From NCBI GenBank assembly GCA_021234155.1, contig JAJEKV010000002.1, positions 6,442,775 through 6,506,774 of the forward strand: a stretch of DNA of 64,000 nt, written 5' to 3'. Shown here one piece after another: positions 1 through 64,000 of the stretch. Positions within the stretch are counted from its first letter, which is position 1. Each line of letters starts with the position of its first letter. A model generated the notes under the pieces. The model made no database searches and was not told the DNA's origin. It saw nothing but the letters and a program-made list of their open reading frames with translations. This stretch comes from Isoetes taiwanensis (lineage: Eukaryota; Streptophyta; Lycopodiopsida; Isoetales; Isoetaceae). Position numbers and translations under genes: made by a program.

Positions 1-2090
1 GACCTGAGACATGGAAGATCTAGCTCAGATACCAGTTAGTAGGCTTAGTTAGCTTGAAATTCTAGCTAGGAATTAACCCTTGCTTGTTAGATGGATGATT
101 AGTCTCTCTATTTTATGTTCTAGATGAAATTGTGATGGATGTATCAGATATGAATCCTCTCTATCTGTTCCTCCTGTATTGTATGGGTAAAAAAGGGGTA
201 GAGACCTAAAGGCCATCTAGGATTAGATATGCACCTAGTTAGAACCCCTTAAATCCCATTAGATGCGCCTTGTGCACAAGAGCCCACCTGGCTGTGGATG
301 CTATATCGTGATTCAGCACCAGATAACGAGCACAATGGTGAAATGTGGGTGGAGTCTTGCCTAGCATGGCTACAAGACTCATACAGTGTGCTAGGCTTAT
401 AGTTGGTCCTCGCGTTTGGGGCCGGCTATGGGTCCGACACCTCCTGGGTCGCAGGAAACGTGCCTATATGGACATCCTGGGCTCGATGGGCACGCCTAGC
501 GGTCCATGGATTTTGGGGAGTTCAAGTCGGGTACGGCTGTGTGTGCACCTAGTGGGACGTATTCTCTAGCACACCCAGGGATCCATTATGTTCGGGGAGG
601 GGACACTTCTCTGACCTGCCTCATCGGACCGGGGAGATGTAACCCGAAGTAGTCTCATAGGGTTATTCCATGAGATTGTGTCTTCAGAAGGCTACAATCA
701 CGCAATAGCCTGTTTCAGCCTATCTGCAACATGTGCACAGGAGGGGCAGATGGAGTGGACTACCCTAGCCATTGTTCTATGCCAGTGAATGCTATGTTAT
801 AAATCTGTCTGCTGTTACCCGAAGGCCTTGCCTGTCAGTCGACCCCCATGAGTCTGAGCCCCGGGGTAGATCTCTTATTTATGGTGCGTTTCCTTTGTTA
901 TGTTGGTATTCTGTTGTTAGTTGTATTGATGATGATGGGCCACCCTTCGTGGTGGTATATTATTTATTAGTATTGTTGCCAGGTGCTAACATGTATATAC
1001 GCTTCCGCTATATACGATTCTCATAGAAGGCGTGGGACGAATGACACCTCCGTGTCCTTCACCCGGACACTTGGCCATCGCAATGGTCCGAGTCAGACGG
1101 AGGGCCTTTTCGTGGTGATGGATTCACCATGGGAGGGGAATTTCCCTTATTTATATGATGGGAGCATCGTATGGATTCGGGAAGCTTCACATGGTACAAG
1201 ACCCTTTTATAGTCCTCTATGCTCTCTTACCTTCCTTCCAATATTTCCTATCTTTTGCCTCAAGGCTGTTTTTTTTGCTAGTTAATAAGTATAGTGGTTT
1301 TGAGAATCCATTCCCTTAATTGTAATTATACTAACTAGGGATGGATCCAAACATTTTCTTTCATCATATGGGGAGGATGATTCTCCTGCTGTAACCGATG
1401 ATTGCATATTTAAAATGCCTACACCGTTCATCACTCTTGGCATAGAGGATGGCTTATTCCTCTTAATGGCCATAGACTAAGATGCTACATGCCTATATGC
1501 ATATTAATTAGATGAATGTCCTCTTTTCTTATTCTCTTAGGATTTGTCCATTTCTGTTTCACCGGAAGGTAGACCTTATTCTAAGTGGCACTTACATGTT
1601 GTGTCGTTGTTGACTACTTTGATGTGAGACGTCCTTTGCACTGCTCCATAACCTGATTTTTAAGTACCTACATCTCATCTTCCACTGGCAAGTGTCTCTA
1701 TATCCTTAAGGCTCTGACTACTACTAGGAGTAGTTAGTATCCCTCAAATTGTAGGTCCTCAATACTTTAAGCTTCCTTAGAGATGATTTAAGCAATCTGC
1801 TATTGTCCATGGGAATGCCTGAGAGATTACAAGAGATGATATTCCATGTGCCATTGTCCATGTTAATGCCAGATAGAATAGAACAATTGTCGTTGCACGA
1901 ATGCACCATTATTTATGTTAATGCAAGATGGAACAATGCAAAATTTAGTTTCTATTTGGAACACGCAACTGTCCAATGCTAATGTCATATAGAATAGACA
2001 AAATGTTGTTCCATGTACATGCCACTGTCCGTGCTAATACCAGATGGAATAGAACATAAGAAAACTCAAGAACATACATGCATGCCCACC
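1..2090. other. No recognised gene; GC-rich patch at about 250-900
   Basis: I see no coding exon that I can support. Open frames here are short and lack recognisable domains. Bases 250-900 and 1030-1140 are richer in G and C than the flanks. A 15-base word at 749-763 (GATGGAGTGGACTAC) recurs in reverse complement at 47012-47026 with weaker similarity around it, so part of this stretch may belong to a dispersed repeat family. The mirror copy is at 34650-36562. Confidence 0.4.
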
Positions 2091-2109
2091 TTAATAAGTA
2101 TAGATAAAA

Positions 2110-3147
2110 GAAGTTGTTCACACTTCAATGCCTCCAATCCTCACTTATCGTGGCCACAATGTTGAAGTGGTGTCCGCTTACAAATATTTGGTGGTGGAGT
2201 TCCTGTCGGCCATGAACTGGGACAATTCCATCCGGCTACGAGCCGCAGTAGGTTGGAAGGCACTCTATGCAATGCAGAACAATAGCCACAAGGCGGAGCT
2301 GTATGATTGGGCCCACCAATCGCACCTATTCAAGGTGCTAGTAGAACCTGTGCTTTTGTACGGGGTCGAGGTCTGGGGCCCAGTGATTTCCCTCACCACT
2401 TGGAACGACTTGGGGCAGGTGCAGAAAGCTTTCTTGGCACGAGCCCTGGGGGTGAAGTCTACAGTCCCATACCAGATACTGCTGCAGGAAACAGGCTTCT
2501 AGCCTCTTCAAAGAGGAGCCCTTGACAGACACATTGTCTACTTCTAGAAGATGGTCAGCATGGACGATACTCGTCTCCCTCACCTCGCTTACACTATGGC
2601 AATGGGGCCTCAACGCCTAAAAGCCTGCTAGCGGCAAAAGAGAGCTCAGTGGCTGGCCAGATGGAATGTGCAGGAGCACAGGTGCGTCCAAGTGCAAACG
2701 GAGGCAGATCATCGCCCGATCTCCTCGATACCTTGGACGATGCTTCCTCAGTAAGCTATGGGATGCCAGCACCCTTGAACAGGTCAAGACGGCACATTAT
2801 CAATGCCACATAAATCCCAGATTGGAGCAGGGCCCCCAATGCTACTTGAGCCAACATGAAAGAGCGCAGATCCATTGCCTCTACCCGCACAGGTGCACAC
2901 CATCTCCAAATCTAGATAAGGAGGTGGGTTGGGGAGCTGCGTCAGGAGAGGCTTTGTCAACGCTGTCAGGTTGGAGCTGTGGAAGACGAATGCCAGAGTT
3001 GCCCGGCATATGATGACATTTGGACACGCTATGCTGAGCTGGCCCCTACATGAGATGCTGAGCACGAGCTCGGTATGGAGGTTGGGCTCATGCATTCAAG
3101 AGACCATGGATCGCCGAGATCAGCTTGGCCCTCAGGCACTTATCTGA
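2110..3147 (+). pseudogene. Decayed LINE-type ORF2, C-terminal end of reverse transcriptase
   Basis: The stretch from 2128 reads as the C-terminal part of a non-LTR retrotransposon polymerase: a YLVVEF block (usual form YLGV.F), then a long helix region and the hallmark LVEPVLLYGVEVWG. The frame stops at 2502 and continues in other frames. Near 2929-3050 it encodes the terminal zinc-knuckle-like block RLCQRCQ, then VEDECQSCPAY, DIW.RYAEL, matching the C..C, EDE.H, CP.Y pattern found at the end of many non-LTR ORF2 proteins. The endonuclease and the catalytic YADD part are absent, so this is a 5'-truncated copy with several frameshifts and stops. It is not expected to be functional. The mirror copy is at 33560-34650. 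Confidence 0.8.
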
Positions 3148-3217
3148 TGCATGTACATATTTCTGTCTATATTTGTATTAGTTTTTGTATTTGTATAGTT
3201 TGACAGCAAGCCTATTC

Positions 3218-3281
3218 CTGTCACGGTTTTTCCCCCAAACAATCCTTTAGGGCGGGGAGCGGGTTTTTTAAACCGTGACAG
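3218..3281 (+). other. 12-bp stem-loop near the LINE 3' end
   Basis: CTGTCACGGTTT at 3218-3229 is the exact reverse complement of AAACCGTGACAG at 3270-3281, with a 40-base loop. It sits downstream of the LINE C-terminal coding block and just before the microsatellite tail, where non-LTR elements often have 3' UTR structures recognised by their own reverse transcriptase. That role is inference. It could instead be an independent short inverted repeat. Confidence 0.6.
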
Positions 3282-3345
3282 TAATACGCTTGTTGTGCCG
3301 CTTGTTGGGTCCCATAGGCCAATTGGTCTCCGTGGACGATAAAAA

Positions 3346-3475
3346 CTCTATTCTATTCTATTCTATTCTATTCTATTGGTCTCCGTGGACGATAAAAACT
3401 CAACTCTATTCTATTCTATTCTATTCTATTCTATTCTATTCTATTCTATTCTATTCTATTCTATTCCATTCTATT
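3346..3475 (+). repeat. ATTCT pentanucleotide microsatellite, two blocks
   Basis: TTCTA units run from about 3346 to 3376 and again from about 3405 to 3475. The blocks are separated by a repeat of a roughly 23-base flank (GGTCTCCGTGGACGATAAAA and following bases) that also precedes the first block. The array directly follows the LINE 3' region and probably began as its tandem tail. The mirror copy at about 33352-33508 keeps both blocks and the duplicated flank but with many interruptions. Confidence 0.9.
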
Positions 3476-3600
3476 AAAAAAAGATGTAATTGCATGACGG
3501 ATTCTATGCTCGCTCATGAGTTTTTTTTATATTTGATCGTTTGACCATTAATAAGTTTGTCTATCTAAAATTGATCTATACCAGTAAACTTGATGCAGTA

Positions 3601-3634
3601 AAAGGAAGGAAGGAAGGAAGGAAGGAAGGAAGGA
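3601..3634 (+). repeat. AAGG tetranucleotide microsatellite
   Basis: About eight uninterrupted AAGG units. The mirror copy is a CCTT array at 33174-33222, longer and with irregular units. Confidence 0.95.
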
Positions 3635-3882
3635 TATGATGCTTCTTAATCCACTTGCAGTGAAAGTTATATTTTTCTTAACAACGTGCATCTTTATCAT
3701 GCATATGAAAATGATGATTTGTTTGTCTGGATTGCAATTTCTACTGTAACGAGGCCTCAACATCACCTGAGTGATCAAAGCTATTACAACAAAAGAGTTC
3801 ATCGATCCAATTGCAGGAAAAATAGTTCCCTAATGAAATAATAGATACATAACCCAACTGCATGAAATTCCCAACTCTTGCC

Positions 3883-4204
3883 GGGTAAAAGCATGCTACG
3901 GTGTACCACTTTTGGAACCCTCAAAAGTACCTACACTGGGTAATTTTAAAACTGGTACTTTCTGTTTTTTCTTTCCATTAAAATCAATCGAAATTTTTTG
4001 AATTGAAGGTCAATAACATGTCAATCTATAGTATTAGAGGATAATAATACTATTAGAGACTAATATAAATGGATTAACTCTCAAACTTATTATTTATTGC
4101 AGCATTTATGCAAGTTCCCAGTACCCAGTGCTGGGTACTTTTCTGGGTAGTTTCGCACTCCCTAAAAAGTACTTTAGATGGTACACCCTAGCATGCTTTC
4201 ACCC
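3883..4204. mobile_element. MITE-like element, 322 bp, 26-bp terminal inverted repeats
   Basis: The left end begins GGGTAAAAGCATGCTACGG (continuing to 3908). The right end, read in reverse complement from 4204, begins GGGTGAAAGCATGCTAGGG, with two mismatches over 26 bases. Subterminal AGTAC-rich sequence is also partly mirrored. The four bases TGCC lie directly outside both ends (3879-3882 and 4205-4208), a possible target-site duplication. The interior is AT-rich with no coding capacity. The superfamily is uncertain: the ends do not match CACTA, and no TA or TTA target duplication is visible. A degraded mirror copy lies at about 32626-32932. Confidence 0.75.
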
Positions 4205-4208
4205 TGCC

Positions 4209-4620
4209 CTAATTTCCAATTTTGAAAAGGGATAAGTCAAAAGAAATAAAGAAACAAGCTTGGAAACTATGCAAATTATATGTACATTTCTTTCGTTCAA
4301 AACCTGTGCAGCTGGACCCCAGTTAATATCCAATATTTCATAACGCATCATTGTGCTAGATGTTGATAATGCAACAGATGCAACTATAACTAAGCCAATA
4401 TTTGAGTCACATCCTGCATAGAAACATCAGAGGAGCAGTTGTGGTCTTGATGAAAACCAAGAGACTCCTTAACAAGCTGGAACAAACAAACTTGAGTATG
4501 TCCCTTTCACCAACCATTTTGATACAGCTCATATTTTCCTTCGTGCTTAAGGCCCATATGAAGTTATTTATGTTTTCAACAACAATAATTACTTGCTCTT
4601 TCTTCAAATTCCTAATTAAG
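4209..4620. other. AT-rich spacer, nothing recognised
   Basis: I see no gene or repeat between the MITE and the LINE target-site duplication. Short open frames on both strands have no recognisable features. Confidence 0.5.
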
Positions 4621-4634
4621 TATTTTGACTTGTA
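4621..4634 (+). repeat. LINE target-site duplication, copy next to the LINE 3' end
   Basis: TATTTTGACTTGTA is identical to 6998-7011 and abuts the A-rich tail of the minus-strand LINE. Confidence 0.9.
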
Positions 4635-4764
4635 GTTTTTTATTTTTTATTTTGAAGGACTTGAGCCTTTATTATTTATAGAAAGTTACAAAGTACAATG
4701 GGGACTAAAAACTCAGTGGAGAGAATGTCCACCAGAGCAAAACCACCCCACTCAAATACAACAT

Positions 4765-6080
4765 CTAAACAATATGAAGAGCAAGCAAAAACTCATAAGT
4801 ATGAATCTGAAGATAGTGCTCCCAAATATGGCTCTTCACCTCATTAGCAATTGATGAGCACCTGAATGCTTTGACAATTCGTTGTTGGGCATCAAGAAGG
4901 ATCTGTGCATCTGAACAAGCAAGACCTTTGAATATGAGAACATTCCTTCTTTTCCAAATGGACCAAATGATCCATGCACAAGCCAAATGAAATGCCCTTT
5001 TTGCCAAATTATCCCAACTACTTGGATAGACTGCTAATAACACTGCTGGCTATTCAAATTGCAACGAAAGAGGCCTTGAAGCCACAACCAAGCATGTCTA
5101 ACATGTCTACACAGGAAGAAGCAATGCTCAATTGTCTCATCCCTCTGTGCACATAAGGAACAAAGTGCAGATACCTCTGGACGAAATTTGTGCACTAGAA
5201 TATTAACGCGCAGACAACGATGAATGACTTGCCACCATAAAACAGGTACTTTGGGATGGAGAAGTTTATCCCATACCCATTTCCATACTGCTTTCTGCCG
5301 ATCCCTAGGAACGACCAAAGGCCACTTGGACGAAGGAGGCAAGACGTCCGCATCAAGCAAGACCTTGTACATGGAATTCACCAACTTATCTGCTTTGACA
5401 CGCCCATGAACTACCCAAGGCTGGGGGTCATCCACTTGTGCTACTGGAGGAAGAATTGAAGACACCTTTTGCCAAATAGCTCGATCCCACCTTAAAAGGA
5501 GGAACTTAGCTCTAAACTCTTCCCATGTCAGCAACTGCCTTTGATTATTATACCAATCAGATATCAGACACACACCTGCTGATCTCCATCGACGCTGCGT
5601 CAATGGGTGGACTGAAGATACCAGAGGACCATCGTCCAATGGAATCCACCAACAACTTGCAGTAGTGCTAATGTGTGCAAGATGGTGAAAGTGAAACAGA
5701 GATTGTACAGTCTCCCACGCAACTAGCAATCCTCTAAGAAATGGGGACGCATTGGGATATGTGGTCAGTGGATAAAACAGAGTCCAGGGGAAAAGTGGCC
5801 TAAGAGATGGAGATCCAAAAGAGATGCACATTTGCAAAGACTGATAAACAAGACGGGAACCCGGGGACTCATCCACATTATTCAAAATTCTCCAAATAAA
5901 CTTAGAAATCATCACCTTGCTCTGCAAAAAAAAATTGATCATCCCAAGGCTGCCAAAATGCTTTGGCAACATGCACTTTTCCCAACTGACTTTGACAGCG
6001 GCACCCTCCTCTGTCCCCCCTCCCCGGATGAAAAATCCCCCGATTTTCAGCAACTTGTTGACGACCCCAATTGTTAGCAA
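4765..6080 (-). pseudogene. LINE ORF2 C-terminal part with zf-RVT domain
   Basis: The open frame 5034-6080 encodes about 348 residues. The N-terminal part has WEKCMLPKHFGSLGMINF and KVMISKFIWRIL, the conserved post-polymerase block of plant LINEs (W..C.PK..GGLG..N). The C-terminal part is a zf-RVT domain: WDKLLHPKVPVLWWQVIH, then ALCSLC, ETIEHCFFLC and HAWLW, so the C-x2-C and H-x4-C ligands are intact. A frameshift at about 5034-5043 leads into 4765-5043, which encodes the usual tail AWIIWSIWKRRNVLIFKG. No ATG-led autonomous protein is expected. zf-RVT domains in plant LINEs are thought to aid nucleic-acid binding. Confidence 0.88.
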
Positions 6081-6285
6081 AGGATTTCACGGCAGCTAGA
6101 GCATCAACAATCCAAGCCATTCCTTTCCTTCTTACAAATGCAGAAGATCAGGCTTGCTTGCATCCATCTTTAAACTCCTCATCCTTCAAGTACAAAGTAT
6201 TTAATTTGAAATAAGTCTTGGTCCTGCTATGCGCCCCATCCTGAGAACAAGAGAAAATCATGCGGATTGTGATCCTGAAATAGAG

Positions 6286-6957
6286 TCATCCAAGCATATT
6301 TTGGCGAGAGAAATTATGCAAATATGTAGCTGCCAATGCATTATAATATCCCCTGTCATGACGTGCATATGCTCTACCAGCTCCAAACCAGCCATTGCAC
6401 CAAGTGAAGGTTCCATCGCCATCCACCTCTACCAAACTACAGTCATGCATCAAGCACTGCCATTGTTCACGTTCAAAGCCTTGAATGATTTCTGATCCAC
6501 ACCAATCAACTTCCAACTCCACCATATTGAAGTCACCCACCAACAACCATGCAACATGAGCCTCCAGGCGAACTAGTTTGGATCTCAAAGCAGCCCAGAG
6601 TGCCCCTCTCTGATGAGGTCTATTGTGTGCATACACATTCATTAGTCCCCACTCTTGTCCCTTATCAAACCACTTGATAATGATCCAGCGACCAAATCTG
6701 TCAGCATGAGCGAATGTGACTGCTATATCATGCCTCCATGCTGTAAGGACCCCCACTTTTGCCGAGTCTGCAGCAGCCACCAAGACATTATATTTCCTAC
6801 CTACCACAGAAGCTACCTTTTGCACGTCCTCTTTTTTGCACGTGCTCTTGTAGACAATAGAAATCTGAATTCAACCTAGCAAGAGCCATGAAAATTCTGC
6901 TCCTTTTAATTGGAGAGGAAGCAACACCCCGAACATTCCAGGAAACCAGCTTCATAA
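6286..6957 (-). pseudogene. LINE ORF2 endonuclease domain (EEP/APE-like), frameshifted
   Basis: Starting from ATG at about 6957, the minus strand reads MKLVSWNVRGVAS and PIKRSRIFMALARL, the N-terminal signature of APE-like LINE endonucleases (metal-binding N in WNVRG). After a frame change around 6830 the frame down to 6286 contains VGVLTAWRHDI, GQEWGLMNVYAHN and WLLVGDFNMVE, the latter two being the conserved Y/N and GDFN active-site blocks. The domain stops after TFTWCNGW, before the C-terminal SDH catalytic block can be read clearly. In an intact element the domain nicks target DNA to prime reverse transcription. Confidence 0.85.
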
Positions 6958-6997
6958 TGCAAGGGGGTCTGGTGGCCGGTATTCCAAATCCATGGAA

Positions 6998-7011
6998 TAT
7001 TTTGACTTGTA
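6998..7011 (+). repeat. LINE target-site duplication, copy next to the LINE 5' end
   Basis: TATTTTGACTTGTA, identical to 4621-4634. Both copies are also present around the mirrored LINE, at 29922-29935 and 32216-32229, which shows that the insertion preceded whatever produced the inverted duplication. Confidence 0.9.
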
Positions 7012-7651
7012 ATATTTACTTACAGTTGTTGAAGAATATGGGTTGTTTGTCCTTTCGACGAGGGAGTAAGTTCAATTTTCGTCATGCCCTCTTTTATATT
7101 GAACTAGTAGATCTAACCATGTAATTTCCATCTTGGATTGTGATGTCAGCATTTTCAATCTCACATTTGATAGAGCTAATGTTGAGATATGTTTGGAATA
7201 GTCCAAGAAGGGGGCTCACATTGGTCTCCTGAATTCGAGTTGTACTTCTGCATCACACATCCTTTATAAAGTCTTCTCTAGCAATGCGTCCAGTGTAAGT
7301 AGCCTTTGTCAGGTGCAGACTTGAACCATTGTTTTTACATGATATGAGTGAAAGCTTACAAATGTAGGCTTATAGTTATTGTGTAATTCTGAAAATGTAA
7401 ATGGAGCCACTAGCTTTTTTTATTCTTATGACTAGGTTCCTAAGTTATTTGTCCTATGGTACAATCACAAGTGGATTGTTTTATTAAATTGATGCACGCC
7501 TTTTTGTATTCAAACAACTTGTGTCATTATCTGGGCGGCTTGAACTTACTATAGCACAGGTATCCTTGTTTGATATTCCAAGTTATTTGAAATAGTTTAT
7601 ATGAAATTTGCAATTTCTGTGGTAGATAAAAGTGAACGAGACCCATGAAAG
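7012..7651. other. AT-rich spacer, nothing recognised
   Basis: No gene, tRNA or repeat could be supported here. The mirror copy lies at about 29300-29921. Confidence 0.4.
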
Positions 7652-7825
7652 GAATTTGAGGTTGCTGAAAAGGCAGTTATTTATGAGGAGGAAGATACAG
7701 ATAAAGAGGTGGAAGATGTTATGGAGGAGGAAGATCAAGAAGATAGATGTTTATATAATGGGATCCATGTAAATGGTGGAAGGTTTCTAAACAAAATTAG
7801 TGATGAAAGTCATGAAGGCATTTAG
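7652..7825 (+). other. Acidic coding-like fragment, unrecognised
   Basis: One frame, opening just after a stop, encodes about 57 residues rich in Glu and Asp: YEEEDTDKEVEDVMEEEDQE, followed by GIHVNGGRFLNKI, and ends at a TAG at 7823-7825. There is no start codon in frame, so it would have to be an internal or terminal exon. Much of the same wording survives in the mirror copy near 29100-29290. Low-complexity acidic stretches can arise by chance from GA-rich DNA, so this may not be a gene. Confidence 0.25.
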
Positions 7826-7958
7826 GCGTAGGTAAGAGCTAGTGTTGATGTTCTCCTTTTCCCCTCATGAGTGGTTGTTACGCATTCTATTTCTACAGAT
7901 ATTTGAGCATGGGATCACATATCAGGTATCCCTACCAAAACACAGGATTTTATGTTGA

Positions 7959-8372
7959 TCAGAGGGCCAATCTGCTTCTGGTATAGTCTTTATCAAAAAG
8001 CAAGGATGTATTTGCTCTGTGTTGTTATACCATTGGGCTTGCTATAAATACCATGTTTGGAGGGCATATCTCAACAGTGAGATACCAGAGCCTGAGTTCT
8101 TTGGCATTGCAGTTGACAAAATCAGGAAGTCTTTTCATGAGATGTTCTTGCTCTGGCGCAATGGCACAAAAGGACACTTTTTCATAATAGTTCAGGTCTT
8201 GTTCTTCAAGTGGATGTACCTAGAAATTGTTGTAGCTATTGCTAATTGTGTATTTCATATGTTGCAGGAAGCTACTCGTTTGGCAGTCATAATACTTTAC
8301 TTCATCATGGAGGTGCTGGAATACCCTCAACTTTGGATATCCAAAAATGCAATTACCTTACAAATCTATTAG
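7959..8372 (+). other. Coding-like open stretch, unrecognised
   Basis: An uninterrupted frame of about 137 codons includes LYHWACYKYHVWRAYLN, then SEIPEPEFFGIAVDKIRKSF. No in-frame ATG precedes this part. The downstream half (FFIIVQVLFFKWMYLEIVVA) reads like AT-rich intron sequence, so the real exon, if there is one, may end near 8170. It could belong with the acidic fragment just upstream on the same strand. The mirror copy at about 28600-28970 still reads LYHWAYYKY and DKMGSLFMRC on the minus strand. I do not recognise the family. Confidence 0.25.
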
Positions 8373-8736
8373 TCCATGTTGTACATATGCATAGATAATG
8401 GCTATCCACAATACTACACCTAAGGTTTGAGACCTTTGGAACACAACTTTGGTATCAACCAAACATCTACGGTTTCCATATAGGTTAACAATCATACTTC
8501 CTAAAATAATATCAGTATCTGAATTTATACATGTATGTGCATATAGCAACTTACCCATTATTAGACATGCCACAGTGCGCTAAACTCTAATAATTGCTAG
8601 GTTGATCTAGTTCTTAGAAAACATGTTTCACATATGCCCCCTCCTCCACCCGTCCAAAATTAACATCCACCCTTACCTCAAGCCTGCTTACTGCTAGTTA
8701 TAATATATGTTGTGTTCTTTTCTTGAATAATAGATA

Positions 8737-9174
8737 CACTTCCTTCTGTGCAATATGTGCCCGGCGTCATATATATTGCTGCAACTCCTACCTTTTGACA
8801 CATTTTCCACCTCCTCAACTTCATGATGTATGATCCCGTTATCATGTCTCTAATAGGTTCTAGAAAATAATGCTCAGAGCTTATATTTAGATCGTTTGAA
8901 GTGCTCAAATGTGAAAACCGTTTCAATATTGAAGGATTCTATAAAGCCAGGCCCATATAGATAGAAAGTGATGACTGTAAAAAAAAATGCTAAATGATAG
9001 CACGTGAATGATGATTTACCATGTCCTTGTGATGTCCATCCGAATGTAGCGAGACATCCAAATGTAGCAACTTTCGTCTCTGTATGCTTCCTTCTGTGAA
9101 ATATGTGCATGACAACATATATATTGTTGCAAGTCCTACCTTTTAACACATTTTTCACCACCTCAAGTTCATGG
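8737..9174 (+). repeat. Direct repeat pair, about 91 bp each
   Basis: Bases 8737-8827 and 9084-9174 match at roughly 80 percent by eye. Shared words include CTTCCTTCTGTG, ATATATATTG and TCCTACCTTTT. The two copies are about 347 bases apart. No coding capacity or element ends were seen. Confidence 0.7.
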
Positions 9175-9503
9175 TCACCTAACGCTCATATCCCTAATTA
9201 GATGTGTGCCTAATTTTCATGACAATCCATCATATTAAGTTTTAGAATTTCTTATTTTGGATCAAGTAAATTTTTGAGCAAAGTAATCAAAAGTGCTTTA
9301 AATTAGTTCCTTTTTTTTTTTTTTTTTTTTGGTTTGTTGGGGGTGGGGTGGGGGTTTGCATGTACGCAAGGGGGCAACTAAACCGAGACATTGTAACTTG
9401 TAACTGTAACGTGCTTTCATTCTCAAAAAAATCTATATGTTGTATTGGTCAACTAAAGATTTTATTGGATGAATCCACCTTAGTTAGCCTTCAATACAAA
9501 AAA

Positions 9504-9739
9504 GAATCCACCTTAGTTTGGCCAATATATGTTAACATTTCTAATGTTTAAATCACATGGGAGTGGCTTTGGTTTTCTTTTGCACATGGATTTAACGGAA
9601 GATATATGAATGCAAGATGCTAGGCCACTTTAGTCTATTGCATGAATCCACCTTCGTTTAGCCACTATATACTAGCATTTCTAGTATCTAAATCACAAAG
9701 CTTTGGATTCAACGGAAGATACAAATTTATAAGATGCTT
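9504..9739 (+). repeat. Direct repeat pair just downstream of the malectin-like gene
   Basis: Copy A at about 9504-9621 and copy B at about 9645-9739 share GAATCCACCTT, AGCCA/GGCCA with TATAT, ACGGAAGATA and AAGATGCT in the same order. Copy B is shorter by an internal gap. A further partial copy of the first block starts at about 9472. Confidence 0.65.
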
Positions 9740-9754
9740 ATTTTAAGCGTAAAC

Positions 9755-11213
9755 TCAAAGTCCAAACAAAAAGTACAATATGGTACAAATTATGAGAAGC
9801 ATATGGAGGTTGGTAATGAAGTTCAATAAAGTTGATGAGGTTCCAGATGAAGTGGATGACGTTGGTGGAGGAGGCGAAGGCGAAGATACTGATGGTGGAG
9901 AAGGCGAAGATACTGATGGTGGAGAAGGCGAAGGCGAAGATACTGATGGTGGTTCTAATGAGGAAGGGGATTGGGCCGGGGATGGCGATGGAGATGGAGA
10001 ACTTGATGGTGATTGTGTGAAATTATAATATCCCACTTCATAAACTTCAATTGCATTAAGGAGGGGTGGCATGGTGGAATTGGACGAAGAAGAGAGACTA
10101 AGTTCTAGCTTGAACTTGCTGGGCAGATTTTCCACTCGGATGATATGGCTCATAGGCTCGGAATTAAGGGTTAAAGTAACATTGGTCCCATCTACAACTT
10201 CATCATCTACTTTGATTGACACTTGGAAAATACAAGTGTCATTTTTTTGTCTATCTCTAAAGTCCCAGAAGAAAAGATTGAAGTAGAGTTTCGTAGTGCT
10301 CAAGTCAACGAAAGTATATACCATGGGATCTAGTTCTGCTGACAAAAACACTTCGGCTGGGGGGGCATCTTGCAGCGAAATTTTTGGAACTGTCTTGGTT
10401 GTGTTAATCCCATTCACAAAAGAAGGCTCCCAAATTCTATCATAGGGGTCTTGGGGATACCTGCACAAAATGGAACTTGTTCAACACATATAAAGAGGTC
10501 ATTTTCCTTAATCTTTGCAACATTACATGTAGTGCATACCTTAGAGATGAATTTTCCCCAAGATTCGCACGCCAAATTAAGTGGAAGGGTTCATTTCCAG
10601 GTTTGAAGTAGTATGACCCATTTGGAAGAAGTCTAGATTCGAGGGCAGAGATGAAGGGCACGTTATCACCATCTGAGCTGCTGAGACAAAATTTTAGTTG
10701 CTTTTGGCTTGGAGTCCAGATGGATTCCCATTGATAATACATTTCTCTGCCCACTGGCCTCCATGCCTTTCCATCCACATAAGTATAAAAGACTGGCCAA
10801 ACGGATCTGCTATCATAATTGCCATAGAAATATGTAGAGCGCAGAAGATATTTTTGATTTGGAGTGACAGGCAAGAGGTAACAGTTGCTGGTGCTTGTGG
10901 TATTAGGAAAGTATCTCAATGTCTTGAGAATTGTGGGATCGTCGGCGCTTAATCCTTGCGAAACATTGGCGTTTAATCCAGCCGAAACATAACCTTGGTC
11001 TGAAACCCAGGTAATATTATCTTCTGAATAGCCCTGTGTTGCACCGCAGTCGATGCTGGTGAATCCTGTAAAAAAGAAGACGATTTAGAGGGATGATTCA
11101 GTTTCAGAATTGCAAATGTTTGAAAGAAAAATGGAAAAGGGTGTACCCTGCTGTGCTGCAGCGGCAAGGACAAAATAAAGCAGGAAGAGAGAGGTCCTCC
11201 ATAGAATTGGCAT
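9755..11213 (-). CDS. Malectin-like domain protein with Pro/Ser stalk, probably GPI-anchored
   Basis: Three exons read on the minus strand: 11147-11213, 10540-11065 and 9755-10460, with GT-AG introns of 81 and 79 bases. The joined frame is 432 residues, from ATG at 11213 to TGA at 9755-9757. Residues 1-22 form a signal peptide (LFLLYFVLAAAA). Residues about 24-345 form a malectin-like domain: FTSIDCG, RYFPNTT, NCYLLP, YLLRSTYFYGNYD, PFISALESRLLPNGSY, RYPQDPYDRIW spanning the second splice junction, and PPLLNAIEVYEV. Residues 348-408 are an SPSP-rich, arabinogalactan-like stalk with PPSVSSPSP repeated. Residues about 410-432 are a hydrophobic tail after small residues, the layout of a GPI signal. 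There is no kinase and no leucine-rich repeat, unlike most plant malectin-like receptors, so it would act as an extracellular, membrane-tethered carbohydrate- or peptide-binding partner (inference). The stop, splice sites and start all agree, so it is probably functional. Confidence 0.9.
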
Positions 11214-11250
11214 CCTCCAGACGATAAGAATTGCTCCGTCTTCGCAAACA

Positions 11251-11276
11251 GAGCGTTTAAATAAAAATGGACGTCA
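11251..11276 (-). promoter_or_regulatory. Possible core promoter of the malectin-like gene
   Basis: On the minus strand, TATTTAAA lies about 45-55 bases upstream of the ATG, and the palindrome GACGTC (bZIP-type ACGT core) lies just upstream of it. A TATA box here would imply a very short 5' leader, so transcription may instead start elsewhere. This is judged from position and motif only. Confidence 0.35.
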
Positions 11277-11426
11277 AAAAAGCAAATGGGGCTGGGTTCA
11301 CATGCACCTTCATGACCCTCACCATCACGTAAAAGGGCTCACCATTTTACGTCCACCATGGCCCACCATCGCCAATTTGCACTGGGCAAAACAGGCCCCC
11401 TCTCCGGCGATGGTTGCATGTAGGCA

Positions 11427-11452
11427 GACGTCAACGTCAACGTCAACGTCAC
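11427..11452 (-). promoter_or_regulatory. Tandem TTGAC/TGACG (W-box, as-1 type) array
   Basis: The minus strand reads four TGACG cores and three TTGAC cores in a perfect six-base periodicity (TTGACG units) about 214-239 bases upstream of the malectin-like ATG. TTGAC is the core bound by WRKY factors and TGACG that of TGA-type bZIP factors. Arrays of both are typical of defence and salicylate-responsive plant promoters. Binding is inferred from motif and position. The mirror copy near 25540-25575 keeps only scattered TGACG cores. Confidence 0.55.
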
Positions 11453-11464
11453 ACCGTCTAAAGG

Positions 11465-11613
11465 ACGCCATTGGAAATTCCAAAGTAGAAACGAAGTCCT
11501 CAGCGCGTGAATTTATTATACACTTGCATCTGATACTATCTTTGTGGACCAAAGGAGGCCACTGAAAATTCCAACGTCAAAGTCCTCAATACACTTGCAT
11601 CTGATATTTACTA
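11465..11613 (+). repeat. Imperfect direct repeat in the upstream region of the malectin-like gene
   Basis: About 11465-11535 and 11558-11613 share GAAATTCCAA/GAAAATTCCAA, AAGTCCTCA and ACACTTGCATCTGATA in the same order. The first copy carries an extra stretch of roughly 15 bases. Each copy also lies close to ACGTC/CGTCAA words, so this may be a promoter-module duplication. Confidence 0.6.
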
Positions 11614-12389
11614 GGGTATTGAATATTTCAATTCGATTCAATTTTTATTTGGCAGTCTGAAACTCGTACTAGTGACTTGGAATTTTATTCGGACTTTCAA
11701 ATAAAAATAAATTCCAATTTCTCATATCAAACTGAAGACGCAATACCTTGGTTCACACTTCCAAATTCCTAACGCATTGACTAACCGAGTAAGTTGCCAA
11801 CAAAATTGAGATATCCTTAAAGGATGATTGCAAAATTTATGTGACATAGCATAAACAAGGCATAGAAATAGGTAGAAACGTTTAGCCCTACAAGAAATTT
11901 ATCGCGGCCGCCGCGAACATTTCTCTTTATCGACTTGGTGTAAGTTGAAGCCCAAGTAATATGAAGGGCATTATAAAGAAATAAAAAGTTTCCACTAAAC
12001 AATTCACTGATTAGTCATGTTAATCAGTCCAATAGCTAAAAGCCAAGAACATTTAAATCCCTAAAATCTATTCCCTTGACAATGTGATACCAAAGTGACA
12101 TGAAATGAATGGGTCTATTATAAAGTTACTAATATGTCTAATTAAATGCACTGTAATGTCCAACGGTGGAAAATTCTCAATTAGGAAACTAACTTTGGAC
12201 CATTTCTTTTTGTTTAGACTCGATTCAGATTACACTCCTTATTTAACATCCTAATCCTTCTAACCGCTTTAGTTTAGAATTGCTATGAATACTTGATGTA
12301 TCAATTTTAGCAAATATTTGGAAAACATGCGAGGAGTTGAACCCATGCCGTGTGTTTTGTGCACAGAGGATAGATAGGTGCTATAGTTA
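11614..12389. other. AT-rich spacer with a possible CACTA-type terminus at 11886-11918
   Basis: No gene is recognised. CCCTACAAGAAATTT at 11886-11900 resembles the CACTACAAGAAA start of CACTA (En/Spm) transposon ends, with one mismatch in the core. It is followed by a GC-rich patch containing GCGGCCGC that stands out from the AT-rich flanks. No matching opposite end was found, so this is at best a fragment. Confidence 0.25.
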
Positions 12390-12806
12390 AACCACCACCA
12401 TGGGATTCCACTATTTTCGTTTAGTCCCTTTTTTGTTTCCACCATCCGATGACGGTTGGTGGGTTTTTGGGCTGGGTGGGGATCACCCATTACCAATGGC
12501 TTTACCACTAGGATGTCAGCGATGGATGTTCTTTTACTACACTCACTCCCGTTTTCTTCCCTTTTTTATCCGCATCCATGGTAGAGTCGATTGGGTTTTG
12601 GGCCCCGGGTGGGGATCTCCCATTACCAATGGCTTTACCACTAGGCTATCATCGTGATGAATACCTTTTATTACCCCCCCCCCCCCCCCTCCCCCCCCTC
12701 CCTTCCTTTTTTTAGTGCATCCGATGATAGTGGAGTGGGTTTTGGGCTGGATGGGGTGGCCCATTACCAATAGCTTGACCACTAACAAGTGTCATCGCGA
12801 TGACTT
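12390..12806 (+). repeat. Three-copy imperfect tandem repeat, period about 133-146 bp
   Basis: Core blocks at about 12456-12528, 12589-12662 and 12735-12806 each contain GGGTTTTGGG or a close variant, CCCATTACCAATGGCTT or a close variant, ACCACTA and a TCATCG-like word. Each block is preceded by CCTTTTTT and a CATCC word. A poly-C run lies between copies 2 and 3. No coding sense is seen. The mirror copy is at about 24180-24640. Confidence 0.85.
12674..12706 (+). repeat. Poly-C tract
   Basis: A nearly pure C run with only isolated T. The mirror region near 24320-24360 is a different-looking GA-rich stretch, so homopolymer length and purity are not preserved between arms. Confidence 0.9.
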
Positions 12807-15049
12807 AAAAAGATGGATGAGGGGAATCCCATGGTAATTGAATAGCCGTCATCTATCGTGTCTGAGGGCTAGAAAATGAGTTTTTTTTTTTTTTTTTTCT
12901 TTTTTTTGGTCAACGTATCTTATGTAACGGTCCTAGCCGCTTGATGGGCCAGTATATGTACTCATGTACGTATATACATGTTTGACATGCATGCAAAATA
13001 GAACATGCATGCAGAACTAAAAATAAGTATAAGCTCTATAAATTAGAGAGGCAAATTGAGAAAAGAATTTAGAAGCTTTTTGGAGACGTGGAGTAGAGAC
13101 CGTGCTTTTTGGAGGAATTGCAGAGCTTGAAGATTCAGCATCGATTTCTCTTATCAGGTGGGGTTTTTTGTTGCTTGATTTAACTTGAGGCACATGGGCT
13201 GCCGTGAAAAGATTTATATATGTTTTGCTAAGAGGATTATGGCATCTGCATAGTCTAGTAAGCAAAGGATGATTGGAAGAAAGCCACAATTGGTTGTGTT
13301 GTCCAGGGATGACCTTTCTGAGGCCGGATTTGCAGAGGATGCTGCATCAACCCAAACATGGATATGGAGTCTAGATTGGATCCGGTGTAGAGCCAGGGGA
13401 TTTGAAACAAAGGGGAGTTAAAATAGCATGCAAACTGAGATGGGTCAGGTCGAAATTGCTCCTTAGCAACCAGATTTAGAAGGGTAAAGGCAAATTGATT
13501 GCTTCTGGATGGAACCCAAAAGCTGGCACAGAACTGAAGCAACATCAATCCGACCTGGGAGACTCTTGGAAGTGGGCTGCAGCAGCATAAAAGGGGCTGA
13601 AATTGTGCTCTAAGATGCTGTTTGGTAGAATTAAGGGTCGGCAAAGCCGTGTTGCAGAAGTAGAAAAGCTCTGGAAGCGACCCAACTGTCCCAAAATGCT
13701 TCCAAATCAGCTCAATCAGGCCGATTTGGGCCTGAAGCAGATCTATTGGGTTGTGGGTCATAGCTAGATGGTGAATCGATGCCAAAATCAGAGCCCACAG
13801 AGGCCGAAACATGTCTCCCTCCCTTTTTACTTGTTTGCTGTATTTTCGTTCCTGTCATTTCTGTTGGGTTTTGGTCTTTGCTTTGTTGTTTATATTTGGA
13901 ATTGATAATTTGTTGCTTGCTAACCAAATGTTATTTTAAGATACATAAAGATAAGAAAGGGAACATGAAAGTATAAGGTGTTGGGATCTAGCAGGCCATC
14001 CACCGAGTAAGTAAAGGCAAGCTTGGGTAAAACAAAGGGACGAAAATATGTAAGAACTTGTATTGCTTCTGAATTTACGTAATAAGGAATAACATGTAAT
14101 TTAAGACTAATAAGTCTAGAACTCTTGAAAAATTGGTCATTCTTGGCTTACATTTGGTTAAGGGGTGCCTAGAGATCGGTTAATGAGAGGTTATATGCGA
14201 TTCTGATCGGGGGACCCCATGGATTTTTAAGCGAGGAAGAGTGTAAGTTGGGCGCCGGTCTTGATGCATAATTAATTGTTTAGCTATGGAAGTGGGATTT
14301 TAATATTAATACTTGAAACCATACCTTAGAGAGCTTAAATACATGATGTTATGGAGTGAATCCGGCATCGAACTTACAGGGGTGGTTTGAGCATGCTACA
14401 TCAACGTTTGAGTTATCATTATAGTTTTCATCATCGATCTAGCTACTTCGGCATGGTTAGGTTGTATGGGCAACCTCGACAACGGCTAAGAGTATGACCT
14501 AGGCACATTTATTGTAAATTCTCTAATAACCCACATGTCATGGTCTTTGCATTGTTGTCTTGGTATTTGTTATGTACTTGGAACCTCGGGAATTCGGACT
14601 TCTAGGTTCGGTGGCCTAGGTTGCTCCGGCATGCTCATGTTCATACGTGATTCTCGTGGTTCTTGTGCTCTGTGACAGGGGGCGTGGATTCTCTGGCGGG
14701 GATTGCTCGTCATTAAACTCTTGTGAACTCCCATGGTAAGAGGTCCTCGAGTGCGGGGCGTGTAAATTTTGAGAGGGTATCGCGATCACGAGGTTCACCC
14801 ACCACCTCGCTCTGAGGGCTTGGAATGTAAATCGGTGGCGTTATCCCGCTACTTGGGGCACTGTATGTAGGAATTTGAGCTACCCATTGTCGGAGTTTGT
14901 TTATGATGGTTTGGTACTCTGGTTATGTTCTTTGCTCTTGATGTTCATGATGTTTTCTTTATTGTCATAGTCTAGCGTTGTACCATAAGTTCTTGTGTCT
15001 TTGAGTTGTTATGTTTGTTATTCAAGACTTCCAAGATGTTTTATGCATG
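12807..15049. other. No recognised gene
   Basis: It contains a poly-T run at 12881-12907. A minus-strand open stretch at 13255-13812 shows no domain, low sequence complexity typical of chance frames, and no supporting splice context, so it is not called. Bases 14550-14870 are more GC-rich. The mirror copy covers about 22090-24180. Confidence 0.4.
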
Positions 15050-15770
15050 CAGAGGCTGACTATGGGATCCCCACTTAGTCGAGGACTAACCCCTTTGAGT
15101 GCATGATTGAGCATGTTGTCGCTTTTCATAAGCAAGTGGGTGACCACCAGATCGTACGAAGCTGGAGTTTGTAGTCAATCTTAGCTTGGCTTTGAATAAA
15201 TCTATTTATGGATGTATTTCTTTGAATTATATTGAAGGTCAGTTGGATATTGACAAGAAGGAACTATTCTCCATTATTTATTGGAAGATTAAATTCTTCA
15301 CCAACATGTTGATGCTTCATAACAACATAGATTCAGCCTTGGTGAAGATTAAGACTCGAAAGTTGCCAAGTGAGGTCAGATCCTGTGCCTGGCCAACACT
15401 TTTAGAGCCGTTTGACTTTAGCGAATTTGGGAAATTTTGAAGTGAGCTAGCTAATGCTCCCATTGCTCCAATTGTAGAGTATAGTAGAGATCAGTGGTGG
15501 ATGTGGTGCAGTGTGGATGGAGCTCAAGATGTAACTAATATCATATCTGAATCTTCACAGCGTCGTTGTGCCAGTCAGGCTGAAAGAATTTAGCAGCAGA
15601 AGGATACTGTGGCAGTTTTGCCAGAGAAAAATACAACAGAGTATTTATTTATGTTTGGCCTGGAGAGTTCATTTGATTTGATAAAGGCACAAGATTCAGA
15701 AAAGCTCTTCTTGCTGGGCAATGCAGGTTTTGCAAGAGTCCGTGAGACTTGCCCAACTCCATATGAATAA
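15050..15770 (+). pseudogene. Coding-like region, unrecognised family, broken by stops and a frameshift
   Basis: After a good acceptor (ATGCAG at about 15046-15051) one frame reads NPFECMIEHVVAFHKQVGDH with one stop before it. A shift near 15150 leads into a second frame that stays coding-like to a TAA at 15768-15770: LEFVVNLSLALNKSIYGCIS, then GQLDIDKKELFSIIYWKIKF, KLPSEVRSCAWPTLLEPFDF, QWWMWCSVDGAQDVTNIISE, TEYLFMFGLESSFDLIKAQD and LFLLGNAGFARVRETC. Two in-frame stops interrupt it, after EFGKF and after AERI. Codon texture and amino-acid composition look like a real protein of about 230 residues. I recognise no domain; a mobile-element protein or a host gene are both possible. The mirror copy lies at about 21380-22080. 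Confidence 0.55.
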
Positions 15771-18369
15771 GACCGCTGCCAACGTAGAAGATCACAAAAG
15801 AACCATCATCCACCAAATTGATTAGTTTAACTCCAGCCAACCTCGCTATTGTCTCTAGGTTTTTGTTTTTAATCTTTTTTCAACTTCAAAATAATATACA
15901 AGTGACACGTGGTGACTTTTCTTACATGCGAATTGAAATATAAATGAAGTTATAAGTTACAAGAGATGAGACAACATTGTTTGCCCAATAGATGATAATA
16001 TTAGGTTTGATAATAACAAATTGCATTATTTATAGGCAATTCCATTCAAATTATCATGCTGGCAAGATTATTAAAATATCATATATTCCAATAAAAACAT
16101 TAAGGATCAATCCATGCCTAATGATTTAACAGACCCATGTCACCGCTCTTATCCAAAGCCTGGCACGAATCTAACACTTCCACCCACCGCCATCCCCATA
16201 GCCAAATTATGCATAGATTACAAACTTCACCGTAAAATCATCCGTCCTAAAGTTTTTGGATCTAAGATGGTGGATCTGTGGCCCGTATTTGATTGTAGAA
16301 GCATTTGAGATACTCATCATCCACCATACTATATCATCCTTATTCCTCGACACCAAGTCTGGCCCATCAAGTTACTCATGTCGATGAATAGTTTGTTCAT
16401 GATCCTTGATTGCGGAACTTCATTACATTTCACCATCCCAAAGGGACAAATCCATTTCTGATGATTTCTGCTACTCCAGTATCCTGATGTTCCTGTCTCC
16501 ATGGATGACTAAATACCAACTCAAATAACCAATGCCTGGCTCAGCATCTCCTTCAAGTGCTGATAGATCCGCATTTGCAGGCTCTGGATTCTACCGCACT
16601 CATGAACCGCTTTCAGCCACTATTTTTCTGAAGTCTAAAGGACTCCATTAGGGTCGAATAATCTGCAACCTTTCTCTTAGAAAACGAATGGAATAAACAT
16701 CAAACATGTATCCCACGTTAAAGACACGAGCAACACAAACAACAAACGCCAAGCGATTTGTGCCAGTCAGCGTGATTTAGTTTTGACAATCCAAAAATGA
16801 CCCAGGCACGCTTAAAAATAGATTGCGACCAAAGGTACAACTAACCACGCGGCTTATTTCTCGTAAGCAAAGGCCATACCTATCATCTTCGCCATGACGC
16901 AGCCATTCTCCTCCACACCTCTTAATTCTTCAGTCTTTTCTCGATTAAGAATTTTGTTCACAAGGTCTTCATAATGACATTATTTTATTATTGATTTGGT
17001 AAACCTGTGAATCCACTAGAGCCGCCTTTGTTGCCTTTATTTTCTAAGCTCTCATTAATTATTTCTATTGTTAACTGTGAATCTATCATTGTTGTTGCAT
17101 CACCCTGCATTGTGGGTGATATTCCCTGTTCGCCGCCATCATTTACTTGGCAACTAGCTTTATATTTATTTGTTCATTATCAGCTTTCCCCTATCAGTCG
17201 CTATTACTAGTTCCCTCTCCAGAGCAATCACTTTCTAATTCATTGTAAGTCTACGACTTTTGATTGCCGATGATTTCAGGCTGCCATAAGGGCCTTTAGA
17301 GACTTTGGGTAAGCACATGTGCACAGAGGAATGGTCTAAGTCTTTGGTTCGCTTCATCACTCACAAAGCAGCGACATCTTCTGCACCCATAAGAGCTTCC
17401 TCTCAATATAACCTCCAACATGAAGCCCAAGGTGCTATCAATCTGAGCAATGCCTCAATGAGGTACCATAGATCTGCGGGAAATCCACATTTTATTTATA
17501 AATCTATCTCTTAGTTTGTAGTTCTAGATTCGATTTCCCTCTAATTAGGGTCCCGATCCTCATCCTTTCCTTCTCACTCATCCGCTCTCGATCGATCCGC
17601 ATCCGCGATGAAAGAATATAGTTCTTGGAAAGTCCGGGATCATCTAGGAGGAAATATCTCTGGCAGACTGCTATTACATCAAATTTTGGCCTTTAGCAAT
17701 ATCATATTCTGCTCCGACAAAGATGGATATCATAATAAAGATCACATGTGCCATCTTCCGCTCGCTCGCGAAAACCATTATCCTTAACATCATATATTAG
17801 GTGATCCTTCCCAACTTCTGAGTGTTCTTATCATGAGCAAGCAGAGGTGAGCAGTGATGTGACTAAATTCAAGGACAAACGGCGACAATAGTGAAGGACC
17901 TCTCAAATTTGTCAATCCTATACAACAGAAGAAGCTACCAGAGTCCTTCCGGTTCATGCCATCTCTTCTCCACCAGCCCAACACAAAGAGTGATATATTT
18001 TTAAGGCCGTAGTTGAATCGGCAAGAGACCTTTTGTACCCAATGAGACCTAATCGATGTCGCCTTCCAAAGAATCTTCTTCAATAAGGCTGAATTTTTTC
18101 AATTCATTGCGACTCTTAGGGTAGAGTCTCCTATTGTTTGGTATTTTAGCCTTCCACCCTTAGGGAAGTCCTTTGACCGCATCACAAACTTCTGATGTCA
18201 TCATTACTGACCTTGTATTGAGTCCAGCAATCCAATCAGATAATGCCACATCCTGATAGCCTTTGTAACCTTAGCTCCTACAGTTGACTTATTATACGTA
18301 CATCCTTTACATGACTGCAGTACTCAACGAATGAGCATCCTATCTCGGTGGTACCTTTCTTATAAGATC
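15771..18369. other. No recognised gene; sequence looks noisier towards the fold
   Basis: Open frames are short and share no domain that I recognise. Mirror alignment to 18600-21380 is clear at several points (for example about 17010 with 19965 and 17740 with 19245), but both sides look error-rich, so genes could be hidden here. Confidence 0.4.
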
Positions 18370-18600
18370 TTCGCACTGGTCTGAACTCCAAATGGTCTCC
18401 AGCGTCGCTCAGCTTCCTGAAAGCCCTTTCATCTGCACGACGAAGGTGGACTAATTCCGACGCTTTAAGCGCACAAGTAGCTGCCGATACTATAGGTGCC
18501 TCCCGCGATGTTACCTTTGGACTTGAATGTGATGAGATAGGTGTGCGACTGGCACTACCAGACTACTTAGTTTTAACGGTTTTAAAGAATAGGTGTCTTT
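18370..18600. other. Fold point of the inverted duplication
   Basis: Mirror alignment is clear up to about 18366 on the left and from about 18600 on the right. A landmark nine-mer, CGTACATCC, begins at 18297 and its reverse complement ends at 18674. The central 230 bases do not pair convincingly by eye, so any non-palindromic spacer is at most that long and could be near zero, with the axis near 18485. No adapter-like or recombination-site sequence was recognised. The bases on both sides look noisy. Confidence 0.7.
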
Positions 18601-21380
18601 ATAATAAGAAGGTGCTTCACCAAGGATAGATAAATTCTTCAAGGAGTGCCAAATGCCATGCAAAAGGATGTACGATAATGAAATAAATGAGAAGGAGTTT
18701 GCCATCGGGGATGTGGGTGCATTATCTCGAATTGGGATTGCCGGACAAATAATGATGATATCAAGAAGTCGGTATTCTGGGCCGTGCCGACTTCCTAAAG
18801 AATTGAAGGCTAAAATACAAACATAAGCGAGACTCTACCCCCTAAGGTACCGGGCCGAAAGGAGAAGAAAAGGGTCCTTTGTGAAGAGATTTATCGATGA
18901 AGACTACACTGCCCAAAGATTCACCATTAAGGCCAAAGCGTCTCTTGCCGATTCAACTTCCTCGCCTAAAAATATAATACCTTTGCAAGTTGTGGGACAA
19001 CAGGTGGGAGGAGATATGGCAGAACCGGCGACCAAGGAGAGCTCTTTTATCACCGTATAGGATTGATAACCCATATAGTCCTTTCACTATTGTCATCGCT
19101 ATCCTTTTTCAGGGAGTCACATCTCAAGATGTATTCATCTCGCCGCCAGCATCTGAGTGCCCCAAAGTTACAGAGGATGCCGAATACACATGTTGAAGGA
19201 TAATGAGCCGCTAACAATGTTAACGGAAGATGGCACATGTGATCTTTTATTATGATATCCATGTCATGTCGCATCGCAGGAATAGACATTGCTAGCGCTA
19301 GTGAATAGCATAACGTTTTCTTCTAGATGATCCGCATTTAAGAATCATATTCTTTCTACACGGATCGTGATCAGCCCATCAGATGAGTCGGAAGAGGATG
19401 AGGATCGGGACTCTTCCTAAGGGAAACTCGGTGACGAAGCTACAAACTAAGCGGAGATGGGCCCCTCTTGTAAACAAAAAAATGGATTTCCACCGCTTCC
19501 ATGGTCGCCATTCGTCGCAGGCATTTAATTCAATTGATACAAACCGCTGGTTTCTATGTTGGAGCAGTTATATTGCACGAGAGCGTTCTTTTATGGGTGC
19601 AAGAAGATGCCACCGCAGGAGTGATGAGTAGCTAAAAGACTTTCTTGAACCATTCATGCATGTGCTTGCCAAGTCTCCTAAAGTCTTATGGCAACCTCAA
19701 ATCATCAAATAATCAAAGTTCGATTTATTCATAATTCAAAGTGGACGTTGCTCCGGAGAGGGGAATCCAGTAATCCGCAATTGATAAGGAAAGTGACGAA
19801 CAACAGTCGCTAAACTGCTGCTCAAAGCACGGATGGCTATAATCCAGGGAATATCCTTGCCTGGCGATATGTGATGGGCAACAATAGAGTAGATTCATTG
19901 TGTTAACAATGAAGAATATGGAAACCGAAAATGAAGGCAAATAAAGGCGGCTCTAGTGATTCACAAAGTTTGGCATAAATCAATAATAAAATAATGTCGT
20001 ACTAGAAGGACGCAATGAATCCACAGAAAATAAATAATTCCCAATACCAAGAAGACCTAAGATTACAAGTATGAGGAGAATGACGCCATGACGGCAATGA
20101 AATCAAGATGATAGGTATGGCCTCGTTTACGAAAATAGCCACGCTGATTTAATTTATATTACCTTGAATTAAATCGCCAAGGCATGGATTATTTTTTGCC
20201 AAAATCTTAAATTACTGATTATTTCAAATCACGCTTTTGCCGCTTATGGTATTGTTTGGGAAGTATCGATCTTGCCTAATCGGGATACATGTTTCTGATG
20301 TTTCTACAGCCTATTATGCTTCTAAGAAGGCCAGCAGGTTCGACCTAAACGGGATCTCAAAAGACTTTTCCGTACCAAAGCGTGGCTAGAGAATGCTTTC
20401 ATCGACAATCAAAGAGAATCAAACACTATGGATCTATCCGCCGCCGCACTTCTGAAGGAGATGCTAGACGAAAGGCATTCAAAAGTTATTTCGAAGTTGG
20501 TGCATTTGGTCATCCATGGAACTAAGGAACATCAAGGATACGAAGCACCGGGGAAATGCGAGAAATTGGGTTGACCCTTTGGGATCGTAAATAAATGTGT
20601 GAAGTTCACTAACTCTAAGGATCCAACAGTGTCGGTATCTTCATCAAAACACTTGAGATGAACTATAATGTAGAACAAGGATGATATAATCATAAGGGAT
20701 GATGATGCTCTCAAATGCTTCTACAATCAAACATGTGCCCCGAATCCACGGTCTATAATATCTAAAAACTTTGGACATGATTTTCTCGGTGAAGTTTGTA
20801 GTCTTATAGGGATAATTTGGTTAGTATGATTGTAGGGAAGTGTTAGATTCAGCATCTTAACTCGATAGAACGGGGCCGCATATGAAACTACACTTGTTAA
20901 ATACGCGGGAAAACATGGATTGATCCTTGAATGTTTTATTGGAATATATTTTTGTATGATATTTGTATATGTATCGGTCGAAACCGAATTCGCCTCCGCA
21001 ATAATGCAATTTGGTTATTAATATCAAAACCTAATATTATCATCTACGAGCAAGCAATATTTGTTCCCATCTATGTTAGCAACTTGCTCTTTTCATTTCT
21101 ATCAATTGCGATAGAAAAGCGATACGTGAATCGCAACCTTTATTTTAAGTCCAAAAAGATTAAAAAAAACAAAACCCCTATGTGAAGACAATAGGCAGTT
21201 GGCGGATTTTGAGCGACATAACGGAATTTTAATTGATGGATGGTTCTTTTAACTCTTCCCACGCTGCTTTGCCGCCAGCCCTTATTCATGCCGCTTATAA
21301 GTTCCCATCAGACACTCCTTTTGGCAAAACCTCCAACATTGCTTTCGAGTAGTTACAGAGAGCTTTGCTGCAATCTTGTG
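18600..21380. other. Right-arm mirror of 15.8-18.4 kb, no recognised gene
   Basis: It pairs with the left arm in reverse order. No open frame here has recognisable features. Confidence 0.5.
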
Positions 21381-22080
21381 CCTCTTTTATCAAATCAAAA
21401 TAGAACTCTACTCCACGGAGCCAAGCACGATCATCTCCTCATTTTCTCCTCGGTGAAAACTTCCCGGTATCCTTTAGCACCTTTCAATTGCTTTCTACCG
21501 CCTTTGCCGCTGCATTACTCCGCTTTTGTCATAAGAGATTGGTTTCAATAGCCATAAAGATATTAATACATCTTGATCACTCACCAATTCACCAAGATCC
21601 ATGATCTCCTTACCACTTCTACAATTAGACAATAGAGCATTAACAACTCACTTCCAAGAACATGAATCATTTCCAAATTCTTTAAGATCTAAATCATTCG
21701 AGCAATTAATCAGACGAGTCTGTTTTCAGAAGCCAGACTCCTCTTGGCAACTCCTGATCTTGTCTATACTAAGGCTAGATCTATGTTAGAAGTGAAAACT
21801 TGAATCAACTAAGGTTGTGAAGAATTAATTCCTTCATAATAAATAATGGGAGAATGATTCCTCTTATTAATATCCAACTACTGTAATAGAGCAATTCAAG
21901 AGAAATACATCCATAATAGATTATTCAAAACCAAAGCTGCGATTCACCTTCTAGAAAACTCCTAGACCAGCCATCGCATCTCAATAAAGACCATCACATC
22001 ACCGAGCACCGCCTTTAATCACCGCATACCTCAAAGGTAAGGTCCTCGCAGATTAAGGATCCCAGAAGGCCTTCTCAGCA
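21380..22080 (-). pseudogene. Degraded mirror copy of the unrecognised coding region at 15.05-15.77 kb
   Basis: The reverse complement follows the left-arm copy block by block (for example the block at 15187-15240 with about 21885-21945) but with many indels, so no frame longer than about 60 codons remains. It cannot be used to correct or confirm the left-arm stops. Confidence 0.6.
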
Positions 22081-22089
22081 TGTATAAAC

Positions 22090-25000
22090 ATCTTTGGGAA
22101 GTCTGAGCCAACAAACATAACAACTCAAAGACACAAGAATTATATACAACGCTTGGGGACTAAGGACAATAAAGAAAAACATCATGAACATCAAGAGCAA
22201 AGAACATAAACTGAAACAAACCATCATAAACAAACTCAGACAATGGCAGGCTCACCAGCCTACATGCCCCAAGCAGATAACGCCACTTACATTCCAAGCC
22301 CTCAGAAGGAGTGGTGGGTGAACTCCCGCCGAGCAAGATACCTCACCACTGGCACCGAGGGACCTCTTACCATGGAGTTCATTAAGAGCGATCGGATGAG
22401 TAATCCTCGCTGTGATAGAATCCACGCGTCACGTATAATAAGAACCACGTGAGAATCACGTAGCGAACATGAGCATGTCGAGCAAATCCTAGCTTTAATC
22501 GGAAGTCCCACTCGGAGGTTCCAAGTACATAACAAATACTAAGACAACAATGAAAGACCATGACATATATTAGAGAATTTACAATAAATGCCTAGGTCAT
22601 ACTCTTTAGTCAGTTGTCGAGGTTGCCCACAACCTAACCATGCCGGGTTATAGCTAGATCGATGATGAAACTATAATGATAACTCAAACGTTGATGTAGC
22701 ATGCTGCTCAAACCACCTCAGGTTCGAAGCGCTCTGGGATCTACCCATAACATCAAGCGTATTTAAGCTTCCTCGGCGTATGGTTTCAAGTATTAATATT
22801 AAAATCCTAATTTCATAGCTAAACAATTATGATTAAGACTCCAGAAGCTTAACTTACATACTCTTTCCGCTTTAAAATCCATGGGTCCTCGATCAGAATC
22901 AGATATAACTCCTCCGCCAACTCCATCTCTAGGCACCTTTAACCAACAGTAATAAGAATGACCAATTTTCAAGAGTTCTAGACTTCTATTAGTCTTAAAT
23001 TACATGTTATTCCTTATTACGCAAATTGCATAAATAAGTTTCATATTATTTTCGTCCTTCGTTTTACCTAAGCTTGCCTTTTACTTACTCCTGCGATGGC
23101 TCCTCGCTAGATCCTTAACACCTTATAATTTCATGTTCCCTTTCTATCTTATGTATCTTAAAATAACATTTGGTTAAAGTGTACAAATAATTATTTAATT
23201 CCAAATATAAACAATAAAGCAAGATCAAACTAAAATGACAAGAACGTAAAAATACAAGAACAAGTAAAGGAGGGAGACATGTTTCCGCCTCTGACTCGAT
23301 TTTGCATCGTATTCCACCATCTAGCTAAGGACCTGACAACCCAATAGATCTGGCTTCAGGCCCAAATCGGCCCTCATTGAGCTGATTTGTATACATTTTG
23401 GGATGCTTGGTCGCCTTGTTTTCATTCTCTCAGAATATTTGCTTAAGCCGCACTTTTAATTCTACCAAACAAAGATCTGAGAGCACAATTTCAGCCCTTT
23501 TATGCTGCTGCAGCCCACTTCCAAGAGCGCCCCAGGTCGGGATTGATGTTGCTTCCACTGTACGCCTTTGGGTTCCATCCACAATCAATTTGTCTTTTAC
23601 TCCTTCTAAACTGCTACAGATACTTTAATTTGACTCATCTCAAATTTCAGCATGCCATTTTAACTCTTTGTTTCAAACCCCGCTCTACACCGATCCAATC
23701 TAGACTCCATATCCAGTTTGCTGGGACAAAGATCCTCCTAAATCCGCCCCCGTGAAGGCTCATCCCGGACAACACAACCACTGTGGTTTTTCCAATCATC
23801 CTTGCTTACTAGACTATGATGCTATAATCCTTCAGCAAACATATAATTTTCTATTCCAGCCCATGTGCCTCGCTAAACTGCTAACAAAACCCCACCTCGA
23901 GCAGAGAAATCGATGCTTCTAATCTTCAAGCCCGCATCCTCCAAAAGCACTGCCTCTACTCCACGCTTCCAAAAGCTTCAAATTCTTCAATTTGCCTCTC
24001 AATTTATAGAGTTTATACTTATTTTAGTTCTCAGATGTATACTCGAGTTTTGGTATGCATACTGCAACATGTATATAATGCATGAGCACATATACTGCCC
24101 ATCAAGCTGCCAGGACCAAGCATACAAGATAATGCGATCAAAAAAGAGAAAACTCATTTCTAGCCCGCATTTATAGATGACGCATATTCACCATTTCATG
24201 GGGATTCCCCTATCCATTTTGTAAGTCATCACATGACAAAATTTAGTCAAGCTTACGACGGGCTTAATTTCATCCAGCTCAAAACCTGAATCGACTATCA
24301 CCTGATGCACCTGGGAAAAAACAAGGAGAGGGGAGGTGAGGGGAGCGGGGAGAGGGGTAATGAAAGGCATCCATCGCTGGTGATAAAATAGTGGTAGCCA
24401 TTAGAAATGGAGATCCTAAATTCAAAGCCCAAAACTCCAATCGTAATTTCATTTGATGTGGAGAAAAGGGAAGAAATCTGGAGAGTAGTAAAAGAACATC
24501 CATCAGCGACATCCTAGTGGTAGCTTTCATCAATACGATTCCTACCTAGCTCTTAAAACCAGATCATTATCGATGGTGAACAAAAAAAGGACCTAACGAG
24601 AAATATGTGGAACTGGCGTTTCCACTATGTTCCATTCATCCGCTGCACAAACACACGGCATGGGTTCAACTCCCGATGTTTTCCAAATTATTTGTTAAAC
24701 GATACATCGGCTATTCATAGTAAATTCTAAACTAAAGCGAAGCGAAGGATTAATGTACAATGGAAGCGAGGCAACCCAACGAAGGCCCAAAACAAAAGAA
24801 ATGGTCCAAAGTCAGTTCAATTGAGAATTTTTCACCATGGGACAATACAGTATCGCATCATTAGTAACTTCATAATAGACCCGCATTCAGTTTCACGTCA
24901 CTCTTGGTATCACATTGTTTAAGGGAATAGATTTTAGGATTTAAATGTTCTTAGTTTGCTTTCACAGAATTGATTAATATGACTAACCGCGAATCTCGTC

Positions 25001-25759
25001 GAGGAACTTTTATTTTTATAATGCCCTTCATAATACTCTGAATTTCCACCATACACTGCTTCCATTAAAGAGAATGTCGCTGCAAGGCTCCGGTCACGCA
25101 TAAATCTCTTTGTAGGGCTGTAAATGTCTGCTTAATTTATTTCGGTGCCTTCTGTTTATGCTATATCATATACTCTTGTAATCATCCTTTTATGATATCT
25201 CAATTCTATGTAACCATAGTCAACGCGCTAGGTGAACGGAAGTTCAAACCTGGAGTAGATGGCGTTTCTACTTCGATATGAGTAGGTTGAATTTATTTTT
25301 GAAAGTCCGACAAAATCGTGGTCACTCAGTACGCAGCTTCGCATCAAATAAAATTAATTAACTGAAATATTCAATACCCGCAGTAAACATCGCATGCAAG
25401 CAAGTATTGAGGACTTTGATGCTGGAATTCAGCGTATCTATCCAATACACAAAGATGTTAATGCATGCAAGCGCATAATAAAATTCACGCCGTGAGCCGA
25501 AAGACTTGCCGACTTTAATTATGCGTCTTTAAGATCGCGGATGCCAGACGCTGACGTGCTGACGCTTGTTACGCAACCATTATCGCAGAGGGAATTGCTT
25601 GCCCAATAAAGATGAAGCGCAGGACGGAAGTGGTTCTTTCACGATGCAGGAGGGTCAGTGATGCGCATGAACCCAAAATTCTACTTGCTTTTTTGATCTA
25701 TTGTTATTTCTATTTAAACGCCCGCCAGCGTACATCTGAGCACCCTTATCGCCCCGAGG
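22090..25759. other. Right-arm mirror of about 11.2-15.0 kb
   Basis: No gene is recognised. It includes the mirror of the three-copy tandem repeat at about 24180-24640. There, words such as GGTAGC and ATGGGTTCAACTCC mark the same order reversed. The upstream region of the mirrored malectin-like gene follows, with its TTGAC array eroded. Confidence 0.5.
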
Positions 25760-27213
25760 ATGCCAATTCTATATGACTTCTTCCTCAGCTTATTTTAGTC
25801 CCCCTGCCGGCCAGCAGCTATCGTTATATACAATTCCATTTTTCTCTTTCAAACATTTGCACTCAAAACCGAATCCCTCTAAATCGCTTTTATAGACTAC
25901 CAAAGATCACGCTGCAGCAACACAGTATTATCTTTCGTAAGATACATAGTTCTCGCACTGTTATACTAGCCTGATTAAACGCATGCACGTTTCGCATGAT
26001 TGCTTTTTCAGACGCATCCCACAATTCCCTACATTACTGAGATACTTTCCCAATACCTTACAAGTAATTAGAATCAAGTTACTCTCTCAATATTCGCCAC
26101 TCAAATTGGGTAAATATTTCTCTTTCAAGGGTAGCATATATTTCTCTTTCGTAAGTAAATTAGTGATAGCAGCATCTGCTTAACAATTTTATACTTATGG
26201 ATGGAGGCATGAAAGCAAGCAGAGAAATGTATTATCAATGGAACTATCTGGATCATAAGCCAAGAGCAACTAAAATTTTGTCTCAAGAAATTGTATTTAA
26301 AGATAACGCTCCTCTTCATCTCTACCGTAATCGGGATTCTTCTAAAATGGTCATACTCGTAACCCGGAATGAACCTTTTCCATCTCTAATTGAAGGGCGA
26401 ATCTTAGTAGCAAATTCACAAATTTATTCTATGTATGCAATTACATGTAATGCCGGTAAAGATTAAGGAAAATGACTAACAAGTTCCATTTTGTGCGTAA
26501 CTTAAGACTTTGATGATAGAATTTGAGCTCTTTCTTTTCAGTGAATGGGATTACCACAACCAAGACAGCTCCAAAATTTCGGCCAAGACGCTCCCCCACC
26601 GGTTGTTTTTGAGCCAAAATATAATCCAGATCCCATGGTATATACTTCGTTGATCTCCGAGCACTTAAACTTCACTTCCAATCTTTTTCTTCGACCTTTA
26701 GAGATAGTATTTAGAAAAAAATGACACTTCTGTGGCTTCCATGTCAATCAAAGCAGATGATGGAAGTTGTAGATGGGACCAACAAGTCATTTTTAACCTC
26801 TACTCCAGCCTACATTTTGTATCATCCTGAAAGGGAAATTCCGCCTACAAGTTCAAGCTAGAACTAGTCTCTTCTTTCTTCTATCCACCCAATTCATGCC
26901 ACCCTCCTAATGCAATTAGAAGTTTATGAAGGGGATATTGCACTTCGTACACAATCACTACTGTTTCTCTATCTCTATCGCCATCCCTACCAATCCCTTC
27001 CTCTCATTAGAACCAACGCTATCAAGATCTTCATTTCTTTTCTCAGCTTCCATCCATGATCTTCGCTTTCCATCAAGATCTTCGCCTCTCCAGCACTAAC
27101 GTCATCCATCTATCTGGAACTCCTCATCAACTTTTATTGAACTTCATTACTAAACCTCCATATGCTTCTCTCAATTTGAAATTATATTGCAATTCTTTTG
27201 TTTGATCTCGAGC
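25760..27213 (+). pseudogene. Degraded mirror copy of the malectin-like gene
   Basis: The start ATG at 25760 pairs with 11213, and the end near 27213 pairs with 9755. Recognisable pieces include the block around REMYYQW at about 26218, the intron-2 region at about 26440-26520 and the NGINTTKT-like stretch near 26550. Numerous indels destroy the signal peptide, the malectin-like domain and the stalk frame; for instance the stalk region at 26940-27080 no longer encodes SPSP. If the arm is a read artefact this is not a real second gene. Confidence 0.8.
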
Positions 27214-29921
27214 TACGCTAAAATAAGCATCTTAAATTTGTATCTTCTTCCAAGTTGAATCCAAGCTTGCGATTTAGATACTTGAAATGTTGCATATAGG
27301 AAGTATAAATGAAGGTGGATCTATGCACAGACTAAAGTGGGCTTCCTAGCATCTAGATCGAGTATCTTCCAGTTAACTATAAAGAAATCCAGCTACCTCT
27401 ATGATTTGTTTCATTGTAACAAGCACATATACTACTAAACTAAGGTGGATTCTTTTTGTATTGAGTATTACTAAGGTGATTCTATCCCATTAAAATCTTT
27501 AGCTGGGACTAACATAAATATATAGATTTAGAATGAAAGCACGTTGGCATATAAGCATAATGTTCCTGGTTTTCCTCTAGTTGCCCCCAGTACATGCAAA
27601 ACCCCACCCCAACAAACCAAAAAAAAGGAACTAATTAAAGTTACCTCTTGGATTACTTTAAGTTTCAAAAATTTGCATTGATCCAAAAATAAGAAATTTA
27701 AAAACTTAATATGATGGATTATCATGAAAATTAGGCACACATCTAATTAGGATAAGGATGTTAGGTGACCATGAACTTGAGGTGGTGAAAATGTTAAAAG
27801 GTAGACTTGGCAACACAGCTATAGCATTTACATATTTCACAGGAAGGAAGCATACGTACATCTAAAGTTGCTACATTTGGATGTTCCTACATTCGATGGA
27901 CATCAGTATGAGATGGGTAAATATCATTCACGCAGTTATCATTTTAGCATTTTTTTGTTACATCACTTTCTATCTATAATGGTCTGGTTTTATAGAATCC
28001 TTTCCAATATTGAAACTAAGCCACATTTGAGCACTTCAAGATTCTCCAGAAAATATAAGCTCAGCATTATTTTCAGAACCTATTAGAGACATGTGATAAC
28101 GGGATCATAAGCATCATGAAGTTGAGGAGGTGGGAAAATAGTTGTAAGGGAGGTTGGTAAAGAATATATATGACGTTTCTGCACATATTGCATGCATGAA
28201 GTGTATCTATTATTCAAGAAAAGAAATACAACATATTATAACTAGAAGCAGCAGTTGTGCTGAGGGGTAGGATGTTAATCTTTTGGATCGTGAGGAGGGG
28301 TATGGAAAACATTTTCTAAGAACTAGATCAACCTATGCGCAATTATTAGAGCCAGCTTAATCGTGGCTGCCCAGAATGGTAAGTTGCTATATGCACATAC
28401 ATGCATAAATTCGTGACAATCGAGCATTATTTAGGTGCTTTTAAGGATTGTTAACCTATAGGGAAACTGTAGATGTTTCTGGTTGATACCAAAGTTAAAG
28501 TTCCAAAGGTCTCAAACCTTAGGTGTAGTATCGTGGGATTACACATCTAAGTATAAATATAGATCATGAATAGATTTGGTAATTGGGGATTTTGATATCT
28601 GTTGAGGTATTCCAGCACTTCCATGATGTAGAAGGAAGTATTATGACTGCCAAATGAGAAGCCCTTCGCAACATATGAAATACACAATTAGCAATAGCTA
28701 CAAATACCCTCTAGGTATTACTCCAATTTGAAGAACAAGACCTGAACTATTATGGTGAAAGTAACGAAATATATGTTTTGCAGTGAACATCTCATGAAAA
28801 GACTTCCCATTTTGTCAATCGTAATGTTAAGAACTCGTGCTCGTATCTCATCATGAGATATGTCTCCAAAGAGGTATTTATAGTAAGCCCAATGGTATAA
28901 CAACACAGTATAAAATAAGACCTGCTTTGGATTAAAGACTATACCGTATAGCCAATTCTCCGACAACATATAAAATCCGTATTTTGGTAGGGATACCCAT
29001 ATGTGATCCCATGCTCAAATAATGACATTCAGAGAAATAGTGAATGCGAATAAAATCCACTGCTGTGAGGGGAAAAGGAGAATATCAACACTAGCTCTTA
29101 CTCTAATGCTTTAAATGCCTTCTGCGACTTTCATCACTAATTCTTTATTTAGAAACCTTCCAATTAGCTTACATGATCCCATTGCAACATCTATCTTCTT
29201 GATCTTCCTCCTCCATAACATCTTCCACCTTCATTCAGATTCTCATAAATAACTCCATTTCTTTCAAAGCAACCTCCTCAAATTCCTTCTCATGGTCTCG
29301 TTCCACTTTATCTAAATTAGAAATTTATATAAACTATTTCAAATAACTTGAATATCAAACAAGGATACCTGTGCTTATAGTAAGTTCAAGCTGCCCAGAT
29401 AATGACATTAATGCTGTTTTGAATACAAAAGGCGTGCATCAATTTAATAAAAACAACGACGGTGATTGCAAATTTATAGGGATAAATAACTAGGAACCTA
29501 GTCATAAGAATAAAAAGCTATGGCTCCATTACATTTCAGAATTACACAACAACTATGCTGCCTGCTACATTTGTAAGCTTTCACCTGCTATCATGTAAAA
29601 CAATGTTCAAGTCTTCCGTAATTCCGACAAAGGCTACTTACACTGGACGCACAAGAAGACTTTATACAGGATGTATTTAAGAAGGCACAACTCGAATTCA
29701 GGAGACCACGTGGTTCTTCTGGACTATTCCAACATATCTCAACATTAGCTCTATCAAATGTGAGATTGAAAATGCCGACATCACAAATCCAAGTTACGGA
29801 AACAGGCGGTTAGATCTTACTAGTTCAATATGGTGTTATGCGCTGAGATAATGAAAATTGAACTTTACTCCCCCTCGCTTTATCAAACAACCCATATTCC
29901 TTCAACAACCGTAAGCAACAT
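27214..29921. other. Right-arm mirror of about 7.0-9.75 kb
   Basis: It contains mirrored versions of the direct repeats and of the two coding-like fragments (near 28600-28970 and 29100-29290, minus strand). No independent gene is seen. Confidence 0.5.
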
Positions 29922-29935
29922 TACAAGTCAAAATA

Positions 29936-32215
29936 TTCCATGGGATTTGGAATACCGCCACCGCACTTCCTTTGCATTAAGCGAAGTTGGCTTCGAATGT
30001 TCTGGCGTTGCTTCCTTCCTCCAATTAAAAGGATGGCACTTTCATGGCTTCCTGCTAGGTCAGACCCAGATTCTTCATTATTCGGCAAGATAACGTGCAA
30101 AAGAGGACGCAAAGCAGTATTTCGTGGTAGGCAGGAAGAGACATCTTAAGGGTCGTACGCACTTCTGCAGTGGGGTCCTACAAAGATATAGTAAAATTAC
30201 TCCGCCTCATGCCGACAGATTTAATCGTACGGATCATTATCGCTGGGTTTGATATGGACAAGGACTAATTTACGTGTATGTAATAATAATCTTCATCGAG
30301 AGGGCACTTCACGCTTTGGAGATCCAAACTAGTTCCTACCGAGTTTGCTGCTGCACGGTTGTTGCAAGGACTTCAATATGGTGAGGAAGCCGATTGGCGT
30401 GTGGATCGTGAAATCATTCGCTGCTTCGAACGTGAACAATGCAAGCGTAGTTGGATGCATGACTCAGAGTTTGGCAGAGGTGATTATTATGGAACCTTCA
30501 CGCAGCAATGGCTATTTGAGCTATAGAGCATATGCGCTATGATAGATATTATAAATGCATTGAAAATGACGGTATTAATTTCGCCAAAACAGTTTGGATG
30601 TTCTATTTCCGCATCATCACAATCCGCAGATTTCTTTGTCTCGTGATGGGGCGACAGCAGGACCAAGGACTTATTTCAAATTAAATACTTTGTACTTAGC
30701 TGATGAGGAGTTTAAAGATGGATGTGCTGTGCCCCATCTTCCTGTGACGGTAAGAAGCCGAAAGCGAATGGTTTGATTGTTGATGTTTAATGCATTGAAA
30801 TCTTTGCTAACAATTGGGGTCGCTAATGTTGCTGGAAAGTAACTCAGGGATTTTTCTATCCGGGATGAGGCGTCACCGCCAAAGTCGGCGAAAGTACGTC
30901 ACAAAGCATTTGCAGCCTTGATGGATTAATTTTTCTGCGCAGGCTGCGACGATTCTGCTTATCGGAGCACTTTGGAATAATGGATGAGTCCCGTCTCGGC
31001 TCCTTCCATTTATCGGGCCTTTGCAAATGCATTCTTTCGGATCTTCCATCTCTCAGGCCACTTTTCCCCGGACTGCCTTATCCAATCACCACACATCCCA
31101 ATGCTGCCCCCATTTCTTAGAGTAGATCGTTAGCCATGTGAGATCAGAATCTCTCGTTTCACTTTGTCAACGCTATGATGCATAGACTCACCGCAAGTTG
31201 TTGGTGGATTCATTGACTGCTGGTCCTCCCAGTATCTTCACCCACCCATTGACGCACAATATGGACTGCACCGAGTATCCGATTGGTATAATAATCACAG
31301 CCAGTCGCATACGTGGGAAGAGCGAGATTAAGTTCCTCCTCCTTTACAGGATCGTTTTATTGGGCAAAAGTTGCGTCTTCTAATTCCTTCCTCCCAAGAT
31401 ATCATGGATGACCCTACCTTTGCAGGTAGTTCAGTGGGCGTATTGCCAAAGCGAGCAGGTTGGTGAATTCCCATGGCTAAAGGTCTTGTTGATGCTGACG
31501 CTTTCTGGCTCCTTCTTCTCATCTAAGCGAAGCCTTTGGTCGCTCCTTTAGGATCAGTAGCATGAAATGGGATGGGATAACTTCCATCCCAGCAATTCGC
31601 TTTTATGGTGGCAAGTCATTCATCGTTGTTCCGCTGCTAATATTCTAGGTACAAATTTCGGGCCCGAGGTATCCGTGACTTTGTTCCTTTCGAGAGGCAC
31701 AGATGTGGATGAGGACAATTGAGCATTTTAAGTTTTTCCCCAGTAGTATACAGCATGAAGTTAGGTTTCAGGTTTGTTGTAATTTCTGAATAGCCGTGCC
31801 AGTTATATTATGTTTATCCAAGTGATAGGATAATTCAAAAGGGCATTTCATCTATTTGTGCATGATCATTTGTCCATTTGGAGTTAGCTGAATGTTCTCT
31901 CATATCTGTGCTGTCTCTTGGTTTGTTCAAAGATGCTACTGCATCTCCTTCTTGATGCCCAACAAATCCAATTGTCAGCATTCAGCAAGCCTACTCAATT
32001 GCTAATGAGGCAGTTATTTCATTTGTGAGCACTCCATCTTCAGATCTCATAATTTGCTGAAAGCTCTTTGCTGGTTTCTTCTACTGTTTTAGATGTTGCA
32101 TTTGGAGTGGTGGAGCTTTGCTCGTGGACATTCCTTCCAATCGAAGTTTTAGTCCCTATTGTACTTTGTAACTACAAATAATAAAGGCTCAGTCCTCAAA
32201 AATAAAAATAAAAAC
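29936..32215 (+). mobile_element. Degraded mirror copy of the internally deleted LINE
   Basis: It is flanked by the same target-site duplication in reverse complement (TACAAGTCAAAATA at 29922-29935 and 32216-32229). Remnants include DLEYR near the 5' end, the GDFN region near 30370, the zf-RVT region near 31600-31760, and the 3' tail with AATAAAGGCTC near 32180. It is 2280 bases against 2363 in the left arm. Frames are broken throughout. Confidence 0.85.
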
Positions 32216-32625
32216 TACAAGTCAAAATACTTAATTAGAATTTGAAGAAAGAGCAAGTAATTATTGCTGTTGAAAACATAAATAACTTCATATGTACCTA
32301 CACTAAGGAAAATATGAGCTTCGTATCAAAATGGTTATGAAAGGACATACCAAGTTTGTTTGTCTGTTAAGGAGTCTCTTGTTTTCATCAAGACCACAAC
32401 GCTCCCTCCGAGGAGCTGCATGTGATGTGACTCAAATATTGGAGATAGTTGCATCATAATTATCAACATCTAGGCACAATGGATGCAAGCAGAAATATTG
32501 ATATTAATCAAGGCCCACTGCATGTGTTTTGAATTAAAGAAAATGTACATATAATTTGCATAGTTTCCAAGCTTGTTTCTTTATTCTTTGACTTCATCCT
32601 CCTTTCAAAATTGGAAAATTAGGGC

Positions 32626-32932
32626 AGTAGAAAGCATGCTAGGGTGTACCATCTAAAAGTACTTTTAGGAGGCGAACTACTCAGAAAAGTACCCAAGATC
32701 ATAATCGGAACTTCAACAATGTCACAAGATAAGCTCTGGAGAGTTAATCCATTTGAGATATTCTCAATATATTATCCTAATACTATAGATTGACATGTTA
32801 TTGACCTTCAATTCAAAAAATTTCTGATTGATTTTAATGGAAAGAAAACAAAGAAAAGTACCAAATAAAATTACCATAGCTGTAGGTATCTTTGAGGGTT
32901 CCAAAGTGGTACATCAGAGCATGCTTTTACCC
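32626..32932. mobile_element. Degraded mirror copy of the MITE
   Basis: One end reads AAGCATGCTAGGGTGTACCA and the other carries GCATGCTTTTACCC, so both terminal inverted repeats are recognisable though altered. The distance between them is about 307 bases against 322. Confidence 0.7.
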
Positions 32933-33173
32933 TAAGAGTTGGGAATTTCTACGCGCTAAGTTATGTATCATTATTTCCATTAGGGAAACTATTTTCCAAT
33001 TGGGATCATGGTAAACTCTTTTGTTGTGTATATTGATCACTCAGTGATGTTGAGGCCTCGTTATGAGAAATTGCAATCCGTGACAAACAAATCATCATTT
33101 TCATATGCATGATAAAGATGCACGCTAAGTTAAGAAAAATATAACTTCAATGCAAGGATTAAGAAGCATCATA

Positions 33174-33508
33174 TCCTTCCTTCCTTCCTTCCTTCCCTTC
33201 CTTCCTTTCCTTCCTTCCTTTTACCGTATCGGGTTTACTGCAGTATGGACTGGATTCTAGAGTAGGATAACTTCGGCGACAATAAACACTGTTATAAAAA
33301 AAAAACTCAAGGAGTTTAGCATAGAATCCGGCCATGCAATTATACCTTTTTAATAGAATGAAATAAGGAATAGAACAGAATTAGAAGAGAATGAGAATAG
33401 CACAGAATAGAATAGAATATGTAACAGAACAGAATAGAATAGAATAGAACAGAATAGAGCGCATCGCCCACGACTTGCAGAATAGAATATGAATAGAATA
33501 GAGCTTTA
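33174..33508 (-). repeat. Mirror copies of the AAGG and ATTCT microsatellites
   Basis: A CCTT array (33174-33222) with irregular CCCTT and CCTTT units is followed by an AGAAT array (about 33352-33508) broken by AACAG, AATATG and similar units. The duplicated CCCACGAC-containing flank occurs twice, as in the left arm. Confidence 0.85.
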
Positions 33509-33559
33509 TCTCCGCCCACGACACCACCTCACCTATGGGACCCAAATAAGCGTATTAAA

Positions 33560-34650
33560 TAAGTTGATATCGGCCATGGTTTGAAAACCTACCTCTAAAG
33601 GATTGTTTCAGAAAACCGCGGATTTAAAATAAAATACGTCTATAAGAAATACAAACTATCATTGAGCAGATGAAGCGCATATACTCATAGTACCGAGGCT
33701 AAAGCGATCTCTCGCCATCCATGGTCTCTGAATGCAGAGCCTAACTCTCCATAATGAAGCCAGTCAAGATCTCATGTAGGGCCAGCCTTCCAAGATAGCT
33801 GCGTCCAAATGTCATCAGCAGCAACTCGGTATTCGTTTCTGGCACGCCAACTCATTAAATAAGGACAAAGCTCTTCCGGACGCTAGGGCCTCTCAACTCC
33901 ACCTCCTTGCTCAGGATTTCCAGAGATTGCGGCACTCCGCGCTGCGAGATGCGCGCTTTGATCTCATTTTCATGTTGGCTCAAGCAGCATTGTACCGCCC
34001 AATCAGATTTATGTAGCACATTGATAATGTGCCGCTCCTGACTGCCTGGCGGGCGTGCCGGCAATCCCGAGAAGCGCATCGGTAGCATTACAGCATCACC
34101 GGGAGATCAGCGATGATCTACCATTAATTGGACGCACCTCCGTTCTCGCATTATTCTCCATCCGCCACGCATCAGCTTCGCAGCCAGGTGCTAGAGGCCC
34201 TGGCTGCCATAGCAGGAGGAGACGAGTATCGCCCATGGCCAGCATACGTAACTGGCTTAAGGGCTCTTCTTTTTGAAGAGGCTAGAAGATGTTTCTCGCG
34301 AAGAGATCGTAGGATCGCAGATCTCTACCCCTGGCTCGTGCTGCTTCGCCGCACTCTAAGCTGCTCATGGTGAGGGAACATCGCCTCTAAAATTCTTCTA
34401 ACACCCCGCATTGCCAAAGCTAATGGTAAGTTCTACTACACCTTGACAGGTGCTGATAGGCCTATACAGCCCACTTTGGTTATGATTCTTTAAGATTATG
34501 TATAGAGTGCTTCAACCTCCATCGCGTTCGTAGAGTCGCGATGAATTGTCCTGTACCATAATACAGAACTCACCACCAATATTGCATGGATCACTTCAAA
34601 TACTGGTGGCTTACTTGTTATGAGATTGAGGCATTGAAGTGAACAACTTT
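33560..34650 (-). pseudogene. Degraded mirror copy of the 2.1-3.1 kb LINE end
   Basis: Base 34649 pairs with 2111 through AGTGAACAACTT. Blocks at 33760-34090 mirror the C-terminal zinc-knuckle region. No polymerase motif can be read across more than a few residues. Confidence 0.7.
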
Positions 34651-36562
34651 ATCTATACCTTTATTAATAAAGGCGCATGCATGTTCCGAGTTTTCATGTT
34701 CTATTCCATCCGGCATTAGCACTATTTGGGCATGCATACGAAACAACATTTGTTCACTTATGATTATCAGTATTGACAAATTATGCAGTTCCAAATGAGA
34801 AACTTAAATTTCCTATACTGTTCCATCTTGCATTAACATAAATAATGCGCATTCAGCAAATCTAATAATTGTTCTATCAACTCAGTATTAACATGCGGAC
34901 AATGGCAATACGGAATATCATCTCTTGTGCACTGTGCATTCCTATGAATAGTCAGCAGCATTGCTTTCAAATCATCTCTAAGGAAGCTTAAAGTACTGAG
35001 ACCTACAATTTGGAGTGGGGACAATAACTACTCCTAGTAGTAGTCGCATTCTAAGGATGAAGCAGAGACACCTGCCAGAGATGAGATTATGGCAATTAAA
35101 ATCAGGCTATGGAGCAGCGGTAAAGGACGCTCGGCCATCAAAAGAGTCAACAACGCATTACACACAAGTGCCACTTAGAATACCTTACCTTCCAAGTAAA
35201 CAGAATACGTATCCTAAGAGAATAAGAAAAGAGGACATCATTTCATCAATACGCATTACAGGTTACGTAGCATCTTGTGCTCTATACGCCAAGAGGAATA
35301 AGCCATCCCCTTCAGGCCAGAGTGATGAACTTGCAGGCATTTTATAACAAACGATGAGAATTAACTGATAGATGAAATATTGACTTGGTTCATAATGAAG
35401 AAGGATTCTCAACCACTATACCATGAATGAATATTGAGACTATAATTGACGAATGTTCTATCATATGAAGAATTTATGACCCATCACTTCCATCATCGAT
35501 CACATGATGGCCATGTCCGTGAAGGACACGGATGTGTTGGCTCCGTCTCTACGCCGCATATGAGAATCGAGCATAAAGTGAAGCTGCATACACAAGCAGT
35601 TAACTCCGCAACACATTGAAGAATATATCACAATTTCACGGCGAAGGCTTCCATCATCAATAATACAATCAACAAACAGTAATACCAACATAACAAAGGA
35701 AACGACTATAACAAGAGATCACCCGGCTTCCACTCATGGGTGGGCTTCATCGACAGCAGTATTTTGGCAATGTACAGCATTGATTGAATATAAAAGCATT
35801 CATCAGCATAACAATGGCTAGTAGGAAGTCCACTCTATCTCACATGTGAGAAGGAACAGGCGATGCGGATTAGGTTTCTTCAAGACACACAATCTCCGCT
35901 GACACCCGCGAGACTACTTCTGGTTACATCTCCCTAGTCCGATGAGGCAGCCGTGAGAAGTGTCCTCCTCTCAACAATGGATCTCAGGAAGTGAGGTCAC
36001 GCCCCACTAGGTGCAATACACTGCATTCGACTTGAATCCCTGTAAACCATGGACTGCCAGGCGCAGCTTTCCATCGGTTTCCGTGATGTCCAGAGTAGTA
36101 CGCTTCGGCTTAATTCCAGAGGGTAAGTTCTGACCATAGCCGGCCCCAAACGCCAGACCAACGAGAGTCTAGCATCAGAGAGTTCTAGCCACGTTTAGGT
36201 AAGACTCAAATTCCCCCATTTCCACCATTAAAGCTCGCGACCGGCATTGAATAATATTTGTTATAGCATCCACAGCCTGTGTAGCTTTGTGCACAAGCAA
36301 GATCTAATGGGATTTCATGGGGTCTCTAACTAGGCATATCTAATCCTAGATGGCCTTTGGTGGGTTCCTACCCCTTACTCCATACAATACAAAGAGGCAG
36401 AATGATAGAGAGGATTCATATCCGGATACATCCATCACACTTCATCTAGAACATGTGCTGAGAGACTAATCATCCATCTAATGTTGCTAATTCTAGGCTA
36501 GAATTTCAAGCCAATCCGCTTTTCCACTAACCGTATCCAGCTAGATCTTCCATGTCTGTGTC
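34651..36562. other. Right-arm mirror of bases 1-2110
   Basis: GATCTTCCATGTCTG at 36544-36558 pairs with the first 20 bases of the window, fixing the last visible pair of the inverted duplication. No gene is recognised. Confidence 0.7.
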
Positions 36563-39500
36563 CTCCATGCCCTGGTTGAACACGCCTCCTCCTCCTCTTC
36601 AACCTGCCTCCTAAATCGACTAGTAAAATTGTGCAGAAACCACGAAAGGTCCAAGTTCATGTCCGCCACTAACTGATTTCCAACAGGCAGAATTAGATTG
36701 TTATCATTGATGACTTAATATTTGAGCCCCTTTAATATTAGGTTAAGCCCTAAATCGAATTATAGGTTTGGCAGCCAGGTTTCACTAATAATTAATGATT
36801 AACATAGTTAACCTATTATGAATAATTAATGTGTGCCATTAATTATTCATAGTGACGCACAAGGCATTTATACTAAAAGGTATATAAACAGGGACTCAAA
36901 TTCACCTTAAAAATGATGATGTCCTCATCAAGATTGTTCTTCTTGTTGCTTTGGGCCAACACATGGCAATGTCTGAGGCAAGTCTTCCTCACCTTGCTGA
37001 GTAACTCAAATTATAAGTCACAAGAGCTGTCATGTTCAAAGTGATCAAGTTTGAAAATGACGCATGATGTACACCCATAACCGGTGATGAGGGTTGAACG
37101 GCAATTAGTCCAGAAATATTATAGAAGGAACATAACGAAAGCCATGATGTCCTCAAGATTGGCTGCTTAGATGATTAAGTACCCGTGAGAGGAAAGGAAG
37201 ATTGAAATGACTCGTTGGTGATATAAAGCATAATGTGAGAATAAACGTACTAACAAACTACATAGAACATCTAACGGACAAAATGCTTCTCAAAGTAAAG
37301 ACAAAAATACCCAACTTATCATCCATGCATGTAAGAGATCTAAGTAAAATCCTTTTCTATGAAGATAATTCTAACCGTATAGAACGTGAGATAAAATCCA
37401 GTATAGCAGATGGCAGAATACAAGACATCAAATAAAGACGAGATCATAGATAAGATCAGATCAACATTTAGACTATAGCTCCGGCTGCAAGCGAGACAAT
37501 CAGCTTCTAATATACATATCAATAGACTACTTGTCCTCTAGAGACTATAGCCTATAGCTTCCTCGGCCGGGCCGGGTTGATGGTGTCAGCAGGATATGCA
37601 AAGGACACTATATCAGAAAGTATACCCGATTTAGTAAAACATTCTTATTCAATAATACGTAATGATTATATATTATACACTTGCCAGACATGCATTTTAA
37701 TTTCTATTTCTTCTTTTAATATAATATACACTCCTATATACCTCAGCATCTACTTCATTTTCAGAAAACCCATTCTAACCATATTAACTTTGTCATATGT
37801 GTCTATTATAATTCTTTTCACTTTACGCATTGTTTTATTACAACTGCCCTAATTTAATTTTGTACCAAAATTTTATTTCTCCTATTTCGCTATCTTTTAG
37901 CGCAACCATATTGCTATCCTAGGTGTTTTACATGCCCACTATATTTAGATACTTATCCTTTCAATACAATTATATATTGGTACCATGTTCACATTTCTAC
38001 ATATATACTCTATCATGAATTACACATACACACGTTTCTTAATATTTATATATTCGCAATCTTTGATAATAATAATCTAAGTCTCTTTCCACTATATTCC
38101 TGAATACTTTCTTTTGACCTTCATCTCAGCATCTTTGCCGCATCTGCATCGTTTTTCTTAATCAGACTTTATATATCTACATGTGTGTAGATATATTAAT
38201 TCATTCGCTATATATATAGATTTCTTATCGTATTACGGAGAGATTCTTATATTTAGATCAAAATGTATTATCTTCTATGTACGGTTAGTTTGATGTCGGC
38301 CTGTTCCACGCGTCAGCCATTACATCTTTCCGCCAGACAATACGGGCAAGCAGACTACAATGTCCACGGTGGCGTGAAGCCATCAAAAGCAGTGTCCGAC
38401 TCTGCTAGGCTGTAGGAAGTAAATGATAGAATAAGGAGATACAATGTCCACGGCTGAGCAGGTCCGGACTTTGCCAGAAGTGGAATAAGGAGGGTCGTGC
38501 ATCCCATTCAGATCGAGGATTGCCTCTATCCCGCGGCATAAGTATACTGCTACTTCTTAACGCATGAGATTAAGTATAAAGACGGCAGGAGAGGGACAAG
38601 TGGTATATTATTATCCTCGCTAAGAGACCACGCAGAGAGGAAAGCATAATTAAAGTGGAAATTCAGATTATAAGTACCCAAATTTTATGAAAGGGATATC
38701 ACTTTAGAAGGTGGTGGTTTTGATAATAGGGGAGGAATAAGCGCTATATAAGCTAGGGGATGAATACATATAACAACGCTAGTATCCATAAACTGGATTA
38801 TAAAATTCACGGTTATACATTGCATTTCTTAAAGAGTTCGGTTCTAAGGCTGCAATGAAGATGCAAGGGTATGCCCGAGAAGATTAATTCACGTAGGCCA
38901 CGCGGATATGCTTTTAATGACATTGGTCAACGTATGGCCATACCATAACTAAGCAGCGTATTGTGCACCGCCCCTCGAAAGTCGCAAGATATGCCGAGCT
39001 TCTTTGGTGTAGTTTGGTACTATGAAGGTTAGACTCCTCCAATCCACAATACATTAGGAGGCAAGTAATATACCTACAATGCATAAGTGGGACAAGAGGA
39101 GCTTGAAGTTGTTAGAAATAACGCTTTCAAATATAGAGAATTTGAAGGACGTTGAATCGAAGGACGCTTTTGAGAGGTAGTCAGATGTGGCCTCGCCTAA
39201 AACCAGGATGGATATTGGGATAAGTGATCTGTCTTATCAAGGTTCTTTAATGTAATTGTTTGCATGACTCCAGGTCTTGGCAAGAACATGCACGCATGAA
39301 GATATGTAGTGGTACGATCTGTGCTGCGATATATATTCGTTATCCTTAATCGTTGAGTTGACTATCTTAGATACATCACTAAGGATATAAAAGGAGTTTA
39401 AATGTGAGGGAAAATAGCTAGATAAGTCTAGTATTATATCGTGATAAAGTTACATTCCAGAATATCCCAGGATGGTTGAACGTTGGAACAATGATAATGA

Positions 39501-39692
39501 GAGGTTTACTAAGGTCTAGATACCAAATGAATTAACTAAATATATAAGCTAAAAGTATCTTACTGGGTTTGGCATGACAAGTCAGGATGAATCCATCCCG
39601 CTATATGCCCTTATAGTTGACCTCCACGTTGCTAAAACATAGAATCAGTCTCAAATGAAAATCTAGACGAGAGGTATAGTAGAGTAGAGAGG
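36563..39692. other. AT-rich stretch, nothing recognised
   Basis: No gene or repeat is supported. Bases 37620-38280 are strongly AT-rich with TATATA-like runs. A GC-richer patch at about 38290-38560 repeats the words ACAATGTCCACGG and TCCG.AC within 100 bases. Confidence 0.4.
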
Positions 39693-40281
39693 GTGAGATT
39701 ATATAGACCATCACCATATATCATAAGGAGTTATTCTACTCACGAGCACTTCAGACTCAAGCAGAGGGGTCGGAGGATCCCTTGCCCTGAGATACGACCT
39801 CTTTTACATTCTTTTATTTTCAGCATGTTGGTTCCGCGGCCAAGGAACGCCGCGATTCTCAAAGATGCTGCTCTTCCCTTAAGTGGACGCTACACAAGAT
39901 TGAATGCCTGTCGAATCCTGCCTCTTCTCACTTCTAATAGCCGATTCGGTTGCTTTGTTGCATACCATCAAGCAGACTATACGATCAACAAAAGTGGAGT
40001 ATTTCAATTGCATTCTCATAGTTTGGAAAATTTGTTCATTCTCAGATTCTTTGGAATTAGCAGATAGATCATCCGCAATGGGAAGCAATGGTAACTTCAT
40101 TGTCTTTTCTTTGCGGAACAGGCTTTTGCCTGCTTATTGCATACATGTGAGCTCTATTTTGGTAAAGTTTAGCATCTTAAGATTCTATTTCCGCCTTCCT
40201 GCTTCTTTCATAAGTTTTGTAGGAGCAAGTTCAAGACTGTCATTCATACGTTGGATAGCATATTCACCCCCATTCCTTTAA
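39693..40281. other. Overlapping open stretches on both strands, unrecognised
   Basis: Frames of 70-125 codons are open on both strands here, which is more than in the neighbouring sequence. The minus strand (39879-40100) reads KLPLLPIADDLSANSKESEN and QIFQTMRMQLKYSTFVDRIV, which looks protein-like. I cannot name a family, and which strand is coding, if either, is not clear. Confidence 0.2.
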
Positions 40282-41227
40282 TCTACACCGGCACGTGAAA
40301 GTTCCTCGCTTGTGGGGACAAGCATTCAAAAATACTATATAAGATTTCGCCGAATACTATATGGTGTTGATTTCAAGACGCGGCAAAATACAATTATGAG
40401 GGCTCACGTCTTCACGGCCACTCCCCCGGCAGAATATATGCACCCAAACCAAAGGGGGTTTTCATGAATTTAATTTTAAATGTTGACCTAATGGTTGTGT
40501 TAATTAATGCCACGAGAAGAAAGTTGGTTGTTAATGTCAATGGTTGTTATGTGTTGTGGGATTTAATTTATATGTTGATGTTAATATTTGTGTTGCATTC
40601 TTGGCCCCTTTAGGTCTTTTAGGTGATGCCTTCCTCCTCTCCCAGATAACAAAAATTTTAGAATTCAAAACCAGAAAAACTAGAATTCATTTGAGGCTTT
40701 CTATCAATCAGAGCTGAATTTGAACACAATAAAACAACAGAACATATAAAAGGACTATAAAGATAGAGCAGATTGATCCTATTATTTTGAAAGTCATAAA
40801 GTTTGCAACACCCCCGATTCTTTGTGGTGAGAAACCAAAGTGGAAAACTTTCTCGCTTGTTACACAAGGATCTAGAAGCCTGAATTTGCTTAATAACTTC
40901 CTTAAAATCTAAAATGGGCGTATAATTTTTGCGGAAGCTTCATTCGAGGAGCCTATAAAACAAATATCCAATGCTAATCCTCAGATTAATCAACTCCGGC
41001 AGGAGTGCGAAAGCCCTACTCAAATCTGGCCGAAAATTCAAGTTGTTTGAAAGATAGATAACTTAAATCCAAACATATCCACATCATACACTATCATCAA
41101 AAGATCTCGATATATCAACGCTAATAAAAATCATTCCCAAACAGAGCCTCGATCAAAAGTTATGATACAGAAATGCGTTATCAAGGGAACCGCGACACAT
41201 GCGCCCTTCACATTCCTTCATGCGCTC
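40282..41227. other. Spacer, nothing recognised
   Basis: No gene or repeat is supported. Confidence 0.4.
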
Positions 41228-41410
41228 CATTATGCACCACAATAACAAAAAGAGTGGGCTTTGTTGTGAGCCAATAATAAGTTGATCATTGAAAAGTACA
41301 AATCAATGGCTCTTCATGCCCATTATGCACCACACGCTATCAAAAAGGCTTTGTTGTGAGCTATCATACACCATTGAAAAAAAAAGTACAAAATCAATGG
41401 TCATTCGTAA
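41228..41410 (+). repeat. Two-copy tandem repeat, unit about 93 bp
   Basis: Both units start with CATTATGCACCACA (41228 and 41321). Each then has AAAAAG, GGCTTTGTTGTGAGC, CATTGAAAA, AGTACAAA and TCAATGG in the same order, with small gaps. Confidence 0.9.
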
Positions 41411-44056
41411 TCGTAACATTAGTACATCCATTTGAATACATCACGAAATCATAGAAAACTCCAGTGAAAAGCCGACAAAACACAAAGAAAAAACCCCGCT
41501 ATTATGCTACATATTTTATTATCTATGCTGTCAAGGCAAGAACAGAGGAACATGAGGAGAGTGCAATTTCATCAGAATTTATAGAGGATTTGAGACAGAA
41601 TGAATCCTATAACCTATAAAGCCATTCAACCAGCAACCGCTTTAAGATTTTATATTCTCGCTCCAACAGCTTCCTAAGAGCTCAGGGGCCGTGATTCTCA
41701 GGTTCTAGGCCACAAAATTTCTTGCATCGCATTCCTTCCGTTGGTAGTCCGCTTTTACGCCAGGCTCTGCTTTTTTAGCCTTTGCTATTGTTGAGTCTAT
41801 TGGCAAAGATGTTTGTATCCTTTATCGCGATCTTAATGTTCATAGATCACTATCATGGTCATCTCCATGTCCTTATATGTTCCATTGGCAGTCCAATGAG
41901 AATATCTCTAATACAACCTTCATACCATGCCCCAAAAATTAAATATAGTTTATATGATGATCAATAACTATTGATATTTCACTTAAGTACTTGAAAACCG
42001 TGACCGAAATACTATGGAGACTTCCGTAATTTTAAGGATAAACATTACACATATTAAGCAGTTTTGAAAACAGCCTTTGCTACGTTTGCATAACTTCTAA
42101 TATTTATTTCGCAACGCAGCACAACCGCTTTCCTCATGGATTGCAGCAAAACCTAATTTTTAGAAGAGAGAATAATTTGACGTATTAGTAGAAATGATCG
42201 GCTTCAATTATCTTTAGCATAGCATTACTTCATACATGCAAATTTGTTGTACCGACAAGGATTACCAAAGAATTGATTTTATTAGCTTCCATAGAAAGAA
42301 AAATGATTTGTTTTAATTATTTTATATAACATTATCATACATGTAAATTTGTCATCACGCGCATGATTACCGCAACAATTGATTTATTAGTCATAGCTAG
42401 AAACAAACTGCATAAATTACAGAACTTTGCAAATTCATTAACGTTCATTGTGAAATTCTATTCTATTCTATTCCATTAGAATATTTTCTTCATGGCATAT
42501 TGTCCAAAAGCTTTAAATCTCTAAGTCAATGTGACACGTTTGAAGGTAAGCAAATACTGCACTTAAGGAGTTTGGTCTATAGGTCCGGTCCCATCATTCT
42601 TTTCATTTTAATTCTTCCCCAATTGCGCATTTCTATCTTGCACGATTCTCTCAGAAATGGATCGCCTACCAAGAATGTTTAGGGTTTCAAAAATGTCCAG
42701 AATTGATTCTTCAAAAGGTGATTTCAAATCTAGGTCTGAAACAAGATTTGGTTTAGTCCATAATCTATGCCATTTCTTTTTATTCCGAGTTCCAATTTTC
42801 AATGCAATTCTATGGAAATTATTTTAGACTTAAATAAGAGAGCGCAAAAGTATACGCACACTTTCTAAAGTACGCACCCATTGCTGCGGAATTCCCTATA
42901 CTGTAGTGCAGATGCTTATTTCTCTTGGAATGGAACTTCAGAGTTGAGAGTTATGATGATGTTTTTTGTCTCCATTTCTGCCCTGTTTAGCTGATTTATT
43001 CATTAAGCTCGCTTTTGTTGGATTTGCGATACTATTTTATTATTTATTTTTAGATTCTAAGCACATGAGAAATGAGAAAATGTTATTTCCGCCATAATCA
43101 GAAGTCAATTTTTAATGAGATGGTGTTTATTATTGAATGTTTTCTTCAATTGGCAGAAAACTATAATAAGCATTCAAGAATAGTTGGCAACATCCCATTT
43201 ATAGGTAATTTGATGCAACAAAACCAAGCTTCTATGCTTCTCCACCACCAATTGCTTTAGCCTATCTTGCATGATCAAGTGTGTATGCACTACTTTGCAA
43301 TCGCTGAATTCAACAACAAGTTGTATCGTGGTTAGATTTTGACTCATTACGTAATTGTTCACGTATCAAACATTGTTGGTACGAAAGCGCGCATATCGAA
43401 AGTGGGGAACATGCTGAGGTGCATGTGATGCGACATTCCATTAAATCCCAAGGGATCAGATCACAGCGGCCGAAGCATCAGGAGAGTACTTCTCTGCCTC
43501 AAGATCTTCTCGCTACTAGGAGCCTGAACTTGCAAGACAGAGCAGGGGCTAAGGAGGCGTAAGATGACGCCCTTTTCCGATATGTGGATGTTGCTTTCAT
43601 TTTTCACCGATGTCACGCATGAAGGCCGTGTGGAGTTGTTCCCCGCTTACCAGGTGGAGCCAGCAAGACCGATCAGTCCTCGCTATCTTTGGTTCAATTT
43701 CAAGACACTCTAGTCAGCCATACAGTTCTTCAAAGATGGAAACCATCTCGCAGGGGATTCATTAGTTTTCAAAGACAGTCTCCCTCATCAATTGTGTAAC
43801 CGTAGCGAGGAGCTCGCAAGGTGAGGGCAAACAGCTCAAGAAAAGAAAATAAGGCGGTACAGTGGGAGGCGCATAATTATTCTAGAGTTAAATGGCCTTC
43901 CAATCCTTGGATTGGCTATATGTGTCTGATAATTTTAGAAGCATAGATAAGGCCTTTTGTTGTGTTTGTGATGGGGCCTAGTCCTCGCTCTTAGTCAAGC
44001 ACGTTCTTGTGCATGTGCCGGCCCCATAAATTCAAGGTCTCATGACTTAAAAATTC
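41411..44056. other. AT-rich stretch with a short ATTCT run, nothing else recognised
   Basis: ATTCT units occur at 42454-42478 (about four copies, last one imperfect), the same motif as the long array at 3.4 kb. The stretch at 43380-43900 is more GC-rich but shows no recognisable coding domain. Confidence 0.4.
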
Positions 44057-44079
44057 ATCTTATCTTATCTTATCTTTAT
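44057..44079 (+). repeat. CTTAT pentanucleotide run
   Basis: About four units of TCTTA, ending in TTTATT. Confidence 0.85.
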
Positions 44080-46120
44080 TCTGTTAGCTATTTTAAAACC
44101 AAGATTTATGTACATATTAGTACTCTTAAAGTCATTCTCATCTCATTGTGGGTAAGATTTGCTTTCTCTCGTGGCGTTTCATAATTTGCAAAAGTATGTA
44201 AAAGAAATGGAGGATCAATTTTTCCTTTGTAGCATGCTTTGGACTCAAAGTGATATCTCTATTTCTTTTGATGTTGTTTCAATCTCAAGTGGTCAAGAAA
44301 ATATACAATTGATCGCTGTATACATGCTATCCTGTATTCTGCCTTAACAATGTATATAGGAATAGTTGTTTGAGTGGTATCGGGTTTGTTGCGGCATCTT
44401 GATGCATTATTTTCCTTTGTCCAGCCTCATCATAGAGGAAATGAAAGCTATGTTCAAATAAATAATAATGTAAAACATCCTCGTGATTATATTGAATCAC
44501 AAACTTGAATGCAATCCTCGGGATTCTATCCATCATCTAATTTTTCTAAGATTTCTTGTATAATCAGTGTGCTATCATTTATAGATCTTTACAAACCATT
44601 TAACATCCTAGAAGTTTTGCAAGAATTAAATCATGCAATAATGCCATACTATGTGGTTTCAAGAATTGGAAGGCTAACTTAACTCCCTTCAAGGCTTCTT
44701 TTAGAAATAATGTTGATAAAATGTATTCCAAGCAAAATGGCTAAATCTCTACTAAATCTTATGCTTGGATCTCCATTTCTAAGCAGTATATTTTGCCCAC
44801 ATCCCATTTCTTAAGTAGATTATCAATGTATACAATTACTTAATGGTCGAAGCCCAAATCAAAGCTGGCATCAGCAGAGAGAGTGTACGTTGTAAGCGGT
44901 GACACATACAAGTTGTGGCATCATTGGTTCATGTTAGTATACAGGGAAGAACAAATAACTTAGGATCGAGGGATATGAATCTTAGGCGGAAATACGTCAC
45001 CGAGTCTAGAGGAAACTCCGGCGATAGGATACAAAAATATCTTTCCATAATCTATCCTTCATCATGCTTTGCATTGAGCATGTCTTTCACACTGATCCAA
45101 TGCATGTCGGGTTAGAGCAGGAAGAATGGTTGTGAATGATCGATTCTAGTAAAAACACCTATGTTTTGTCTGCTGTTAAATGGGTCGGACAAAGAAACAG
45201 AATATTACGACAGTTCACATCCCTTCTTAAAACAAACATAAAATGACGTTTGCTTTTCACATCTTTTATTATGCATTACCATTAATTCTATTTCTCTTCG
45301 CTTCCATGGCCCTTTGCCGCTTTTGGATCCTACAATAATCTTGGTTTCCGGGCATAAAACCTACTCCATCTATCTCTTTGAGATAAATTGCTGCATACGT
45401 CGGACTAATACCTCTATATCTTAGCTTTACCTACGGGGAATTTCATCTATAATACGATATTTCACCTAAGCAAGCATTAATACATCTACCTTATTTCATT
45501 ACAACTGATACCAGACACTAAAGATCGTACGCAAGCACACGCTTCAGTGTAGAGCATGACTCCAGACTTTTAAGAGTGTATAACTGATAACTATATTACA
45601 ATTACTAACGGAAGATCGAAACATAGGCTTCCTATTATAAGAGAGGGTTAATGCCTCCATCTTATGATGAGGAGCTAAAGATTTGCGCATTATCCAAAAC
45701 CCATCAAAGTTTGAAGTTGACATGATAATTTAAGAAAACAGGTTAACCGCGGACAAAGCATTGATATTGAGCTCAATAAGAATATTCAAACAAGGAGCAG
45801 TTTAGAAAAGTTCTTCAACCTATGTAGTAACCTTTGAATTATGGCATAATCCCATTATAGGATCATAGTTTATATATGTACAAGCACCATTAAGGCAATT
45901 AAATGAAAATGCTGAAATACCCAGAATTCTTATTGAAAATGGTAGCAACATATACCATTCCCAAACATAGAGCTTACTACGCCTATTTGTGTCCAGGTCA
46001 GCCACAACATGTATATATATACAATGGTTCATTTCATGAACTACCAAGGTTACATCTTTAGCCGTACAGATAAGAAAGCCTCAACATTGTGAATGAAGAT
46101 ATACGCTCACTATGTACATA
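44080..46120. other. AT-rich stretch, nothing recognised
   Basis: Open frames are shorter than about 70 codons and carry no recognisable motif. Confidence 0.4.
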
Positions 46121-46393
46121 CTAGCACACACATGACAAACATCTCAGAGTAGTAATCTGCTTGCCATCGGGAAGATGAGGTACCTCTAAAGTTATCAATG
46201 AAGGGTCTAGAGATAGCCTGAATGTGCAAACAACCGCTAATTCACAAGCAGCATGATGTTGCAGCTGCACTTTGAAATAAATGCCAACGGCTCCATAGAA
46301 GAAGTCGAGATGATAGTTGAATGGCAACACAAAGCACTGCAGTGACAGAAATGGACCATGCGCTTCACCGAAGCTCAACGATATCTTGGGCAT
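46121..46393 (-). other. Coding-like open stretch, unrecognised
   Basis: A minus-strand frame of 90 codons reads MPKISLSFGEAHGPFLSLQC, then PFNYHLDFFYGAVGIYFKVQ and LDPSLITLEVPHLPDGKQIT. Composition is protein-like rather than low-complexity. A further minus-strand stretch at 46544-46726 (LLHLAMVANPKIRRSLPAKK) lies upstream in the same direction and might be another exon. No family is recognised and no splice structure can be fixed. Confidence 0.25.
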
Positions 46394-47011
46394 GGGGACA
46401 ATCTCCGAAGAGCAGATCTCTCCGATCCATAGGCCAAAAGCAGGCGACCTTCATGCATAGATGCAGTGCAGTTAGGAAATAATATAGGGTTCGTAATATA
46501 CAAGCCTAAAGTTATACCAAATATAGATGATTTAGGGAAGGCTTTACAAGATGCAAGGCAGCACCCCGATGACTCCAGAATCTCTATATAATTTCTTTGC
46601 GGGAAGGCTCCTTCGAATCTTAGGGTTAGCGACCATGGCCAGATGGAGTAAAGACGCCCTTCGATTCATAAGCAATGCAACAGATACAAAACAGTAGCAT
46701 CCCCATACTACCATTAATTTATACACGCATCAACGCAACCCTCGATGAGTCTAAAGGAAGAATGAAGTAACATTACCGCCTCGTGGCTGACGAAGGCGAA
46801 AGCGTAATTACGCCGCAAGATAATACAGGAATATCATACACCACCTCGGCGATGGCATCGCTGATAAATTCGCGACAGATAAGATCAGCAGCATCACATG
46901 GGGAGTCCTACCGTCTTCGCATCAAGAGTGACGACTACGTTTGGGTTCCGTGAGTTCGCATGCGCATAGGTTACGGCAATGGATTTGGTCGGGCATAAGC
47001 AACATGCATGG

Positions 47012-49140
47012 GTAGTCCACTCCATCCTCAGCCCTCCGCTGCACACCCGCGCAGGTAGGTTGAAAAGTGTTAGACCTCGATCAGTATTCACGATGTGACA
47101 TTGCAGCGCTTATTCCTGGTTACATCTCCAGTCTCGGCGTAGGACTACTTCCTCCAGAAAGATCTACATGCCGCATCATAGTGACTGAGAGGCCACTTTA
47201 TTCAGACTTGAACCTAAATGGGGAGAGACGATCACCCATGCCTTGCCCACACCAGCGTTATTAGATCTAGGTCCAAAGATCCCCGAGGATTTACACACTA
47301 CAGATCGCTCAGAGTCAACACGCAACCTCCCATAGCCGCCTGCTCTTCAAATTCACAACCGTAGTTCTTGTACACAGTTTCGACCATAGTAAAGAGCTAA
47401 CTAGAGCATCAACTACCGTGATTTAGTTGGCCTACCTTCCAATACAATGAGGCTCATTGCATACATCATCCATATCACGTAGCTAAATCCAAAGAACTAT
47501 GGCCCAATCTACATCATAGAGTTAGGTTCTTTAGTTAGAGCTGTATCCGGGGATCTAAATGCATTAGCTATAAGGTAATTTAACAGGCTTAAACCTACTC
47601 CATTCAATGACCTAAAGACAGCTTAGGCTATTAAATCGACTAAATACTTCCGATCCTGTCGCCTCTCCCCAAGCCCCGACTTCAATTCATCCCGCCTTCG
47701 AATTGCCAGTATTATTTAGCTGCAGCAGAAACGAATGAGCAGATCGCCGCATGAAATTCAGAGCATGGTTTGACTTCTCTGAGTAGCAACAGAGTTCAAA
47801 TGGCATGAACGCAAAAATATAGTTAGGCTTTCACCTTAAATAGACAAGGGCCAGGGCTGTGGTTTCCAATTACCTTTGAAGCACAAGGATACTGGCATGG
47901 CTCACTTCTGGCTCTGCATTGATTTATGGCGTCAGGTCATCCACATGAAAATGTACCAGACAAATGCACATGGGTAAATGTATTGTAATAAATGTACACG
48001 CTTTGTAAGTTGCCCTTTAGGGTTTACTCAAATGCAAGAGAATCACCGTGAACGCCACAAATGAGATGTCGGCTAGTAATGCTATAACGATGGCATAACG
48101 TCATAACAGAAAACGAATAATTAACATTTCTAGGGCTGCATACAACAAAGTTGAATCCCAACCCCAGATAAGAAGGCCAATATAGGGGATGCGGAGTATT
48201 AGAAGCCAGATTCCAGCAATCTAACCGTATGGAGCAAAATGGACAGACATTAATGTGTTGTCAGCAACCGAAGAGGGCGAATGGTATGACGTCAGGAAGG
48301 CTGTGCAGCAAGCCATTATTAGACCTGAATTCACGCGATCCCGGTGACTTGGCTACCACCAGAAAGATCGCTCAAGAGTCAGAACATCAAACTCCTTCCC
48401 ATAACTACCGGCCCTTCACCCACAACCGTGGTTCTTTAAGGACAGGTAAGTAATTTGGTATTGTAGCAGAGGAGGCGGAATTAGAGAGCACTAATCTTAC
48501 GTATTTTAGCGTCTCTACCTCCTTCCCATAATACAACGAGTTCATTGCAGATACATCATTCATATGATTACGCAATAACCAAAGAACTAGATCAATCTAT
48601 ATCATAGAGTTAGTAGTTCTGAAGCTAGAGCTACATCCGGACTGAAATTTGTCATATGCAATTAATAGGTTAAACTACGCGAGATTCAATGACTCCGGAA
48701 GACGTTTAGGCTTTTAATAACTGACTCAAATACCGTGATCCTGGCTTCGCTCCTCCGCCCCTAATCCCGACCATCCCCGCTTTGGAATCATGAAGATGAA
48801 GCAAAAGGAAATTAAATGGACAGATCAGCCGCATTTAGTCCGAGGAATGGACTCCTCGAGCAAGGAAACAACAAAAGAGCCCTAAATGGTTTTTGCAGCG
48901 AACGAAAAATAAAGCAAGTTAGCGTTTCTTACTTAAATAGGGACAAGGGTTAGGTTGTGGTTCTAATTATCCTTTGGGCATGTGGATAATTGTAAGGCGG
49001 CCCACTGCCTTTATTGACCAGGGTAAGCATAAAGTATCCACAAGGGAAAATGTACCTAGATAAATGTGCATATTAAATAAATGCACACACCTTGCAAGTT
49101 GCCCTTCAGGGCTGAATTCCTCGCTGGTTACACGCCGTAT
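47012..49140 (+). repeat. Tandem duplication, two units offset by about 1.09 kb
   Basis: Unit 1 is about 47012-48060 and unit 2 about 48180-49140. Matching points are ATCATAGAGT at 47513 and 48601, and the AATAG-GACAAGGG block at 47841 and 48936. CACAACCGT-GTTCTT and AAGTTGCCCTT-AGGG also recur in the same order. Divergence is high (perhaps 25-30 percent by eye), part of which may be read error. The head of unit 1 shares GTAGTCCACTCCATC with the reverse complement of 749-763. No coding domain is seen; paired LTRs of an empty element are one possibility, but no TG...CA ends or primer site were found. Confidence 0.75.
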
Positions 49141-52100
49141 TATCGCTGTACTGGGATAGGTACGCCAGTAGACGAGGCGTGACAAAGATACCGCCTCCGT
49201 ACGATAATCGCTCCGAACGCTAATTTCTCACCTTGAAATGATGTCATTCATAAGACGCGAGTCTCACCTGGGATCTTCCTAACTCAACTGCCTTGATGCG
49301 CTAATGATACTACTATGAGTACTTTACATATTTATTAGATTACTCTGTATATTTTAAACATTACACTGTATTACATTATCAAAAAAATCGGACACCTTTA
49401 ACTTCCATTGAACAATACCTATTAGTTCACTATCAAAATTTAATAAAATTCCAGAGGTTGTGCCGAGTATTTATTCCTTCGCAAATATTATCTAAATAAT
49501 TTAGGTTGTCTTTTAGAAGTTTCGATTCTCCCCGTGTCTTAGGAGTCATCATTCTATGCGTGTCTATTATCATCGCTAGTACCATTTCAATTATATTGTA
49601 AAATTTCTGCTGAGAAGGAACCAATCACTCATTCATTACGAATGCACGGCTAATCTCCATGAGAAGATGGATGCTCTTCCATCGTTGTCGGGATATCGCC
49701 TTTGCATACTATATGGCGCTTATACTAACACCTTTAGCCGCCTGCCGCGGGAAGATAGGGTCCTTCCCGATATGGCATGCATGATAGGTCCTCTCAGCAG
49801 GTTACTGACTCAGAGGCGGCTTTTTCCTATCAAATTTACCCCTAACGACTTTCCTGAGGGCCGTTTATCGTGAGGACAAAAGCAGAGACTTTAATCTACC
49901 TTCCAACTCCATCCAGTTTTGTAACCGGCCAGTCATGCCTAATATCTAATTTCTAATAACGCCCCAGAGATCAACAAGAGTGGTCTCATATCATTGAGGG
50001 ACAACGCATTTAAACCCATGTTCAGGCATAGTAGCCGCGGGCGATTAATCTTAACTACATGAATTAACCTGCATTACAACTCCATTACGCCCGAATGCAT
50101 TTCCGAGACGACCTTCGTCGCCCCATTGCTCCATAACCGGTAGCCCTTCTGGCACCTGTCGCCAGTTTTTCCACTGCGTTACGCTTCCACTCAGACCAAC
50201 ATTGAGAAACTTCACTTCCTTTTGTCTTCTTGAAGGCCTTTATCAAGAACTCAACGAACTATTTACCGTTCTTTCATATTCCAACAACGCTGAAGCCAGT
50301 CCAATACCATCTCAGATTTCTGGAGTTTGTTTAACAACTCCATGCGAAAAGACTTTATGAATCTTCAGGTGCGCTTCGTGATCCACCAGATCGATTACCC
50401 ACCGATCTTCATTTTGAAGCGGTCCGTTCATCCTGATAAAGCTTCTCTACACCTCGGCGCAGATTTCCAGTTCGCCTACTTTTGATTCTTGAGCCACCGC
50501 CGCCAATCCTGAAAACTTCCTTCGACCGTCTGGCCGATGCTTCTGCCGGGCGCATGTCTTTGTCGCATTCTGCCGAAGAAGATATCTCAATCCTTCACCG
50601 TAGCCGCCGCGATGCTCCATCTGAACATCTGTTTAAACTTCACTTTGATTGTCAAAGATCGTGCCAGGTCGTGAACAGGCACTGGCAGCCGTGAAAGCTG
50701 ATTGCGCACCAGCCATTATCCGGGATGATTCGCTTTGGTGCCATTATGCTGCAACTCCACCAACCGCGAATAAACTCTTCCCACATACCCCGCTAATCTA
50801 CATAGCTTCGTAGCATTATCTTCCAAAACTCCGCTGGTCCATTCCGCTTGCCAACCATTCGAGACGATAGGTCGCGCTCATGGACGCCTCTCACCGAATT
50901 GTCGCAAAAGATTCAGCTAAAAGGCATCATGAACTTCGGTCCTTCGTCGAGATGAAGAGTCGCCAGCATCCGTTGTGTCAGGTCGGCTGGTCCACAGCAC
51001 AAAATGTGCTCATCTTGACAACTCTAACGACTACCACCATCAAGGCATCCTTCCTCCATCGTCTTTAAAGTTTTTCCTGCTATGAGCCCGTGTTGATAAT
51101 CTCCCACCTCAGTCGCCGCCGGCACCGCCAATGGTCTAATGCTCTGAATCGGTTACTCCGCCTTTCGTTCTACCGGACAGCCGCATGACTTTGATGCAGC
51201 GAGCTACCGCTTTTCTAGTTTCTCCCCGCCAATAATAGCCGCCGCGCACTTTAAACATGTCTTCATAAATTCCCGCGTATTTATTGGCCGTTGTGGGTGC
51301 CGAGAGTCAACTTCCTTACCCCCATGATCCCGCAAAGACACAATCTTGTTTCTATGGTGGTTAAGAGGTTACTTCTTTAAATTTAAAGGTTCTCCTTATC
51401 TATATTCTTGCCTCCTTGCACAAGCGTACGTATTTCAGTTTTCATCCGCTAAGCAAGGTTTCCTTCGATTTTCTACTTTTCAAAGTCACGAGAGTTTAAA
51501 TTGCATTGTAATGCACTCGTTGTCGAGGATGCCTTGAAAGCGATTCGCTACCACATTGAGCTCCGCTTATAGACTATAATAAAGACATACTCTTCGTATA
51601 ACTCAGCCTTCAGGCTGAGATTTTAAAAGCGGGTTGTTGAATATATATTGAGGACTGGGTGACCGCAGGTTCACCGGAATCTCTCTCAAATGTAGTGTGC
51701 TCAAATTCCAGTGCCCTCGGCTAACCGCAAGCAATTCTTTAGATCATGGCTTTCCGCAGTGCTGCTTTCGTGTCGCTCATCTTCCGGGAATCATAGTATT
51801 ACTTCCGCTTCTTTTCCGCATGAGCACCGCACTCGTATTATCGAGCAGCGTGCCTGCCGCCACAAGCTTTGTTCTTCTCTCGGGTCTCGCGTATTCAGAC
51901 GGCGTATTGTCAAACTTCCTTCAACACCAAACTCCTCGCTTGTAGCGCCAATGATCCTACTTAATCATCTACTTTTTCTCACTTTCACAAATCAAGCATG
52001 TAAGGCGATTTTGCAAAGTTCTACAAAACTTCAGAGGTACTCGCCAGGCCAAGAAAACTTCTGGACTCTGGCTATCTCTTCGGTGCTTACGACCATCAGA

Positions 52101-55100
52101 TCGGTTTCAATTAAGGCAGATCCGCCGAAATTCCTAAGGCCGAGATCACGGACCTGCGTATTCCACCTTTCTCCGCAGTGTAAGCACTGGACAACTTACA
52201 GAACGTGCTTTCTCCTTAACTTCACCTCTTAGAAAGTTGTACGGTTCTCTTAAGGACTGGGCTTATACACCAAAATGTCAGTTAAAGAATATTATCATTA
52301 GCAGGTCGGCGAACCTCGAAGATATGTCGAAAGAGCTCCCCGCGAATTTGGTCAAAAGTTCGATGTCGTAAAGGTATTACCGCGAACCTTATAGTGTCCA
52401 GTACCGTCCTGAAAGCCGTTTTATGACGTCTTTCCTTTATTCGATCTGCATGATAGCCCGTTTGAAATAATGGAGCAACACTTTGCCTCCTTAGAGCTCG
52501 ATCCATCGTCATCCGGGATCCGAGGCAGTATACTTATCTCCTGATGAAAAGCCATTCAACTCGCTCGCACTCCATAATATCCGCTTTCAAGCACAACTTT
52601 CCATTTCTTAGCGTTAATGGGTGCCCCCAAAACCAGAGACGCCAGGTCTAATGAAGCCTAGGCCGTAAGCAACTCCGCAATTGCTTCTTTTAGTCATGTA
52701 CCCTCGCTGCCATTCCGTATGGAGCTCCAGCACGGCTTTGTTCCCGGTTCGAAGTATCTCACACTCAACTCCCTATAAGGAGGGAGCTCGATCTGACCGA
52801 AGAAAGATCGCGAAGTCCAGGATCAATCTCTAGGCCATTTGCTTGCAAATTGCTGAGCACCTTATCTTCCTTTTGCTTTCTCGATTCGGTCTTCTATCTT
52901 CAAGCTTGAAGATGCATGCTCACTCTTTTTAAGCGCAATTCTGAGCGTACCGCTACTGCATTGCCATACACCGCATGTGATGGGAACAACTTCTTTACCT
53001 CGCAGATTCCTCTTGATCTCGAGGGTCACCGCCTATTAATCAATGAGGTGGCTCCCGACCAAGATACTCCATTCATAATGATTAAATCAGACTTTCCAAT
53101 ATTCATTACCTTCTGCCCTCTATCCGATGTTGATTCTGTGCAACTCAATGCCGTTTATCCTTTCTGCCTCGCTGCAGTTTTATTTCTCCCCTCTGCCATA
53201 ACACCACGGGTCTTCCGCTTGGATCTCTAAACGCGCTTGGAGTCATATCTTCACTCATTCTTGGGGACAAAGTTGTGGCTACTTCCCCCGGAACTATCGT
53301 GATTATGAAATGACGGCCTGGTTTTATCAGGTGGATATTACCCGATAATCATTCTCCGCCGCTCAGTATCTGGCGCAAAAATGCGACACTTCACTCTCAT
53401 TATAGTCGCTGCTCCTCGCCGCCGCCGCTTTCGACGGAGTGTCCCATCCACCAACTTCATTAGCCGCTACTATGACGCAGGCGCCTGGCCGTCTGGGTAT
53501 TCGGCGAAGCACTGCTGCTTTCATTTCTTCCGCACTCCGCCTTCTTCTCCTGGGCATTTCCCAAAGGACCGACCGCTAGAGCAGTTTCTGACTCTCTTGC
53601 TTCTGTCCTGAAGGACACTCGCTTCTTTCTCCCCGCCGCCTCTATAGTTGCTACTATATGGGGCCTTTGACCCGCTAGTCAGATCTAGGCTATAGCTTCA
53701 TGCTGCTTGCCCCCATCCCCGATAGTGTTAAGAGTTTTCGCCACTGTGGTTTGTATTCCCATCCTTGCAAGCTAATACCGCTTCTTGATTCTGCTCTCTC
53801 GACACTGCTCTTAGGTTTATTACCTCTTACTTTCTTCTTCGATCTTCCTCATTCAACTTCTTCATAGTTTCCTTTTCATAAGTTTTCTACTCACAATCTC
53901 TCTCTCTCGGCACATAAAGCCTAGTCTCTACGAATTTCAGATATTTCTGGATCGTATTTGTTGCCTTATCGCAACTCAGAATCACAGATCATGTTGTAGA
54001 CTTGTGTTCTTGGACATGGTCATGAGGTCATGAATGTTTTAGCAATTCTTAAACTCAAGAATCGTCTCCCTCTCGCTTTAAGCCATGGCCTGGTATAACC
54101 TTTCCACCAAATGCGTATATTTTCATTCTTTACAAGTTGTATATCCTGGGCTTTGTCTTGTTCCTGGCAAGTAGGCATTGCCATATTCGTCATCTCTATC
54201 TAAATTCATGCTCGCTCTATCCTGACTCAAGTATCTCCGAGAACCGTTTCCAACTTTCTCCGTTTCTTAAATATTATTTATGCCGAGTCATTTTTCGTAA
54301 TCCGAGGCCTTGAGTCCTCAAGCCCGCTGCCTTCTACGGTCTCGCAGACCGCTCTTTCCTCTTCTCCTCGAGCTTCCGAGCTCCGACCGAGCTTGTGTCT
54401 CAGGATTCTGCTGGGGACTTCTTTCTTTCTTTGCTACTTTTTGTCTCCATTTTCTTCGAGGTGGTGCTTCCTAGCTAGACATCGCTGCTTTGGGCTCTAC
54501 TTCCTCTTATACCGCCAAGAAAGCCTTTATTTGCCCGAGGTCCGCTCTCATCTTCAAGGAGTATTCTTCCCTCGTGAGTCATCGGGCCGTAATGTTTACA
54601 TGTGTTCTTGCAAGCGTCTAGGCGAGTTCGTTTTTCCTACTTTACCAGTTGTTGTCTCCGAGCCCGGCTCTAGTCAGATACACAAGTAATCATGGTATTA
54701 ACGTTAGGTTTATTTATTCTATTGCATTATACGTTTGTTGTTATACAGGAAACAAAAATACATCAACAAAACATTTCCTAAAGTGCAAAGAGGTACATAT
54801 TTATATACAAGTCCTTTATTAAGGTCTCAGGTAAAATGAATTGTGTATTGTACTTAATAACTTTCTTGTGACTTATTTTTGTGGGATTTCCAAGTTGTCT
54901 ATCCAAGTTATTAGTTAGAATGAATATTTATATGGGAATTTTCGCCTTCCGACATCATGTAGAGCAGCTCATAATTTTACAAAGATCTTGGCACTCTATA
55001 TTAGAACATTTCTCTTAGAGATGTTCAGCTTTATATAAGATTTCTTCTTTCTCGACTGCTTAAAATTCTAATGGATCAGAGTTACTTTGTAAATAGGAAA

Positions 55101-55799
55101 TATTTTTGGGATTCAAATATTTGACTTGCATGTACAGTAATGATGCATATGAATGCAAGAAGATGTTTATAAGGAAGAGTAATTTGATATAATTATCTCT
55201 CATAAAAGGCAGGAAAAGGTTCAATTATATATTGATTTCATAAGATGTTATTTTCTAATACATTATCTCACAGAGATGCCTCGCGAATTAGTACATTGAG
55301 TATAGAGTGATAATCAATGCTCATTTCCCCACATGTTACACTTCTGAACTTCGAGAAGTACTTCAGCAATTTTGAATTAGTATAATAGTTTGTGATACGC
55401 AATAATATTCCAAACTACACAAAGTCAATTTCTACAAACGCGGGGACATAGAAAAGGGTGTAGTTATGAAACAGGTGATTTAAAGAGGCATGACTTGTAG
55501 TAGACAGATAAAAGATACTAAAGTATTCCAGAAAGATTTGGTTCTTTGAAACAAGGAAAGGCACTTAGTTGACTAGATGTTATCGAGTTCTCAAGAATAA
55601 GATTTTATTTGTCACATTAGCTTGCACTCAGTCAATACCCACAAAGATGTTTCTTATTATATCAGAGTTTAATGTAATCTTTTATATTAAATTATGTAAT
55701 TTTCAATAAAGATTGCTAAGTACAACATTTTTCCATGTATAATGAACCTTGTGGGTATCCTCTTGTTTCCCACTTTACTATAAACTAGGCTTTGCTAAA
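49141..55799. other. Featureless stretch; pyrimidine-rich and CCGC-rich between about 49.7 and 54.7 kb
   Basis: I searched both strands for LTR-retrotransposon, LINE and host-gene motifs and found none that I can defend. The plus strand is visibly rich in C and T with many CCGC, CTTCC and GCC words between 49.7 and 54.7 kb. The flank 54.7-55.8 kb returns to ordinary AT-rich spacer. Open frames are short and on mixed strands. The composition shift may be a basecalling effect or a decayed coding element on the minus strand. Confidence 0.35.
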
Positions 55800-56249
55800 T
55801 TTTTTTTTTTTTTTTGAGGATAAAATACCAATTAATTAACAATAAAGAAGTATATGAAGAGCGACATAGTACATTCTATTGCGAAGGCATAAAGGCGGTA
55901 TTGCAACCCCTCGGATACCGCGAAAATCAATTACTCCATAATGATGAATACACCATAACTAATAACTATATGAAGAGTGTTTTGCCAAATCACTTTAAAT
56001 CGCCTCTTCCAGGAGGCCAAGTATGAAAGATAAAGTCCAGACTTTCAGCTGGTGGGATGAGTATACTGTGGTACGCTCTTCATTCCTAAACACCTTCATA
56101 CTACTCTTCCAAATAACCAAGAGCAACTATGTTTTACAGAGATGCAAGGCTAGCTTTAACGCGGCCAACTCCAGGACATATACCCAAAAGAACTTCTTGA
56201 GAATCGTAAGAGAGGTATGAAACAAAACGCTTCAACCCACCGCCAGCAT

Positions 56250-56480
56250 GCCGTAATCTTCGCGATAAAACAAGTAAAGGTTCAGTTGTCTCAGCAGTAG
56301 GCTGCTACACATCGGACATAGTTCATCAGATGAACGGCTTAATCAGGATTCTGCATTTACCTTAAAGACCTGCAGCACTATTTGCCATAGCAATGTAAAG
56401 CGTCTTGGGTGCATGGTATTGGATTCCCACAATCTACTTCCACATCAAGTTCCCGGCCATCATTGCATCGGTAACACTCC
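56250..56480 (-). pseudogene. zf-RVT domain of the decayed LINE
   Basis: One minus-strand frame reads RRFTLLWQIVLQVFKVNAES, a stop, then SSDELCPMCSSLLLRQLNLY. This fits the zf-RVT pattern (W..L....PTN..L, then CP.C), with the first zinc pair intact and the following ET..H and C ligands lost. Confidence 0.7.
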
Positions 56481-57349
56481 AACGTATTCGTGAGTAGTAA
56501 TTCATCTTGAATAGCCGCATATTCATAACAAGTCTTAACAAAGTTATCAAAGTAATAACTTTGGTCACACCCGCCATACCCGACCTGGCCCTCTGTGGAG
56601 GATGCAAGGAAGATTACTTCGCCACACGGACCTGCATGACCATACAGCTTATCAAATCGTCTCCTTTAACAATGGGCAAGGCGCCTAACCGGCTATCAAG
56701 ATACCGGCCCCATCGGTTGAAACGCCAGACCATCTACGCCAACCTGCGGTCCACATAGACGCTTTCAATAGTAGCGTCTGCCGCCCGGCAAGGGGATCCA
56801 CCATGCATGAAGGAGGTCAACTGGATGCAAATTGAGTATCTATTCTGGAATAATGGCTAACTCTGTCTTTCATGCCCGCAATGCACTTCGAAGCGTAGAG
56901 AGGCATTTGACGTACGTTTAATATCCAAAATAGTTTCTGTGTGAGTCGCTACCACAACGATGGCTTATGAAAACTACGAGTATGATGACTCGAGGAGCAA
57001 GATTCATACCAGGAGTCAACCTCTCCTAAGCATATCTGCAATGAACTTTCGAATGAGGACTTTGCTATGGAGAGACAGCGTCCAAAATTCTAACCCACTC
57101 CGCAGATTTAACAAGCATTACACTTCCACCACGCAATCTTTGACCATCATGCTTCATTGCTCTTCCCAAACAAAGTTACCGCGATAATGGCGAAATTCTC
57201 GTGATCTTACTTCCTTCCGCTTTCAAAATAATAGATGCCATGTAGATATGCGGCCGAACACAAACGGACTTTGGTTACCGTAATTCGCCCATTAGATAGC
57301 GCTTCCCCACCCTTCCACCAATTAAGATGTCGACAGAAATTTCAAACTG

Positions 57350-57960
57350 TGATATCCTCATGCTTCTGAGGCGAAATATTCATGCCAAATCCAGATACCC
57401 AAAGCTCTTAGAACATCGCATCTCATGTCGACTCCGCAGCTGGATAAATGGCGTGCTGGTTTATAACGCCACAGCCGTTGGTAACACCTTTGTCCAATCT
57501 ATTAAACAATCTTAAGGAAAATGTGTCCAATTTTTCGTTGTTTGTTAAATTCACTTCATCGCCTAAGTAAAACAAGAAGGAGTCACGGCATATCGACGTA
57601 TTTTTGAATTTGTTATGAGCCATCCGCCATCCGCATCTTCTATGACTCTGAGATCCAAAGCAGAGCAAAGAATCGAGAAAGGGCTTCCAGAATAATGGTG
57701 AATAAGACGAGGCCGAAGTACAACCGCGCACTTCCGGCCTAACCCCAAGATCTATAGAAGACTCACCATAGCAGAGCACAAGAGTTCTAGTCATGGGCGA
57801 GTTTCAAAACGATCAGCGTAAAGCTCTCCACACCCTAGCCGCGATCATTCCTTCAAGAAATCCCAATGACGGCCATACGCTTTGCAAAATCCAGATAGAC
57901 TTATCCATTGACTTGGCTTTCCGCGCCCAATGCATTACCACCCTCAAAGTCACGTATCAT
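57350..57960 (-). pseudogene. Reverse transcriptase core of the decayed LINE
   Basis: The minus strand reads SIDLGVR where the GVRQG.PLSP block is expected, with the rest shifted into another frame (the RPRLIHHYSGSPFS region). DSFLFYLGDEVNLTNNEKL follows, matching the block after the YADD catalytic motif (usual form FADD..LF...D..NL), although the first residues of YADD are altered to ICRD. GFGMNISPQKH then matches the YLG..FG.NISP block. Several frameshifts make this clearly non-functional as read. Confidence 0.7.
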
Positions 57961-59099
57961 TATTAAGAATTTATGTCTGAATGAACTCCGATTGCATTGA
58001 TTAGGCTCATAGGATCATTAAGCTTCCCATGAGGGCTCTTCGCGAATTATCTTATATACAGAGGATAACAACGAACGGACGCCGCTGATAGACACCGGAT
58101 TTTTCACCTTTGGGAATAAGGAGATGCGTACCTGTTGAGTTCCATAGTCTAGAGTATCCATCGAAGAGATCTTTACCGCCTCAGAATAATCGAGTCCCCT
58201 ACCACCTTATAATTCTTGAAAAACTCCAATGGGATGCCGCCCGTGCTGTGGCATTTGTAGGGAGCTAGCGCCATGCTTCCTCCATCCTGAAGTTAGTGAG
58301 TGGTAGCCGCGAATCACCGACGTTGCTCACCGAGATCTTACAGAGATCTTGGTTTAATAAATAACTTCCTTCTAAGGATACAAGACGGAAACGCCCTTTC
58401 CGAAAAGTGAGAAGAAATGCTTAACTCTTTGATTTCCGCAGTAACCGCAAACCCGACTATCAAGCAACTTTAACGCATCGCATATTGATGCCGATATTCT
58501 TTTCCTCACGAGCCGCCTCAAGAACATTCCGAATTAGTGTCACCGCGACCCCTTATTCTTTGCCTCCGCAGCCTCTCGACTCGTCCACGCGAATGAGTAA
58601 GCGCACATCCTCATTCTCACGAAAGCCGTGGCTAGCCCTGCCTAAGAGTTTCCACTACCATATAAGGTGCATCTATAGACTCATCATTGCTACTTCGTGA
58701 TCTTCCTAAGACTTTGCAAATGACTTAACAAACGCTTAAAAGCCTTTATCATACCGCATATCCCCGGTTATCCCGTAAGATAAACCAAATCCGACACTCC
58801 CAGCGTAAGTCCTTCGGCCCTTCAAGAACTTAGCGGTTTAGCCGAAGACCGCTCGTCGGTTCCAATCGCTGTTGCGTTTTGCAATCATTAATGTATGGTC
58901 GTGACCGCAGAGGAGAGGACGCGAGGGCGCCAGCGATGCACGTTTACGATATCTATTTCATGTTTCCAGCATATGCACGGCTCCTACCGTCTAACGATTG
59001 CACTATGCGAAGGTGCACGCCTACGCATCAACGAGATGAAGGAATCCAATCAGTCAGTGAATCATTGCTCTGCTCAAAAACCTTTGTACTACCTCGTAA

Positions 59100-59408
59100 C
59101 CCCGGCCGCACCTATCATGAGTCACTTCCGCACCATATTGAAATCGCTTCTGCACAGTGAACTGTTACCCAGCTTACGCATCAATCTTATATTTTCGCGA
59201 AAAGATGCCCATAATGCCCTTCCGCCGCTGCATTATTATGGGTATAGATATTCATTAATCCCCATTCTTGCCCACCTTCCATCCATATCAGGACCATCCG
59301 GCCTGCGCCGTCGTTAGCGTATATGTGACCAACACTCATCTTCCATGCACAAGGATCTCCGACGCTGCATGAAACAAAGAGCAGCGTATCTTCGCGGACT
59401 TCAAACAT
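59100..59408 (-). pseudogene. Endonuclease domain of the decayed LINE
   Basis: The minus strand reads HIYANDGAGRMVLIW and GQEWGLMNIYTHNNAAAE, closely parallel to GQEWGLMNVYAHN of the element at 4.6-7.0 kb, then FNMVRK in a shifted frame where GDFNMVE is expected. The shared QEWGLMN block puts both elements in the same family. Confidence 0.75.
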
Positions 59409-59650
59409 GTCTACAGGTCTCCCTTGGCGACACTTATGCTCCCGGCCACGTAATATCCGGGATCAATTCCGGTTTGATGACATAGCAACCTCGTGGACGA
59501 GCCGATGCCGCATTCCAACTCAAACCTTCTTATCCATTCATAATGCCAGAGGGCGGACTCTATCGCTGTTTTCTCTTCCTCCCCGGTTCAGAGACTATTA
59601 CTGTGACCTCGCCCACCCAGATATGGCACGAGCTATGATCTTCCGATAAG

Positions 59651-62241
59651 TGAATCTACTGGCTAGCTCACCATCGCTCTGACGAGCGAATTTGGTGCCG
59701 CCTCTTTATCAACATCCATCCCCTCATTATTCGGCATGACATCGAAGTCCGCTTCTGACGAAAATCGATTATAGAATGAAATTCCAAGACGCGAAATGTG
59801 AAGATTCCGTCCCGGGTCTACCGTTTTGAAGTCGTTGAATGTGCCGTGAACTTCTTAGTATTACACCGATATCATCTCGCTCGCCGCTAACTTAAGTCTC
59901 TTCCCCGTCAATCGCAGTAAAGGTAGAGTAAATAACTGTCAGCGCTTCAATATGAGCGTAGGCACCACCAGCCGAGGGACCGGCGAGGTGAGCACCGGTA
60001 TGAGGAACGACCGAGGTCAACCGGATCCCTAGGACCCTTCAAGCACCGGAGAAGGGCGCTACCGAATAGAGCTCGCAAAGACGCATACGAAACATTCTTT
60101 GGAATCTCCACCATTTAGAAGCCTCGAGGAACCGAGAACTAATCTCCACTTCTGACCACCACGAAGACGGCAATGTCTATCCACGTAGAGTAACATGCAT
60201 CTGGCTTATCGAACAATGGAAATGCCAGATGCGCGCATCTAACCTATTAGCAATCGCTATCATGAACTCCGGGATAAAACATAACCATTGAAGATCGAGA
60301 ACTGAAACCAACAGGAAATTCTGACGTTTAGAGGCCCAGCACCAATACCCGTGAGTATAGTGTTGATAGATCAAATAATTCCCCACATGAGATCCACACC
60401 CGTAATTAAATGACATCGCCTAATCGCCATCGGCCCGCCAAACATAAGAAGAAAGAAATTATTATCAGCAAATCTTTTAGGGATTGGGAACGATGAAAGG
60501 CCTACACGCTTGAAGTGAGCTCAACTACCCACCGCACTCTTCTCGTAAGTCCAAAAATTCCAAGATAATACATCTAAGATCAACAAGACACCAAGTTCGC
60601 AGATGGACCTCAAAATAAGCAGATCCACCTCTTAACCATATGAGGAGGGCGACTATCGATCCAATCTTTGCCCTTCTTATTATGCTGATCCGTGAAATGC
60701 CGAGCTTCCTCCATTCCAGGAGAATTCACGAGCCACCGCTTATCGAGATTCATTCGTAGGCGTGGGAAAGTTTCATTCATTGTTGTCATTGGTACGCCAA
60801 GCAAGGGCCTATTGCAGGATGTCCTCGCCCACCATCCGTCTCAAGATCCTAGTAAGATTTGCCTCTTTATCCTTCTACAACCCATCACCATACAGCATAA
60901 CCATTGCAGAAAGACATCCATAACGCCGGCGTGTGATGATTGACGCAAGGAGTGTATTGCTCTTGGGCAAGTATGCCGCTTTTGGCGCATTCTCCGGCGC
61001 ATGAGGTTATAAAGTAAAGCTATCGCATGACCACTCCATCCCGCAACCCGACTCCATGCCAACCACTCCATCGCCATTAAGCTTTCCAATCCAAACTCAG
61101 CCTCTCCCGCTACCGTTAGATGTCTTCCTTCTTTACTCGTGTCATGCCCACCATGCAGTACTCTTCCAGGACCATCCACATCTGCCAAATTCATAGCAAG
61201 AAGGATCCAACAGATTGCAGCATGAATCCGCTTATCAAGGTTTTCCAGCCCTAGATTCGTGATATCTGATATCACGGAGATGAAATCCTGCGATCCTGTA
61301 GCCGATCTGTCTCTGTGAGTATCCACCGCCATCAGACCTATTATTCTGATCCAATTCCGTGAGGCACTCCGCTCTGCCTTATTTCTATTGTAAACCCATT
61401 GGTACTAGCCAGATATTGCCATCGCCTGCGCGCAAAATGCTATGATACCAAATACAAGGGAAGCCGAAGAAGAGGCGATGCAATGGATGATTAGGTAATT
61501 TTGACTACAGCGAAGAAGGCTACTTCACCGCTTCAAGTGAAGCACGGCGGAGGCTAAAAACAGTAAACAGCAGGTCGAGGGAATAAGCAGCATCGCGATC
61601 CGCCGGTGCTGCTGCGGTAGCTAGATCCGCTTATGCGCTACTGCTCCTCGAAGTTCGGCAGCCATAGCCAAAGTCGGTTACGCATCCTCAAACCGCCACT
61701 AATAAGCATTTACCATCGGCCATCTTCCTACTTCCATCCCCGGTTTTGAAAGAATTTTACCTTCATTAGGCATAATTGGATATTTTATTTACTCAACTAT
61801 CATATAGTGTTACCTTCAATTGCATATTTAGATGAGCAACTATTAGTGTTTTGTGCATTTTATATAGATTATGGTATAGATGTCAAGTAACGCTATCATT
61901 AAATAACAATTACAGTCTAAGAAACTATTTTATATTTATTATATTATTTTATATTGAAGATCCAAATATCCTCCTAACGAAAGTTATCTTGTATGAGATG
62001 AACGAGGTAGATCAATACATGAAGGCATGTAGTTATTTTCTCGATACATGTCGACATGGACATTTCTGCTTGTAAGCTCCAAAAGTTTTTACTTATAGGT
62101 TGCTCTAGGTAGATTTTTTATCTCTCATTGGTGCACTTCTGATTTTTCTTATTTCCGTGAGCTTCCATCATGTTCCCTTTGCTCTGCATTGTTATGTCAT
62201 GGTGACCAAATGAAAGAAACATCAAGTTTTTGTGAGATCCG
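59651..62241. other. Possible LINE 5' region, otherwise unrecognised
   Basis: Upstream of the endonuclease on the minus strand, open pieces at 60177-60416 (FIPEFMIAIANRLDARIWHF) and 60841-61332 (163 codons) could be remains of a LINE ORF1. The first loosely recalls the LP.EFW....AIA..IG block of plant ORF1 proteins. The match is too weak to call a domain. Bases 61700-62240 are ordinary AT-rich spacer. Confidence 0.25.
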
Positions 62242-62468
62242 CAGGCCAAAAATTATTGTTTTTTGGCTGTAAGGATGGGAAAGTTTCTCTTGATCGAGCA
62301 ATCTTTTCAGAGGATGGTGATAAGATTTTTCAGAGCATAATATCGAGGATAGCAAATGTATTTGGTAAAGAAATGATGTATAAAGAATCGGACTGGAAGC
62401 CCTGGAATTTAAGTGTAGATGACGAAAAGCACGGGCAGAAGTTGTTAATGCCTCGGTTAAAGACGTAG
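62242..62468 (+). other. Possible exon, unrecognised
   Basis: After a plausible acceptor (ATCCGCAG at about 62238-62245) the plus strand is open for about 75 codons: KLLFFGCKDGKVSLDRAIFS, then EDGDKIFQSIISRIANVFGK and ESDWKPWNLSVDDEKHGQKL, ending at a TAG. The composition is protein-like. A second possible plus-strand exon follows an acceptor TCCTGCAG near 63550 (CSDFEYWFSKDVIGRMQHLF). They may belong to one gene, but I recognise no family and cannot fix the splice structure. Confidence 0.3.
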
Positions 62469-64000
62469 TAAAAGCGAAACTAAGACTCTGTTGATGTATC
62501 GATACGAAACTGCATATTAAGAAAACCTTTTAAAGTTCCAATCGCTTCAAACGTATTTATTCATCACCGTGATTGCGGAGTAAAAAATTCTCCTTTCTTT
62601 AGTTTTCCTTCCGAAATTCTTAGCTCTCTCGCTTTTCCGTCGTGAGATTGAAGGAGGGAGATCAGCATGCACGCTCCAAGGGGTAGTGCAATCCTCTGTT
62701 CATGGGACCGTATGCAGGCTGACACTAATTTGAAAGCAAAAACTACCGACATTGTTTGTTTCATAATTGAATCGCTAGTCACCCACTATTCTCTTGAAGT
62801 TGGTGATACATTGGAATTCTAGTCGAGGGAAAGAGCTTTGAATGGACAATGAACATCTATCGTGGTGGGATACGATGACCCGTATAGTTCTTGAATATTT
62901 ACTTTTATCTAATAGATATTTTGTTGCCTCTGTGGAGTTTTCCACTCTATAACTATTAACATGACTATATAATCGCACTGCTCATGCTTGTAATCACAGA
63001 AGTAATACAATCTCTACTACTTCTATCTTTGAATATTATTATTTCCACTTTCAGCATACCTAGATAATTTTCTTGATGCAATTTATCTTCAAAATCAATA
63101 ACCATTCAATCAGTTTGGTATCGTAAATTTGCTAAAGATATAATTCATATTCAATTTTACTATCATATGAAATGTAAAATATCTCCGTGAGTTTGTCTCT
63201 ATGAACTTTGCATGGTGTGTTTCAAATGGGCCTTCCTCCTAATTTGGTTTTGCCAGTGTGTTTTATTATATAGTATTCAAATATAGAAGAAGAAGGAAAA
63301 CACAATCTCACAACCATATTGCATTTGATGTGTGCTAAACACAAACCTACAAGTATATTGTAAAGTTAAGCCTCGGTCATTCAGAATATGAGTTCTATTT
63401 CGCTACATCATTATCGTAAACACTTTGTATCCCATCACTTTTATTTTGTTTTCTTGTGAGAATCGCCATCCATGGCATCCTTTTTTCTTTGTTTCCAATG
63501 TGAGAGAAATCATATCATCTCATCCTTTGCCTTTGTGATTCATTTCTTCCTGCAGGAATGATGTGTTCCGATTTTGAATATTGGTTTTCTAAAGATGTGA
63601 TCGGTAGGATGCAGCATCTATTTCCAGATGCCATATGTACGTATGTAGACTTCTTTTGGTGTGTCAGCTTTTATAGAAGTGAAGTATAGAAACAATTCAT
63701 TGTTCATCTACCTTGTGCAGTCCACAACCTAATGGTGTTGCTGTCGCCGACACTCTGCATGCTGCCCGCCTCCCATTTTGTATTTTAAGGTTGTAGATGT
63801 TAAAGCAGCAATGTACCATACCTTGAATACTCTTTTGTTGAAGGTAAGAATATGGCAAGATATAAATTTTGATGAGACTCAAGTAGTGAATATGCATCCG
63901 TGAAGAAGGATGCCTATAATATTGCTGGCAGATAAGAAATGTATTGCCCTGCTGTCTCTTCCCATGCTGCTCATAATACGTAACTGAACGAAGTACTGAA
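62469..64000. other. AT-rich stretch to the window end, only the possible second exon noted
   Basis: Apart from the plus-strand stretch near 63555-63650 mentioned with the exon at 62242-62468, nothing is recognised. The sequence looks less noisy than the 50-61 kb part. Confidence 0.35.

Follow-up and report, generated by a model that had tools for sequence, protein, structure and literature searches.

The 64,000-nt window analyzed here (C1018:6,442,775-6,506,774, from the 1.66 Gb Isoetes taiwanensis genome assembled in 1,110 contigs) is folded back on itself, which raises the question whether this fold belongs to the genome or to the way in which the genome was read. The first-pass annotation had described a giant inverted duplication without visible spacer, in which positions 1 to 18,490 recur as reverse complement up to 36,562 and the match continues off the window. 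In a self-alignment of the window, we indeed obtained a long antidiagonal, with coordinate sums that rise from 36,564 close to the left edge of the window to 36,967 where the arms meet; its main block has an E-value of 0.0, which excludes chance as the source of the mirror. The self-alignment crosses the diagonal at 18,483|18,484, such that the two halves abut directly and the spacer is absent, as had been stated. When 30 kb of upstream contig were added (negative coordinates denote positions upstream of the window), a single alignment of 30,404 columns and 74.4% identity joined -27,986..1,079 to 63,968..35,506. Arm A (+ strand) begins some 28 kb before the window, near -27,986, and ends at 18,483; its noisy reverse complement, arm B (- strand), occupies 18,484 to 63,968. 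The match thus leaves the window on the left as anticipated, and the span originally assigned to it holds as far as it goes, but a right end at 36,562 is too short. Likewise, the caution that features of the second arm, placed between 18.5 and 36.6 kb, are not independent of those in the first was justified, yet it applies to the whole of 18,484-63,968.

Arm B comprises 45,485 bases versus 46,470 for arm A and is thus 2% shorter. It ends 32 bases (63,969-64,000) before a run of 12,491 Ns at window coordinates 64,001-76,491, which presumably represents an assembly gap. With +1/-1 scoring, the main blocks of arms A and B are 71-74% identical, a point absent from the first-pass annotation. The features for which that annotation had proposed a mirror order were a gene, two LINEs, a MITE, a tandem repeat and two microsatellites; mirrored counterparts were confirmed for one LINE-type ORF (zf-RVT), a malectin-like gene, a 132-bp MITE-like repeat and two microsatellites.

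Age of the repeats and gene pieces shared by the arms

Given collinear arms that carry repeats and a gene in mirror order, at about 74% identity, our initial reading was an ancient inverted segmental duplication, with ordinary mutation having driven the arms about 25% apart. A genuine copy of that age would require the repeats common to both arms to predate the split. The 132-bp MITE-like repeat of arm A (11,290-11,421, + strand) is young: it is 99% identical over 129 bases to a copy at C1018:15.18 Mb, 96-98% identical to four further fetched copies and 90-99% identical to many of the genome matches listed. Its mirror resides in arm B within 25,540-25,714 (- strand) and is 61% identical to the arm A copy; it escaped detection when the repeat by itself served as BLAST query, and the alignment of the mirror scores 15, as compared with a mean of -20 and a maximum of -4 in 500 shuffles.

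A similar picture emerged for a high-copy repeat. A 2-kb slice of arm A (L004:2000-4000), for which the first look at the genome gave 7,163 candidates, is 86-91% identical to all other genome places that were scored (39 of 39). Its arm B counterpart (52,100-54,100, offset by about 0.1 kb) is 72% identical to arm A and 69-72% identical in its other long matches, with short pieces elsewhere reaching up to 77%. Many of these places are common to both arms, among them C89:109 kb (91% to arm A, 69% to arm B) and C1100:7.5 Mb (90% and 70%, respectively). With tens to thousands of candidates per genome search, of which no more than about 40 were scored, all copy numbers are lower bounds.

Repeats within one arm behave in the same manner. 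Arm A contains a pair of direct repeats between -12,822 and -10,908, with copies of about 800 bases that are about 300 bases apart and 95.1% alike, whereas the two mirrored copies in arm B (47,258-48,022 and 48,316-49,111, thus spanning 47,258-49,111) are only 64.4% alike, as expected if each copy had picked up its own errors. The TCTAT microsatellite of arm A (3,405-3,475; 96% matches) has a degraded GAATA mirror at 33,368-33,458 in arm B (77% matches), and the perfect AAGG microsatellite of arm A (3,602-3,634; 100% matches) a degraded TCCT mirror at 33,174-33,220 (91% matches). The MITE-like repeat, the high-copy slice and the direct-repeat pair are too young in arm A to match the age needed for a divergence of 25%, hence they do not support a duplication in the genome.

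The malectin-like gene pieces of arm A are two overlapping open frames (9,755-11,084, - strand) identified by the Pfam domain Malectin_like. Their mirror in arm B (25,973-27,204, + strand) is broken, with 41 and 29 frame-shifting indels relative to the two arm A frames. Two further loci, on contigs C1045 and C916, match both arms at this gene, arm A better than arm B, and differ from the two arm A frames by 2 and 4 (C1045) or 5 and 21 (C916) frame-shifting indels. Mismatches by codon position were 30/50/38 and 26/37/36 for arm B, and nearly flat also for C1045 (20/20/20 and 8/11/11) and C916 (21/19/22 and 25/29/26); since no comparison yielded a clear third-position excess, the codon-position test does not discriminate. 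More telling were the identity values: an exon of the arm A gene is 89% identical to C1045, while the gene region is 70% identical to arm B. Together with the 90-99% identity of the MITE-like repeat to its genome copies, this led us to drop the initial reading as an ancient duplication. The LINE-type ORF piece of arm A (5,034-6,086, - strand), recognized by its zf-RVT domain match and open frame, has its mirror at 30,802-31,810 (+ strand), with 71% identity and 85 gap openings in 1,114 columns. As a separate observation on the gene, the malectin-like exon copy at C916:1730282-1731058 is the one with 21 frame-shifting indels relative to the arm A frame; it is either another uncorrected stretch or a pseudogene.

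Profile of the arm-to-arm differences

The two main blocks of the BLAST output, which cover -27,986..1,079 and 1,411..18,363 of arm A (46 kb), served for counting substitutions and indels, leaving aside the 331 bases between the blocks, the last 120 bases before the fold and smaller BLAST rows. In these blocks, 42,833 aligned base pairs contained 7,307 substitutions with a transition/transversion ratio of 0.97. Relative to arm A, arm B has undergone 3,007 indel events, namely 1,400 insertions and 1,607 deletions, of which 1,700 are single-base events (849 insertions, 851 deletions); the longest indel measures 17 bases. Directed hypermutation of one arm, RIP-like or otherwise, was considered and set aside in view of this spectrum, as transversions are about as frequent as transitions and indels of 1-2 bases are plentiful.

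Mutation of double-stranded DNA is expected to produce symmetric rates for complementary substitutions, which need not apply to base-calling of a single strand. In arm A orientation, A>G changes affected 1,200 of 12,411 positions (9.7%) and T>C changes 459 of 12,445 (3.7%; p = 2e-79), with the same sign in five of five blocks. The pairs G>A/C>T, C>A/G>T and C>G/G>C were strand-asymmetric as well (p values of 1e-5 or less), while the asymmetry was weak or absent for A>C versus T>G (p = 0.046) and A>T versus T>A (p = 0.17). Between the main blocks, 331 bases of arm A (1,080-1,410) face only 161 bases in arm B. Under scoring that favors long gaps, this shortfall was split over several gaps of at most 30 bases, in an alignment that is itself uncertain here; the interval resembles a patch in which bases were missed more than a single clean insertion. 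Arms of 45 kb that had truly drifted apart by a quarter should show some large insertion, because the genome is rich in repeats, as judged from the number of first-look candidates for the single slice mentioned above. Homopolymer and CpG profiles agree on the whole with noise, arm B having fewer runs of five or more and higher CpG; these profiles vary too strongly by region to carry the argument by themselves, however, and such runs are likewise scarce in parts of arm A from -26 to -8 kb.

Judging from the assembled sequence, we take the arm-to-arm differences to be base-calling errors. The absence of indels above 17 bases in the main blocks, the even balance of transitions and transversions and the strand asymmetry of substitutions, along with shared insertions that are younger than the arm-to-arm divergence, are not what ordinary mutation of a genuine duplicate would leave behind, and they reduce the old segmental duplication, despite its collinear arms, to a barely conceivable explanation. 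The claim of a genomic duplication, as put forward in the first-pass annotation, could thus not be upheld: the differences between the arms behave as base-calling error, the repeats they share are too young, and arm B, devoid of an assembled flank, halts at the N run.

Noise step, fold and origin of the mirror

The identity between arms A and B steps down from 77.9% to 64.2% at 15,055 (15,012-15,099 within 2 log-likelihood units). This step lies inside arm A and has no apparent evolutionary reading, which further argues against an ancient duplication. Compared with five genome copies, a repeat that spans 15,055 shows 86-87% identity ahead of the step and 71-77% behind it, corresponding to a drop of 10.8 to 15.0 points, and gap openings within it rise from 2.2-2.5 to 5.6-6.3 per 100 columns. 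As a control, these five copies were compared with one another across the step; their ten pairwise identities changed by -7.4 to +0.6 points, meaning that the repeat itself accounts for some of the drop but not for the bulk of it. Another repeat is located at the fold. Its arm A portion (18,000-18,408) shares 79-80% identity with six copies that are themselves 91-98% alike; for arm B, identity to these six copies amounts to 67-69%, using an arm B query (18,379-18,790) that opens with about 105 bases of arm A. On the grounds of the identity step and the fold-repeat identities, we count 15,055-18,483 (+ strand) as uncorrected as well, and of better quality than arm B; it would represent the first pass of a read. 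The preceding part of arm A (1-15,054, + strand), which continues upstream to about -27,986, appears to be corrected and reliable, as its sampled repeats are 86-99% identical to other genome copies. All three stop-to-stop frames of at least 200 aa in the window fall within 1-15,054.

Taken together, the mirror very probably stems from one uncorrected fold-back long read that was used to extend a contig end or to fill part of a scaffold gap. According to this scenario, the first strand of one molecule would have been read, followed by the complementary strand in the same long read, and the uncorrected product would then have been placed at the contig end or in part of the scaffold gap. Such a course of events would account for the observed series of reliable sequence up to about 15,055, noisy arm A up to 18,483, a spacerless reversal, a re-reading back to about -27,986 and finally the N run. 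A single read was probably responsible, and the fold may have been made during library preparation or by re-capture of the strand; we favor such an artefact over a real fold. The platform was probably nanopore sequencing, with the caveat that a mismatch rate of about 16% is high even for old nanopore reads and counts against this assignment. The errors of PacBio CLR reads, for comparison, are mostly insertions. For this reason, and because Heinz, Meyerson and Li 2026 (PMC12870357) saw no systemic fold-backs in three PacBio samples, PacBio CLR seems the less likely source.

In that report, fold-back reads account for about 0.55-0.6% of genomic reads from nanopores. The window resembles the artefact described there (PMC12870357) in that the second segment maps back onto the place of the first in opposite orientation, the halves being directly joined, and differs from it in having been carried into an assembled scaffold. 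Counting against our interpretation, eight putative artefact reads from a direct-cDNA run showed an undisturbed raw signal (PMC12870357). The greater noise of the second pass fits the second-arm base-calling loss reported for nanopores: according to Spealman, Burrell and Gresham 2020 (PMC7229812), base-calling of inverted duplicates is poor in the second arm, which misses bases and comes out slightly shorter than the first. Here, too, accuracy falls past the junction, as evident from the fold repeat, and the arm of lower quality falls slightly short of the preceding one in length, with a patch of missing bases opposite arm A 1,080-1,410. Artificial palindromes in reads have also been described after whole-genome amplification (BMC Genomics 2018, PMC6218980); the likeness lies in the false palindromic long reads.

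The junctions analyzed by Spealman et al. (PMC7229812) included validated real inverted duplications of yeast, whereas the present fold is probably not a real one. A different scenario would be a real, spacerless inverted duplication with near-identical arms of at least 45 kb that breaks the assembly and defeats base-calling, thereby leaving a noisy arm beside a gap. Quality loss of this kind is what those authors describe for real inverted duplicates (PMC7229812), and noise by itself does not separate a real fold from an artefact fold. What makes a real palindrome improbable in our view is that an identical copy present at normal depth should have been corrected by other reads, but arm B is noisy over its whole 45 kb and ends at the N run. 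Moreover, a spacerless fold with nothing beyond the second arm is a shape reported for artefact reads (PMC12870357). We therefore adhere to the uncorrected fold-back read as the preferred explanation.

Consequences and the far side of the gap

About three quarters of the window (15,055-64,000) are unfit for annotation, since genes and repeats in this part are uncorrected. From 18,484 onward, the letters are a garbled second reading of the left side, and any duplicates, pseudogenes, repeat ages or palindromes inferred from them are false. The features encountered here could serve as a screen of other assemblies that does not require reads: strand-asymmetric substitutions, exclusively tiny indels, young repeats that appear old in one arm, and a noise step beside a gap.

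A search for another long fold-back in the 57.5 kb past the N run was negative, which counts against our interpretation; the longest self-inverted stretch there measures 1.2 kb (121,169-122,355, 71% identity). On the other side, upstream of the fold-back, a self-inverted stretch of 1.5 kb with 91% identity is located at -33,114 to -31,588. Between 87,566 and 97,761, we noted a tandem repeat with units of about 3.4 kb in roughly three copies that are 78% alike and differ by many small indels; it could be real or another noisy stretch. Past the N run, a 2.5-kb sample is 68-69% identical to four copies that are mutually 90-94% alike, so that the right side of the gap is noisy there as well. Where the stretch from 76,492 to about 83,000 was sampled, A>G changes are in excess over T>C (74 versus 29), with a strand sense opposite to that of arm B. 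Judging by weak signs, the noise past the N run perhaps extends to about 83 kb, and raw noise on both sides of the gap suggests that the gap was partially filled with raw reads.
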